Of a DNA stretch of 64,000 nucleotides, positions 1 to 64,000 are shown piece by piece. The DNA lies in the NCBI GenBank assembly GCA_963377175.1, contig CAUJNA010003238.1:307098-371097 (forward strand), written 5' to 3'. A model generated the notes under the pieces. It made no database searches. It was not told the DNA's origin and saw only the letters and a list, made by a program, of their open reading frames with translations. The first letter of the stretch is position 1, and each line of letters begins with the position of its first letter. Position numbers and translations under genes: made by a program. Source of the DNA: Effrenium voratum. Lineage: Eukaryota > Sar > Dinophyceae > Suessiales > Symbiodiniaceae.

Positions 1-1548
1 AATTCATGCACAGGACGGGATACTGCGCCTGAAGTCGCCGACAAAGTTCAGCTCATGTTCGCATTCCGAGTCTAAATCCTTCAGGCGTTGCAAGTTCATG
101 TACAAGCTCGCAGCTTTTCTTTCAAACATTCTAAACGTCAGACGCGCTGAAAGTCTCACGTCTGGACAGTCCAGCCCGTAGGACCTAGCCAGTCAATCGG
201 AACTGAAAGAGTCTGGCCTTTCCTCTGGGACATTTCAAGGACCTCCTAAGGTATGGGGCGGGGTGATCTGGTCCATTGACATTTGACCAACACATCGGGC
301 TGGCCAAGGCCCCTTCGTGTCTCGAGTTACTTGAAGGGAGCATCACCCGAGGGGACGAGCGGGTTGAAATTTGCGTTGAAATCATGGCTCCCTCACCATG
401 TGAGTCGTTGATCACTGGAACATCTGTTCATCCGCTGGAAAAAGGGCCTGGGCAAAAAGCTCTGAGCGGGTGGTCCTCAGAACGAGCCTGGAAAAGGGAC
501 TTTTTACGTGAACAAACGGCTTGAAAGGGCTCCCCCAGTAAGGCAAAACACAAAGCCATGGCAACTTTAGATACTATCTGCGTTGCTGTGGGTGGTTCGG
601 GGGGGGCTGCACAGTTGAGGCAAAAGAAGGGTAAAAACATTCCAGGTTATGGTGAAGGCTGGCAGGGCTAAAGACAGAACCTGACGTTTGAGTCAAAAGT
701 ATTCAACGTCTTGCCAGATGTGATTGTCGAACCATACGGGTTCGGACAGGAAATGGGGTATTTGTGTGGGCTGGAATGCTCTTTGTTACGAACTGCTAGC
801 TTTCTGTTGCTGGAAGGTGTTAGGGACCAAGGCCCTGCTAGAGATGCTGGAAGTTAAGGCTAGGTCAGGGTCGTGTCATTGCCCAAGCAGGGAAAGCGAG
901 TTTGTCCCTCTTTGGTTCTTGTCAGAGGATGCTGATACCATTGGGAGGGCGGGGAGGGGGGGGGGGGGGGGCGGGACTGGCACAATATATACCTGGGTCT
1001 TCCAACATGTGCAAAATTATTGCTGTTTCGTCAAAAACTATGTCTTTTGACCCAACGGCGATTATTTTCGCCTGCCGGCAGTTTTCAGTGTTTGCACACT
1101 CTGGCATCAATCAAAATTGCAAAACGGCGTAATTCGCCGTCAAAACGGCGTAATTTGCCGGCGAAACGGCGTTTTTTTTTTGCCTGGTTCCGAGCTGGAC
1201 TCACGGCGAGCGCTTTTTCTCCGAAAGAGCATTTTTTTCAGCAACCGGCGAAAATTATTGCTGTTTTGGGAAACGGCGTTAATTTTACATGTTGGAAGGT
1301 CCAGGTATATATATGTTGGAAGACAACTGTATACACATACACTCTGCTAGATTCTATCCTTTGCGCTGGCGCCTGAAATTTACTAGATCAACTGGACCGG
1401 GTCTACATGGCTCAAACATATTCAGGAATTGGTCAAGTCAACCACCCTACCACCCTTGGGTGTGAGCCTGTTTTTTTTTGTCTATCTTGGGGTCAACCAA
1501 CATGAATCCATGAGACCCCCGCGGGCTATGAGGCGCGCCTCCGGCGTC
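1..1548. other. Host non-coding flank, 3' of the FDH gene
   Basis: I see no supportable gene here. There is a G-run at about 952-971, and three near copies of the short string AAACGGCG lie around 1125-1170. Composition is near 50% GC, as in the rest of the host DNA. Confidence 0.5.
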
Positions 1549-1649
1549 TCAGCTGCCGCCCACAGAAGTGCGCTGCACCTTGCAGGGCCGTTCCTCCTTG
1601 AAGCGCGCCGCCTCCTCGAGTCGGGCTTCGAGTCGGGCTGCGACTGGGT
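1549..1649 (-). CDS. FDH exon 14 (candidate terminal exon)
   Basis: The minus strand reads ...RLEEAARFKEERPCKVQ... and ends in TGA at 1549-1551. Bacterial-type formate dehydrogenases end in a similar EEAA-K/R-FK tail. The reading frame fits the phase-1 end of exon 13 for each of the three nearest AG acceptors (after CTTACAG, ACCCAG or TCGCAG), so the 5' edge is uncertain by some 15 bases. None of those acceptors is followed by G, unlike all the other introns of this gene. The assignment is therefore an inference from frame, strand, order and tail similarity. Confidence 0.4.
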
Positions 1650-1709
1650 CTGTAAGCCGACTCCAATTCGGCCGATCCAACGTTTGTTGAACACCGCCAG
1701 ACATTATTT

Positions 1710-1800
1710 GAGACAAACTAATAATACTAATAATACTAACAATGCTAATAATGCTAATACAAATAATAAAATTAAAAAATAATAATAATAATAATAATAA
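1710..1800. repeat. AAT-rich microsatellite
   Basis: Imperfect then perfect AAT/TAA trinucleotide repeats inside a presumed FDH intron. Confidence 0.8.
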
Positions 1801-2751
1801 ACAAGTATCCCGAACAGCCCCAGGAACCCTTCCTGAACACTGGTCCGGACGAACAGAACCCTGAAGAGATCAACCATGGAAGGGCGGATCCCTTTCTACA
1901 CAAGTCACTTGTTGCACCCCCGATATCTATGAAAAATACCGCCAAAAGCACCTTCGTGGTAGTCCAGCCCAGGAAAAGATTCGGGTTGGGACCAATAAAT
2001 ACGCTTTCCCCAAAAACAACAACAAATCCAACAGGCCTCTGTTGAATCATGACCAGTCACTCAAACATCATCTCCTAGTTCACAAATTGAACCCAAAAGG
2101 GGAGTCATGTCTTTGGTTCTTTTCATGGTGGGTTCCGAATTTGCCTAGGCAGCCTCTCAAAAGCGGCTGAAATCGCCCGCCTCAGAGCCCTGAGTGGTAT
2201 TGCCCTCCGTGTAGCTGTGGGCACCTAGCGCATCAAACGAAATGGGAGCCCTGATGTCCATCGTGTCTTCTTTTTTAGAGAAACCCTCCAGAAAATGGTT
2301 CCCAGGTTGCCCCTAAACCAAGGTGTTTCCTTTTTAGGGGAACCCCCCCCAAAATGTGTGGTTTCCTGTTGGCTTCCCTTGAAAAACCCCCCACAAACCA
2401 AGGTACCCATGTGCACTTTTCTCCGTACAGCCATAACTCTCGCACATTTCAAACTCGACTTGAATAGATAGAACTGGATTTGTCTCAAAATAAGCTAACC
2501 CCACAATTCCACAATGATTGGCTTCCTTTTGGCTTCCCTTCACATCAACACCAAGAAGGGCTCCCCTATGTTGAGACCGACCGACCCATAGATCACCACA
2601 CAGAAACTAGCTGTGACACACAGTGCGGTTCACTCAACCCTTTTGTTTGCCCATACAGCTCAGCGACAAATCTACCTTCCATTCAACCGCCAGCTACTCA
2701 CCCCCGTCACCATTGATTGAGAAAACTCGAATGATAGCACAGACACGCGCA

Positions 2752-2812
2752 GTGAGAGAGAGAGAGAGAGAAGGGGAGGAAGAGAGAGCTAGAGAGAGAG
2801 AGAGAGAGAGCT

Positions 2813-2860
<48 letters not shown>

Positions 2861-2866
2861 CGAGAG
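2752..2866. repeat. (GA)n microsatellite
   Basis: Long GAGAGA tract with a few interruptions (CTAGAG, GGGGAGG). It yields spurious Ser/Leu-rich and Arg/Glu-rich open frames. Confidence 0.9.
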
Positions 2867-3261
2867 AGGAGGGGACAGGGAGATGGAAACCAAATATAAC
2901 TCGGTCCACATCTGGGGTACTCCAAACACTAAGCTTCACAAATTCTGTATCATATTTAGTCTACCCTAAACACTCTATCATACTGGAAGAGACTCTAAAT
3001 CATGTGACACTTCTGCACCGATTCAGCATAAGACCCGCGTGCTGTGGGAGACGGAAACCCAGCGGTTTCTGAGTTCACCTTCCATTGAATGCATCTGTGC
3101 GAGCACTATGGCCCCTTCCCCCAAAGACCCTGGGGGCCTTGGATTGCAGTGAAACCACTGCAAAGTCCAAAACCAACACAACACCACAACTTGCCTTGTT
3201 TCCCATTTTTTTGGCCGAGGCTGAACCAAGCAACACCCAGCTACAATCTGCCCAAGCCCGC

Positions 3262-3355
3262 CTGTTCCTGCCAAGCGCCCCTCCTGTACGATGAGATACT
3301 CATCGCGGATCGGCTTCTCAGCAAAGAAGCACTCCAAGATCTCCCGGACGCCTGC
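3262..3355 (-). CDS. fdh: FDH exon 13
   Basis: Encodes AGVREILECFF, then IRDEYLIVQEGRLAGT, the C-terminal part of bacterial-type FDH. The acceptor is CCAAG followed by GCA, and exon 12 ends in the matching phase. The 3' edge is placed at a GC donor (GCGGGC) after GGAACAG, leaving phase 1. Reading on past this point gives non-homologous sequence, which supports a splice site there. Confidence 0.75.
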
Positions 3356-3862
3356 CTTGGCTCTCGAATCTGCCTGCCTGCCCTAGGCGCTACCCACCTG
3401 CCTGCCCTAGGCGCCGAAATTTCGCTTGGATAGCCGAATGTTGAGCAACACGCAAAACAGAAGGCTCAGCGGCGCATGGCCTCATTGGCTAGGATTGCTG
3501 CCGAGGGGTATCGTCCGGGGCTATCCTTCAGGTAGCGTTGGGGGCAAAGGGCATCCCTCGGATGCGAAGGTATCTTTTTTCGGGCCGACAGCAAACGTAC
3601 ATGTCTGAAGGGGTCACATGTTTAGGGGGGCCCATCACTTCTTTTATGCAAACCTTGAAGGAAAAACATCCCACCTCGACCTCATGGACCCTCGTAAAAC
3701 CCTTTTCCATTCCGAAACGCACTGGCACGGCTGAGCACCCGCCATGAATTCTAAATAAGTAGGAAGACCCAACCTCCTTCCCACGGGTCCCGTGTTTTGT
3801 GGCCATTTGAAGGCTTGCAACCGTGGAAAGAACAGAGCCGGCCCCCCATAGTTCCAAGCCGC

Positions 3863-3940
3863 GGCATACCGTGCCTGCGCCGACAAGGAGGTGCCTGAAA
3901 CGTGGGGCGTCATGGCATTGCCCTTCATGCCTCGCCAGAC
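3863..3940 (-). CDS. fdh: FDH exon 12 (catalytic His)
   Basis: 26 codons encoding VWRGMKGNAMTPHVSGTSLS and AQARYA. The His in MTPHVSG is the conserved catalytic histidine of formate dehydrogenases. The acceptor is GCCGAG followed by GTC; the donor is GC (GCGGCT) after TATGCC. It joins exactly in frame to exons 11 and 13. Confidence 0.88.
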
Positions 3941-4285
3941 CTCGGCGATTTCGTGTCGGGATGCCCGAAGCTCAGCCAGTGGCTCAATTCACGCTGAAGA
4001 CGGTTGGTGTCCTTTCTGAACCAGCACAAAGTTAAATGACCACCATGTCAATCTTCGCCAAGCTCCGTCGTTCCGCCTCTAGATTGCCAACCTAAAAGCA
4101 TCATCCATTATATTAATTTTTGAGCGACTCGTTTCATGGCGCCGCCCAGGCTTCAAAAAGACAACAACCCCTCTTGGGCAATGTAAATGGCAAAAATCAA
4201 GATCCAAAACAACAAAAATAAGCTCATGTGATATCCCCAACAGCATACGGTGCTCTTTTTAGTGCTCGCACCACCTCGCCCTCAC

Positions 4286-4376
4286 AGAACCTCGTAGAAC
4301 CCTGGTGGAACCCTGGTGGAACCCTAGTGGAACCCTGGTGGAACCCTGGTGGAACCCTGGTGGAACCCTCGTGGAA
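4286..4376. repeat. 11-bp minisatellite in FDH intron
   Basis: About eight head-to-tail copies of the 11-base unit GGTGGAACCCT with few substitutions. It reads open in several frames only because the unit contains no stop codon. Confidence 0.9.
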
Positions 4377-4468
4377 CCGTACCTCAGGGCCGCCCCGGAC
4401 CACCCCGAGCCTATCTGGGTGAGAGTCAAAACTGGAGGCCCCAAATGGAGTCTTCCGGGTTTCCGGGC

Positions 4469-4531
4469 GTGGTCGCCTGGCGCTGGCTGAGGGAACCACA
4501 CGTCCCCGGCGTAGCCCGCCAGGTGACCCTC
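4469..4531 (-). CDS. fdh: FDH exon 11
   Basis: 21 codons encoding EGHLAGYAGDVWFPQPAPGD plus H. PQPAP contains the conserved active-site Gln of the family. The acceptor is CTCCAG followed by GAG; the donor is GC (GCCCGG) after GACCAC. It joins to exon 12 as DH-VWR, matching the family's DHPWR. Confidence 0.88.
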
Positions 4532-4961
4532 CTGGAGCGTTAGGCTGACCCCTGATTCACTCCCCCCACCCCCCGGGCTGTTTTGGGGGGGGGGGGGTCC
4601 GTATGGTGGACACTTAGGGAGGTTTTTTAGGGTTCATGGTTGTAAAATGGACTCTAGGTGTCCATGGCACGGGGGGTCCCCTCTGGAAGAATCAAAAGGG
4701 TGCTGCAGATGAAGGTCTACGGGAAAACTGCTAAATTAGGGCGTGTTGGGCCATTTCCTGTAGAAGCCCTCTGGAAGAAAGGATTCCCCACTAAAAAGTG
4801 ACAAAGCCCTGGGGGAGGTATTCATCAGGTGTCAGCATATGTTGTTACACACCTCATGTTTGTTCCAAGCCCTTTGTTTTCAGCACCTTTTGCGTCAATT
4901 CCTATTGCCCCCAACCAAAAGAAGCCCACAGTCTTGACCCGGACTGTGCCATGGCCATCTC

Positions 4962-5069
4962 CTCGCAGGCTTTGGCCACGGCGGAGGCGTCGCAGATCTT
5001 GCCCCGCGCGGTGTTGATGAGGTAGGAGCCACGCTTCATGGAGTGGATCATCTCCTTCACGGCTCCCAC
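4962..5069 (-). CDS. fdh: FDH exon 10
   Basis: Encodes VKEMIHSMKRGSYLINTARG followed by KICDASAVAKACE, with the conserved Arg of NTARGK. The donor is GA (GAGATG), and the splice to exon 11 gives ACE-EGHLAGY. The 5' edge is set at GGGGAG followed by GTG and could be a few codons off, because the upstream sequence is a G-rich tract (C-rich on plus, 5070-5112) that supplies several AG choices. Confidence 0.85.
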
Positions 5070-6388
5070 CTCCCCCACCTCCCCCCCACCTGCCCCACCC
5101 CACCCCCCCCAAGACCTTGAGAATGCCAGCGGACTTGCTGGTGCGATAGGCAGGGAATGTGGGAATGATCCCCATAAACCATGCAACTGGTGGTTTGCTT
5201 TAAGGGCATCCGTAGTGCCTAGGTTCATTCCTACATTCCCGAGCACCAGCAAGTGGAAAGCCAGGGCCAAACAAGTGCAACCCCGTTGTTGGTGCCTGAC
5301 TTCAAAGGGAACCCCCCCTCCTCACAGACCCACTATAGGCGCCAACCCAAACCGCAAGTGGATTTCCATGGGAAAAACATGGGCACCCATTGGGAAACAT
5401 GGGCACCCTTTGCTGGTAGTCGTCTCTACAGGACGCCCTCGCCAACAAATCGGAGAATAGCAAGCTGAGTGTCTGGGCTCACTCATGAACGCCACCTTCA
5501 GCCTTCCGGGCTTGTTCCCCCAAATGTTTTGGCCCCTGGATGCAAAAATCCGGTTCGCAGTTGGTAGATGCTCATAGGGCTTCATCCATCCCTGGCGCCC
5601 TGTCCATGTTCCGTCCGTCCACATGGACTGAGGATCCACCTCAGGCCCCAAAGACCTACAAGTTAAGTCTGCAGGGGGCACATTTGCTGCTGCCTTGCGG
5701 GAAACATGTGCCAAGCTGATCTTTAGACTTGGGTATGTTGATACTCTCCTGTTGAAAAGGGGTCCACACAGGGTGTTCTCATAACACATCCACCGCTCCT
5801 CAGGGCGGGGAGGGTGGAGGGGGCGGCGGGAGTGTTGCTGCTCCTTTCATCTCGTCCCAAGAAGAAATGGTACAAGTACCATAAATTGAATTCCAGGAAA
5901 TACATCCCTGACACTCCCGAGACTCCCCCAATTCCATTTTGCTCAGAACATGTACGAGACTGGGCAAGCGCCCATGACAGGCCCGTTGAGATATCCACTC
6001 GGTCTGTCCCACTTGAGCAGCTCCCCACAGCGACTTTTGGTTCCAACCTGACTAAGGTTCAGACAAAGCTCACACTAGTTTCTACTTAGCTGGGCAGTCG
6101 AACCTTTTGAGCGGATGTTACATCGCGCAAGGGGCGCAACTTGAGGTCCCCTGAAGAGGCGCCATCTTCGGTCCAAACCCCCAGTGGATTTCCATGGAAA
6201 CAAACATCAGTCACAATCAAAACCTGGTATTAAATTGGTCCACCCGGAATCATGTAAAGAATGAAGAATTGGTTGGGACTGTCCCTGACTAACCTTCACT
6301 TGCCCGAGTTTTGAGGACGTGACTCAAATGAAACCCTTTGGAGGGCTTGAAACCAGATGGCGACGAAGCCTCTTCCGTCAGCCGTTGC

Positions 6389-6514
6389 GTCCTCGTTGAA
6401 CAGGTGCTCGGTCTTGGGGTGCAGAGGGCAGTTGATGGTCACCACGTCGCAGACCTTCACCAGCGACTGCACCGAGTCGTGATATGTCAAGTTCAGCTCT
6501 TTCTCCACGCTTTC
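6389..6514 (-). CDS. fdh: FDH exon 9
   Basis: 42 codons, with ESVEKELNLTYHDSVQSL then VKVCDVVTINCPLHPKTEHL and FNED. This is the second half of the NAD-binding domain. The acceptor is TGCCAG followed by GAA; the donor is GC (GCAACG). Confidence 0.9.
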
Positions 6515-7256
6515 CTGGCAGCTGCTATCATGACACTCTTAACCTCCAACTTCGCAGGCGTCACTTGCCAACGAAACGACATAATGACTTGCTGGAACCT
6601 ACGATCAATATGAGCTAAAATGAGAAAGCAAGAGTAAACAGAAGGTCAAACATATCAATTTGCTTTGTGCAAGTAACTTGCATGATCTTGGAAAAAAAGT
6701 GACGCTGGTGCAAATAGGAGCATATGCCATCGTCAAACTCCGTGTAGACACAGCTATGGTTCACCCAAGGGTTGACCATCCCGAGTGCCCCAAGTAAAGG
6801 GCGTTTCACCATGGCACACGGAAGGCCAGAGGGGCCAAGCATTAGCTTTTCGGTAGGAGCTGAGCGGTCACATTTCAGTGAGTCCCTCCCAACCAACCAT
6901 CAACGCCTTGAAAAGCTGAACCTCACATGGCTAGGCAATCAACAAGATCCTAAAACAAGGATTCGCCAACATAGCCACGCTCAACCGACAAGCGGTGCCA
7001 TGATCAATCGCATTCAATGTGTGTATTGGCTTTGTGATGCTCAAAAACTCCGTTCAATTTCACGGGGTTGATCACAGGCAATACCAGGACGCCACTTCAA
7101 GGGATAAGCAAAGGCTGGCTCCACGCAGCTCCGGTGGACGTGCTATTTATCAGCAACGAAAAGAGGGTTGAGGCTAGGAAGTTGGTCGTTTCGGTTCAGC
7201 AACAAATACCAAGGTCCCCCATCTTGATGGCTGTACCAATGGCTTCACCAAGTCTC

Positions 7257-7295
7257 TGGCAGGCGATGGTTGTCGAAGTAGTGCAGCACCGTGTC
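7257..7295 (-). CDS. fdh: FDH exon 8 (39-nt micro-exon)
   Basis: Thirteen codons, DTVLHYFDNHRLP, fill the exact gap between exon 7 (..LKPFD) and exon 9 (ESVEKEL). The family has LHYTDRHRLP here, and the Asp after Tyr-x is the residue that contacts the NAD ribose. The acceptor is CTAAG followed by GAC; the donor is GA (GAGACT). It is too short for gene callers and was located by the missing FDH segment. Confidence 0.82.
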
Positions 7296-7902
7296 CTTAG
7301 ATCTTCGCTTGCATACCCTGTGGTTGAATGGGTGACACGATTCAGGCGGGTAGGTCTACCTTGCGACAACTCAGCTTCCCAAGTGGGTTTGGATTGGTGG
7401 CTGGGTGGCTTCGGGAAAATTTCCTAGCTCCCTCTACAAGAGCCAGGAGTTCAAATTTCCCAAACCACCAATCCGCACCACCAACTCAGTGGTACCTGAT
7501 TCACAGCTCCTGGATCATGCAATATCTGAACCCGGAGAAGTCGGCCGCGTGGCAACTTTTGGGAACTTTTGCAAGCCGCGGCGGCGGAGTGCGGCTTGAG
7601 TTTGCTTTGCGTTGCTTGGAAGAGGATCGCGCGGCTGCAACGTGAAATGCTCGGCGTCAATTGCTTCAGCCCTGGGTTGTGCCCGCGGTTCTAGACGCGC
7701 GCCTCAGATGCGAGGCAAATGTTGCCCAAACACTGCCCGCATGGGCATAGCAACTCTTCCGCTGGCGCCGAGTCTAAGACTTGTGACTTCGCAGTGGCGA
7801 AGCTCACCATAACTCGAATAAGTGCCCGTTTATTGGGTTAAAAGGAGTACTGACCTTTTCCACCTGCGAAACAGAATTCAGGCAATGAAGGACACCATGC
7901 GT

Positions 7903-7926
7903 GAACACACACACACACACACACAA
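7903..7926. repeat. (AC)n microsatellite
   Basis: Short AC dinucleotide run inside FDH intron 7. Confidence 0.8.
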
Positions 7927-8602
7927 ACACCCATACAAACAACTACTGATGTCCTGATCTTCAGGAATGGTCGCTACAACTTGCTCAAGCTGTTAGAGGG
8001 ATCAGCAGCATGAGCCCTTCCACTGTGATGAGTTAGAGGCAAGCCTCACTAACCGCAAACCTGATCCTTGCAAACACATCGAAAAACACAACCCACGCTC
8101 GGAGCACCCAAGTCAAAATCAAAACCTGAGCGCGGCCCGGGTCCTGAACCAATCCGCATTCGTTTTGCGGCCCCCTTGCCATCAGTGGTGATTTGGGGTA
8201 TGTTTCGACAGACCCCAGATGGGTGTCTTTTGTTCAAGGTTCTCGTTTTGAGGTTGCTTTGACGGGCAAAGGGAACAGAAGGATCAATGGAGTTTCCCCG
8301 ATTTCACCTTTCAACATGATTAAATCATCTTTCAAAACGCCTGCTCTTTTCCCTTTAATGTTGACCCCGGATTATCTATCCAATCAACTAGCGGATATTC
8401 CCAGCAAAAGTGATGAAGCCCCACTGAAAGGGGACAGCCCCCAATCAACATCAACCAGGTCCGGGGTTCCCACTACCTTGGTGGCTTCCAGGGGTGGCTA
8501 AGGGAGGGTAACTGGGTTGCCCATCAACCCTTAAGACAGAAGGCCTTGCGAATCAACCAGGCGCTTCGGAAAATCCGGGGTTGCCAAGGTCCCCAGCCAG
8601 GC

Positions 8603-8768
8603 ATCGAAAGGCTTCAGACGCTTGAGCACCGCCAAGCCAATCCGCCCGGCGCCCACTGTGCCCACGTGCATTCCCTCGAGGTCGTAGGCGCGGCTTACGC
8701 AGTCCGCGATGTGCCACCCACCCGTCTCCGCGATTTGATGCGCGGGCACGAAGCTCCGCACCAAGTTC
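8603..8768 (-). CDS. fdh: FDH exon 7 (Rossmann GAGRIG)
   Basis: Encodes NLVRSFVPAHQIAETGGW, then HIADCVSRAYDLEGMHVGTV and GAGRIGLAVLKRLKPFD. GAGRIG is the nucleotide-binding glycine motif. The acceptor is CGAAAG followed by G, completing the codon left split by exon 6; the donor is GC (GCCTGG). Confidence 0.92.
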
Positions 8769-9238
8769 CTTTCGAGAAAAATTGGGGGTGATTCCGAATT
8801 TGAACAAACAACAGGGAATGCAGAAAGTCAACTTGTTTGTTCTTCTGAGTTTAAGCAGGGATTGCAAGTCGACTTGTTGTTTGGTGGAGTATCTAGCAAA
8901 TGTCTGGCAGAAGTTCCTGTAGCTGGTTTCTATGAGAATTGTGCGGTGGCTTCTTTAGCCACTATCATGAACATAACAAACAAACACATAACGAGAACAG
9001 TGGAGGTGCACCTGCCAAGTTGACAAAGGCCAGATATTTGACTGTTCTTAGTGTTGCCGTGATCCGAATGAAGACACCAGGCAAACAATGTTGAGTCAGT
9101 GTGCCAAGGCAAAAGGACGATTCAAGACTTTGCCAAAGAGAAGATCTTACATCCTGCCGACCAGACAGGGGCCTTCTCAACATGGTCTCGCTTGGCAGCA
9201 GCACCTTCAGGGTGAGGCTGCCAAGACCCTTTGTGTTG

Positions 9239-9345
9239 CCATATGGGTGTGTCTTAAAACGGGGACACACAAAATGGGTAGTTTCTTTGTTGCTTTCCTT
9301 CAAAACACACCCCAAAAGAGTACTCAAAAAAAACACTCCCATATT
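9239..9345. mobile_element. Short inverted-repeat element, introner-like (copy 1)
   Basis: Starts CATATGGGTGTGTCTTAAAA and ends with the near reverse complement ACACTCCCATATT, with an internal TTGCTTTCCTT segment. It sits inside FDH intron 6. Related copies are at 33213, 45005 and 59075. Non-coding; the class is inferred from its structure. Confidence 0.5.
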
Positions 9346-10626
9346 ACAGCAGGTGCTTTTCCTGCGTTGGGCGGAGTTTCAGGTGTTTTCAGCAAAGAGC
9401 CTGAGGCGACGTCTCGATTGATGTGCCTTGTGCCTTGACCCCTAATTCCTTTTTCCCATGGAAATCCACGGGTCTGGGGCTTGGGGATATCTCACTGGAC
9501 CTCCCCTCCAAAAGCTGCTCAATTTAACCGGTTGGTTCCATTGGAACGATCGAAAACCACCTTTGGAGGTCCAAAGGGAAATGGACGGACCCCTAAGAAT
9601 CGGCACCCTTTGGGGGCAACAAAACTGGGGTGTTTCAGCAAGGGAAATTGCCCCTTCGGCTTATTTCAAACAAAAATCCCCTCGTTGAAGGGAAACAAGC
9701 CACAGGCCCGTAGCTTGAGATTACTTCAAGACACAAGTGTTGCGACAGCCACAAAGGTATCAAGTCGATTCATACATGGCTTTGTCTCAAAATAGGGGAA
9801 CCTCAAAATGGCGGGTTTTTCCTTTGGTCTCCCTTGAAAACCCGCCCTTAAAAAGGGGTTCCCCTTGAATAGACAAAATGACCCACATCTTGCTGCGAAC
9901 CAAATCCAGGGCTTGCACCCATTGAACTCGGTTCGAGGAGCTCACCCCTCAAAGGTCCAAAGGGCATCGCCAGTTTCACCTTCAGGCCGCCACTCCCATT
10001 CCGCTCGCATCAGTTTCCCGGCGTCGCGTCTCCCATCCCTCTTGGCCTTTTTTGGGGGGCGGGGGAGGCGGGGGGTGTTCAAAGTGCTTTTTGGTTTTCC
10101 ATGGGGGGGGGGGGGGTTGGTCCACCTGCACAACTTTAGCCCCTTGAGCTGTGTTGTCTTCCAATGATCAGGTGTCTTTTTTGTGGTGCCTTTTCGGGGA
10201 GGTGCTTTTCCCATGCGCCGGTTTTTCGCATCCGCAGCGTCAGCGGCGTCACTTGGACGTAGGGCTGCCTATTGGCTCTGATTCGGTGGCAGTTGCGAGC
10301 TGCTACCCCCAAAGAGGGCCGGTCAAGAAAAGCAAAGCACATCCAACATGAGTCATGATGAGAACCCGGATTAAAGGGATCTACCCAAATAATCAAAAAA
10401 ACACTCACACTTATTTATGGTTGGGAGAACCTCACTTATTTACTCGAGTTCGGTTGTGTTACAACTGGGTTTGTGTCTAAAATAGGGGCACCCAACAAAT
10501 TGGCAGTTTCATGCCGTCTCCTTTTGATTTCCCTTTGAAGTGACCCCCAAAAAGGGTTAACTAAAAACACACACTCCCACATGTCCATTATCTCAGCACT
10601 GGCCCTGCATAGTGTTGCCGAGGTTC

Positions 10627-10679
10627 AGGACCGACATGACCACATGCTCCGCCACTGAGATGGAGTTGCAGAAGGTGAC
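10627..10679 (-). CDS. fdh: FDH exon 6
   Basis: 53 nt encoding VTFCNSISVAEHVVMSV plus two bases of the next codon. The Asn in FCNS is the formate-contacting residue of the family. The acceptor is GTTCAG followed by GTC; the donor is GA (GAACCT). With exon 7 it gives MSV-L-NLVRSF. Confidence 0.88.
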
Positions 10680-11833
10680 CTGAACACCAGATTGCGACAT
10701 GGTGATGCCATTTTCTGGGTGTCGAAATACCGGGTCTGCAAAAATAACAAGGGGTTGTCAGTTTGGGTGAAAATCAGAAAGCTGTGGGCTGTTTGGCAAA
10801 GACTCATCTGTTACTAAGGGCTAGTTGCGGCAAGTTCGGTTCAAACTGCTCCAGCTTGGAATGAATCAGCTCATCTTGATTTGGGGCTTGTGCTGACTGC
10901 ACTCAGCATGTGTGTATCGTTGGATATCGTTGGTAGATAAATCAGGCTACGCATGCTTAGGCGGGTGGAACTTCTTTTGGGAGTTGGTACCCTTCTGGGG
11001 ATGGCTTTTGAAGGGAAACTAAGGGGAAGACGCTTTCGGGGATTCCGCTGGGAGTTGGATGTAGATCAATCTCGGGTGCCGCAGTGTCCGGATTCCGCCT
11101 GTGTGACCCGCACCTGCGTGACTGCATGTTCGCGGATTTGCTGGCCACGCCCCTAGCGGTTTTTGCAGCAGCTGACTCTCGGGTGCCGCTGGATCATCTT
11201 TGTGCTACATTAGGGGGAAACCAAAGACCCAACGAAAACAAACCAAGTTCCGAACACAAATTTAGCCCAACTGGACGAAACAGGAACACCTCCTCTCCAT
11301 CTCTCCGCCAACAAATACGGAATCCCATGTTGGACTAGATGAAAGGCAAAACAAAAACAACACAACAAAATCATTTTGTTCGGGGGGGCTCATTTTGAGA
11401 CACGCCGCCTTGCTTTTTCCTGGCTTTGTTTCTCGGTCCCATTTGACTGGGCTCGGAACCTCAGCCGAACGGCAGGGTTGGGACAATCCCTGAAAACAGC
11501 TATTGCTTTAGATCATCTTCTTTTGGTTACCCCAATTCATCCGGGGTTGGTTGCTCCTATGGTCATTCCCCTAAATGTCCAAGCATGACGAGGAGAACAG
11601 GGAAAAAACTGATCACGTCAAAACAATACTGCACATAGGTGGCCTTTTGGACAAAGCGATGACCCCATCTAAACCAGTGGAACCCACCTATTTTACACCA
11701 AACTCACCTAAAAAGGACACCTTTGACTCTGCACCATTTGGGTGGTCAAGAAATAGGTTCCCAAAAAAGTGAACCCCAAATGGCAGCAACCACTAAAAGC
11801 CGCGCATCGAACCTCGCCGCGACTCGAATGCGC

Positions 11834-11926
11834 CTCGGCCACGGTGACCTTGTGGCGGCACGCCGCGGCGAGATCCACGTGGTCGCTGCCGATGCCCGCG
11901 GTGAGGCAGAGCTTCAGCTTCTTGGC
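11834..11926 (-). CDS. fdh: FDH exon 5 (first exon after the provirus)
   Basis: 31 codons, AKKLKLCLTAGIGSDHVDL then AAACRHKVTVAE. The acceptor is CGGCCAG followed by GCC; the donor is GC (GCGCAT). It joins in frame to exon 4 (..ERFEK), which lies 21.9 kb away on the other side of the provirus. Confidence 0.92.
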
Positions 11927-12436
11927 CTGGCCGAAGGGCCGAAACCCGGCGGAGCGCATGGGGAACACACCGAAACCCAGAGGAGCCACGGGAAAATGTA
12001 ACAAAAAACCCAGCAAAAACCAAGTGAAACCAGGAACCAACAAGAAGAACAAGGCAAGTCCAACCTACTGTTGCTTTTTAGGAGGAATTTCCCTTCAAAA
12101 CCGCGTCCACAACGAGACTGCCCCAAAAACTACCCAAACGGTGTCGGAAAAAAAGCCTTGACAATGGACAATGGCCATGTCAAAACTGAGCAGCTCCGAA
12201 TCTTAGACACATCTGGATGAAGTTCCCAAGGTTTCGTGCGGCAAGTTGCAATGGTCAGAAATGGCCCAAGCATACCCTGAAGAAAACTACGGACACGCCT
12301 TGCTATGTGCAACGAACCAAAACTGTCAAAATTGCTAGGCGGGAGATTGTCATATGTGCCATGGTCAAAACCCGACTTGACTTGTGGTTTACTTGGATGG
12401 TCATCCACCTGGTAGTAATGATCCTTAAACAACCAT

Positions 12437-12441
12437 GATAT
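12437..12441. repeat. Target-site duplication, left (GATAT)
   Basis: GATAT abuts the first base of the left terminal repeat, and the same five bases follow the right terminal repeat at 33035-33039. This is the footprint of integrase-mediated insertion. Confidence 0.88.
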
Positions 12442-12932
12442 AGTTAGGGTAGGCCTTGCCCATCTTTTTATGGTACCCGAGTGTGACCCCCACCCTACGC
12501 AAGAACAGCATTTTTCAACCATTTTTCACTATTCAAATCGTCATCCTTATTCATTATGCATATTTCCACTCAAAACATTTCATAACAGTCTCAACCTCAA
12601 AATCCATCAAAAAAGTTACATTTTTCTCATTTTCTATTCTTGTCATTGTTAGGATGCTTGAGTGGAAATAGGAGTATAGGGTGGTTCATATGATATGGTT
12701 ATTGATGGTAGGATGCATGGGCAAGGTTAAGCTCATTCATAAAAAAAAAAATCAAAAAAATATTTCTCAAAAAAAATAATATTTTCAAAAAAAAAGTAAT
12801 TTTTCAAAAAATAAATTTTCAAAAATATTATTCCAAAAATTATGATAAATTATCTTACAATATTTTTATCATAAATTTTGTAGAAATATTATGGGCAAGG
12901 TTAGGTAGATAGAATTTTATAACTTAAGTTCA
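12442..12932 (+). repeat. Left terminal inverted repeat
   Basis: Matches the reverse complement of 32533-33034 apart from small indels, such as an 8-base difference near 12638 and A-run length changes. It contains ATGGGCAAGG three times (12455-12463 inverted, 12717-12726, 12891-12900). The inner end overlaps the last codons of the 12917-13459 gene. Open frames inside it are mirrored in the right copy and are not taken as genes. Confidence 0.93.
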
Positions 12933-13459
12933 GGATAATAATTCAATTGATGACCATTAAATTGTGTATATATCGTATCTCTTTCATGCATTATTTTAAA
13001 AATAATATTAATATCTCTCACTGTATTTTTCACATTAAACTTTTTTCCTTCAATATATGTTTTAATGTCTTCTTTTACATCAAACCCTTCCCTAAAATGA
13101 CAAGTCAACATCCACAATATACCTTTAATCATTTCATATTTTTTCTTACTGATTTTCAGAAATATTCTAACATAACTGTAATGTGGTATTTTATACACAG
13201 TTAAAAATATCAAAATGGCATCTTCAACATTTCTATTATTTCTTCTTTTCTTTATCAACAAACAATTGATTATAGCTTGATTATCTCTCCATTCCTGACA
13301 ATTTTCACATTCGCCTTTTTCATCCAAAGAATAATCAATAATATTATTAACTATTCCATTAGGTAAATTCAATTTGTATAATTCCATATTTTCCTTTTTG
13401 AAGTGGCAACAGTCGTAGCATTTCTTATTGATATAATTATTGATTTCGGTTTCAACCAT
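12917..13459 (-). CDS. Hypothetical protein with two Cys pairs (180 aa)
   Basis: Not recognised. The N-terminal part has CYDCC at residues 14-18 and CENC at 51-54, which could bind one zinc ion; the rest is Lys/Ile-rich and probably helical. It is the last gene at the left end, and its final codons run into the terminal repeat. It has its own copy of the long promoter motif 26 nt upstream of the ATG. Its position beside the polymerase-helicase suggests an early or replication-related role, which is inference only. Confidence 0.75.
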   Translation of the reverse strand: MVETEINNYINKKCYDCCHFKKENMELYKLNLPNGIVNNIIDYSLDEKGECENCQEWRDNQAIINCLLIKKRRNNRNVEDAILIFLTVYKIPHYSYVRIFLKISKKKYEMIKGILWMLTCHFREGFDVKEDIKTYIEGKKFNVKNTVRDINIIFKIMHERDTIYTQFNGHQLNYYPELKL

Positions 13460-13484
13460 TCCGATTATAATATATATAGTTTTT

Positions 13485-13515
13485 ATTTCTTTAAATACTT
13501 TTTACAAGAAATATT
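13485..13515 (-). promoter_or_regulatory. Replication-class promoter motif, copy 1
   Basis: On the minus strand it reads TTTCTTGTAAAAA then GTATTTAAAGAAAT, ending 26 nt before the ATG at 13459. Three other copies stand at the same distance range before other transcription units. Confidence 0.72.
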
Positions 13516-13536
13516 AAATTATTATTTAAATTATTA

Positions 13537-15141
13537 TCATTTACAACTACAATTGCACCTAACACAGTAAGGAATAATATTATTCAGTTCGTGCGATAAC
13601 TCGTTTGATTTACGTTGCGCTGTTAGATTTGTCATTATATTTCCATTTTTCATATCCATAGAAAAACCGCATCCGCAGTAATTGCATTGATTATTTATAT
13701 TGTCTAAAAACCACTGTGCATTTACATAACCTTCTTTAGGTATGGTTCTTTTTGCTTTCCTGTCCTGTTCCTTGTAGTTTAATATTTTTCTTTCAAAATA
13801 ACTTAAAATACATTTTTGATTAAATACATCATCAATATCTTTCGTATATTTATAAAATTTGACTTTGTTTAAATCTCTACACCTTGTGATTGCTGTCCAT
13901 ATCCATTCTGGATAATCCTTTACCAAAAAATGATTATAATCAAAAATTGTTATGGTGTCATCAATGCTACTACCTTGAGCAGAATGACATGTAGAGCAAT
14001 AAGCAAATATAAAATTGCTTCTTATTTTAGCAACTTCTACGGATTGTAAAATATCGGTTTTGACATTTTTTAATGTAAATATTCCATCGTTATCAATATG
14101 AACTATTTTATATTTGAAATTTACATTAAACACTGATGTTTTAGTTTTAGTATATTCCCTACATGTCAAAAATTCGCCTACTTCGTATTCATCTTTTCTA
14201 TTTTCTAATTTTCTAATTTCATTTGAGACATTTTTACAAGTTGTATTTAAAAATGCTATGTTGTTGTTAGAATTGCTTATGTCAGTTGTATATTCGAAAT
14301 ATTTTTCAATAACTTTCATAATAGGTAATTTATTTTCAAAAATATCAAATTTAATATTTCTTAGTTTATCCTTATCTTCCTGTGTGTTAAGTCTCTTACA
14401 TTCTTTTAACAAAATATTATATTCAAAAATGTTATCTATAATATTATCAGTATATAATTCATAGTCTCGAGTATTTGTTATCTCTTGAACTGGTTTTAAT
14501 TGCTTGGTGTCTCCCGTTGCTATTATAATTTTGTTGTGTTTATTCTGCTCTACAAATTGTTTTATTCTCCAATATATATTTAAATTACTGAAATAAATTT
14601 CATCAAATACGATTACATCAAATTCTGTAAAATCAAATGGTTCTAATTTTGCATCGCCGTAGTTTATTCCAAAAAACTTATTTATAGTCATTGCTTCACC
14701 TTCGAATGCCTGTAATAATTTATTAGTAGGACAAATAAATATTACCTTATATTTTTTATCAACCATTTTTTGACATATATATGATTTTCCTGTGCCCGGT
14801 AGTTCGCCCCTGATCATAATAGGGTTATTCTGTTTAACAATCTCTATAATGTTATCAGTGTCGTATTCATCTTTAATATCAATAGTTTTACTTTCATGAA
14901 CTGGTATTTTTATTAGATCATTCTTAACAACTTCATATTTTACAGTAGGAAGATTAATTTCATTGTCTCGTCCAGAAACTTTCCAACCTCCTATATCATT
15001 ATGAAATTCTAATAATTGCTTTGCTTTCTCTACATTGTATGAATCAATTACAAAAGCATCGGTTTTCACACTATATACATTAATATCGTTGACTATTAAT
15101 TTGTAAATGTCTTGGTTCATTTTAAAATTATGATGTTGCAT
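13537..15141 (-). CDS. Polymerase C-terminal part + SF1 helicase + Cys-rich tail (534 aa)
   Basis: This frame continues the polymerase frame of 15148-17625 after one TAA codon and two further codons. Residues 20-30 read NVYSVKTDAF, which fits polymerase motif C of a divergent family-B-like polymerase (the KTD replacing DTD). The superfamily-1 helicase follows: Walker A GELPGTGKS (112-120), Walker B VIVFDE (176-181), motif III GDTKQLKPV (210-218), a later CHSAQGSS segment, and TAITRCR near the end, as in Pif1/RecD-type enzymes. The C-terminus has CNYCGCG and CVRCNC, a possible zinc-binding HNH-like module. It probably unwinds DNA for replication of the element. ATG 15141 is the first Met after the stop. 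Translating from it alone would give a helicase with an orphan motif C. Confidence 0.85.
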   Translation of the reverse strand: MQHHNFKMNQDIYKLIVNDINVYSVKTDAFVIDSYNVEKAKQLLEFHNDIGGWKVSGRDNEINLPTVKYEVVKNDLIKIPVHESKTIDIKDEYDTDNIIEIVKQNNPIMIRGELPGTGKSYICQKMVDKKYKVIFICPTNKLLQAFEGEAMTINKFFGINYGDAKLEPFDFTEFDVIVFDEIYFSNLNIYWRIKQFVEQNKHNKIIIATGDTKQLKPVQEITNTRDYELYTDNIIDNIFEYNILLKECKRLNTQEDKDKLRNIKFDIFENKLPIMKVIEKYFEYTTDISNSNNNIAFLNTTCKNVSNEIRKLENRKDEYEVGEFLTCREYTKTKTSVFNVNFKYKIVHIDNDGIFTLKNVKTDILQSVEVAKIRSNFIFAYCSTCHSAQGSSIDDTITIFDYNHFLVKDYPEWIWTAITRCRDLNKVKFYKYTKDIDDVFNQKCILSYFERKILNYKEQDRKAKRTIPKEGYVNAQWFLDNINNQCNYCGCGFSMDMKNGNIMTNLTAQRKSNELSHELNNIIPYCVRCNCSCK

Positions 15142-15147
15142 GAGTAG

Positions 15148-17625
15148 TTATTTAATATATCTATAGCCGTTTCTTAATACTGCTTTATCCTTTAATTTTA
15201 ATATATAATATGATGCTTTTATATTTTCTCTATCTATTTCATATTTATACTCTTCTTCATACTCCTCTTTACACTCTTCGTCTTCTGTACCTATATGTGA
15301 TAACCTATGAATTTTGCCTTCTATCTGTGATAACTTATGAATTTTGCCTCCGTATTCTGTTTGATAATGGATTGCTTCATCAATACTCTTAAACAAAATG
15401 CTTTGATGCGCGGTAGCCTCTCCCTTCTCTAATAATCCAAAATTGACATTTGCTATTAATTTTTTACTTAGTATATCATCATCATCATCATCATCATCTA
15501 TAGTAGTTTTCCAAAGTTCATTAACCATATCCTTATAGTTTGTTTTATGAATAAACGAAGGTTGTTTATAATATAATACTTTAATGTTATATTGATTAAT
15601 AAACTTTTTTAAAAACTTACCATAAACTAAATTATATTTTTTATTAAACATTAAGCCCTCTTTATTCCCCAGTAACGTTTTTGTCATTATGAATTCAACT
15701 TCTTCTTTTGATTTAAATTTTAAACTTTCCTCCAAAAGATGTTTACGTTTAATACGTTCCATACTGTATTTATTTGGTATATTCGGATAGTTAACTTCAA
15801 TATAATATAATGTTAGATCGTGGAGTTCATCAATATTAATTGCATCATTGTATTCTTTCCAATTGTCAAACTGATTAAAAACTGGTATTTCAGTAATATC
15901 TATGAAACCGTTTGTAAATGCCTTATTTTCATCGATTTCAGTTTTACGCATTAAATTAAATTTATCCCATAATAATCCCGAAGGTGCTACAGTCCTTGTT
16001 TCGTTTAATATTTTTATATCAATGTCATTATAAAAAGATTTGTGAGATAAAATAAATAAAGATTTATTAAAATTAAACATTGCTTTATTCATATTGTTGT
16101 ACATAGTTTCATTATTTGCTGCGATCCAACCATCGCTGGATGATTTAATTAAATTTTGAGTCTTTATGATATATGTTATCTTGTTAAATTTGACTCTAAT
16201 TTCATCAATAATACCTGTGTATTTAATTCTGGGTTCATATCCAATATTTATCAACTGGAAAAATATTTCTGCCAAATCATTATCTTCGGGTACTAAATAT
16301 ACTTCCCTTGTTTTATCATCAGTTTTTATTTTGAGTATATCATCTATACATTTAATCATTTTGTATTGCGGGGGTTCCTCTCTTTCATTTATATAATAAT
16401 CAGTGTGTGCCTTTATAGTGGGTAGTTTTGATATTACTTGTTTTTGTTGTATTTTGCTTAAATCGTGGTTTAATGTATAAATATGGTTATTTTTCACCAT
16501 AGCGTAAAATGTTTTAATATGACGGTTTCTTATTTTTGGGTTATATTTGTAAATAAGTTCATTTACAAAATTAAAAATTCTAACTTGAATATTAAACTGC
16601 TTAAATACTGCTTCCATTTCTTGAATGGTTGCTCCTACTTCCTTAAAATTATTCCTACCTATGATTTCAATAATTTTATCTCTGGTTAGTCTGTTGCGGG
16701 TTCTTTCATTCATGATTGTATCACTGTAAAAATCAGTTAATGAATTTATCCAACATTCATTTTTAACATAATTGCCTTGTTTAATTGCCTTTCGTATAGT
16801 GTCCTCACTCATTTTCAAATGTGTGTATATATATGCATGGAAAATGGATACGTTAGATGAATCTCTTAAATTTTCTGCTAATATATCAAACTTTTTACCT
16901 GATTTATTCATCATCTCCACGGACAATATTTTTATACCATCTAAGCCATATTCCTGATTTTCTAAATGTTCCATGTGTTTGGCAAACTCCTCGTCGTGTT
17001 TCATTATTTTTATTATTTTTGTAAATTCTGGATTTATTTGTTCCGTCTCTCCAAAATCAGTATCCATCGAAACACCTGTTTTTTTCAAAATTCTCTTGCG
17101 GATAAATTCCTTAGGAAATTCTTCTCCTATGTCAACTGTAGCACTTAATCGCTCATAGTTCCAAAGATAATAATACTCATCAAATGCTTTAAAGGCGGGT
17201 TTTGATTTCATTTTCTTTTTATCACCAATTATATAAAGGTCATACATAACAAAATATGTATTTTTTTTTCTTGCTTTATTCCCCCTATATTCATTATCTT
17301 TGATTTTTCTATATTTTCCACCACCTCCCTCTCCCTTTTTATTATTTGCCCTTGCTTCTGCCATTCTTTCATTTAATGGTTTTGTATCCTTGATCTTTTT
17401 GATATTGTCTTTGTATTTTTGAAATGCTTTGTCATAAACCTTTTTATCAGTAGATGTTAAACCTTTGATATAATTTTCTGCAGTTGCTACATTTGATAAC
17501 TTCCTTTCAGTATAAAGTTTAACGATCTCATCAACCCTTTTTTTAGTTGCATTATTTGCGTTCTGTGTTGAATTTCTTTTGAGTTTATTTAACTCGTTGA
17601 TATTACGTTGTAAAAACTTACTCAT
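15148..17625 (-). CDS. DNA polymerase N-terminal and palm part, ends at in-frame TAA (825 aa)
   Basis: Divergent palm-domain (family-B-like) DNA polymerase of the kind fused to SF1 helicases in virus-like elements. The first ~120 residues are basic and helical. Residues about 285-400 contain ECWINSL and later KTFYAMVKNNHIYTLNHDL, a domain common in front of such polymerases. A candidate motif A is DITEIPVFNQFDNW; the likely motif B is KKLIANVNFGLL. The frame stops at TAA (15148-15150) after NGYRYIK, between motifs B and C, and resumes at once in the same frame. An Asp8 run (CAT repeats on plus, about 15477-15500) and a duplicated GKIH.LS segment lie near the end. The long promoter motif is 31 nt upstream. 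The family assignment rests on motif order and the attached helicase. Confidence 0.78.
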   Translation of the reverse strand: MSKFLQRNINELNKLKRNSTQNANNATKKRVDEIVKLYTERKLSNVATAENYIKGLTSTDKKVYDKAFQKYKDNIKKIKDTKPLNERMAEARANNKKGEGGGGKYRKIKDNEYRGNKARKKNTYFVMYDLYIIGDKKKMKSKPAFKAFDEYYYLWNYERLSATVDIGEEFPKEFIRKRILKKTGVSMDTDFGETEQINPEFTKIIKIMKHDEEFAKHMEHLENQEYGLDGIKILSVEMMNKSGKKFDILAENLRDSSNVSIFHAYIYTHLKMSEDTIRKAIKQGNYVKNECWINSLTDFYSDTIMNERTRNRLTRDKIIEIIGRNNFKEVGATIQEMEAVFKQFNIQVRIFNFVNELIYKYNPKIRNRHIKTFYAMVKNNHIYTLNHDLSKIQQKQVISKLPTIKAHTDYYINEREEPPQYKMIKCIDDILKIKTDDKTREVYLVPEDNDLAEIFFQLINIGYEPRIKYTGIIDEIRVKFNKITYIIKTQNLIKSSSDGWIAANNETMYNNMNKAMFNFNKSLFILSHKSFYNDIDIKILNETRTVAPSGLLWDKFNLMRKTEIDENKAFTNGFIDITEIPVFNQFDNWKEYNDAINIDELHDLTLYYIEVNYPNIPNKYSMERIKRKHLLEESLKFKSKEEVEFIMTKTLLGNKEGLMFNKKYNLVYGKFLKKFINQYNIKVLYYKQPSFIHKTNYKDMVNELWKTTIDDDDDDDDILSKKLIANVNFGLLEKGEATAHQSILFKSIDEAIHYQTEYGGKIHKLSQIEGKIHRLSHIGTEDEECKEEYEEEYKYEIDRENIKASYYILKLKDKAVLRNGYRYIK

Positions 17626-17655
17626 ACTATAATCTATATATTTATATTATAAAAA

Positions 17656-17690
17656 TATTTCTTTAAATAACTTTTTTACAAGAAAACTTT
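17656..17690 (-). promoter_or_regulatory. Replication-class promoter motif, copy 2
   Basis: Copy with TCTTGTAAAAAAG then TTATTTAAAGAAATA on the minus strand, 31 nt before the polymerase ATG at 17625. Confidence 0.72.
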
Positions 17691-17716
17691 TTATAATAAA
17701 AATTCTATATACTTTT

Positions 17717-18634
17717 TTAAACTTTTAAAATTTCAAATCTTAAGAATGGTCGTGTGTTATGTTCCAAATAAAAATAAGTTTGACCTAACTTTTTTTCAAT
17801 CCTTTCAACTTTATATTTCGTAGGTAACCAATTGCTACTCCTTTCTTTTTCAGTTATTGCTTTCTTTCTGTAAATCTTCACTTCGTTACCTATGTTAATT
17901 TCAGGGTATTTACGGGTTCTGGTTGCTTCGGTTGCCATTTTCATTTTTACTTTATAATTGTTTTTCTCCTTCAATGCTTCCGCTGGTGTCATTCCTATGC
18001 TTGAATGTTCCATTTTATTATTATAAGTTATTAATATTTCAAAATTATAATCTATCCATTGTATATTTTCCTTTCCTTCTTTTTCATCTTTTTCAACCCT
18101 TTTATATAACATATCTTTGTAGGTGCGTATAAAACGTTCTGCAAAATTAGGATGTCCTCTTGTGCGGTATAATTCTATTCCTTCTTCTTTGAAATAATCT
18201 TCAACTGTTTTATTATATAAACTGCCTTCCTCGTCGCTATAAATAATTTCTGGTTTGCCTTTCATTTTCTGCATTCCTTCCATTACTCCCGCTAATATGT
18301 CAGGCGGTTGTTTTGATTTAATAGGTATTACTGTAGAATATCTGGTAAATATATCAATTAAAACCATCCCTACTTTAAATTTTTGATTGGGTATGTCATT
18401 AATAAAAAATAAATCTAATTGAAATTCAAAGTATGGATGTGGAGCAATAAATGAATTTTTGCCTCTTAATTGCTTCTTCTGTTCTATGTTCTTTTGAAAC
18501 CATTCTTTAACATCATTTAAGGTTATGCTTTGTTCCTTTTGTTTAGCATCCTTATAGGTTGTTGTGATACTTCCGTATCCTGATCTATCATAATAGGTTT
18601 TACTAATTATATCATTTTTATTAATATTTGCCAT
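17717..18634 (-). CDS. rve-family DDE integrase (305 aa)
   Basis: Retroviral/Polinton-type integrase that would insert the linear viral DNA and create the GATAT duplication. The RNase-H-like core carries Asp74 (FQLDLFF), Asp134 (IYSDEEGS) and Glu166 (HPNFAERFIRTYK), the expected D, D, E order, with 31 residues between the last two. A C-terminal SH3-like region (GNEVKIYRKK ... WLPTKYKVERI) follows. I do not see a clear N-terminal HHCC zinc module. It lies 22 nt after the 118-aa gene and has no promoter motif of its own, so it is probably the third gene of the unit that starts at 19249. Confidence 0.92.
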   Translation of the reverse strand: MANINKNDIISKTYYDRSGYGSITTTYKDAKQKEQSITLNDVKEWFQKNIEQKKQLRGKNSFIAPHPYFEFQLDLFFINDIPNQKFKVGMVLIDIFTRYSTVIPIKSKQPPDILAGVMEGMQKMKGKPEIIYSDEEGSLYNKTVEDYFKEEGIELYRTRGHPNFAERFIRTYKDMLYKRVEKDEKEGKENIQWIDYNFEILITYNNKMEHSSIGMTPAEALKEKNNYKVKMKMATEATRTRKYPEINIGNEVKIYRKKAITEKERSSNWLPTKYKVERIEKKLGQTYFYLEHNTRPFLRFEILKV

Positions 18635-18655
18635 ATTAATAAAGGTGATATTATT

Positions 18656-19012
18656 TTAAAATATTGCTTGTTGGTCGATCTTCCAGAAATAAAATTCCTT
18701 GAAATCATCAATGCTATGTATATTACAATGTCTAAAAGGTATGATAGTTACACCTAAATAATATCTTAATATTAATTTAATACTTGTTTTAACTAAATAC
18801 CACGAGCGCCATTGAAGTTTGTTTTTGTTTATTTCTTCTTGAATTGTTCTACTAAACCCATTCCATACAAAATATTCTTTGTAAGCATTCTCAATATACA
18901 TTACATTATAATATTTTTTAATAAGATGACAAGTTCTTCTATTTACTAATTGCTTCAATGTTTTTAAATCATCCTTAACAAAATATTCAGGTAATAAAGA
19001 TTTACTAACCAT
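18656..19012 (-). CDS. Hypothetical protein (118 aa)
   Basis: Not recognised. Basic and aromatic-rich, with a Trp/Tyr-rich centre (QWRSWYLVKT) and no clear membrane span. It sits 10 nt after the 75-aa zinc protein and 22 nt before the integrase, and is likely co-transcribed with both. A role with the integrase is conceivable from context alone. Confidence 0.65.
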   Translation of the reverse strand: MVSKSLLPEYFVKDDLKTLKQLVNRRTCHLIKKYYNVMYIENAYKEYFVWNGFSRTIQEEINKNKLQWRSWYLVKTSIKLILRYYLGVTIIPFRHCNIHSIDDFKEFYFWKIDQQAIF

Positions 19013-19021
19013 TCTTTTAAA

Positions 19022-19249
19022 TTATTTGATGGCGGTAGGAAATGGAAATAATTTAACCAAAATATATAATTGTTGTTGTTCAGGGTGTAGTGTTTTAAAT
19101 TCATTGTCATCTAATATACTATGAAATTTACAACAGTTTTTACATTGTAAAAACTTACTTATATTGATACAATGTTCGCTTAATATTTTTTTATTGAATG
19201 TTTTAACTTTGTTCTTTTCAGTTCTACAGTCCTCACACATACTCACCAT
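19022..19249 (-). CDS. Small Cys-rich protein (75 aa)
   Basis: CEDC at residues 5-8, a Cys near 27 and CKNCC near 36-40 suggest one small zinc-binding site like that of the 180-aa protein at the left end. First gene of the three-gene unit leading to the integrase. The promoter motif lies only 17 nt upstream of the ATG. Function unknown. Confidence 0.68.
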   Translation of the reverse strand: MVSMCEDCRTEKNKVKTFNKKILSEHCINISKFLQCKNCCKFHSILDDNEFKTLHPEQQQLYILVKLFPFPTAIK

Positions 19250-19264
19250 ATAATAGCATTATAA

Positions 19265-19300
19265 AATATTTCTTTAAATACATTTTTACAAGAAATATTT
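19265..19300 (-). promoter_or_regulatory. Replication-class promoter motif, copy 3
   Basis: Minus strand ATTTCTTGTAAAAAT then GTATTTAAAGAAATA, 17 nt before the ATG at 19249. Heads the 75-aa / 118-aa / integrase unit. Confidence 0.75.
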
Positions 19301-19343
19301 TTATAGTAAAATTTCTATATATTTTTATATTTTTCCTAAATTT

Positions 19344-19520
19344 ATGGTTCGGGGATTGGTATCCCCAGTGGTTGGGGATTGGTATCCCCAATGGTTGGGG
19401 ATAAGGCAAAAAATACTTAAATTAGGTGCTGTTTTGCTTTATCCCCAGTGGTTGGGGATTGGTATCCCCAGTGGTTGGGGATTGGTATCTCCAGTGGTTG
19501 GGGATTGGTATCCCCAGAAG
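19344..19520. repeat. Tandem hairpin repeat (GGGGAT..ATCCCC)
   Basis: A 23-base unit GGTTGGGGATTGGTATCCCC plus AGT repeats in two blocks (19344-19402 and 19441-19520), split by about 38 bp. Each unit is its own hairpin: GGGGAT, loop TGGT, ATCCCC. It is strikingly GC-rich for this AT-rich element and lies between two transcription units. Possible roles are terminator, recombination site or replication site. It has no CRISPR-type spacers. Confidence 0.88.
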
Positions 19521-19535
19521 TGAAGTTTTAAAATG

Positions 19536-19569
19536 ATATTTATTAAAATAATTAAATTTTAATAAATAT
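19536..19569 (-). terminator. Hairpin just after the 93-aa gene
   Basis: Perfect 14-bp stem (ATATTTATTAAAAT / ATTTTAATAAATAT) with a 6-base loop, starting 3 nt past the stop codon at 19573. It fits a mimivirus-type transcript-end hairpin; inference. Confidence 0.5.
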
Positions 19570-19572
19570 TAT

Positions 19573-19854
19573 TTATTCAACTGTTATAATTTTATATGTT
19601 TGCGCCTTATATTTTCTGGGTTTTGTATTCTGTAAATCTTCTGGTTTATTTTCATAATCAATATCTTTTAAATTAATTTCTCCATTTTCTGCCATCTTGT
19701 CTAATTTCTTTCTTCTGTGAAATCTTATAGCACTTGCCCTTTTGGTGTCCATAAAGTCCTTTTCGTGTCTCCTTCTTTGATAATATAATCTGTTATATAG
19801 TGCCAGTTGTTCCTTTATTTGTTCCAGTGTCATATCTTCAGGTTTAATACTCAT
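19573..19854 (-). CDS. Hypothetical basic protein (93 aa)
   Basis: Not recognised. Strongly basic centre (YYQRRRHEKDF..KRASAIRFHRRKK) suggesting nucleic-acid binding; helical N-terminus. It has its own promoter motif 27 nt upstream and a hairpin directly after the stop, so it looks like a single-gene transcript. Confidence 0.68.
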   Translation of the reverse strand: MSIKPEDMTLEQIKEQLALYNRLYYQRRRHEKDFMDTKRASAIRFHRRKKLDKMAENGEINLKDIDYENKPEDLQNTKPRKYKAQTYKIITVE

Positions 19855-19880
19855 TATAATATATATTATATTATATTATA

Positions 19881-19910
19881 TATTTCTTTAAATACATTTT
19901 ACGAGATTTT
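19881..19910 (-). promoter_or_regulatory. Replication-class promoter motif, copy 4
   Basis: Minus strand ATCTCGTAAAAT then GTATTTAAAGAAATA, 27 nt before the ATG at 19854. The most diverged copy in its upstream half. Confidence 0.65.
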
Positions 19911-19914
19911 TAAA

Positions 19915-22037
19915 CTAAATATTTTTATTTTTATTTTTCTTTTTAAAGACTTCGTTTTCCAAGTATTCTACACGATCAATTAGTTTTGATAATGCATCCC
20001 AACTAATACACGCCATACGATCATAACACATCGTTAAGTATTCTCCCGAATCATTTACAATATTATATTTCGGATTTGTGTATTGTTGAACATCTTGAGC
20101 AATCCATCCTAATTCAGTTTTTCTAGTTTTTTGATTTTTAACAAATGTTTTAATCTTATTTTTTTTACCATATGTATAGTGTCATCTTCTACATCTTCTA
20201 TGTTATTTTTCAGTCTCTTATCGCTACTTAAATTAAATCCGTTAAATGATGAAAATTGAGTATCATCCAATTGTAAATATTTAGTGCCATCAATATAGCT
20301 ATCAATAGTTGTTGATGCTTCTAATCTTAAAACAGCATCACTATTTAAATGTCTCAAATTGATTTTATGAGCAATTCCAAAAGTCATATCGCCGTCAATA
20401 GTCCAATCGCCTCGCAATTCGCTATTGCTTCCACTATTCAAAATAATTTTATTATCAGCATATGTTGCAGATAATCCAACAACCAAATTAATAGAGTTTG
20501 AAGTGTTGCTATTCCTAATTATTAAATCATTTGTATCGACATACATTTCAGCATTATCAATTATTAGTTTTGATGTGTTGCCAAATTGAACATTGCCACT
20601 CGGTGAATTTTGTAATAACAAAGTATTTCCTGATACAGACTGAACTTGATTGACTTCAATCTTTTTACCAGAAACCATTGTTGAATCGCCATTTGTATAT
20701 ACATCACCTAATACATCAACTGGTTTATTGAATATGGTTTTTGATACAGCACCGTCGCACATAAAATATTGATTAGAAGAATTAGTAATATCGCCAACAC
20801 TAACAGCAACAAAATTATTATGCGCCATATATAAACCTTCTGTAGCATCTGGTGTATATCTTCGTATTGAACCATTATTATTAAAATTTAAATATGAACC
20901 ATTGTTAAGACTTATTGCACTGTCTGTTCCTATAAACTGGACAGCGCTTGTAAATCGAGCTTGCCCAGCACAATTTAAAACATAATTAACAACGCCGACT
21001 GCCCCTAAACCGAATCTATCCTTAACCCACACTCTTCCGACATTAGCATCTCCGATTTGCGTTTCCCAAACGCCTCCTGAGCTTGACATCCACATTCTAC
21101 CATCTCTATTAATATTAAATTCACGATTAAACATTTGAAAAGTCATTTGTAGTCCTAAATTTGGTGAAGGGGTACAGCTAAACTTATTGCATATTATAGA
21201 ACCAGTAGTAAGCATGTTTAAATCACTATGTAAGGTTGCATTATCGCTAAAATTAATAGGACTTGTTAATGATTGAACGTTAGTATCTATTTTATCTAAC
21301 TTTTGTAAATCTGCTGATATTAAACTATTTATTGTGTTTGAATTTTGAGTTATTAATACATCTTGTATATTATTATCTGATATAATTGAAGCAAATGTAT
21401 TACTGTAGGCTGTGTTAGTATTGAATAAATTAGTATCATTTGTATATAATGTTAACACATCTGCTTGAATAGTTGTTTTTTCTGCTGTAGTCCAAGAAGC
21501 ACCCGCTCCTGCTTGTAAATCTGCTATATCTGTAAGAATGGTTGTTATTGTGTTTCCGTGTCCTGTTATGTTATTAATGTTTGTGTCAATTAATGATATA
21601 TGCGATGTTATTGTAGCATTTAAATTACTGATTAAATGTGTATTTGAACTAATGTTATTAAAATTAGAATCAAGTTTAATTGTATTTGCTGATATAGTCG
21701 GTAGTATTGAAGTTATGGTTAATCCGTGTGCTGTTATATTATTAAAGTTGCTTGTAATTGTTGCGTTTTGATTTACTTGTTCATTAAACATAGTTGTTGA
21801 TGTTGCGTTTAATTCAGTAATATCTAAAATATTGGCATCTATCTTATTTTTCTGTGCTAAAATAAGAACATCAACTTCTTCAATTGTATAACCTCCACCT
21901 AATGATCCTGCTGTGTCTGCTAATTCTTGTTTTGTAGCATAAACACTACTTAATGTTGATGGTTCTGTTGAATTTATTAATACTAATTCACTTGCTACAA
22001 TTCTACTTGAGCCGTCCAATGATAATGTTGAAAACAT
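19915..22037 (-). CDS. Spike/fibre protein with S74 chaperone tail, frameshifted
   Basis: Starts at ATG 22037 (MFSTLSLDGSS). A long Asn/Thr/Ile-rich stretch with repeated NFNNIT, ISSNT and NINNITGHG looks like a trimeric fibre shaft. A beta-rich region with GNT/NGS turns follows, then SSDKRLKNNI, the start of an intramolecular-chaperone (peptidase S74) domain with its Ser-Lys dyad. The frame as written ends early at 20109. A one-base slip in the A8 run (T8 on plus, 20159-20166) restores ELGWIAQDVQQ, YDRMACISWDAL and a terminal coiled coil ending at TAG 19915-19917, which is the rest of a normal S74 domain. Such tails fold the trimer and then cut themselves off. Probable role: host-surface binding at a capsid vertex. 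Also read in frame with the upstream gene, see 22073-22628. Confidence 0.8.
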
Positions 22038-22072
22038 GATTATTATATAGTAGGTTATATAATAATTATATT

Positions 22073-22628
22073 TTATCTTTTTTTTTCCTCTTGAACCAAA
22101 TATATTCTTACTTAATGCATTATATTTTTCTTGCTTCTGTCTCAAATATTCATTTTGCAATAATTGGTAATGCTGTGCTATACTTTGTAGCGGGTTTGGA
22201 GGCGGTTGTGGTTGCGATCTTCTTGGGGGCGGTGTGTTCGCTATTATATTATTCTGTTGCGGTTGTGGTTGTTGATTTTCTTCGTTGTACGCTACTTCAT
22301 GATCTATCCTTTGAGGTTTTGCTATCGGAACTGCTTTTGGTTTAGGTTTTATAGGCTTAGTTTCTAATGGTCCTTGGCAATTGCGTTCATGACTGTATCT
22401 GTATGATTTTAATGTTAAAGTTTTGGCACATTTTGGACAGGTTATTTTCTTTTCATTGCGTGCTTGAGTTTTTGAGTTGTTTTTAAGAGGTTCTACATGT
22501 TTTATTTCTTGTGTTGGTTCTATTGTTGGTTCTGCCTTTGGTGCTTCTTCTTCTTCAATTGGTGGTAATTCATTTACTGGTGCGTCTGCTTCAATTGTAT
22601 TAGTAATTTCAGGTTCGACTTCTGACAT
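22073..22628 (-). CDS. Pro/Gln-rich protein with C2HC-like finger
   Basis: Acidic start, then CPKCAKTLTLKSYRYSHERNC at about residues 64-84 (Cys-x2-Cys ... His-x3-Cys, a finger-like site), then a Pro/Gln-rich linker. As written it runs without a stop into the fibre gene, through AT-rich DNA that reads like an intergenic spacer (YNYYITYYIII). The cause is the A9 run at 22078-22086: with one A fewer the frame ends at TAA 22073-22075, just before the fibre ATG. I read it as two genes joined by a homopolymer indel. A true fusion is the alternative. Function unknown. Confidence 0.62.
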
Positions 22629-22710
22629 ATATAATATATTATATATTTTGTCTATATGTTTTATATATTTTGTCTATATGGACAAATTGAGAAATATTAA
22701 TAATTTAATA

Positions 22711-22764
22711 TTATTAATTTGATATTTTTAATATTATTAATTTGATATTTTTAATATTATTAAT
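22711..22764. repeat. 23-bp AT-rich tandem repeat
   Basis: Two exact copies of a 23-base unit beginning TTATTAATTTGATATTTTT, with a partial third copy, between the penton gene's 3' end and the start of the finger protein. Confidence 0.75.
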
Positions 22765-22784
22765 ATTAATTTTTAGGGGTTTAT

Positions 22785-23639
22785 TTAGTTATCTAATTGA
22801 AAGAGAATGCTAAAAGAAATGGGAACGCCGTGAAAATCAATTAATTCGTTTCTTGAAGTTGTTATTCTAAAGTGTAGTCTCTTAATATTTTTACCGCCTA
22901 CATCAATAAAATCTGCATATATGGGCGCTGTAAAATCTGTTATAACTCCGCCAAGTTGTTGATTAATTTGAACTTTTTTAATTACTGAACTGCTGAAATT
23001 ATTAGGCGCTGAATATTTATAATCGCTTAATTGAGGACAATTTATGTATATATTCTGAAAAGGAACTAAATTAAAGTATCCACTTAACCAAGATGACGCA
23101 GGATCATAGGCAATATAATTACTTAATAAATAATTAATAGATTTTGGTCTTAAATTGTCATATTCAAACTGTCCTCTGTTCCATTCGTCATTTACATAAG
23201 TTTCCAATTCTTCATCTGTAGGTATTTTGATTTTGTAAGTTAGGGGGTCATTTAATTTAAGTTCCATTTTGCGTTCGCTTTGTCCATATACTGTCAAGAA
23301 TAAGTCAGGCACAATATCATTAAATGCCGTGTTTAATTCCGTTTGTATTTTGTATGATAATTGATTAGCATAATAAATTTCACCGGATACATCAACGGCA
23401 GTGCTTCTTAATAAGACATTTGAACTATTATATAACATAATATAGAAGCGTTCGTAAAACCCTTTCTCTGTTGTATAAAACGGAGTGCTGAATGAACACT
23501 CTGTCACGAACATTTTTGTTCTTGGTGGAATTTCAAAGTTTTGGTCAAGTTTTATAATAAAGTCACTGGTAGAATTACTTTCTGGTAATCTGTAGGCACT
23601 ATCAACATAGATGTTTTTATATGTTAATCTGTCACTCAT
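22785..23639 (-). CDS. Penton / minor capsid protein (284 aa)
   Basis: Single jelly-roll vertex protein of PLVs and virophages. The N-terminus (NIYVDSAYRLPESNSTSDF then IIKLDQNFEIPPRTKMFVTE) has the family's typical opening, in which short strands with SxSDF precede a basic-proline turn. Beta-rich throughout, with no signal or membrane segment. I choose ATG 23639 (MSDRLTY). A GTG 15 nt earlier is in frame but lies inside the TCTAG promoter spacing. It is transcribed away from the lipase across a 39-bp palindrome. Confidence 0.85.
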   Translation of the reverse strand: MSDRLTYKNIYVDSAYRLPESNSTSDFIIKLDQNFEIPPRTKMFVTECSFSTPFYTTEKGFYERFYIMLYNSSNVLLRSTAVDVSGEIYYANQLSYKIQTELNTAFNDIVPDLFLTVYGQSERKMELKLNDPLTYKIKIPTDEELETYVNDEWNRGQFEYDNLRPKSINYLLSNYIAYDPASSWLSGYFNLVPFQNIYINCPQLSDYKYSAPNNFSSSVIKKVQINQQLGGVITDFTAPIYADFIDVGGKNIKRLHFRITTSRNELIDFHGVPISFSILFQLDN

Positions 23640-23653
23640 AAATATAATATACA

Positions 23654-23658
23654 CTAGA
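23654..23658 (-). promoter_or_regulatory. TCTA-type motif before penton
   Basis: TCTAG on the minus strand in AT-rich DNA, 15 nt before the ATG at 23639. Confidence 0.55.
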
Positions 23659-23701
23659 AATTTATAATATAATTATTATTGATAATTACTTTGTAATTAT
23701 A

Positions 23702-23740
23702 ATTATTCATAGATATTTTAATAAAATATCTATGAATAAT
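23702..23740. promoter_or_regulatory. Perfect 39-bp palindrome at strand switch
   Basis: Arms ATTATTCATAGATATTTTA and its exact reverse complement around a single A (23721). It lies between the divergently read penton and lipase genes, 2 nt from the lipase ATG. Could be a regulator site, a divergent promoter element or a replication origin. Confidence 0.72.
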
Positions 23741-23742
23741 AT

Positions 23743-24522
23743 ATGATAGGAAGACAACTATTATTAGGTGCTATTGAAGGCAGATCGCCTACGCAAATGA
23801 TGGCAGGCGTAGCAAGTGATAAAGCTTATACTGCAGGTAAGGATTTAATAGAAGATGTATTTTTTAACCATAAAAAGAAATTGGAAGACAAAATAGGAGG
23901 TTTCAATAAACATTTTGATAAGCAAATAACGAAACATAAAACACGTTATGCCGAAGAAATCAATGTTCAAAATAAAAATAAAATTGATGATGTTAAAGGT
24001 TTAGACGCTGCGTATTCAAATGTAAATGGAATAACAAGAATAGGAAATACTTTGTATATTGTTGGCACTGGTGCTAAAACAGGACTAAATCACAAAGTCA
24101 ATGATGTAATCGCAGATCTGTTTTTTATTCCTACTCATAATGTTCAATTAAGCGAAAGGTATAAAGACGCAATGGAAGAATTAAGGAAAAATCCAGATGT
24201 GAATAGAATTGTTGGACATAGCCTCGGTTCATCCGTTGTTCAAGAAATCAACAACAAACACGGCAACAAATATGCTAGTACTGTTTATTCATCACCTTTT
24301 GTATCAGGAAGTAATCAACAGAAAAACCCGCGATACTTGCGATTTAGAAATCGCGGAGATCCTATAGCAATGTTTGATGACGCAGCAATAACTGGAGAAA
24401 TAGAAAGCAACAACTTATTAGATAAACACAGTTTCAATAATTGGGACGGACAAGGTATGACTGAAATTAATCCTACTACTGATATTTCTAATGGGTTCAA
24501 CCCGAATGATAATTCGGGTTAA
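23743..24522 (+). CDS. Class-3-like lipase (259 aa)
   Basis: Alpha/beta hydrolase. The nucleophile motif VGHSLGSS has Ser160; Asp206 (RNRGDPIAMFD) and His229 (LDKHSFNNW) complete a plausible triad in the right order. The preceding YIVGTGAKTG and DVIADLFFIP segments resemble lipase-3 proteins. Similar lipases are known from PLV and virophage genomes, where they may help break a membrane on entry or exit. The start is the first ATG after the palindrome. The stop lies in a hairpin; adding one T there would extend the end by about 16 residues (LNASRVNPNS..), so the C-terminus may be slightly short. Confidence 0.85.
   Translation: MIGRQLLLGAIEGRSPTQMMAGVASDKAYTAGKDLIEDVFFNHKKKLEDKIGGFNKHFDKQITKHKTRYAEEINVQNKNKIDDVKGLDAAYSNVNGITRIGNTLYIVGTGAKTGLNHKVNDVIADLFFIPTHNVQLSERYKDAMEELRKNPDVNRIVGHSLGSSVVQEINNKHGNKYASTVYSSPFVSGSNQQKNPRYLRFRNRGDPIAMFDDAAITGEIESNNLLDKHSFNNWDGQGMTEINPTTDISNGFNPNDNSG
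24499..24520 (+). terminator. Hairpin overlapping lipase 3' end
   Basis: AACCCGAAT, loop GATA, ATTCGGGTT: a 9-bp stem immediately before and touching the stop codon. Confidence 0.5.
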
Positions 24523-24596
24523 ATGCTTCGCGTGTCAATCCTAATTCAACACCAGAACAATAAATAAATAAATGTATATATATATATAACTTATAT

Positions 24597-25040
24597 ATGA
24601 GTATTGATGCTGAGAAATGGGACAATGATGTTGAATATGCTTATGAAAGATTGATAAAACGAGAGAAAGAGAAAAAATACAAAATATCAAATAGTAAATA
24701 CGAATGTCATTGTGGCAAGGAAGTGTTAAATAAAGATAAGGAAGAGCACGAAAGCAATGATTTAAATCATTTATACTACAGAAAAGGTAATATTGAAGGA
24801 CTTATAATAGGCATGTATAGTGAAATTATTAATTATGAAAATGATTACTTAAAATTACATCCAGAAAATAACAAAATACATTATACAGATTATAGTAGAG
24901 TTGATTATACCGACTTTTTAAAAGAACAAGAAGAAAAGAAAATTCCATTAGATGAAGATGATTTAAGTTATTTGTATAAGTATAGAGACGAATTAGAAGA
25001 TTGTATAAAGCGTGTAAATGAACTAACATTATCTCAATAA
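24597..25040 (+). CDS. Hypothetical protein with small Cys/His site (147 aa)
   Basis: Not recognised. Charged and helical, with YECHCGKEVLNKDKEEHE at about residues 35-52, which could form a minimal zinc site (Cys-x-Cys ... His). Lies between the lipase and the capsid gene. The next gene starts 8 nt after its stop. Confidence 0.65.
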   Translation: MSIDAEKWDNDVEYAYERLIKREKEKKYKISNSKYECHCGKEVLNKDKEEHESNDLNHLYYRKGNIEGLIIGMYSEIINYENDYLKLHPENNKIHYTDYSRVDYTDFLKEQEEKKIPLDEDDLSYLYKYRDELEDCIKRVNELTLSQ

Positions 25041-25048
25041 TATTAATA

Positions 25049-25270
25049 ATGTATAGAAACAAAGACAAACAAAACAAAATTCCATTAGAGAAGAAACTGA
25101 CAAAAGAACCGTCAAAATACGATAAACAATATAAGAATTTAGATTATGATACTATAAAAGATATAGTTGATACAAAAAACAATTATTTAATAAATACTAT
25201 AAAAAATACAACTTCAAATAATTCTACTACAATGCTTTCACATAAGAAAAATATAAAAATAAAAAAATAA
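25049..25270 (+). CDS. Hypothetical Lys/Asn-rich protein (73 aa)
   Basis: Not recognised. Basic and low in complexity, with no motif. Tightly placed 8 nt after the preceding gene and 25 nt before the capsid ATG, with the capsid's TCTAA motif directly behind its stop. Real coding status is moderately supported by spacing only. Confidence 0.5.
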   Translation: MYRNKDKQNKIPLEKKLTKEPSKYDKQYKNLDYDTIKDIVDTKNNYLINTIKNTTSNNSTTMLSHKKNIKIKK

Positions 25271-25272
25271 AA

Positions 25273-25277
25273 TCTAA
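25273..25277 (+). promoter_or_regulatory. TCTA-type motif before MCP
   Basis: TCTAA in AT-rich sequence, 18 nt between the motif and the major capsid ATG. Confidence 0.65.
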
Positions 25278-25295
25278 GTTTATCATATATAAGTA

Positions 25296-26879
25296 ATGGA
25301 TAATATAATCGCCGAATCAGAAACTACAATGATTAACTCGCTAAATTTTGGACTTCCAGAAACAGCACAATATATCACAGACCGACGACACGTTAATTAT
25401 TTTCCATCAGGTAGCAATGTCTATAATCCAAATGCAGGAAACAAAAATATTAGATTTCATATAACAGGTGAAGACAACACATATATTGATTTATCAAGTA
25501 TTCGTTTATTTGCAAATCTTCAAAACACCGACGGAACACGAAGTCATTTTTTACGACCGTTTGGTAATTTATCATCCTTCTTCAGTCGTTACAGATGCAC
25601 TGTTGGAGGTCAGCAAGTTCAGGATATTATTGAATATAATAGACATTGCGAATTGTATAATTCTTTTAAAAGTCAAGATGCCAGAGATATGGACGATTTA
25701 GAGGGGGGCGCCAATCCTCGTTGGGATGATGACTGGCGACACACATATGCTACTGGATTGGCAGAATTCATTGATGTCAATACACGAACCGATCCCACTG
25801 CCGACCCTGAGGCAGTTGCAGTTTCAACTACACAAGACCATAACAATTGGGGAGACTTAACATCGCGATATACTCGCCATTCAGTAGCAGGAATCCCCGG
25901 CAATAATGGTTATATGAGATTAGGACATAAACCAGTATGCGGACTGTTAGAAAGCAATTATTATTTACCTCTTCGTTATGCTCCACTTGAACTGGAATTT
26001 ACAATTGTATCAGATGAACATATACCAGTAGTTACGCCTTTTACCGTAACTGATGTCAACACTCAAAATGATGCCAAAGGTTATTATTTCACAACTGGAG
26101 ACACCTCAACACAGTGGGAATTAAATAATGTAATCATACGAGCCGAGGTAATACAATTGGACAACACGGTCAACAATAATATAGTAAAACATTTGTTAGA
26201 GGGTCAAAGTTTGAAATTAGTATTTCCAATGTATCACACTATGACGCAATCATTCAACATGGCAGGAACTGAAATTAATATGAACATTGTTAAATCCGCT
26301 TCTAAATTAAATGGTTGTTTCATCACATTGTATCGCACACCAAGAGCAGGTGTAGATACTGACAATAATAACTACTACAGACACGATAATTATATTTACA
26401 AGCGATGGAATTACTTTTACAATCCTATGATTAATTCAAGAATCTTTGACGGTCCTGATCCAGATGGCGCTGATCGTGAGCGTTTCCAAGGTAAAGGTTT
26501 TCAAGATAAAGATTTAAATTTAACGTGGCAATTACAAATTAACAATAAAAAATATCCAGAGTTTGAATGTCAATCAATGGCAGAAACTGCATATTATTTA
26601 AGACGAACATTACACTATTTGAACCCTGACCAAGACGCATTTAGCATTTCATATAAACGCTACAGAGAAGACAAGTTCGTTATTGGGATTTCATTTGAAA
26701 AGATGGCGGACACTAATTTTACTGGACAGAATACTAAAATGGGAGGTTTACTCGTTTTTAAATTGAAAGGAAGTAACAGAGCACTGACAGATAATGAAAA
26801 TGTGCGAGAATTATTTGTGCATATGATTTCGGAGTCTGTTCTGGAATTAAGGGAAAGCGGATCTGTGCTCTATGATTAA
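25296..26879 (+). CDS. Major capsid protein, double jelly-roll (527 aa)
   Basis: Main shell protein of the icosahedral capsid. The start (NFGLPETAQYITDRRHVNYF then PSGSNVYNP) and FFSRYRCTVGGQQVQDI with IEYNRH match the pattern of PLV/Polinton capsid proteins. The length is typical for two jelly-roll domains. No frameshift or stop is seen, and the codon use is as AT-rich as its neighbours. Preceded by a TCTAA motif. The gene is intact, unlike several neighbours. Confidence 0.92.
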   Translation: MDNIIAESETTMINSLNFGLPETAQYITDRRHVNYFPSGSNVYNPNAGNKNIRFHITGEDNTYIDLSSIRLFANLQNTDGTRSHFLRPFGNLSSFFSRYRCTVGGQQVQDIIEYNRHCELYNSFKSQDARDMDDLEGGANPRWDDDWRHTYATGLAEFIDVNTRTDPTADPEAVAVSTTQDHNNWGDLTSRYTRHSVAGIPGNNGYMRLGHKPVCGLLESNYYLPLRYAPLELEFTIVSDEHIPVVTPFTVTDVNTQNDAKGYYFTTGDTSTQWELNNVIIRAEVIQLDNTVNNNIVKHLLEGQSLKLVFPMYHTMTQSFNMAGTEINMNIVKSASKLNGCFITLYRTPRAGVDTDNNNYYRHDNYIYKRWNYFYNPMINSRIFDGPDPDGADRERFQGKGFQDKDLNLTWQLQINNKKYPEFECQSMAETAYYLRRTLHYLNPDQDAFSISYKRYREDKFVIGISFEKMADTNFTGQNTKMGGLLVFKLKGSNRALTDNENVRELFVHMISESVLELRESGSVLYD

Positions 26880-26887
26880 AATTAAAT

Positions 26888-26891
26888 TCTA
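26888..26891 (+). promoter_or_regulatory. TCTA-type motif before 26905 gene
   Basis: TCTA in AT-rich DNA, 13 nt before ATG 26905. Supports that upstream ATG as the real start. Confidence 0.5.
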
Positions 26892-26904
26892 TGATAAATA
26901 TATA

Positions 26905-27223
26905 ATGTACAAATTTCATAAACGAAATAATTTAAAAAAATAAAGGTAAAGTATTCTTACAATCCTCACAAATTAAATATAGTCCATTTGATCTAAAAGA
27001 TAACGAGTATCTAAAACACCTACATGAACAAATGAAATTAAGAAACTCACAAGAAGCATCGGTAGCATTTAGAAAACACATTCAAGAAGGACACGCCAGA
27101 GCAAATTATCAAAATGAATTAGACAGATTAACAATGGAACTACGCCGACCAAATCTACCACATTCAACAAAGGAGCATTTAAAAAAACGGATCGATGAGT
27201 TGGACAAATTAACATTTACTTAA
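26905..27223 (+). CDS. Hypothetical small protein, frameshifted near its start
   Basis: The downstream frame is open from just after 26935 and contains KVFLQSSQIKYSPFDLKDNE before the internal ATG at 27032, followed by a helical part (ELDRLTMELRRPNLPHSTK). ATG 26905 (MYKFHKRNN) enters this frame only if one A is removed from the A7 run at 26934-26940. As written, initiation at 27032 gives 63 residues; the repaired-frame product would be about 105. Function unknown. The motif spacing favours the upstream start. Confidence 0.58.
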
Positions 27224-27238
27224 AATATATTGATATAG

Positions 27239-27321
27239 ATTAATAATATTTTTCACAAAAATATTATTAACAATAACATCTTATTATTAATAATATTTTT
27301 CACAAAAATATTATTAACAAT
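27239..27321. repeat. Two 36-bp direct repeats, each a hairpin
   Basis: Copies at 27239-27274 and 27286-27321. Each contains AATAATATTTTT, loop CAC, AAAAATATTATT. They fill the gap between two plus-strand genes and could end the upstream transcript. Confidence 0.8.
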
Positions 27322-27325
27322 ATTT

Positions 27326-27330
27326 TCTAA
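27326..27330 (+). promoter_or_regulatory. TCTA-type motif before 352-aa gene
   Basis: TCTAA, 16 nt before the ATG at 27347. Confidence 0.6.
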
Positions 27331-27346
27331 TTAATATTATATCAAT

Positions 27347-28405
27347 ATGGCAACTACAGCAAGTTTAGAACTGATAAACCCATATGCAAAATTTGGATTG
27401 AAACGACGACCTACCTATGAAGAAATTGCTAACTTAATAGGCGAGAACGAACAATTAACAGGAAAACTACCTAACAGAGATGCTACATTTTTTAAATCAA
27501 GTCCTCAGGGTAGTTTTTTTGACGGGAGCGACCATTTAGAATTATTGAAAGACCAACAAATGAGAATATTAGACAGGCAGATGAGAGAGATAATGATGAA
27601 ACAAGAATCGCACCGAAACGGACACACATATGCACTTCATAGAAGAAACACGGAAGCAGAAGCACCATCACCGGAACAACAAACAGAGCCAATGGTTCAG
27701 CGTGATACAGAAAGTATGCAGGAAGCATCATTAACAGCACAGTTAAACGAGATGGCAAGAAAGGACGCCGAGGCGAAACAAAAGAGAAATCAAGCGTTTG
27801 CAAATGTTTTAGCAAAGGGAAGCGAGGCACTAATCAATACCCTTGGATCAAGCAAATTTTACACTAAAAAGATACAGGATATCGCTAGATCATCAACAGA
27901 CACAGGAGTAGAAGCAGAACAAGAAGCAGAAGTAGTAGAAGCAGAACAAGAAGCAGAAGTAGTAGAAAAGGCAGAAGAGGAAAAGCGAACAGTTTCCAAT
28001 TTGAGCCCAGTAGATGCAAAAATATATGATCGTTTAAAAGAACGGCATTCTGATGAAACGTGGGATGTTATCAAACCAGCATTAGAAATATTGACAAGCG
28101 TTAAACATAGAACCCCGCGTGAATTTGCTAATAACACATCCGAAATGAGTAATGTAGTTAGGAGTATGTATGATTTAGGTTTGGTGTCAGAAAGAGAGTT
28201 TGACGGCTATTTTAAAATAATACAGTTGCTTGATAATGCCAAAGGAAAAGACCGCAAGGATGCAATTAGGGTAGATTTAGGAAAATATTACGGCAACGTG
28301 ATTTATTACAGATACATAGCAAAGCAAGCACAAGTAGAAGGGGCAAGAAGCAAGTCACAAGCAAAGCCTCCCAGTCGTGCGAGCGGTTCCAGTGGCTATC
28401 CATGA
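27347..28405 (+). CDS. Hypothetical virion-type protein (352 aa)
   Basis: Not recognised by motif. Residues 40-100 are charged and helical; the middle is rich in Glu/Gln/Ala and holds two 9-residue repeats EAEQEAEVV (27-bp DNA duplication near 27910-27965). The C-terminal ~130 residues look folded (NLSPVDAKIYDRLKERH..., SMYDLGLVSEREFDGY). Its place in the capsid cluster and its TCTA promoter suggest a structural or assembly protein, by inference. Confidence 0.72.
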   Translation: MATTASLELINPYAKFGLKRRPTYEEIANLIGENEQLTGKLPNRDATFFKSSPQGSFFDGSDHLELLKDQQMRILDRQMREIMMKQESHRNGHTYALHRRNTEAEAPSPEQQTEPMVQRDTESMQEASLTAQLNEMARKDAEAKQKRNQAFANVLAKGSEALINTLGSSKFYTKKIQDIARSSTDTGVEAEQEAEVVEAEQEAEVVEKAEEEKRTVSNLSPVDAKIYDRLKERHSDETWDVIKPALEILTSVKHRTPREFANNTSEMSNVVRSMYDLGLVSEREFDGYFKIIQLLDNAKGKDRKDAIRVDLGKYYGNVIYYRYIAKQAQVEGARSKSQAKPPSRASGSSGYP

Positions 28406-28414
28406 ATATTAATA

Positions 28415-28419
28415 TCTAA
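28415..28419 (+). promoter_or_regulatory. TCTA-type motif before 271-aa gene
   Basis: TCTAA, 12 nt before the ATG at 28432. Confidence 0.58.
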
Positions 28420-28431
28420 ATACAATTAATA

Positions 28432-29247
28432 ATGATAATATTAACTAAAAATATACTGAAAAGAAAGAAGCAGAAGTTCAATGATAATTATGATCACGAC
28501 GACAGTTTTTCAATACATAACCTAACAAAACCAAACACACCAACAACAACACAACCACCGAAAATGATGAAAAAAGGCATACCGAGAGAATTTATTGACA
28601 TTGCAACCAATACAGATACAATCGCCACAGAAACCAGAGAGACTCAAGAAAAGTTATATAATGATGCAAATCAACAATTAAATATGACATTTGAAGCGTT
28701 TAAGGTAAAGGAAAACCAAGATAATATGTTTAAAATAATGCTTAAAAACTTTTGGCACAACACATACAAAAGACATGAACCAACAAGAACGCAAGCAACA
28801 CAAACACTGAAAAACCAACGCGACACAATGGTGTCAGCCTTTACTAAAATGCTCGACAACAACAAACCACCAGAACCACCGCCAAAGAAACCACCAGACG
28901 AGGAGGACAGCGATGAAGAAGAAAAAAGATTCAAACTGACAAAAATGATAGAAATAATGCTACACAACGGCGCTACAGTAGCAGATGTAATATTAAACTT
29001 ATCACATAGCGCAATTGCAACAACAATAAATATCGCAGATTTAGTTAATCAAATAACAGCAGGAAATGCACAAGGTAGCAGTAGTTCTTCTAATGAAATT
29101 GTTAGTGTTCATAGTTCTCCACCTATTACTGTTCATAGTTCTTCATCTGAAAGTCCAACAGAAATACCAGCACCAACTGAAGACGAAGAAGAAGAAGACG
29201 GAGAAGAAAAACAAAAATATATTTTTGAAAAATTAAAATCTAAATAA
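28432..29247 (+). CDS. Hypothetical Pro/acidic/Ser-rich protein (271 aa)
   Basis: Not recognised. Basic N-terminus (KNILKRKKQKF), central Pro-rich stretch PPEPPPKKPPDEEDSDEEE, a possible hydrophobic helix near 175-205 (IMLHNGATVADVILNLS), then a Ser-rich and acidic tail. The mix of disordered segments suggests an internal virion or scaffold protein, as inference. Located between other virion-type genes with a TCTA motif upstream. Confidence 0.68.
   Translation: MIILTKNILKRKKQKFNDNYDHDDSFSIHNLTKPNTPTTTQPPKMMKKGIPREFIDIATNTDTIATETRETQEKLYNDANQQLNMTFEAFKVKENQDNMFKIMLKNFWHNTYKRHEPTRTQATQTLKNQRDTMVSAFTKMLDNNKPPEPPPKKPPDEEDSDEEEKRFKLTKMIEIMLHNGATVADVILNLSHSAIATTINIADLVNQITAGNAQGSSSSSNEIVSVHSSPPITVHSSSSESPTEIPAPTEDEEEEDGEEKQKYIFEKLKSK
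29239..29243 (+). promoter_or_regulatory. TCTA-type motif before 68-aa gene
   Basis: TCTAA overlapping the last codons of the preceding gene, 15 nt before ATG 29259. Confidence 0.58.
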
Positions 29248-29258
29248 TATTATATATA

Positions 29259-29465
29259 ATGGGTGCTTTTCAAAGTAAAAATAATGAAAATAATAGTTTG
29301 GAAGACATTAAGGTTTTAAGTATAGATGAAAAAACACGAGCAGACACTTTAATTATTAAATCTCTTCAAGAATGTGTGGCACGAATTGAGAAACTAGAGA
29401 AAGAAAAATCTGACAAATTAATATATAAATTACCTGTTCAATTATGTAATTATTCATTATTTTAA
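29259..29465 (+). CDS. Small protein with myristoylation-type N-terminus (68 aa)
   Basis: The N-terminus MGAFQSKNN fits the eukaryotic N-myristoylation rule (Met-Gly-x-x-x-Ser). A helical, coiled-coil-like middle (CVARIEKLEKEKSDKLIY) follows. If acylated by the host enzyme it would bind membranes, which with the lipase hints at a membrane step in the life cycle. No family recognised. Confidence 0.62.
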   Translation: MGAFQSKNNENNSLEDIKVLSIDEKTRADTLIIKSLQECVARIEKLEKEKSDKLIYKLPVQLCNYSLF

Positions 29466-29468
29466 ATT

Positions 29469-29496
29469 AATAATATTAAAACAAATTAATATTATT
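29469..29496. terminator. Hairpin between convergent genes
   Basis: AATAATATTA, 8-base loop, TAATATTATT. Lies between the stop at 29465 (plus) and the stop at 29492 (minus), overlapping the latter, so it could end both transcripts. Confidence 0.48.
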
Positions 29497-29730
29497 GATT
29501 ACTATCATAATCTGTCATTTCACTATCGGGTAATTTCGTTGATGCATTGCTACATATATCATCTATTAAATCTTCTTCATCAACAAAATTATTTTGAAAT
29601 CTTAATAATTCCTCGTCTGTTGCCCTTCTTTTTTGAATACTTTATAAAGTTTATGTATCCAAGAATTAGTATGAAAATTATAATTACCTCTACGATAAAA
29701 TCCACCACATCTACATAGTTTCATTGACAT
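29492..29730 (-). pseudogene. Small gene with Cys pair, split by frameshift
   Basis: Minus-strand ATG 29730 opens MSMKLCRCGGFYRRGNYNF, with one CxC pair. The frame is then lost at an A6 run (T6 on plus, 29629-29634). The neighbouring frame continues at once as RRATDEELLRFQNN and an acidic tail (DEEDLIDDICSNAS...TDYDSNQ) to TAA 29492-29494. One missing A explains the break. About 80 residues in the repaired frame; function unknown. It fills what otherwise looks like an empty 295-bp gap next to the packaging ATPase. Confidence 0.6.
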
Positions 29731-29760
29731 ATTATTATATTATATTAAATTAGAATATCT

Positions 29761-30525
29761 TTATTCATCATTCGTAATTTGAAACGCCTGTTCAAATCTG
29801 ATATGAAACATTTTGTTAATGTCCTTAGCATTCATATTCACGTAGAAGAAACTATAAGGTGCGTCATTAACGGCTTGATGATACATATCTAATAATTGCT
29901 GTTTATCAACAATGGCGCTATTTTCTTCAATAAAACTCATTAACTCACTTGCATTTTTCAATCTAAAAATATATAATGAACTGGCATTTAAACGAATGAT
30001 AGGCGCTAACACATTATATTTTTGTGTTGAACAAATTACACTTACTGCATCGTGCCTACCTCTTGTAAATAATCCATGTAATAATTTACTATATCTAACA
30101 AATTTAGGATCGTCTGCGTGGTCATCTATAACGATTAATATTGAATGCAGTTTCTTTATCTTTTTAGATTTCATATAATTAATTATTTTCTTCTGTCTTT
30201 CAATTACATTTTCTAAATCACTTGGATTATAATTATCAAAATAAATTTGTTCTTTTTCATCATCCACGTGCAATTCATCCCTGATATATTTTTTAACTTC
30301 TGTAAAGGTTGGGTCATTATGAACGCTGGGGGAAAATATAAATATTCTTGCAAATGAATTTCTATAAACATTTAAGATAAGGTTCTGAACCAATACTGTT
30401 TTGCCACCTGTCGAAGAAGCAACTATAATACTTCTAAATGGTAATTTTGGCACGTGCTCATATTTAGATTGTTTGAATTCATATTCAGTTATGTTTATTG
30501 GCTTTATTATTGGAACATCTGACAT
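29761..30525 (-). CDS. Genome-packaging ATPase, FtsK/HerA type (254 aa)
   Basis: A32-like ATPase that pumps viral DNA into the capsid. Walker A is ASSTGGKT (residues 36-43) and Walker B is SILIVIDDHAD (Asp134-Asp135), with the STQKYNV sensor-like segment later; length is typical for the family. It is intact and encoded on the minus strand within the otherwise plus-strand right half. Its TCTAA motif is 22 nt upstream, shared space with the divergent 62-aa gene. Confidence 0.93.
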   Translation of the reverse strand: MSDVPIIKPINITEYEFKQSKYEHVPKLPFRSIIVASSTGGKTVLVQNLILNVYRNSFARIFIFSPSVHNDPTFTEVKKYIRDELHVDDEKEQIYFDNYNPSDLENVIERQKKIINYMKSKKIKKLHSILIVIDDHADDPKFVRYSKLLHGLFTRGRHDAVSVICSTQKYNVLAPIIRLNASSLYIFRLKNASELMSFIEENSAIVDKQQLLDMYHQAVNDAPYSFFYVNMNAKDINKMFHIRFEQAFQITNDE

Positions 30526-30547
30526 AATAAAATAATATTAAAGTTAT

Positions 30548-30552
30548 TTAGA
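30548..30552 (-). promoter_or_regulatory. TCTA-type motif before packaging ATPase
   Basis: TCTAA read on the minus strand (TTAGA on plus), 22 nt before the ATG at 30525. Confidence 0.6.
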
Positions 30553-30577
30553 AAATATTTTATATTGATTATTTTAT

Positions 30578-30766
30578 ATGAATAGAAGCTATTCAGATTA
30601 TATCAATATAATAGATGAAGTAGAGAATATAGAACAAGTTGTTATAACTGATAATAGATGTAAAAAAATATGTTATTTTATTTTAGAATTAATTAAGTTT
30701 GTGATACAATATATCAAAAATAAAAATGTAAATATTAATATAAATGGGAAGAAAGAAAAAGAATAA
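30578..30766 (+). CDS. Hypothetical protein with hydrophobic helix (62 aa)
   Basis: Not recognised. ICYFILELIKFVIQYI at about residues 31-46 could be a short membrane or amphipathic helix. It overlaps the start of the next gene by 23 nt in another frame. Read divergently from the ATPase. Confidence 0.5.
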   Translation: MNRSYSDYINIIDEVENIEQVVITDNRCKKICYFILELIKFVIQYIKNKNVNININGKKEKE

Positions 30767-31103
30767 GACTGAACCAGTTGTTTCTTCAACTGATGAAGAC
30801 AAAGAAGAAGTTGTTAAAGAAACATCAGTTATTGAGTTTGCTTGTCCAATGTGTAAAAGAATATTAGAAATGAAGAATGAATTAGAAATACAAAAGAAAG
30901 GAAACTGTAAATGTTCGTGTATTCCAGCCAGTTTCAAAATAAGTAGAAATGATAAGAAAATGAATATTGATAAAACTAAAGACAGTATCAACTTAGAAAC
31001 AGATGTTCATAATATTGCTATACGCTTTGGGAGGGGAGTTACTCCATCCGATAATGGTGATAAGGAAACTCAGGAAACTATTAAACAAATGATGAAAAAT
31101 TAG
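30744..31103 (+). CDS. Zinc-ribbon-like small protein (119 aa)
   Basis: CPMC at about residues 34-37 and CKCSC near 55-59 form a plausible four-Cys zinc ribbon, flanked by a basic N-terminus (MGRKKKNK) and an acidic linker. It might act in transcription, but no family was recognised. It has no own TCTA motif, so translation may depend on the overlapping upstream gene's transcript. Confidence 0.62.
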   Translation: MGRKKKNKTEPVVSSTDEDKEEVVKETSVIEFACPMCKRILEMKNELEIQKKGNCKCSCIPASFKISRNDKKMNIDKTKDSINLETDVHNIAIRFGRGVTPSDNGDKETQETIKQMMKN

Positions 31104-31181
31104 TATTTAAAGAGTAGATTTAACATAATTTAAACATTTAGTTTTAAAAGTTTTATTTTATAATATAATATATATATTTAC

Positions 31182-31454
31182 ATGGATGAAGGATTAGAAA
31201 AGATGGTTAAAAAACTGAACAAGGTTTTAGAACAGAATAAGAATATTTTAGAAATCTTGCAAGAAATGGAAAAGAAGAAACCGTTAACAAACAGTTATCA
31301 AAGTAAAGAAGTAGATCGAACCAATGGTGAATATAAAAATAAAAGAAATATTTATTTAAACAAACTTAATAACAAAGAAATTAAAGAACCGAAGGCTTCA
31401 ACTATGACATTTTATCAAATTGACTATGACGAGGAAACGCAACTTTATTCATAA
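31182..31454 (+). CDS. Hypothetical coiled-coil protein (90 aa)
   Basis: The N-terminal 35 residues (MVKKLNKVLEQNKNILEIL) form a clear heptad-type helix; the rest is Lys/Asn-rich. No recognised family. A GTATTTAAAG string 68 nt upstream resembles the core of the replication-class promoter motif. The stop codon lies inside a 9-bp hairpin. Confidence 0.6.
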   Translation: MDEGLEKMVKKLNKVLEQNKNILEILQEMEKKKPLTNSYQSKEVDRTNGEYKNKRNIYLNKLNNKEIKEPKASTMTFYQIDYDEETQLYS

Positions 31455-31460
31455 AGTTGC
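31439..31460 (+). terminator. Hairpin containing the stop of the 90-aa gene
   Basis: GCAACTTTA, loop TTCA, TAAAGTTGC. A second hairpin follows at 31473-31495 (AAAACTAAAC, loop ATA, GTTTAGTTTT). Confidence 0.55.
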
Positions 31461-31534
31461 ATTTACTCATTGAAAACTAAACATAGTTTAGTTTTTAACG
31501 AGGAAACAGGGATTTTTATTCATAGATAATATTA

Positions 31535-31539
31535 TCTAA
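31535..31539 (+). promoter_or_regulatory. TCTA-type motif before methyltransferase
   Basis: TCTAA, 12 nt before the ATG at 31552. Confidence 0.58.
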
Positions 31540-31551
31540 ATATCTTTAATA

Positions 31552-32166
31552 ATGAACTTATTAGAGATGTTTAGTGGGACAGGCAGTGTTGGACTTGTTG
31601 CAAAAGCAATGGGTTTCAATGTTATTTCATTGGATTTGAAAAATGCTGATATAAATACTGATATTTTGAAATGGGATTATAAACAATTTGATAGGAACCA
31701 TTTTGATTTTATTTGGAGTAGTCCCCCATGCACTGAATATAGTGTAGCAAAAACTAGGGGAATAAGAAACATTGAATATGCTAATAGTATAGTTTTAAAA
31801 ACTATTGAAATTATCAAATATTTTAATCCTAAATATTTTGTAATCGAAAATCCACAAACTGGATTATTAAAAAATCAGGAGTTTATGGATGAGTTTGATT
31901 TTAAAGATGTAGATTATTGTAAATATGGAATGCCTTACAGAAAACGCACTAGGCTATGGAATAACATTACAACTTGGAAACCTAAACATTTATGTAAAAA
32001 GGATTGTGGCAACATCAGGAATAATAAACATATTGAAACAGCACAACGGCTACCATCGGGCACTAAGGAAAAATGGGGAGACAATCCAATAATACATAAA
32101 CAGGAAGACCTATATAAAATACCTAGTAGTTTAATCAGTGAAATTTTGGTGAGTTTGGTTGGTTAA
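31552..32166 (+). CDS. Short C5 cytosine DNA methyltransferase (204 aa)
   Basis: Transfers a methyl group from S-adenosylmethionine to cytosine C5. Motif I is LLEMFSGTGSVG (3-14), motif IV SSPPCTEYS carries the catalytic Cys, motif VI is FVIENPQ, and a YGMPYRKRTRLW segment follows, like motif VIII. At 204 residues it is much shorter than usual and lacks room for a normal target-recognition domain, so its specificity may be low or supplied elsewhere. Likely role: marking or protecting viral DNA. The start follows a TCTAA motif. Confidence 0.85.
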   Translation: MNLLEMFSGTGSVGLVAKAMGFNVISLDLKNADINTDILKWDYKQFDRNHFDFIWSSPPCTEYSVAKTRGIRNIEYANSIVLKTIEIIKYFNPKYFVIENPQTGLLKNQEFMDEFDFKDVDYCKYGMPYRKRTRLWNNITTWKPKHLCKKDCGNIRNNKHIETAQRLPSGTKEKWGDNPIIHKQEDLYKIPSSLISEILVSLVG

Positions 32167-32197
32167 ATAATTTGAGGGTGAAAAAGCCCCCTTTTTA

Positions 32198-32286
32198 ACA
32201 TACACCGCTTTTGGTGTATGCGTACACCGCTTTTGGTGTATGCGTACACCGCTTTTGGTGTATGCGTACACCGCTTTTGGTGTATG
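32198..32286. repeat. Tandem hairpin repeat (ATACACC..GGTGTAT)
   Basis: Four copies of the 22-base unit GTACACCGCTTTTGGTGTAT plus GC. Each is a hairpin with stem ATACACC/GGTGTAT and loop GCTTTT. Follows the methyltransferase stop by about 30 nt. Structural analogue, with unrelated sequence, of the hairpin array at 19344-19520. Confidence 0.88.
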
Positions 32287-32532
32287 GTTTTTGTCCCTTT
32301 TGGACAGCCCCAAATGCAAGGTTTGTGCTCTTTCAGGGAGACAATCAGCAGATGTAGATTACATATTTGAAGATTTATTAACTGATAATTATTTTAATCC
32401 TTAATACTTAATTGCAATATAATTATAACATGTAAAATCTTATATGTTATAATTATACTATACTTATGGTTTGTAAAGATTGAAATACTTTAATTTTCCT
32501 TAATTTGGTTATCTCTTTCAAAGTGCGTTGTT
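32287..32532 (+). other. Gap with a possible decayed ORF end
   Basis: One plus-strand frame from about 32297 to TAA 32402-32404 reads LDSPKCKVCALSG, then ADVDYIFEDLLTDNYFNP, which looks protein-like but has no start. The rest up to the terminal repeat is AT-rich without features. Confidence 0.3.
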
Positions 32533-33034
32533 TGAACTTAAGTTATAAAATTCTATCTACCTAACCTTGCCCATAATATTTCTACAAAATTTATGATAAA
32601 AATATTGTAAGATAATTTATCATAATTTTTGGAATAATATTTTTGAAAATTTATTTTTTTGAAAAATTACTTTTTTTTTTGAAAATATTATTTTTTTTGA
32701 GAAATATTATTTTTGCTTTTTTTTTGTATGAATGAGCTTAACCTTGCCCATGCATCCTACCATCAATAACCATATCATATGAACCACCCTATACTCCTAT
32801 TTCCACTCAAGCATCCTAACAATGACAAGAATGATGGAATAGAAAATGAGAAAAATGTAACTTTTTTGATGGATTTTGAGGTTGAGACTGTTATGAAATG
32901 TTTTGAGTGGAAATATGCATAATGAATAAGGATGACGATTTGAATAGTGAAAAATGGTTGAAAAATGCTGTTCTTGCGTAGGGTGGGGGTCACACTCGGG
33001 TACCATAAAAAGATGGGCAAGGCCTACCCTAACT
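32533..33034 (-). repeat. Right terminal inverted repeat
   Basis: Inverted copy of 12442-12932 with small indels; again carries three ATGGGCAAGG sites. Outer end ...CCCTAACT, followed directly by GATAT. Confidence 0.93.
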
Positions 33035-33039
33035 GATAT
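33035..33039. repeat. Target-site duplication, right (GATAT)
   Basis: Matches 12437-12441 exactly. A sixth base (T) could be counted on one side only if the terminal base of the repeat is reassigned. Confidence 0.88.
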
Positions 33040-33212
33040 GTGCCGGGACTATGCAATGATTCCCATTCATGGAGCCATGACCATTGGCCATAGAAGAAGG
33101 TTCGACCATGGCACGTGGGCTAAAACTGGCGAAGGTTTAGGCTTAACCGTAAGTCTTTGCCAGCCGGTGAGCCCAACGGTAAAGGACCTGCAACCCATTT
33201 GTGTTACTTCAC

Positions 33213-33370
33213 CATTTGGGTGTGTCTTTTATCTGGAAACCCAAAGGACACCAACCATTTTGTGGTCCCCGCATGTTCAGACACCATTTCTAGAGGCGGG
33301 CGGCTCGTCTTTGTGGTTTCAAAGGGAAACCACTGTGGGAAGTCCAGTGGGAAAATGACACACCCATATG
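33213..33370. mobile_element. Short inverted-repeat element, introner-like (copy 2)
   Basis: Begins CATTTGGGTGTGTCTTTT and ends AAAATGACACACCCATATG, its near reverse complement. Lies in host DNA 180 bp from the provirus end, within FDH intron 4. Confidence 0.55.
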
Positions 33371-33821
33371 TTTCGGTCAACCTACCAAGCACAAATGTCA
33401 AAAGGGCACAGAACTGGAACAAGTCAGGCTGATTCATCCTCCGAACTCCCGGCATGGAACTGGGGGAGGGAGCTGTGAACATCCCAGGCTACACACAGAA
33501 ACTCTGCAGATTCTGCCTCACATGGGCGGCCCGTCTGGTTGTTTTAAGTTGGTGCCCATGTTTCTGGTGGTTTCAAGAGGAAACCAAAAGAACACCTCCA
33601 TTTCTGAGGAGTCCCCCTATCTTAAGACACACCCATATTCCGTCTACCCGAGAAAGAAAAAAACACATCCACCTGGCGACCCTGGAAACCAGCCCAAGCC
33701 CTCCCCCCCAAAACAAAGAGAGACAAAACTGGACACCCCGGAAACCATCCCCAAATGGGAACTAGAGCTGGAGCCACGTTCCCTTCGGGTTCCAAAGATT
33801 GGGGGGCACTTCCCTTGGGGC

Positions 33822-33911
33822 CTTCTCGAAGCGCTCCGCGCTCATGTAGGCGGGCCAAAAGGGCTGGGAGATCACCACGTCGGCGTCCGGCAGCTCCTCC
33901 GGTGACGAGTC
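33822..33911 (-). CDS. fdh: FDH exon 4 (last exon before the provirus)
   Basis: Encodes SSPEELPDADVVISQPFWPA and YMSAERFEK. The donor is GC (GCCCCA) after GAGAAG; with exon 5 it gives ERFEK-AKKLKL as in bacterial FDH. The 5' edge is not settled: an AG-G acceptor at 33897 would start it at ELPDADV, while similarity could allow SSPEE to be coding. Confidence 0.82.
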
Positions 33912-33954
33912 TTTGGAGAGCTGGGCGTGGCCGCTTTTCTGATTTTAGCTTGGC

Positions 33955-34225
33955 TACCCACAAAATGGCTTCGGTTTTCTATATTGGGCTTCCCTTCAAC
34001 CACCAAAAGGAGGGGGAGTTCCCGCAAAAAAAAGACACACCTACTAGGTCCTCCCCAAAATGGCGTCGGTTTTCCATTTGGGTTACCTTCAAGCCACCAA
34101 AAGGAGGGGAGCACGCGCAGGACACACCCAATAGGTCCCCTCACAAAATGGTTTCGATTGTCCAATTGGGTTTCCCTTCAAACCAGCAAAAGGAGGGGGA
34201 GTACCCGCAAAAATAGGACGCGCCC
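33955..34225. repeat. Three ~90-bp tandem copies of a host repeat
   Basis: Units at about 33958, 34047 and 34138 share AAAATGG.TTCGGTTTTC, GGGTTTCCCTTCAA and CCAAAAGGAGGGG. Related to the internal part of the dispersed inverted-repeat elements. Non-coding, in FDH intron 3. Confidence 0.7.
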
Positions 34226-34549
34226 AGTTGGGTGTGTGTGTGTGTTGAAATAGGGAATGACATCCCAAACTGCCTGCTTTCTTTTGATGTGTTGGTTTCC
34301 CCCCAAAAAAACACAACAACAACCCCGAAAAGGGGGGTCAAACAAGTACGGAACCAGTCGGAACCACCTCAAAAGTGGTTGAACATGAACCCGCATGTCC
34401 TCCAAAGAGTCCAGGACCCATGGAATTCATGTTTACACCCATTTGGGTGTGTCTTTTTCGAGGGTATCCCAGTGGGTTGGTTTTAACGGTACACCGAAAC
34501 GGAAAAACCACCCACTGGTTCAAATTGGTTGGTTTCTTCTTTTTGTAAT

Positions 34550-34568
34550 GTGCCCGTTTTGGCTCAAG
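34550..34568 (+). other. Possible relict dinoflagellate spliced-leader tail
   Basis: GTGCCCGTTTTGGCTCAAG matches the last 19 bases of the dinoflagellate spliced leader, as I recall it, at 16 positions, including the final 12 without a mismatch. Such relicts mark retro-inserted mRNAs. No coding exon was recognised behind it, and chance is not excluded. Confidence 0.3.
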
Positions 34569-35922
34569 TTGCAAAGGGCAACCACCGCGCCTTTTCGAAG
34601 ACGGAGTCGGGGCCATCCTGCCGGCTTGCCATTGAGAGGGTGCAACTCCAAGCAACGGTAGCCCATGCATCAGGAAACCACGGCTGTGTTTTCCTTCTGG
34701 CCTTCCATACTAAAAAGCAAAGCGGATCAACCACTCGCTCCGAAAGGCTCGATACCCCCAGCTCCGTAACTGCTCGCCCCCTTTTTGTTCCGCCCCTCAG
34801 AAAAGTCCCCATGTCCCCTTTACACATCACCTCCAGGGAAACTTAACAAAGGTTTACATACACCACTATCTTAACACGGTCCCCTACAAAGTTGCTCTAT
34901 TTCCGAAAAGAAGTCTCTAAAAACAATCATTAGTTGCTTTCTTGGATAAACGAAGCGTGGGGATAAAACACCTATACTTATTGTATATATATATATATCC
35001 TTGCTTCCCTTCAAACGAACCAAAGAACAGGCCCCAATCAAAAAAACGGAACCACGCCCACCCAACCTGGTGAGCTGACAGGCCAGAACGAAAATCCTAC
35101 CTTGTGGTTGCCTTGATGACAACAAAGAAACCATCCAAAAACCTGATTCAAAGTTTGGCAACAGTTGTGCCACAACTGCCCTGCAATTTCAAATGGAAGC
35201 CAGCCAAATCTTATGAACAAAACTCCTTTTGGGCAATACATCCCTTGTGGTCCCATTTTGATTTGGGTATGTGTGAAAATGAGAGGACTCCCCAAGATGG
35301 GGCCTTGCAACTTGTGGTTGGCCCACTCGGGGCCCCTTCTTTTTTCAGGGCACCCTTGGCTTGGGGCAAATCCCAAAAGGAAAGCCATAAACTGGGGGGT
35401 CGCAACCCCAAAAATTGACGCAGACCCCGCCAAAAAAAATGTTTCCCCCAGTGAGCCCGCCCCCCCACAAAAAAGAGCTCGGTCCTGTGGGACTTTATTA
35501 TGGAATTGGAAACTTCGTCACTCGGTGTCTTAAAATCGGTGACATCAAAGATAGAAGAAACCAAACATTGTGGCTTTGATTTACCACTCCAACATGGGCA
35601 TCAACAGGGGCAGCCACAAAAAAGATGCAAATTTGTGTGGTCCCCATGCATGGGTTAAGTACCCCCCCTCCCCCCTAATCGGCAGGGTGGGCTTTTCGTA
35701 CGCGGAAATCTGAACCCCTTCCAAAAAATCCAGGCCAGAACCTCCTTTAAATGTCTGCCAAACCTTCCAAAAACAAACTTGCAGGGTCCACCCACCACCT
35801 CCTTCAAATTTTCTCCAGGGTCCATTGGAGTCCCATGGCTGTTCGCCCACTTGCGACCTCCATGGCCCCCTCGGCCCACTCACTCGCGACGGCTCGCGAC
35901 TCGCGACCTCGCGGCTCCGCGG

Positions 35923-35997
35923 GTCCTTGGAGGAGGTCACCACGAAGCTGTGCCCCGCGGCTTCCAGGAACTTCCGCAGGCCCAGGGCCCCGCTCAC
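35923..35997 (-). CDS. fdh: FDH exon 3
   Basis: Encodes VSGALGLRKFLEAAGHSFVV then TSSKD. The acceptor GCTGAG followed by GTG joins in frame to exon 2 (..HLLGS-VSGALGL). The 3' edge is uncertain: the frame stays open for about nine more codons (PRSREVASR), which would match the family's spacing to ELPDADV. Confidence 0.82.
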
Positions 35998-36907
35998 CTC
36001 AGCGCGGGAGTTCGTCGGGGAGTTCGGGGGGGATTTGGAAGACGCGGGAGGTGGGATGCTGTAGGCGAAAATAGGATTCAAAGGGGAAAAGGGGAAAGGG
36101 AATGCACCAGGTGTTTTTAAATTGGTGGAAAGGGAGGTCTAAAAGTGTTCATCAAGGTTGAAACGGCTTGTTGGTTGAGTTTCCGAAGCTGGTTCGATAG
36201 GTTGGTCTCAAAGGTTGATAAAGGGAAACCCTTGGTTGGATTTTGAAGGGGAAACCAACCACAAAGCGACCCCGACTGTTGGTGGTTGACTTTTGTGGAT
36301 GTTGGCTTGAAGGGGAAATCCTATTCCGAAAAGTTGCCCTGCGTTTGATCGTTGATTTGAACCCATCCAAGCAAAAAGTTGAAAGCAGGAAGTCACGAGC
36401 TGGGGGGAGGGAGAGGGGCGGGGAAGGAGCCGCTTAATAAGGGCTTCTTTGGGCTCCCTCCCCCCACCCCCCCCCCAAAGGCCCCATCCATGAGGAAGCA
36501 ACTCAACAAACAGGCCGGGGCTCATAGTGCTCTATGACTGCTTTGACTGAGTGTGGCCCTTGGCAACTCCCTTCAGGTCAAACCCCTAAAAGTTGAAGCC
36601 AGAAAGCAACCCGCTGGGTGTCTGGGACAAAAGCATGGGCGCGTGTTTCTCTCGAGGGTACATGTTTGCTTTGTGGTTTTAAGGGAAAACCAACCTGAAA
36701 AAACCAAAGTTAGGGGGTTGTGGAAAACTGTGAATGCGACTCCAAGTACTCTTGGCCTCATCCCAGCTCCACTCATCTGCAGTTTCACAGGAAGGACTTC
36801 ATCTTCATTCACTACTGCGTCATTGCATAATGAGCTCGGCTTGGAAAGCGCATGCTCCAAATCCTAAAACCAGACATGCCCAAATCGCAAACTTGCAGCT
36901 GAGTCGC

Positions 36908-36979
36908 AGAGCCCAGGAGATGCCCCGGCGTGAAGTCCACCGTTGAAGGGCTCGGAGTGGTTTGACCCCCTGGGTACGC
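36908..36979 (-). CDS. fdh: FDH exon 2
   Basis: 24 codons, AYPGGQTTPSPSTVDFTPGH then LLGS. The acceptor is CTCCAG followed by GCG; the donor is GC (GCGACT). Bacterial-type FDH has YPGGQTLPTP.. at this point. Confidence 0.9.
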
Positions 36980-37927
36980 CTGGAGGTAAGCCAACAAAAC
37001 GCAGGTCTGACGGGTGGTGGAAAGGGGGTGGGGGGGGGGCATGGAGAATGAGAACTAAAAGGTTTCAAACGTAAAGAGCAAATGCAGGTTTTAGAGCTGG
37101 AAAAAGTGGGGTTGTCCTGGACACCTGGATTTGGTTTATTTGGCAGGAACCCTAAAATAGCCACACCCCCAAAGAAGGTGATTAACCCAAAGTGTCCGGG
37201 GTCAAACTTGAAAATCTTACACCAGAAGAAACACGGGAAGTTCAAATTTCAGATCTTTTCAAACGGATGTCTCTTGTTTCAGGCGACCCCCAACATGGTG
37301 TTGTTCCTTTTCACTTCCGGTTAAAACCCACAAAAAGGTACCAACTCCAAAGAACGACACACCCATAAAAAAATGGTACAACGGTCGAAACATGGGAAAG
37401 ATGGGAAGTTCACAACACCGTGATAGTGCGCAAGTGGTTGATCCGATTCCAAGCATCACGTCAATTTGTTCCGGAGATTGCTAGCACATTTGGGTGTGAG
37501 GATTTGTACCCATTCAAATTGTGGTGTTCCTTTTGGCTTTCCTTAAAAACCACTACAAAACGATATACCAACCCCAAAAGCAACATTTCAGGGCAACAAA
37601 GCGGTCAGAAGCTGCCGAGATCCATGAAGCCATCCAACCTGCTTTGTAATATGGGGGTGCGATTCAAGTGGAACACGCCCATACTAATAAACATGGGTTA
37701 TTGATATTAATCCGGGGTCAACATTGAGCCTAATTTCCAGCCCCAAGGTGGCCAAGTCCCAGTTGTTCAGTAGTGGTAATTCGTACAAGGGGCCCCCGTC
37801 CTTGGCATTGTTTGGCAATCTTTTGTCGGCAAGCCGCCAAACGAATCGGGATCCCGAGGGTGCCACTGAACAACTGTAGATCCGATATAACAGCAGTCAA
37901 ACATAGCCAACCAAATCAATATTCGTA

Positions 37928-37960
37928 GACACCCGCCCGCCCGCCCGCCCGCCCAACCAA

Positions 37961-38011
<51 letters not shown>

Positions 38012-38172
38012 ACCAACCAACCAACACCAACCACAACCAACCACAACCAACCACAACCAACCACAACCCACCACAGCCAACCACAACCAACCACAGCCAA
38101 CCACAACCAACCACAACCAACCAACCAACCAACCAACCAACCAACCAACCAGCCAGCCAGCCAGCCAACCAA
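37928..38172. repeat. GC-skewed tandem repeats (CCCG, CCAG, CCAACCACAA)
   Basis: Strand-asymmetric array with no G-for-C exchange. Translations rich in Gly/Trp/Leu/Val on the minus strand are artefacts of the repeat. Lies in FDH intron 1, just 3' of exon 1. Confidence 0.92.
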
Positions 38173-38190
38173 CCGACCAAACTTCCTTGC

Positions 38191-38268
38191 CTTGATCTCA
38201 GGGATGCTGTCGCGGGCGTAGGTGGTGGGATACCCCTCCTTAGGATCCTCGTACAGGACGCACAAGAC
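38191..38268 (-). CDS. fdh: FDH exon 1 (first recognised exon)
   Basis: 26 codons, VLCVLYEDPKEGYPTTYARD then SIPEIK, the N-terminal beta strand region of FDH. The acceptor is GCCCAG followed by GTC, so at least one exon with the start codon lies further upstream. The donor is GC (GCAAGG); the splice gives IPEIK-AYPGGQ. Confidence 0.9.
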
Positions 38269-38322
38269 CTGGGCTGGTCCCTTCAAAACGTGAGATCCAA
38301 AAACATGGAACGAGTCCGAGAT

Positions 38323-38350
<28 letters not shown>
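38323..38350. repeat. Poly(A) run of 28
   Basis: Uninterrupted A28 on plus (T28 on the FDH strand), 55 bp upstream of FDH exon 1. Confidence 0.9.
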
Positions 38351-38353
<3 letters not shown>

Positions 38354-40732
38354 GACATGTGACATGTGTCTTTGTTTTGTGCATTTCCAGGAGGACATCG
38401 TCAGCTTTCGTAAGTTACCCTCCCATTTGAACCACCTTCCCCCTGTCTGGCAGGTTCCCCGGATTTTCGGCCGCACCTCCCGCAGCCAAGAGGCCTTCAC
38501 CATGATGGCAAGGCGTGGAACGCTGCGATTCTCGAAACGGCTCCCAGCGGAGAGCAGAGCAGTTTTGCTCGGAACGGATCCCGATGTTCGACCGCAAGAA
38601 TCTGCTAAACAATCGGAGCAACACCAGGCAAAGCAAAACCAACCCAATCCGTCTATATGTTTCACCAAATTGTAGCCAGAAAGGACAACTATGCGGGGGT
38701 GAATTTGGAACAGAGCCAATCAATGCTCAACCAAACCAGCACTTCAAATGGGGCCGATCGGTTTTGGCACCAGTCGCAACTGACCCCAGTCCGCGGGATT
38801 GCCGATGAAGCCATTCTCGGTGGGCAATCGGCCCATGACGCCTGAGCGCTTCAGGACACGTTGAGCACTGCCTGGTGGCTTGGTTTGGTGGTTTGAGCGT
38901 TGGGGGCTACCTTCGCTATTTGGTTTCAAAAGGAACTGGGCTTCAATTCCCAAACCCAAATAAGGGGAAGCTGAGTATAAGAGTCACAGCCCAGTCAATT
39001 CATTGTCTCCATAGGAACTTGGTGAGCCCCCATTTTCCAACTAGGTGTGTCCTTTGCTTGAGGCTCGGTACCTTTTGTGCAGTGGTTTTCAAGAGAACCT
39101 GAAAGGAAACTCAGTTCTTGGGGTGGGACCCTATTGAGGACATTGACAAGTTGCGGTATAAAGGTTTCGACATTTGACAAGAACAACTGGCCCCTTAGTG
39201 TAGAAAAAGCCTGACATGAATTGCCCAATCCTTGTGTGAGCAAGCACTTTGTGTTGTTTGCGGGCCCGCCAACATAAACAGAACCAAGATATACCAAGAT
39301 AACTACACTCTCAAAACCTGAAAAACAGTGACGTGAGAGAGTCACTTTGTTTTCCAAATGGCAAAAGGCAAATCCTGGGTCAGGCTTTCTGAAACTTTTC
39401 AAGTGGAGCCATGGGGGCCCGGGGGCCGTCCCAACCCCGGTCCCTTTAGAACCAAGGGTGAAGAGAAAGAAACTTCCAGGGGTTCCCTGAAGTTCCCAGG
39501 CCCCAGGGACATGGCCAGGGCTGCTCAAGATGGAGTGTAGCCCAATCCTGATCCAGGATCCCTATTGGAATGCCACTGGAAAGGGGACCGGATCCTTGCT
39601 TAACCCAAGGATGAAGGACTTCCTTTGAACAGACCTAGAGTGGAAATTGCGACTGAGAACAAATGATGTAAGATTCAGCTCGCTGGCAAATGGGCCCCCC
39701 GACCGAGGTGCGAGCGCGAGTTGTGGGGCCTGAGTGGTCGGGCCGAAAAAGATGAACCACTGGCGTTTCGTGACATCTTGTCTGGAAGTTGAAGAGGAAG
39801 AAGCCTAAGGAACTCGGTTTTCCGTGCCCGACTTTGAGTGTAACCAGCCCAGAGCCGAGCCGCTTGCCCAGACTTCCGCCTGCAAAGTGAGCGGATTTGG
39901 CAGGTAAGGGGAAATGAGAGAAGACCGAAAGGGCAAAAGGTTTAAGCAAGCTTCTGTTGTCGATCAATGAATGGGGGCAATGACTTTCCTGTCATTGTTC
40001 CTTTCATCTTGCCACATGTTCTCTGCAATTTCTGCATGTGTTCCCACCCCATAGTTTCCTTTGGGCAGTTTCTAACATCACCTTGTGCATTGGTCTCAGT
40101 GCGTAAGCGTGCCATAAAACAGCTTGGATATGACTTGTCTGGATCCACCCCTGTAGGGCAAAGGAAAGAGTACTAAGCGATTATTCAAAAAGGACCAACA
40201 GGGAAAGAAGAGGTGAATTCCACAGAAAGAGCATCCAAACTGTGTTCTAGATTCGATATATTAGGGGCGAAACAACTAGTCTATACTGTGCTTTCATAAT
40301 GGCTAAATACTTTTCTTTTTTTAAAGTACCCCACAATGCGATGCAAATTATCTTCCATTGTTTAGGTCCCTGGAAAGAACAAAACTAATTTCAAGCAGTC
40401 ATAGATCCCCTTCACAAGCACCAGGGGAGAAAACAAAGCCTGAAAACGCGAATGCAAGTTGCTTAGAACCCGTTAGCCGTTCTGTGACCCAAAGGCTTCC
40501 TAAATTCAACAAGTCACACTCAGTGGCTCAGTAGATCCCTTCAAATCCCTTGGTGGGTTCGGGACCTAAGCTAAGTCTGGTCGAGGACTTGGGGCGAATT
40601 GCCGAGGCCAGGGCGGAGCAGCCTGAACCGAGCGGACCGACTGTGGCTGGCGAGGGCGTTTGATATCCGCCAGGGGATCTCTATTGAGGTTCGGTGCCTG
40701 AATTAGGTACGCGTCCATTGTTCATTTTAGAA

Positions 40733-40815
40733 AGGAAGAAGAAGAAAAAGAAGAAGGAAACATACAAACAGAAAAAAAGAAAGAAAGAAAGAAAGAAAGA
40801 CAGAAAGAAAGAAAG
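40733..40815. repeat. (GAAA)n / purine microsatellite
   Basis: GAAGAAGAAA then AAAGAAAGAAAG repeats. Confidence 0.88.
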
Positions 40816-41455
40816 CAAAGGTGAAGGCAGGCTTGGTGCAGCAAAACGTGTGTATACTGGTTCGAGGGATGATTGACAGATTCGACTTGTTTTTCCACAA
40901 GACCTGTTTTAGTCGAAGGAACCGAGATAAGCAGCAGGGACGCCCTCCTGGTCAGGTCCAGAATCCAAGACACCAGTCAAGAGAACATCTCGGGGGAATC
41001 TGGCTCGCCCTGGGGGAAAAAAAGGTGATGGGGTGTCTTGATTGGCTATATTGGCTCCAAAGTGCACAAACACGCGAATGCGTTTTGCTGGACAAAGAGG
41101 AAGCTGGCACGCATCTCCCCCTTGGGCAGTGTTATGAATGTCTCGCCAGTGTTCCCATCCGAGGTAACTAGCACAATGGACACATCGGCAAGATTGACAA
41201 ACAACAAAGTTTAGTAGGACACCGCCTCAAAATTTGACTGTGGGACACAAAGGCCCATTTATGTCACGTGCACCAAAGGGTCCCATATCAAAATTTACCC
41301 CCCCCAAATGCAGACTTTGGACAACTATTTGATGTCCATCATTTCCTCGATGTACTTGTCCGCCGCTCGGCGATTTAGATTTCAGAACAAGTGAGACTTG
41401 GCGAGATGGGTCCACACTTCTCAAATCATCTCAAGCTCTTCCCTAGGTCATGTGA

Positions 41456-41612
41456 CACACACACATGCAAAAAACACACACACACACACATGCACACAAG
41501 AGAAAACGCAAAGACGCCGACAAGCACAAACACAGAGACAACACACAAACACAAACACAGAGACAGAGACACACACACACACAGATTCACGCACACACCA
41601 CACACACACACC
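41456..41612. repeat. (AC)n-rich microsatellite
   Basis: Interrupted ACACAC tracts over about 155 bp. Confidence 0.9.
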
Positions 41613-42012
41613 ACACACTTCCCAACTCTGCGGCCAAACTGGCAGCTGAGGTTTCGGGGGCCATGGCTTGGAGACGGCAATCGCCACACACAGCGTTTGC
41701 TGAAGTCCACTCAATGACTCAGCCATCGTTGCTCGTGTTCCAGAACTGCGAAACAGTATATAATATATGTTTCGTCGCAGGCGTAATTTGCTCGTCCTCA
41801 AAGAAACAAGCAACAGGGCCTATACACCTACAATGCGGGGTGCTTTAAACTACTTGTGGGAGTAGACTATTAGTTTGTATTTCGCCCTTTACGTAAGAAT
41901 TTGTTTGAACTGTGTGTTCCTGTGGAGTTCCTTCATTTCCCCTTTCAACCTTGGTGTCTGGTCCGCACCTGGGACCTGGCTGCAGCAGCCGCCGATTCGC
42001 CTGAAAGTTTCG

Positions 42013-42080
42013 ATAGAGGGAGAGAGCGAGAGAGACAGCGAAAACGAGAGACAGAGTTAGAGAGAGGGAGAGAGAGGGGT
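42013..42080. repeat. (GA)n microsatellite
   Basis: Interrupted GAGAGA tract. Confidence 0.85.
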
Positions 42081-45004
42081 GTGAAACTTTGAGGAGGGAC
42101 CCTGTGGTGGACTATCAATGATGTGGGGATTTATGTCCTCCAACCATTTGATATTTCGTAGCCAGGGAGGGAACGAAAATAAATGTGGCTCAAGAGTCTC
42201 CGACATTTATACATGTACATACTTTGTGTATAGAATATGTACAAATATATAAATATGTACCCATGATACATCACGCAAATGGGAAATCATGTGTGAGCAG
42301 CAGTAGCAGCGGCAGCAATAGATGTAGATAGATCGCGTGCAAGGCGTGCAGCCAGAAGGTGGTCTGGTGGGCAACAAGATATGCAACGATCCGCCGCGGC
42401 TCTGTAACATAGCCAGCAAGCACATTCCCTGCCAAGTGACTCATCATCCAAAGCTGTCTATGTAAGGTATTGCAAATATTTATTTCTGCTATTGGTCCAC
42501 TTGCCTGGGAAGTCTCAGTCTTCAGACGCCCGGGTGGCTAGGAAAAACGGGCACTCTGTTGGCTGACGCGGGGACAGCCCCAAAAATTGGGAGCCCGGCC
42601 CGCTTGCAAAATGGGAACCTCGGCGACACTCCGGGACCACTGCACAAGGCGTAGGCACAAAAGCCGAATCGAATATGGAGGTGGAGACATCTTGGTTTCT
42701 CCCTGATCGCATGGTTTCCCTGAAGCTACTGTGTGGATGGTTGCGAATTCCATTTCGCACCCGTTCCGAAACCTTGGAATGGTTCGATTCCCGTGTGAAT
42801 ATCGACAAACAATGGTTTCAACCATGGTTTCAAAGTTGCGCAAGATTTCGTCCATGCACAGTATTGCTCACCGTCTGCTGACTTTAACTATCTTTGTGAG
42901 GATCCAACACAAATACAGCGTAACAAACAACCAAAGGCCAGGATGAGTTTAGGGGTTAAGGCTGCGGTTCAGCTTGGGGTGGGCTTAGGTTCGGGATGAT
43001 ACGGATTGAAGCTGCTTTCGGGCTCATTCAGGGTAGGCTTAGGGTAGGGTTGGGCTTGTTTTGGGCTGGGGGTTGGTTAACGTTTAGGAAAGTTGGCTTT
43101 TGTCAACTTAAGGATTTCTGGGCTTAGAGCGCATTCCGGATTGGCTTGCACGCTGGAGATTGGATGTGATGTGGTTGGGGGTTTGGGGGAGTGGGGTGGG
43201 TGAGGAATTGCAACGTGCCCAGCGCTGGTTAAAAAACACCCATGACCGCTTTGCATGGGCCGCCCATTTGCGGAGATTGCGCGGAGCAAAAGCGCCGGCG
43301 GCACGCGCAAAAACGGTGGTACTCACGGTGTGGCACGGGCCCAATTTGTGTTCGTATTTGGGAAGGTGATCCTCCTTGCTTCAGAAACAAACGGCCAACA
43401 ACACAAACAGTGCGAAATAAATTGATAAAACATAGAACGTCATCGCCATGAAATAATGATCCCCCAGAGAGCAACCTTCCATCATGCCTCGGCTTCTCCT
43501 TAATTCGCCCAGTATGGAATTTGAACAGAGGCTGCGATTTGATATGAGGGCAGGAAACACACTGGCTTGGAGCTTTCAAAGAAACAATCTCTTGAAAGCA
43601 TGCAGCGGGGGAGTGGATTCTTCAAGCCTTCAGGAGTATGTCAGCTATAGAATGGGGAGCACGTGTTTGATCTCCTCAACATTGCGGTCTGTCTGTTCAG
43701 AAGGCCCCCACAATTGAGAAAATACCCCGCCCCCCAAACCGGACGCAAACAACAGTTGGGTGTGTCATTTTTTGGGCCCACCCCAAAGAACGGTGTTTTT
43801 CCTGTGGTTGTCTCGGTAAAACCAGCAAAAGTGGTGGTATCCTGCTGGGGGGGGGGTGTTTAACAACCTCCACAAATGCCATGAGACCCAGTCTTTTGGT
43901 TCCACCTGGTTCTAGCCCGAACAAATGAAGCTTGCCAACTATGTATCTGTTTCATATTGCATGGATCAAGCCAACAAGGAAAACCAAATTTAAAGCAAAG
44001 GGGGTGGCCCCTATTTGGCCAAAATCCCAACACAGTGGGTACTGTAGCTCCCAGAAACAATCGTGGAACCTGACAGGGAGGTTTTGGAAGACCATTTTCC
44101 TCACAAAGGGCTCGTAGGGAAACATCGATGGCCCTGGTATTGAAAAAACACTCTAAACACGTGCCATCGATTTCTAACCAAAGGAACTTAAAAAGAACAC
44201 ATATGCCAAGGATTCTCTCCCAGGTTCCATGCGGCGTGAGGCGATGTCTTTTCCAGGCGTGAGGCCCGCAAGAGCTCGTTCAGGCCCCGCTCCTACGCGA
44301 AGTCAGCGCAAAACAGCCCGAGACAAGGGTAAACATGCCAAACGAGTCTGAAATCTTGACCAGACTTGGAACTCAAAGAAACGGATAAACGCTTGCCCCC
44401 GCAGGAACATTAGTCCGTGACCACACCAGTGCAGTTGCACGAATGTAGGACAGGAGAGAAGGATACTAACAGCCCAAGCGCCATTCGCTTGAAAGGAATT
44501 CAGAAAAGGCACCATTTGCCGTGTCAATGGGAAAATGATGGAATACCAAGAAGTAGAAAAGGCAAGAAGCCACAACAAAAGGGTTAGCGATCCGTGTGGC
44601 AATGTCCGGTAAGGAAGTGAACCCTTGGATTCCAGGCACTCCACATGGGTTTGTCTCCCGAGGAACGGGTCCCCAGTGGGACGCGGGTGTTGGTCGCTCC
44701 AAACAAAACCAGTCCTTAAAACTACCACGTTTGTCGTTGAAAAATCAGCACCCGTGGAGCGGTTTGAAGTTGGTAAGGCACCACAACAAATTGAACCAGA
44801 TGGGCCGCAACTGTCACTCACTGGGTTTTGTCTCCAAAAGGGCGGAACTTCTTCCTCCAGCGGACGCAGGCAAACAAAAAGGGGGCATCCCTTTAGCAGT
44901 TGATTCTTGGGGGTTCCCCTCCAAAACCAGGGGTCCTTTCTTTTTGCCCCATTGTGGACAAATCTTTAAAGTAGGTTTCCCTTTGGGAGTGATGCTTAAA
45001 GCGG

Positions 45005-45115
45005 AAATATGTTTGCGTGTCTGCTTTTGGGGAACCCCCAAATTTGGTTGGTTTGAAAGGGAAACCGAGGGACCCCCATCATTTTGAGGGTCCCTCCAAA
45101 AAGACACACCCATAA
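45005..45115. mobile_element. Short inverted-repeat element, introner-like (copy 3)
   Basis: Starts ATGTTTGCGTGTCTGCTTTT and ends CCAAAAAGACACACCCATAA, with internal GAAAGGGAAACC. Outside the recognised part of the FDH gene. Confidence 0.5.
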
Positions 45116-46774
45116 AATGTTGACCCCGGAGGAATAAACCCTTCCACTCATTTTTTTTGGGGGGGGGGTGTCCCCTCTAGTGATGAAACAACTCGAAACG
45201 AGTCGCATATTTACCAACCGGAGGTCTATTCATCCAGGGTCAGCACTCGGGTGACCAAGCCCAACCAAACATGGGTACCCTCAAAACGAGACACCCATTG
45301 AACCCTCCCGGAGCTATGAACCTGCCTCGTATTGCACTGCTGCGGCGGTGGCCCGCCCCACGTGCGACTGGCGGGAAAAGCTGCAAGGAACCTACGATAT
45401 CATTTCACCGAAACCCTTGGTGCTTTGGGGATTTGAACTCCTGGTTGCAAAGGGTGAAGAGGAAACCGACCAGGAACACCTCCAAACCACCAATTGGAGA
45501 GACACTGATTATACTTTTGGTCCAAGAAAACACCCTCTGTGACTCCTGGAGTTGTCCAAAACGGAAAGAGCCAGGCCTCTTTAGCCCTTCACACGAAATG
45601 CCGCAAGCCACGGCAACTGGAGGTGCTGTTGGCTTGCATGAATTGTCCGCGTTGCACAAAGTTGCACTGAGCCAAGGTTGTAGAAAGCTCCGGGCATAGA
45701 AAAGGCCACTTTGAATCCACGAAATGGTGCCAGCGACTTTCGGGGAAAAATGGAAAGTTGTTAATATGGCCATCTCTGCCCAAGTCTCCGACATGTCTGC
45801 CCTCTCCATGGAACCCGTCCGGAACCCCAGGCCCTATGGCTCCCTCGTTGCCTGTGAGGCGATCGGCAGTCGCACGTACTGTGTCAAGAGCCTGGCAGGA
45901 ACTGGAGGACCATCCATTCGGTTCCCTTTTCCGTTTTTCGCAAACGGGAAAAAACAAGTGATAGAGTGACACCCTCCTGTCCACGTTGCCATGGAACCGA
46001 AAGACGTGTCGGGGTGGTTTGGACCATTTTCCTTGACAAACACTCTGGTGGGTGCCATGGCAACGTGGGCTGGAGGGTCTTTTCATTTTCCCTTAGAAAG
46101 CAACAGGAGAAAATAACAGTACATGTACAATTTCAGCAAATGGACAGGCCATGTGCAGGGTCCTACTGCCTTGCGATATGCAATGCCAACGGAGAGCAGG
46201 TATCACACCGATACAGTCTCTGTGAGAACTCCTTGGGCAAGCCAAACTAAACCGACACTGTGAGTCCGTCAAGTGTAGCCTTCGATGCGAACAACAGGTG
46301 TGGAATGTGTGTGTGTGTGTGAAGGGCACTCCAGCCAAAAAGCCAAGCAAACTGCTTCCAGCCAAATGCTGGCGTTGATGCTCTCCAGCACAGAAGAGCG
46401 CCGCCCACCGTGAGCAAATGTTCCCTTCCCTCCCAAGTCGTGATAACCGTTGCGCCTGCCAACTCTTCTCAGAACAAAGCGCGCAACATCCAGGGTCGCA
46501 AAATGCACGCACGCGGGCAATGGGGACTTCAGAGTTTAAATATTGTTGAATAATATAACTTCATAGAAGAAGAAAACAAATGAACATAAAGGATCCCTCC
46601 AAAAGCAACCTGCGGCAGTAGTGCAACCCAGGGGTGAGGTCGCTATCATTCCTCGATCTCAAAAGCTTTTGCATCCAAACATTTTGCGTCACACAAAACA
46701 CGCTCAACATCTGGGCAGACTGCAACTTACAGACTGGAACGAAATCCTTTCGCGCTCATCTGTATGACACATAC

Positions 46775-46816
46775 ATATATATATATATATACATATGTAT
46801 ATATATATATATATTA
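46775..46816. repeat. (AT)n microsatellite
   Basis: Two TATATA blocks split by CATATG. Confidence 0.85.
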
Positions 46817-49800
46817 TATTCGACCTTCGTGAGGTTGATTTATAATACGTGCATGGAGGTTCATGATTTTCTGGACCTTCAGCTCATCTTTCCCGAATCA
46901 GCGAGCAAAACTTTGAGCCACGGCCAGGGTGCTCCCCAGGTCCTCCACCTTTTATAGCTTCAATGGGAAAAGCCAGCGAGAACCCAGAGCCCCAGCGGAT
47001 TTCCTGAAAACAGAATCGAGCCACACCTTTAGAAAACCACTCCCACTCCAAAGAAAAAGGTTGAGAATCACACGTTTAGCAAATGAGGTCCACCCTACAG
47101 AACAAGGTTGCGCAAGGGGCCCAAGGCAACCCACTGGAGATCTGGGGGAACAAAAAAAACGCAGGCGACTCGGCCGGCAGCTCCGGCCTCGTTCCAAAGG
47201 ACTGCGCTGAGACGGAGGCCATCCTGACACGAACTTTAAGGCCGGGGGCGAAAGGAGATTCGCCCAAATCCCCATATCCCATTTCTTGTCTGCACCTGAA
47301 AACCAGTGGCGCTTGGCTTCGGAGTTCGGAATTTTCTGGAAACTAGCTGCCATGTCTTGGTCTGCACCTGGAAACATCTTTAGAAATTGCTTCATTGGCG
47401 ATGTCGTTTAGACTCTGCACGCACACCCTGGTGATGTTGGGATGCTGGCCGAGATGTTGTGCGACACGTTCAAGGGCGTTCACAAAAATGGGGCTTTACT
47501 CTTGACAACCCGCATACCTGCTTATATCGTAAATCACCAAATCTACCAAAACCAGTTTTGGTCAAGGCAATTTGATCGATGAAGGCTTCAAAGCAGCCAC
47601 ACTGATTTTGGCCCCGTTCGAAAAAACCGGCTCGCAACAGCTAAGTTAAAAGAACACGAGTCCCGGGAGCCCAGTCGCTTTCTTTGGTCGTTTCGTGGTG
47701 AGCTCGTGGGAAGTTGCTTCGAGGAGTCTCTTGTTTGGCTTGGTTCGATTGCATCGTTTGGCATGTTGTCAAGCCTGCCTACTAATTCTCACAAATCCAA
47801 CAAGCGAATATAAGGCATCTGCTCAGTGACACCGTCACAGCTGATGTTGCAAAGCCCCGGTGAGGTCGCTATAGCCTGCCCATGTATACATCACAACTCA
47901 GACCTCTCTTAAATGAACACATTCTAGATCCAGAGTCAGCTTAACGTGAGCAATCACACGGTATATGTTGCAGGCTTACAGCATATTAAATATGATGGTC
48001 TCCTAAAGCTTCCGTGCAACAATCGATGCCACCCAGTTCTTAATGGGTCGAATACAGGAAGGAGGTGCCGCGGACAGGAAGACCACTCTGAGATTAAGAG
48101 CTTGAAAGCACCAATTGATGCATCTCGCATCCGCTGGTAGGACAGGCATTCGAGCCTCGTCCTCAAGAAATATGGTGCGGCGGGAATAGAATAACCAAGT
48201 TAGGGGCCGGGCCAAACATCCAAGTCATCTCAAATATGGTCAGCGCACGTTGTGGCCTCTGACTCAATATGCACGCCTTTTGCCCCTGAAACATGATGTC
48301 TTTACTGGTGGGGCCTAAAAAACAAGAGAATCCAAAGGGAAACCACGAATTTTGGTTCTGTTGGAGACACGCCCGTTTTCTCGCAAGTTAATTGCCCGGC
48401 TTTGCTATGGGAAAGTGGCCACGAGTTACCCATTTGCGGCTTAGGTCAAGCCCAAACCCCCGGCCCCGTGGGACGCACCGAGGCTGGTGCATGGCAAGCC
48501 ACAGGCACAAGAGCAGGTAGAAGACCTGCGTGCCAAAGGTTCAAAGAGGCTGGAGCTCCTCTCAAAAATCAACTGGTTTTGGCCCGGAATCGAAGACCTA
48601 GCGCTTGGCAAGCAACTGTAGAAAGTAACCAGGGTATTGTACCCTACTAGGTGTTACATGATAGGTTCCCTTGGTTACTTACTACAATTGCAATCGGAAG
48701 CACAGGGTCAAATCAGTCACCACGGATGGTGCTTCTTACATCCCTACAGCCCATGCCATCTGCAACGACTGTCCATCCGAATCAGAACCCACCTTGCTCG
48801 GGGCCTCGGTCAAACAGCATGATTTGCCTCAGAACCCCGCAATCGACGTCCCAAAGCGGTCTCGTACGGCTGACAAAGTTTCCTTTCAGCGAAAACTCAC
48901 TTCCGATCGAGTGGATCGGCCAGAAAAGTTCTGTTTGTTTACCAAAATGGTCCAATCCCAAAAAAGTGACTAAAGTCCAACTCAGGGAGTATTCTGAATA
49001 AATGGTCTTCCCAACAAGTGATTTGCCACTAAAATGAGCCAAACCCAAAAAAATATAAAGTCCGTGAACTCAGGAAGTGAGAAAACAAAACAAAAGCCAC
49101 AGTTGAAAGAAGGAACCCCCAACCCTTGGGTTGCCACTCGTGGGGTACCCACCAACGAGTGCATTCACCTGCGGCAACTTGGGGGCTCTGCTACCCGCAC
49201 TTTTGCTGCAGTGGTGCTTCAAGGATGATCCTGATATGAATGGAATCGACAAAGGTTGTTGCTTGTCTTTAAATCAAACGAGACACACATAAAACACATG
49301 ACACATTGCGTTAATTTCTAAACAAGCATGTAAGTGACTGAATCATACTAAGTTGAACCAAGCAGCATAGCCTCTCAATATGGCCAAGCAGGGTTTCGGA
49401 CGCTGCTACCCATTGCACAGCCGCTTGTTTGGTGATTGAGTCTGATTTTTTGAAGGTTAGTGGCTCTCGTGTATCCAAACAATTAAGGGAAAGCCAGGAT
49501 GAAGCCTGCGTTTTGGGCGGTTCTCATCTTGAGACAAGCCAATTCAGGTATGTGTTGTTTGTCAAGTTTCGGGGCCCTTTAGTGGACATCATTTGCAGGA
49601 GCCTACCCCATTGCGTAACTCGAGATACGAATGAAGGATTGCGTTTGAACAGCCCAGATGATATGCTGTTGAGAATATGGGAGTGTCCCATAAAAGGCCT
49701 CCAAATGGACAAACCGACCGAGCCATGTGGATTCGTGTCCACCAACTTAACCATGTTTGAAGGGAGGGTGTCGATTATTCTCCTTTTTTAGGAAACTCAT

Positions 49801-50487
49801 AGCCATACGGGTATGTGAACTAGGATTTGGAAGGCGTTTCAGGCGTTTCATCAACTTGTGGTTTCCCTTCTCGGGCACCGAGCCTCCAAGAACGTGTCGA
49901 TTTTGAGCAAACCTTGAACAGCCAAGACACTTCAAAATGTGGGGCTGCAACATATTAGTCCAATGGTAAAAACCAAGTTGTCCCCAAAAAGTAGGGCTAT
50001 CACCAAATGGGTAATTCTCAAAATTGGGGCCAATTCCAAGTAAGCAATTGTTATTTTGACCACCCAACCCACTTCCTCATCGAGTGGATTGGCCAGAACA
50101 AGTCGCCAAACTGTTTTCTCTTTACCAAAACGCTCCAATCCCCCCAAAAGGTTGACGACTCTCCAACTCAGGGCGACTAATCCAGATGAAGGGGGGTTCC
50201 AATCCCCCCAAAAATTGGGGCACCTCCACCCAGAAGCAGGGGCTTGGCCCCATTTTGGGGGTTCAGACCCCGGTCACGGAGCCACAACGGACCCGGCCGA
50301 GACGATTCGAGCGGCGAAGCGGCGCGAAGCGCCGCGCCCCGGAGGCGAGGCTCATGGCGTTCAGCGCCACCGCCCACTCCGGGGAGCTCTCCGGCAAGGC
50401 CTCCGAACTCTGAACCGCACCGAGCGCCGCAGAACCACACCGCACCCAGCGGAACGGCACGAGGCACGCGCACTGCTCCACGGTCGG

Positions 50488-50530
50488 CAAATACATATAT
50501 ATATATATATATATAATAAAATAATAATAA

Positions 50531-50571
<41 letters not shown>

Positions 50572-50697
50572 TAATAATAACAATAATAATAACAATAATA
50601 ATAAGAATAAGAATAATAATAGTAACACTAATACAAATACTAATAATTAATAATAATACATGTATAATATAATATATATATATATATATTAGCTATC
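50488..50697. repeat. (TA)n and (TAA)n microsatellite
   Basis: About 210 bp of TATATA then AATAATAAT repeats, ending in another TA run. Confidence 0.92.
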
Positions 50698-52025
50698 TTA
50701 TATCTATCTATCGATTTATCTATTTGTTGTATCATGTCTTTCATCTACACATGTATGAAACAACAAAGCAGGGAGGCCCCCGCACAACAATATAGAATGT
50801 CAGGTCGTTCGTTCTGGATTTCACTTCTCCTGTTGAAACACCCAACAAAACTGGAGGGTGTAGGTTTAGGTTCGCAAACTTGGGTGTCCAATAAATTGCC
50901 GTCGATCCTTGTAGTTTCCCAAATGCCAACTGAAAGCGGGTCCGAATCCAGTTTTGAGCAACTCTGTGTGCAAATAAACAAGGAAGAACACGGGCTTCAG
51001 TTTTCCTGTTGGTTCGCAGACAAAAAACCTTAAGAAAGGCACAGATTCAGCAAAGCACAAATCCATTTTGGGGGATCGGGGTGGGGTAGGGCGGGGTTTC
51101 TGTTTCTTCGGCTCTTTCGCTGGAAATGCCACGGCGACCAAATCGTTGGACCAGAAATCCGTTGGCTTGGTGTTGGCTTGGTCCTACATGGACCTACAGG
51201 TGCAATCAGCTGAAATCTGGGGATTTTACTTAAACCATGAACCTGAACCCCCATGCTTTGAGGTCAACTGCAGTGCCGCAGTAGCTGATTGACCCGCGGA
51301 AAAGACAATCGACGGGCCCACAAAAGGCAGGAGACCAAATCGTTTGGGGATTTTCTGCTTCTGTCTTTAGAGGTCCACAAAGAGAGGTCTTCTTTTGACA
51401 ACCAATGGGTGAGTGCTGTCGCAAAATAAATACTTCACTCCACCCTGCGGTATGCAATGGCATGTAGCTGAGTGGGGGGTGCTTTGCTGTGGCCTGGGGT
51501 TTGGCTATGAATTCCAAGAGTTGGTTACATGCCCACGTAAATGACGTCCACCAAAGGGTCCCAAATAAAGTTGATGCCCACGTGGACTTACCGCAGAGAC
51601 CAGTTGCCAGCAGGCGGGTGACTGGGGCAAAATCTTGGGAGCCCTTCGCCTAGGGAAAGGACTTCTTCGCACACGATTGGGTGGCTGTGGCTTAAGCTTC
51701 CAATCCAAGACATTTGTGCCAGTCACTTTGGATCTGTCCGCTTTGGGGACCTGTCGAATTTCGAATTTCCGTTTGGTGTCTCGCGTGACATGGCCTGGGC
51801 ACTCTTGGTTGACAAGAGCAGCGTTTCATTCCACGAGCTTGCTCCTCCAACTCAAAAGCGACTTCAGCAATCAAGGCAGGGCACCTTCTTGGGGGTGGCC
51901 AGGGGAAATCAAAGAACCAACTACCATTGAATCACCTTTGCCATGGCCGATTGGGTCATGTTTCCCTTAGGAGTCATTCAAGCGGTTATTGGCGATCCTC
52001 ACTGCCAGGTGGATTGCCATCCCTG

Positions 52026-52370
52026 TTAAACCCAAACAAAGATGTCCTTTGACAATGGCACGTCTGGTACCGCCTCGTTGGCTTTGGTAATCATCACCGT
52101 GGTCCTGCGCTTCACTGTAAATGGAACCAAGTCTTCCAAAAGGTCTCTGAGAGCTTTCATGTACGCCTGGGGCACGTGCGAGAGGAAGCTTGGTATGATT
52201 CCCTTCTTGATCAGGCTCTCAGCATCGATTTCAATCGGAGAATCGGTCACATCCTTTGGGGCAGACTTTCTAGGTTGGCCCCCGGCCCCGCCGCGCTCCT
52301 CGATCCAATTGTTGTGAATCTGACCATGCCGCAGCATGGCCGTAGCTGATTTGAGGCATGTATTTGATGG
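52026..52370 (-). CDS. Orphan coding exon, unknown product
   Basis: A minus-strand frame reading SNTCLKSATAMLRHGQIHNN, then DVTDSPIEIDAESLIKKGII and PSFLSHVPQAYMKALRDLLE, ending TAA at 52026. Amino-acid composition and third-position GC look like real host coding sequence, and an AAAG-G acceptor lies at its start. No family recognised and no partner exon found. It could also be a piece of a retro-inserted gene. Confidence 0.42.
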   Translation of the reverse strand, partial: PSNTCLKSATAMLRHGQIHNNWIEERGGAGGQPRKSAPKDVTDSPIEIDAESLIKKGIIPSFLSHVPQAYMKALRDLLEDLVPFTVKRRTTVMITKANEAVPDVPLSKDIFVWV

Positions 52371-53231
52371 TGCTCCTTTGGGCACATTGAAGTTCTTAGG
52401 GTAATCACAGGTGCCTGTCCGCTTGCTCCAGGAAAAACAACTTTTAATGAAAACGGCGTCAAACACTGGGTCGTTGGGCCCCTTCACGTGGCTTTGGGCG
52501 TGGGGATTCCCAGAGGTTGTGATTTTGAGACGATTTCTCATGGAACGAGTCTTGAATTTCCCCCTAAACCCACGGATTTGGGGGCACCTACTTTGACCAC
52601 ACCCAATTGAATGAACAGAACACAAGACTTTCCTTCACCAGTCTCGGGCGTCTGGGGGGGGGAGGTTTCGGCTGCATGGCCACGGGTGAGTTGAAAGCCT
52701 TTTGGCCACGTCCAGCCACCGTTTGCAATATAATTTCTCAGATCATGGAAAGGCCCCTCTCCAGGAAGACCCCTCCGGGGCCATTGGAAACCACTAGTAA
52801 CTAGTCGGGACACTTAGGGTGGCTTCCCTTTCAACCAAAAAAACTCTCACCCAAATGAGTGTGTGTCAAACTAGGTGCCCCAATTCCATCCTGGTTTCCC
52901 TTTGGTTTCCCTTTCCACCAAAAAAACACACGCGGAACCCAACAATTTTCGTCCGAGCTTGCTTGCTCTCCTGTCGATGAGCAGGGCAGAGGTCACCAGA
53001 TACAAATCCATCTTGCCCACCTCACTTCCGCTTTGCTGAGCTCGGGTGCTCCACATTGTGTGGTGTGGAGGTGTGGCCAGTGGATGATATCTGTGTGGTG
53101 TGTCAAAGGACCCCCCCCCCAATCGGTGGGTTCTTGGAAGAAACAAGATAGGGGGCAAAATGAGGGGTTGTTTGAACTGTGGCTTCCCTTTAAACTGACA
53201 AGAAAACACCTCAAAAAAGACATCCCCCATT

Positions 53232-53450
53232 TACCAACTGTTTTGGGGAACTATTTCGAGAAACACACCTCATATATGTAAACCAACTGTTTTGGAGAAC
53301 TATTTTGAGAAACACCAACTGTTTTGGGGCCGTATTTTGAGAAACACCCATATAGAAATCCACTGTTTTGGGGGAACTATTCTGAGAAACACCATATCGA
53401 AACCCACTGGAAACCAACTGTTTTGGAGAACAATTTTGAGAAACACCAAG
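53232..53450. repeat. ~40-bp minisatellite, five copies
   Basis: Repeats of AACCAACTGTTTTGG followed by GAACTATTTTGAGAAACACC with small changes. The second half resembles the ends of the dispersed inverted-repeat elements. Confidence 0.85.
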
Positions 53451-54261
53451 GGAATCACAGATGGGAAATGATGGGAATCAACCGCTTGACCCGGTCCCAG
53501 TAGCTAAAGAATCAGAATACTTGTTTGATTGACCATCGTAGTGGGGAACCTAACAAACATGGAAAAGATGCCAGTGAGCAAGCGGATATTTCACGTCTTG
53601 CAAATGCTGGCGACCCGCAAGAGCGGGAGATTTGAGGAGCCACGCTGGGCAACCTGCTGATATGTGCATGATGGGGCATACTCAAAATCGATCAAAATCG
53701 GAGGCTCTAAACAACCGTGCCGATGAAATTAGCTCGGATGAAAATCAGAAGGACTGAAGCCTCCTCTGGCGTGCAGTCTGCAACAAATCAACAGAAGGGG
53801 ACCGCTTTTTTGGTTGGCTGAGGAAGGGAAACAGGTTGCGGGGCAACGAGTTGAAGCGAAAGAGGCAGCAAGAAGGTCATTTGTAAGAACCACAACATGC
53901 CCTTGGCAAAGGCAACTTTTCTGGATTCAAAGGGGCTTGTGCGTCCTCTTTTTGGAGCAAAACACGCAGCTTGAGGTGGGGAAAGCTTCGACCCGGCTGT
54001 GTTTGTTCTACACAAACCCGCTCCCCTGTTTGGTGTCCTTTTGGTGTGAAAACCATCCTTCAGAAATGCAAAGCTTACTCGGTGGCTGTTGACCCCTCTG
54101 CAAAAAGAGAATAACTTTTGGGGGTCCATTGAAAAACCCAAAAAATGCCCCGAAACGTTGAAGTCTAAAGATCCAACCCAATAGCAACTGTGGAGTTCAC
54201 CGTTGTTCCCTTCTTTCAGCATGTTTTTGCGCCGCAGGTGAGCGACATCCGTGTTACAAGA

Positions 54262-54740
54262 GCCCCACAGCTGCTCTTGCTCCTGCTCCCGGCTGCTGTC
54301 TCCGCCCCGTGCTGGACTACCCCAGGTCACAACAGACCCTGATTCAAGAATGGCAGCAAAAGCACCCTTGGTTGCTTGGATGTGCTGGACGTTCCTCAGC
54401 TGCTCTTGCACCTGGCTGCTGTCTCCGCCTTCTTCTGGATTGCCCCAGGTCACAACAGCCCCAGATTTGAGAATGGCAGCAAAAGCACCCGCAGTTGCTT
54501 GGAAGTGCTGGACATTCCTCACCTGCTCTTCCACCTGGCTGCTGTCTCCGCCTTTTTTTGATGACCCCACAGCCCCAGATTCGAGAATGGCGGCAAAAGC
54601 ACCCTCATTTGCTTGGATGTGCCGGACAGCCCTCAGCTACTCTTGCACCTGGCTGCTGTCTCCGCCGTATTCTGGATTACCCCAGGTCACAACAGCCCCA
54701 GATTCAAGAACGGAGGCAAAAGCACTCCAGTCGCAAAGTG
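54262..54740 (-). pseudogene. RCC1-like repeat gene fragment, broken
   Basis: Minus strand encodes four repeats of the type FAAILESGAVVTWGNPEEGG then DSSQVQEQLRNVQHIQA, the RCC1/HERC-like beta-propeller blades common in dinoflagellates. An in-frame TAG (54637-54639) replaces the Gln of VQEQL in the first blade, and the second blade lacks the VTW triplet (9 bp). The frame is otherwise open. Probably a decayed gene piece. It faces away from the palindrome at 55-57 kb, mirroring the copy at 57.4 kb. Confidence 0.72.
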
Positions 54741-55051
54741 CCGGTTTGGACAGCTGGGAGGGTGCTCGCACAGGGGTCAATGCAAGACTCATGAAGGATC
54801 TTGTTTTGCAAGGGGCGTGTTCAAGGATTTGAGCCCTCCCAAGTGGTTGAGATTCCTTCAAGCCATTCGAAAAGAGGTTCCCCAAGTTACATGCTTTTGT
54901 GTCGCGGTTTCGTGCTTGGCAACTTGAATACGTGCCAGAACCTTCCTGCGCCATGAAGGTAGATGTCCACTTAGCCAGTGGCCATGGCTTGTTCATGGAC
55001 GTCTCACCAGCGACGCTCAGCAGCGAGCTGAAGGCTGCAGCGCAGCAAAAT

Positions 55052-56163
55052 ATTTTTCCTTTGATTCGGGGCGTCGAATTGAATCGGGGCGTCGTTGCGA
55101 GGCAGTAACAGGGGTTTATTTCAAAGGCATTTCACAGGTGTAAGGACTGGGTCAAACTTCCAAAAACATGGACTGTTGGAGGGGGTAGTTTGCTCACCCC
55201 AAGCCACACGCGGCCACCTTCACGTACCCGTTGTAAACCCTGGGTGTACCCATTTTAAACCTTAAGGGTACCTGAGTCTGTTGCGGGTACTCCGCCCGAC
55301 GCCCGCTGCGCTACGAGGCATCCATCGCGGTCCGGCCAGGGCTCGGCTTTTGCTTTCCGCACGAGTCTCTCCATCGGAAGAGCTTTAACGTTTGGCCCAT
55401 TGAAGGGCTTACCTTCAGAAAAAAAACGCTCAGAAGGGAAACTCGCGTTGGCAACTTACGCAGCTTATGTGTTTAAAATATACGCTTCTAAGCCTCACGT
55501 TTTGGCAGAACATGAGCTACCAGTAAAAAGGTTCGTACTAGGGCTACGCGTTGGAGTTGACTTGGGTGAAAGACACGAGAAACGAAGGTGGCCATGCTAG
55601 TAAGAAACATAAGTACAAGTAAAAGGCGAGAGAATGATAACCCGGTCCAAACGGATCTTTGCACATCTTCAATACTGTGTAAAGGACCTTGGAAAGGTCC
55701 TGAGGCTTATCACGAACGGGCATGATTTTAGATAAGTGACTGACCCACCGAGATTCTCCAGAAACGCAGTGGCCAAGCATGTGTAAGCTAAATTGCCCAC
55801 ACCCATTTCTGATAGACTTAGGGTTGAGTACGGGGCGAACTTGTTACACGTCGAAGTTTGTGACGGTTCGCCGCGATACGTTTTTCTGATGAACCTCGAT
55901 GAGGTTCATCGGGAAATCTGGAACGGAAATGACTTGGGATCAACTGTCCAGGACACACCCGCTTAGGGGGCTTTCCTGTTTTGACACATTCCCATCTCTG
56001 ATATATAGACTTAGGGTTGAAAACGGGGCGGACCTGTTATACTTCTAACGGTCCGCCGCGACAGTTGTCCCTCACAATTTCTGACTTCTCCACAGCAACG
56101 CTTTTGAGATGAGCCTCAGTGAGCCTCATCTGAAACCCATGCGGCAATCCCTGACCCCTCCGG
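55052..56163 (+). repeat. Left arm of giant palindrome
   Basis: 1,112-bp arm that reappears inverted at 56184-57287 with only a few small differences, around a 20-bp spacer (56164-56183). No convincing gene inside: a frame near 55544-55780 (minus) is mirrored in the other arm. Confidence 0.93.
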
Positions 56164-56183
56164 CTCTGATCTCCCTATGGTAC

Positions 56184-57287
56184 CCGGAGGGGTCAGGGAT
56201 TGCCGCATGGGTTTCAGATGAGGCTCACTGAGGCTCATCTCAAAAGCGTTGCTGTGGAGAAGTCAGAAATTGTGAGGGACAACTGTCGCGGCGGACCGTT
56301 AGAAGTATAACAGGTCCGCCCCGTTTTCAACCCTAAGTCTAATATCAGAGATGGGAATGTGTCAAAACAGGAAAGCCCCCTAGCGGGTGTGTCCTGGACA
56401 GTTGATCCCAAGTCATTTCCATTCCAGATTTCCCGATGAACCTCATCGAGGTTCATCAGAAAAACGTATCGCGGCGAACCGTCACAAATTTCGACGTGTA
56501 ACAAGTTCGCCCCGTACTCAACCCTAAGTCTATCAGAAATGGGTGTGGGCAATTTAGCTTACACATGCTTGGCCATTGCTTTTCTGGAGAATCTCGGTGG
56601 GTCAGTCACTTATCTAAAATCATGCCCGTTCGTGATAAGCCTCAGGACCTTTCCAAGGTCCTTTACACAGTATTGAAGATGTGCAAAGATCCGTTTGGAC
56701 CGGGTTATCATTCTCTCGCCTTTTACGTGTGTTTCTTACTAGCATGGCCACCTTCGTTTTTCGTGTCTTTCACCCAAGTCAACTCCAACGCGTAGCCCTA
56801 GTACGAACCTTTTTACTGGTAGCTCATGTTCTGCCAAAACGTGAGGCTTAGAAGCGTATATTTTAAACACATAAGCTGCGTAAGTTGCCAACGCGAGTTT
56901 CCCTTCTGAGCGTTTTTTTCTGAAGGTAAGCCCTTCAATGGGCCAAACGTTAAAACTCTTCCGATGGAGAGACTCGTGCGGAAAGCAAAAGCCGAGCCCT
57001 GGCCGGACCGCGATGGATGCCCCCGTAGCGCAGCGGGCGTCGGGCGGAGTACCCGCAACAGACTCAGGTACCCTTAAGGTTTAAAGTGGGTACTCCCAGG
57101 GTTTACAACGGGTACGTGAAGGTGGCCGCGTGTGGCTTGGGGTGAGCAAACTACCCCCTCCAACAGTCCATGTTTTTGGAAGTTTGACCCAGTCCTTACA
57201 CCTGTGAAATGCCTTTGAAATAAACCCCTGTTACTGCCTCGCAACGACGCCCCGATTCAATTCGACGCCCCGAATCAAAGGAAAAAT
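56184..57287 (-). repeat. Right arm of giant palindrome
   Basis: Inverted copy of 55052-56163. Beyond the arm ends the two sides remain loosely alike, with RCC1-like repeats on both, pointing outward. Confidence 0.93.
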
Positions 57288-57387
57288 CTTTCAGCAGCAT
57301 TTCCAGCGCCGCTTGAAGCTTGCTGCGGAAGGCCGGCAGCTTGGCTTGACGGCCACGGTGGGCGAGGCCGGGTTGTGAGATGGGGAC

Positions 57388-57741
57388 GTGGCTGCAGTTG
57401 CGCAACTTGGCAAATTGGCTTCCGCTTCGGCGGTTGCTTTGTATGGCCACGGGGAAGGGCTCGTGACCTGGGGTGCTCCAAGCAATGGCGGACACAGCAG
57501 CCAGGTGGAAGAGCAGCTGAGGAACGTCCAGCACATCCAAGCAACCAAGGGTGCTTTTGCTGCCATTCTTGAATCAGGGGCTGTTGTGACCTGGGGCACT
57601 CCAGAATACGGTGGAGACAGCAGCCAGGTGCAAGAGCAGCTGAGGGCTGTCCGGCACATCCAATTCTTCAGCTGGAGCCCGAAATTGACGTCAGCGGTTC
57701 GTTGGAAAGGCAACGGCGCCTTTTCGTTTGCCAGCCTTTGA
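57388..57741 (+). CDS. RCC1-like repeat gene fragment, open
   Basis: Plus-strand frame with AQLGKLASASAVALYGHGEG, then VTWGAPSNGGHSSQVEEQLR and GAFAAILESGAVVTWGTPEY: two and a half RCC1-like blades without a stop, ending soon after HIQ. No ATG at the start of the frame, so it is probably an internal exon or fragment. Same family as the broken copy at 54.3-54.7 kb. Confidence 0.62.
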   Translation: MAAVAQLGKLASASAVALYGHGEGLVTWGAPSNGGHSSQVEEQLRNVQHIQATKGAFAAILESGAVVTWGTPEYGGDSSQVQEQLRAVRHIQFFSWSPKLTSAVRWKGNGAFSFASL

Positions 57742-59074
57742 ATCCCACAAGCTGGGCATGCAGGTGCTTCCCAGCATCAAGTCCCCTGAAACGCAAAGAT
57801 CTAACCAAAGACGCGGCAGGCTTGGGCTTGGACCATGGACGAAGGGGACACTACATTGGGATACCGTTGGCTGGAAGAAATATCCATGGCAACTCCAGGC
57901 ATGTACACTGTCTCGTCCCAACCTGCTTTCGGCCATCTGGCAAGGACACCAACAAATTAATAGCAGTGATGCCAGGACATCCTCCATCTTCCAAAGTCAC
58001 GCGACACCCATGGAAGACCCAGCCGCCTCGCCCTTCAAGCGCCTGGGACGCTTCTTGTCTCAACTTTGAAACAGTCTCCACAAGCAAAGCCGCCAGGTCC
58101 CTTTCCAACCCTGGTGGCTGCCAACAGCTCCCCTCCACGCTTGGGCCCGAGCAGTCAGCTCCACTAAATCGCGGACGTCCTCTGTGTGTACCGCGGACGT
58201 GGTGGTGGAAAGTAGAGAAAAGTTCCAACCGATCTTGGTTCAGTGGCCTTTACCAAACCGGAATAGTGATCCAGCATGTGGGTTTCATGGCTGTCCATTC
58301 TCACCCTAGGAGTGGGAAACCTGGCACATTTGGTCGCCCGACATTCGGCAGAAGAAATGCTGCAACCTATCCGCCAAACCGTCTTGGGACAGTGTTTTGC
58401 CTGCAATCTTTTGCGGGTGTCTTTTTTTCGAGAGACTTCCCATCTTTCACACATACGTCTTACCGTGTTCTTGTGTCATCAGGCCAAAGTTGTCTTGCAT
58501 GCGAACTGCCATGGTCTGTGGGGCAAAAACCTATCGTTTTGTCTCAAAGCAGAGGCCCCAAACAAGTCTTTCGGTTTCCCTTCAGTTTCCCTGTCGCATG
58601 CCCGAAATGGGTACACGAAAATATGATGGTTGACCGAAAGTGAGTCTCTGGGAGACCTTCTCGACTCGGGAAATTGAAGCAACACGTGGAATTCTGCGTT
58701 GGGCCAAGCGCCCGCCCGCCAAAGAAACCAAGCTACGTGAGGCCAAAACCGAAAGATTCGTGACTCGGAGATTTCAGCATGTGCCAGGACCCTGAAAATG
58801 GCGGGCTTCCTTTTGGTGTCCAGTCTAAATCACGATTCAAACAAGTAGCCTCAAAAAAGCACACACCAATCGGGAGAAGCTATGTAAACACACGTAAACA
58901 CCAAGGACTCCCGGTGGCGGTTTGGACAAAGCAACATGGGCTGGCCCCGGGTTGCCTTGACGTCTATCCGAATGTCTCACCGATGCAAAACCATAGCTTT
59001 CTGATCAGCAGTTCCAATTCAGCAGCGCCCAAAATCCATTGACTTTGGGTTACACCAAGATGCGTATAAAGATT

Positions 59075-59187
59075 TATATGGGGGTTTCTCAAAAACATGG
59101 GACCTTCCAGGTAGGTGGTGTCCTTTTTGGTGTCCTTCTTAAATACTATCCAACAAGGGGTCTGCTATTTTGAGACAGACCCATATA
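59075..59187. mobile_element. Short inverted-repeat element, introner-like (copy 4)
   Basis: Starts TATATGGGGGTTTCTCAAAA and ends TATTTTGAGACAGACCCATA, its near reverse complement, about 113 bp. Confidence 0.6.
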
Positions 59188-59861
59188 GCCCCCAAAGGGG
59201 GTTTTGGGCGCTCAGTTGACCAGACTCGTTCACGGCATGGAGACGTTTTACCAACTTCAGCGACCCTGCTTTTGAGACATGCACCTAAAGCTGATCAAGC
59301 GCATTTGCAGGTATGGGTTTTGGAGGCATGGATACTTATATACCACAGGCGGCATATACCCCCTATACAAGCAGTATACAAGCTCCATACCTCCAAAACC
59401 CTTACCTGGAACTACCCTTCATGTGATGCCGACTTGCTGGTTTGAAGCCATCTTTAGGTAGCTCTGGAGGCCAACCACTGTCATTCATGTTCGCAGCCCT
59501 TCTGATCATGTTTGATGGCTGAAGAGTACTTGCTCTGAACAGAGAAGTGTTCACTTTCAACGTGACCTTGTAATGATGCAAGGATGAAAGCGTCGGTGTC
59601 CCAGCATACGCCAAAGGAGCATTGATATCAAGCTAGTTCAGGCCTTGTACCCTTTCCCCTTCAATCATCGCCCCCACCAAAGACAAGCTGGATCTACATT
59701 GAACAAACAAAGGCTGATAAGTCATGCAACCCACACAACAAAGGCCCCATACAAGGACCCCTAAATCATTTCCTCTTCCGTGCGCGTGGAATGCAACTGC
59801 AGAGCGGCCCCATGCCAATTGTCATCCAAAAGGTGGTTCCGGCAAAAAAAGAGAGGAAAAA

Positions 59862-59901
<40 letters not shown>
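59862..59901. repeat. (AC)n microsatellite
   Basis: About 20 uninterrupted AC units. Confidence 0.92.
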
Positions 59902-59902
<1 letters not shown>

Positions 59903-61737
59903 ATGTTTGCCACGACGCCCCTGTCCTGTGCAACAAAATGCACGAATGGGATTCACTAACCCCAAGCTGGTTCGAATTGACAAGTTCGTCTTCATTCTAT
60001 GAGAAAGATGACTCAACTTGGCTGTTCTGCCTCTGGAATTTCGTTGTGAGAGTTTTATGAGCATTGCTCCTCTTGCGTCAAAACGGTTGGTTTCCGTTTG
60101 GTTTTGCATATACCCTTGAAAGAGAGACGGACCCAAATGGAAAATCATGGGACCCACATGGCTTCCTGAAAGCCGTACATAGAAATATCGAGCAACGGGC
60201 TAGCAGCTAGGACATGTATCGCAGAGTAGTTGTTCATAGCAGAAACTCTTATGTTGAAATATTCTATCTGTTCTCTTTTTTATTCTACTTGTCATTTGTT
60301 CGAGTTATTCCAACTGTTTTTTTGTTTAATAGACTTTTGAAATGTGCATTTTCATTTAATTACTCTAAAAAATATATTCTATCTGCTAGCCCGATACTAT
60401 AAAGCAATCTAACTTGTCGGGATTTGAAGGCAGACAAAAGCAAGCTCCAAAGAGTCCGGCCTCCCGATAGAGGCTAAACTGCGCCACCTTCATGTCTTGC
60501 TCCTGGAATTCCCTCTCCTTGCGCAGAGCGAAAAATGTGTCACACATCTTGCACCTGGTTGCGCAGAAGCTTAGCTGTGGGGAAAAAGGGCCTGCTTCTG
60601 TTTTGGTAGCTGATTTTAAAAGGACCTCCGTCCAAAAAGCAAAAAGGGGCATCACTGGAGGGGGAACTAAGCCCAACTCCCCCAAAATCTCCGAAACCTG
60701 CGTAGAAACTTACTGGATGACATCCCATAGAAGTCGAGGACGTTCAACTCGTCACAAGCTGAAAAGGAACCAGTTATAAAGTTTTAAGTTTCGAAGCCCT
60801 TTCGCGCAGTTAAAAAGGTTGGTGGGAATTGTTCCAAATCCGTCCTGATTCTTAGGAATCCTCTGGGCAAATGGCTGCTTTCACACACTTGGACTAAGGA
60901 ATCTCCAAGTCAAGCAAGCAGCCTTTCATTTGTCATAGAGGTCACCCAGGCCGTTGAGGTCGGCCCAGCCCTTTGACTTTGTGACCTTTGGCTAAGGCTT
61001 GTCTCGGTCAACTCCAAGAGCTCAGAGCAGTCAAGCGTCAAGCCCTGCCTGAGACATGCGCCAAAAGAAGCTTTGATGATGTCTCTTTGTTGATATCGCT
61101 CGCTTTGGGGTTGCTTAGGGATATTCAAAGTCGGACTCAATCGCCGAGTTTGGGACATTCGGGTGTCCATATCCCATTTCGGGAAGCTGAAATCTGGACC
61201 TTTCACAACGCAGGCAAGCTACGGCCGGAAGCGGACAAAACGAGTGACATCCCGATCTCCTTTTCCAGGAGGGTAATTATTGAAAGACCAGAATTTTCAA
61301 AAGCCCAGCAGCTGTCCTTATCTACATTGTTGGGGAAGAAGACATAGGACATGACATGGGAATTCGGTGAGTGCACCCCCCCCCCTGCATTCCCCATGTC
61401 AGTCTGGGGTTTCCCTGTGTGATCCCCGTACGTTTGTCAACAACGCTGAGATTCGATTGTCGCGGTTGATGCAGTCCAACTCATGAAGTCCGAGGGGAAC
61501 AATCCGGCCCAAAGCAGCTTGTTTCATCCCAAGGTCTTGATGCCTCCACGTGGTGAACCTAAACTCACCTTCGGAGCGACAAGGTAACATAGTCAAGGGA
61601 CCTCATGGCATGGGGAGAATGCGTTCTGTGTTTTGGGGACCCCCAAGAGACATCCTGAAAGATAAGTCAAAATCCCACTTCTACTTGCATGACGCCTCTC
61701 CTTGCATGATTATAGTCAAGGTGAAACAAACCAATTC

Positions 61738-61860
61738 TTACTGGAGCTTCACGCAGAGTTGCTCTAGCGCCAAACTTGGCTCGTCCTGCTTCAGCTTCTT
61801 GTCAAACATGAAGCTCTTCCTGTTGTACTTGTAGAGCGCCTCCAAGTCCAGGCGGCTGAA
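61738..61860 (-). CDS. Possible orphan exon, unknown product
   Basis: Minus strand FSRLDLEALYKYNRKSFMFD then KKLKQDEPSLALEQLCVKLQ and TAA. A TTTTTCAG tract sits at the front, as for a splice acceptor, although AG is not followed by G as in the FDH introns. Composition is coding-like; no family recognised. Confidence 0.35.
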   Translation of the reverse strand, partial: FSRLDLEALYKYNRKSFMFDKKLKQDEPSLALEQLCVKLQ

Positions 61861-64000
61861 AAAGGTGGAACCCCAAAAATGTCACAACCAAAGGTGTCCT
61901 TTTAGGGTAAATAAATGGCCCTGGTAGATGATTCAACCACCAGGTAAACCAGGAATCGCCATCATGTTTCGACCAAAACAACCAAAAAGGACACCTGTGG
62001 TCACAACAAATAACCCCGACAACTCAACCCAAATGAACGAACCCACTACAGCCAATTCTTCGGTAGCCTATAGGGAGGCTCAGCCATTTTCCCGCCAGTT
62101 CCAAACAATGTCTGTTCCAAAGGGTCGACATAAACTAGCAAGACAGGTGGCTCCATCCCTCGCCCAAATCCAGGTAGATGGCCTGGTGGTGACCCTGACC
62201 GCTCAAGACCCCTTCGTGATGGTGGCGGTAAACCATCCTTGGGTGGACTACTCCCACAACAACGAGGTGCCAGACGCCTAGAATGGTTCGGACGGTGGCT
62301 AGGAGCCGTGTTGGACCTTGTTGCAGACAATCTACAATCCAAGGATCGTCAAGGGCCATGGACAAGCCGCCAGCTACAATACCCTAACCGAACACTGCAT
62401 ATCTGGCGGACTGGCCGTTTGCAGCGCGCCGATCGGCTCAGAAAACCACCAAACAAGGCACTGAGAAGTGGGTGTTCCCAATCTCCAAAGAAACAGCACT
62501 CGGAGGAAACTTGAAACTTTTCAGGGGTCCCATTTGGATCGGGGCAAATTCTCTATTCCGAAACCGGAGATCAGGGAACTCCGCCGCAATTCTTCCACGC
62601 GCCGAGTCTTTTTCTTCGCATCTCTCGTCGGAAGCGTTGGCAACATCAATCCTCCAAGGGGTTGCTGCCGACTCCGGACCTGAAGGAGGTGCGGACCATC
62701 CATGGACACATCCAGGGGGTGAAATAGCTTTGGGGGGTTCTGTTTTGAGGGTGCCCTGTGTTTGGTCGCTTTTAGGGATCCCACGAGTTCAGACAAATTT
62801 AGGATAACGACTCCATCCTGTGAGTGAGCATGGCTTCCAGGGGGATCATGTTGGAGGGGAAGTGCTCCCATCAGCTTGATGAGCAGCTCGAGGCTTCAAA
62901 GCCCAATCTCCATGGGGGGCCTCCAAATGGCAGTGGTTGCCAAAAATAGGCGAACCCCCAAAATGGGTTGCCCTGGCAAGTGGAAACATAGACTAAAATC
63001 TGCGGTCCCCAAGTGCCCCAGTGGCTTAATCTTGACCCCTACCCAAATCGGCTTTCCTGCTTGCTTCCCAAATCGGCCCTGAACAGACGAGGACATACGA
63101 GGACCTTCGAAGCAAGAGCGATGAAGCGGAAACTAGACTACCAGCTGTCGCCGTTTCGGTGAAAACGACCTTGGTGGGTGTAGGGCCTAATGTCTCTGGT
63201 GGATACCTCATTTTTCGGAAGCATCCATGCAATGCCGGTTTCTGCTCTCTAGTTCACTAGACATCCACGGATGATTCGTTCTGCCAAGATGTTGTAGGTC
63301 TACAAAGGCTTTGAGTTCCAAAGTCAAATAGCGGAAGCTCTTTGTAAAATGACCAAAACCGATGGGCATTGCTATAGCTGTGGAAAGGAACCGCCCGCAC
63401 TGTGCTGGCGAAATGTATACACCCATGTAAGAATCCCCGGCCATAGACAAGGCTTTCATGCCAGGGTTAATGTAGCCACGTAGACATAGGAACATTCATG
63501 AGTCCCTTGGCTGAAGCTTAAGTCCCATGTCCTTGTGAAGCAAACTATTGAGATTTTGACCGAGCCTCATGGGTGCCACAGTCACATCATGGCTCTCATA
63601 TTAACACTTGTCTGCTCAGAACCATCAGGCGTCTGTTGATCATTCCTACATTCAGCCCAGGGTGTGAATCATTCGAACGGTGTAGTGAGGAGCTTTCAAC
63701 ATGCACATTAGAGAAGTGATTGTCTAGCGCCAGTCACCACAATAAAGTAGGTAGCCCTGCAGGTTCCTTACCTCTTGGTTTTACATGAACTGAAAGCAGC
63801 GCTTAGCCCCCTGTCCCCAGCGGTAGGGAGAAGAAAAGGGGCACGCGGTTCTCTCGGATGATTTCAAAGGGGCCTCCCAAACAAACGAAGCTGCAAACAG
63901 GGAGCAACCCACTTGGTTTCTTATTGCCCGGATCTCGCGCCAGCTTTTCCGGTCGCGTACGGATCTCGCTCAGCGGATGGCAGGCGGCACGATTTCGGCT

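What the first reader, a model, noticed from the sequence alone, without database searches (positions are those of the whole stretch)
12437..33039. Near-complete polinton-like virus sitting in an intron of a dinoflagellate formate dehydrogenase gene
The terminal repeats, GATAT duplication and in-frame FDH exons 4 and 5 on either side show a clean insertion into one intron. The 20.6-kb element holds a full capsid/packaging/integrase set. The host gene keeps all visible catalytic segments, so the intron may still be spliced despite growing from about 1.3 to 21.9 kb.
Basis: partly seen in the sequence, partly recalled or inferred. Interest (0 to 1): 0.9.

Follow-up and report, generated by a model that had tools for sequence, protein, structure and literature searches.

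The report
Integrated virus inside algal gene intron
A 20.6-kb DNA virus genome lies integrated inside one intron of a formate dehydrogenase gene in a dinoflagellate whose genome holds hundreds of related copies; such viruses are already known from dinoflagellates, but here the insertion, its target-site rule and the host gene can be read in unusual detail.

Summary
An element at 12442-33034 (20,593 bp), with inverted ends of about 490-500 bp and a 5-bp GATAT duplication, splits intron 4 of an NAD-dependent formate dehydrogenase (FDH) gene on the minus strand. The host is a dinoflagellate (251 exact spliced-leader copies). Fourteen FDH exons join without a stop; the intron grew from 1,297 to 21,895 bp, inside a host repeat of about 170 bp. 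The element carries a packaging ATPase, rve-type integrase, superfamily-1 helicase, methylase and a capsid-like protein whose low-confidence model best matches a Tetraselmis viridis virus S1 protein: a polinton-like virus (PLV). The genome holds 42 terminus pairs of this family and 306 capsid-motif sites. 38 of 41 pairs read have perfect 5-bp duplications, in a two-fold symmetric target (four G/C positions fit in 29 of 38 sites, 2.7 expected). Splicing, particles and an empty allele remain unshown.

The parts
12437..12441 (.). left copy of the GATAT target-site duplication
33035..33039 (.). right copy of the GATAT target-site duplication
12442..12932 (+). left terminal inverted repeat (first 198 nt identical to the right arm)
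32533..33034 (-). right terminal inverted repeat
12917..13459 (-). ORF of 180 aa, function unknown
13537..15141 (-). superfamily-1 helicase (Viral_helicase1, above cut-off) with an endonuclease-VII-like C-terminal segment; same frame as the next ORF
15148..17625 (-). 825-aa ORF, candidate Tlr-type polymerase part; ends at an in-frame stop just before the helicase ORF, whereas 15 of 15 other copies examined are open across this point
   Evidence: the polymerase label is inference without profile support
17717..18634 (-). rve-type integrase
   Evidence: rve E 2.5e-4, below cut-off; IS481 model E 7.6e-11, below cut-off; 36% identity to the L003 integrase, which passes the rve cut-off
20109..22628 (-). 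839-aa ORF, possibly a fibre
   Evidence: residues 52-137 match L003 near 14931-15164; function inferred
22785..23639 (-). putative minor capsid (penton) protein
   Evidence: 27% identity to the L003 counterpart in the same place; no profile match
23743..24522 (+). lipase/esterase-like protein
   Evidence: weak Pfam matches below cut-off, L003 homologue 31%
25296..26879 (+). major capsid protein, probably double jelly-roll
   Evidence: L003 homologue; Foldseek best match a Tetraselmis viridis virus S1 protein, E 4.8e-10; PBCV-1, Faustovirus, Sputnik capsids; model of low confidence
29761..30525 (-). A32-type packaging ATPase
   Evidence: Pox_A32 7.4e-12, above cut-off; PHROG terminase family 1.6e-12; 51% identity to L003
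31552..32166 (+). C5 cytosine methylase (204 aa)
   Evidence: DNA_methylase 4.4e-10, above cut-off
33822..33896 (-). host FDH exon 4 (GC donor)
11834..11926 (-). host FDH exon 5 (AG|G acceptor)
11927..33821 (-). host FDH intron 4 with the element inside, 21,895 bp
12351..12441 (+). left part of a dispersed host repeat with inverted ends (about 170 bp) into which the element is inserted
   Evidence: outer limits approximate
33040..33117 (+). right part of the same host repeat
   Evidence: outer limits approximate

Best explanation
An endogenous polinton-like virus of a dinoflagellate. Shown: a 20.6-kb DNA with long inverted ends was joined to host DNA with a 5-bp staggered cut, inside a host repeat in intron 4 of an FDH gene; the same kind of event, with the same symmetric target preference, occurred at 37 other sites read. 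Inferred: the element's own rve integrase (or that of a sister copy), acting as a symmetric multimer in the manner of retroviral integrases, made the cuts; the copies spread either as virus particles reinfecting the cell line or within the nucleus. The FDH gene can survive because the insertion is intronic and the exons still join in frame, with a second FDH gene as reserve. As assembled, this copy cannot make its full-length replication protein.
For: Inverted ends and duplication. Two FDH halves collinear with bacterial FDH and with the host's second FDH gene. Gene content and synteny with metagenomic contig L003. Capsid model: BFVD rank 1 is a protein of Tetraselmis viridis virus S1, which PMC4642659 counts among PLVs. 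Family: 100 termini, 42 pairs, 306 capsid-motif sites against 1 in the control. 38 of 41 perfect 5-bp duplications. Target signature: G/C at -4, -3, +7, +8 in 29 of 38 sites, 2.7 expected, 4 of 38 at each of two control positions in the flanks. 9 of 38 other scored matches of the host repeat run across the insertion point without the element. Host identity: 251 spliced-leader copies, control 0.
Against: No empty allele at this very locus in the assembly; the related repeat copies have gaps of about 8-17 nt beside the insertion point, so they show the repeat continuing, not a single GATAT. No reads, RNA or virions were available. The capsid model is of low confidence (mean pLDDT 37.3; the tool warns against such models). 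The integrase is below Pfam's and NCBIfam's curated cut-offs. The minor capsid protein has no profile support. No relative in the phage collection, and in 8 IMG/VR scans one contig with the capsid module, L003 (with 51, 53, 61 with 64). 3 of 41 copies lack a duplication.
Confidence: 0.94

Rival explanations
1. A Maverick/Polinton transposon that moves only as a transposon and forms no particles.
For: Long inverted ends, rve-type integrase, hundreds of copies in one genome. All 15 other copies examined have breaks in the replication gene, so many copies may be passively kept.
Against: Capsid-like, ATPase, lipase-like and putative minor capsid genes form a module syntenic with a metagenomic contig; no maturation protease among Pfam matches to E 0.1 for 17 ORFs, several of which match nothing; the best capsid model match is to a PLV protein.
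Confidence: 0.2
2. Assembly artefact: viral DNA joined to the FDH gene by mistake.
For: No reads were available; no empty allele in the assembly.
Against: A perfect 5-bp duplication here and at 37 other junction pairs, a symmetric target rule, a host repeat and the FDH gene each continuing on the far side.
Confidence: 0.02
3. The insertion has inactivated this FDH copy, which persists as a recent pseudogene beside the second FDH gene.
For: A second FDH gene with short introns exists; a 21.9-kb AT-rich intron with viral ORFs may splice badly.
Against: All 14 exons are open in the hand-set model; dN/dS between the two copies is 0.08 over 269 codons, though most of that time may precede the insertion.
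Confidence: 0.3

Closest known systems
Polinton-like viruses of the TVS1/PgVV kind (Yutin et al. 2015, PMC4642659; passages read)
   Same: Capsid proteins plus packaging ATPase without protease; lipase and Dcm methylase genes; Tlr-like superfamily-1 helicase; best match of the capsid model is a TVS1 protein.
   Different: Carries an rve-type integrase, which that paper found in a single PLV; endogenous in hundreds of copies.
Dinoflagellate endogenous PLVs ('Dino group'; Polarella glacialis with 2,535 capsid genes; Bellas et al. 2023, PMC10120064; passages read)
   Same: Same host group, high copy number.
   Different: Membership of the Dino group untested (no sequences at hand); here duplications, target rule and host gene are resolved.
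OmPLV of Oxyrrhis marina (Haro et al. 2025, PMC12721341; outline, Results part 1 of 2, sections 15 and 20 read)
   Same: Endogenous dinoflagellate PLV, about 25 kb, low G+C, replication gene fragmented in most copies.
   Different: OmPLV has a tyrosine recombinase, no target duplications and an N-terminal helicase; here rve-type integrase, 5-bp duplications, helicase C-terminal.
Cryptophyte PLV clusters C2/C3 (PMC12220804; passages read)
   Same: rve integrase with duplications in more than half of the elements (57 of 97 and 179 of 305 there).
   Different: 6 bp given as typical for rve integrases there (5-6 bp for PLVs in general); 5 bp here.
Tlr1 of Tetrahymena (as described in PMC12721341 and PMC4642659)
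   Same: An N-terminal part followed in one frame by a superfamily-1 helicase and a nuclease domain.
   Different: Endonuclease-VII-like rather than GIY-YIG nuclease; the polymerase identity of the N-terminal part is not confirmed by any profile here.

Membership tests
Polinton-like virus | double jelly-roll major capsid protein | tested here: met
   Caveat: low-confidence model (pLDDT 37.3), TM-scores at most 0.31 among matches at E 0.001 or less. All 23 PDB rows at that level are PBCV-1, Faustovirus, Sputnik, vaccinia D13 or Orf virus capsid/scaffold entries; of 11 BFVD rows, 4 are named major capsid proteins, the rest are LO7 (3), unnamed or otherwise named, one as a BTB protein
Polinton-like virus | minor capsid (penton) protein | tested here: inconclusive
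   only synteny and 27% identity to L003
Polinton-like virus | A32-like packaging ATPase | tested here: met
   Pox_A32 45.7 bits, cut-off 22.8
Polinton-like virus | long terminal inverted repeats, 14-40 kb | tested here: met
   size range as given in the abstract of PMC12220804 (listing)
Polinton-like virus | no maturation protease | tested here: inconclusive
   none among Pfam matches to E 0.1 for 17 ORFs; several ORFs have no match at all
Polinton/Maverick sensu stricto | protein-primed polymerase with exonuclease | tested here: inconclusive
   the 825-aa ORF has no polymerase profile; the L003 relative has instead a 1286-aa protein with a YTDTDS motif (polymerase reading of the motif recalled)
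Polinton/Maverick sensu stricto | rve integrase with target duplication | tested here: met
   integrase, below curated cut-offs; 5 bp, not 6
Tlr-type polymerase-helicase fusion | both parts in one reading frame | tested here: inconclusive
   open across the joint in 15 of 15 other copies examined, interrupted in the window; polymerase identity not shown
Dinoflagellate host | trans-spliced leader genes | tested here: met
   251 exact copies with a tandem array on C722, control 0 (the leader sequence is recalled)
'Dino group' capsid cluster of Bellas et al. | capsid network membership | not testable with these tools
   no reference sequences at hand; protein database off

The most novel reading that the evidence does not exclude
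This virus family integrates through an rve integrase complex with two-fold symmetry that reads DNA shape: a 5-bp cut with an A/T-rich middle, flanked by G/C pairs 11 bp apart (about one helical turn; SSN-T-[S T W A S]-A-NSS), like retroviral intasomes. It so scatters viral genomes through dinoflagellate DNA, genes included, without seeking any particular sequence, and genes tolerate 20-kb virus-filled introns.
Probability: 0.5. Interest if true: 0.6.

Novelty: new member of a known kind. Interest (0 to 1): 0.48.

Why it matters
It gives a fully readable case of a virus genome sitting in a working-looking gene of a dinoflagellate, with a target rule derived from 38 separate insertions that can be tested with purified integrase, and a natural test of whether dinoflagellates splice a 21.9-kb intron that contains a virus.

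Tried and rejected
Single-sequence structure of the capsid protein: useless (pLDDT 31.5); the two-sequence alignment improved mainly the first jelly roll. PDB by sequence: nothing for the capsid protein or the 825-aa ORF. IMG/VR: 8 scans gave one contig with the capsid module, L003; of the 56 stretches only that contig matched, and of the 6 one, L064, matches residues 254-463 of the 825-aa ORF at 36% but shows no ATG-started ORF of 150 aa there, not pursued. Phage collection: no match. Rfam and tRNA scans of the window: nothing.

Idea that the replication gene decays while capsid genes are kept: suggested (77 of 82 scored capsid genes without stops, but these are the best 82 of 4,095 candidates); rejected when 11 capsid genes of the same 15 copies, taken without regard to frame, gave 5 of 11 unbroken (the other 4 copies are in the list without stops, so 9 of 15). 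Breaks per 1000 codons were 1.2 (capsid), 0.9 (integrase, 11 of 15 copies unbroken), 1.6 (helicase) and 4.2 (825-aa part, inflated by overlapping alignments); alignments under 60% identity were dropped before this count. 16 of 37 frameshifts lie near homopolymers and may be assembly errors; no control for that was made.

Idea that the element prefers the host repeat: none of the other 40 sites read contains it. Spliced-leader relict in the window: one 15-mer with 1 mismatch, 0.33 expected by chance, and none for the full leader: not used. Other host genes: no Pfam domain in one + frame (44000-56000) and two - frames (38500-50500); other frames not searched. Not examined: one of the 42 terminus pairs (C3439, 11.8 kb) and 16 unpaired termini. 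Whether other copies lie in introns was not tested.
Full report
What is there. The window lies in a eukaryotic assembly of 1,155,904,702 bases in 3,699 contigs (C3056:307098-371097). Between 12442 and 33034 is a 20,593-bp element of low G+C bounded by inverted ends of about 490-500 bp, the outer 198 nt identical. GATAT flanks it directly on both sides.

Host gene. Two bacterial NAD-dependent FDH proteins (from L001, L002) match the flanks exon by exon on the minus strand; the pieces cover residues 2 to 399 of the Methylocystis protein in order, with the element between exons 4 and 5. With boundaries set by hand, 14 exons join to 388 residues without a stop; donors are GC in 8, GA in 5, GT in 1 of 14, and acceptors AG followed by G in 13 of 13. 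I chose the boundaries with AG|G in mind, so this regularity is partly built in; the open frame is not. A further C-terminal exon lies near 1617-1547, and the start of the coding region before 38274 was not found. The intron is 21,895 bp, of which 1,297 bp are host.

Host identity. The dinoflagellate spliced leader (recalled sequence) occurs exactly 251 times, with a tandem array on C722, reversed control 0. With the GC/GA donors this makes the host a dinoflagellate; the species was not determined.

Second FDH gene. C458 holds another FDH gene, 93% identical in amino acids over 269 of 388 codons, dS 0.52, dN/dS 0.08; two alignment segments under 75% identity, which run through introns, were dropped. 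It reads through the position of the virus-bearing intron without an intron and has one some 6-7 residues upstream, so introns have moved between these copies. The join predicted for the window (FEK|AKKLKL) matches the uninterrupted FEKAKNLKL of the second gene, which supports the splice model.

Insertion point. The joined host flanks match the window's two halves at 100%, and no other place in the assembly has the same empty site. They also match a dispersed repeat with inverted ends (GTGCCATGGTC / GACCATGGCAC in the window) at 38 other scored places (40 of 129 candidates were scored); 9 of the 38 run across the insertion point without the element, at 69-73% identity. The three crossing alignments that I printed have gaps of about 8-17 nt beside the insertion point, so they show the repeat continuing, not the exact pre-insertion base sequence. 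The element is thus nested: virus in a short host repeat in an intron. None of the other 40 sites read contains this repeat.

Element genes. Above curated cut-offs: A32 packaging ATPase, Viral_helicase1 helicase, C5 methylase. Weaker: rve-type integrase, lipase, endonuclease-VII-like end of the helicase. One IMG/VR contig, L003, is a syntenic relative: ATPase 51%, integrase 36%, capsid 30%, lipase 31%, minor capsid 27%, the homologous capsid-module genes in the same order and orientation; its replication gene differs. The capsid protein has no sequence match in PDB. A two-sequence model, low in confidence, finds an uncharacterized 616-aa protein of Tetraselmis viridis virus S1 first in BFVD (E 4.8e-10); all 23 PDB rows at E 0.001 or less are PBCV-1, Faustovirus, Sputnik, D13 or Orf virus capsid/scaffold entries, PRD1 and mavirus follow at E 0.006-0.04, mixed with an unrelated protein, BcsB. 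TM-scores of the matches at E 0.001 or less are at most 0.31, so this is support for the fold, not proof.

Interrupted gene. The 825-aa ORF and the helicase ORF are in one frame separated by an in-frame stop. In 15 of 15 other copies one open frame spans this point, so the two ORFs are most likely one gene and the stop is not shared by those copies; each of the 15 has a frameshift or stop elsewhere in the gene, judged against the window's frames. The 15 are those of the 42 pairs whose orientation I could read from capsid hits. That the first part is a Tlr-type polymerase is inferred from position and recalled motifs; no profile supports it.

Family and target rule. The 23-base terminus (up to 2 mismatches) is found 100 times (control 0), making 42 pairs 11.8-23.6 kb apart and 16 single ends (pairing by hand). 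A 24-base capsid motif, up to 3 mismatches, occurs 306 times (control 1); 82 of 4,095 capsid candidates were scored, all 82 at least 94% identical. Ends of 40 further pairs were read. With the window, 38 of 41 have perfect 5-bp duplications; the two ends within a copy are 92-100% identical over the first 400 nt, gaps left out, 99.5% in the window. In the 38 sites, G or C stands at -4, -3, +7 and +8 in 34, 36, 38 and 34; the middle three positions of the duplication are A or T in 29, 31 and 29, and T at -1 and +1 mirrors A at +5 and +3. All four outer positions fit in 29 of 38, 2.7 expected from flank G+C of 0.517, 4 of 38 at each of two control positions. The positions were picked after looking at 35; the single-position p-values of 1e-6 to 1e-11 survive that. 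No two sites share similarity across the insertion point, so the insertions are separate events. Such symmetry is what a symmetric integrase complex would leave.

Known or new. Dinoflagellate PLVs are in print: 2,535 capsid genes in Polarella (PMC10120064, passages), OmPLV in Oxyrrhis (PMC12721341), Maverick elements enriched at domain boundaries in Breviolum (PMC11071213, passages), PLV contigs from Karenia brevis incubations (PMC13037468, passages). rve-bearing PLVs with target duplications are known from cryptophytes (PMC12220804, passages). Short transposon-derived introns are known from Symbiodinium (PMC9860276, passages). I found no paper on a target-site preference of PLV integrases (search: 15 of 223 papers listed, the three PLV papers among them with 0 uses of the phrase) nor on a PLV within a named dinoflagellate gene intron (searches, listings, plus the passages named). 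These searches cover open papers and fixed phrases, so this is weak evidence of novelty. I file it as a new member of a known kind with good anatomy.

Noticed in passing
27239-27332: Two near-identical AT-rich hairpins between the capsid gene (ends 26879) and the next ORF (starts 27347); a 22-bp hairpin repeat (four copies) at 32201-32308 lies after the methylase gene, and a 23-bp GGGGAT...ATCCCC repeat at about 19351-19528. They look like transcript-end hairpins.
   Followed up: no
13512, 19909, 19295 (minus strand): A motif taken from 13512 recurs with 4 mismatches at 19909, in both cases shortly before an ORF start, and with 7 at 19295; a related stretch lies before the 825-aa ORF (17650-17733). 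Possibly a promoter.
   Followed up: partly
19140-19343: Resembles the 5' end and upstream region of the 825-aa ORF (17603-17733), as if duplicated.
   Followed up: no
L157 (C458:39000-45500) against 2181-38274: Two FDH genes with 93% identical protein (269 codons compared) have introns at different positions in at least one place, pointing to recent intron gain, loss or sliding.
   Followed up: partly
33959-34231: Repeats containing CACAAAATGG...CCTTCAA...CCAAAAGGAGGGG in FDH intron 3.
   Followed up: no
C722:109307-122977 of the host genome: Tandem array of spliced-leader sequences.
   Followed up: no
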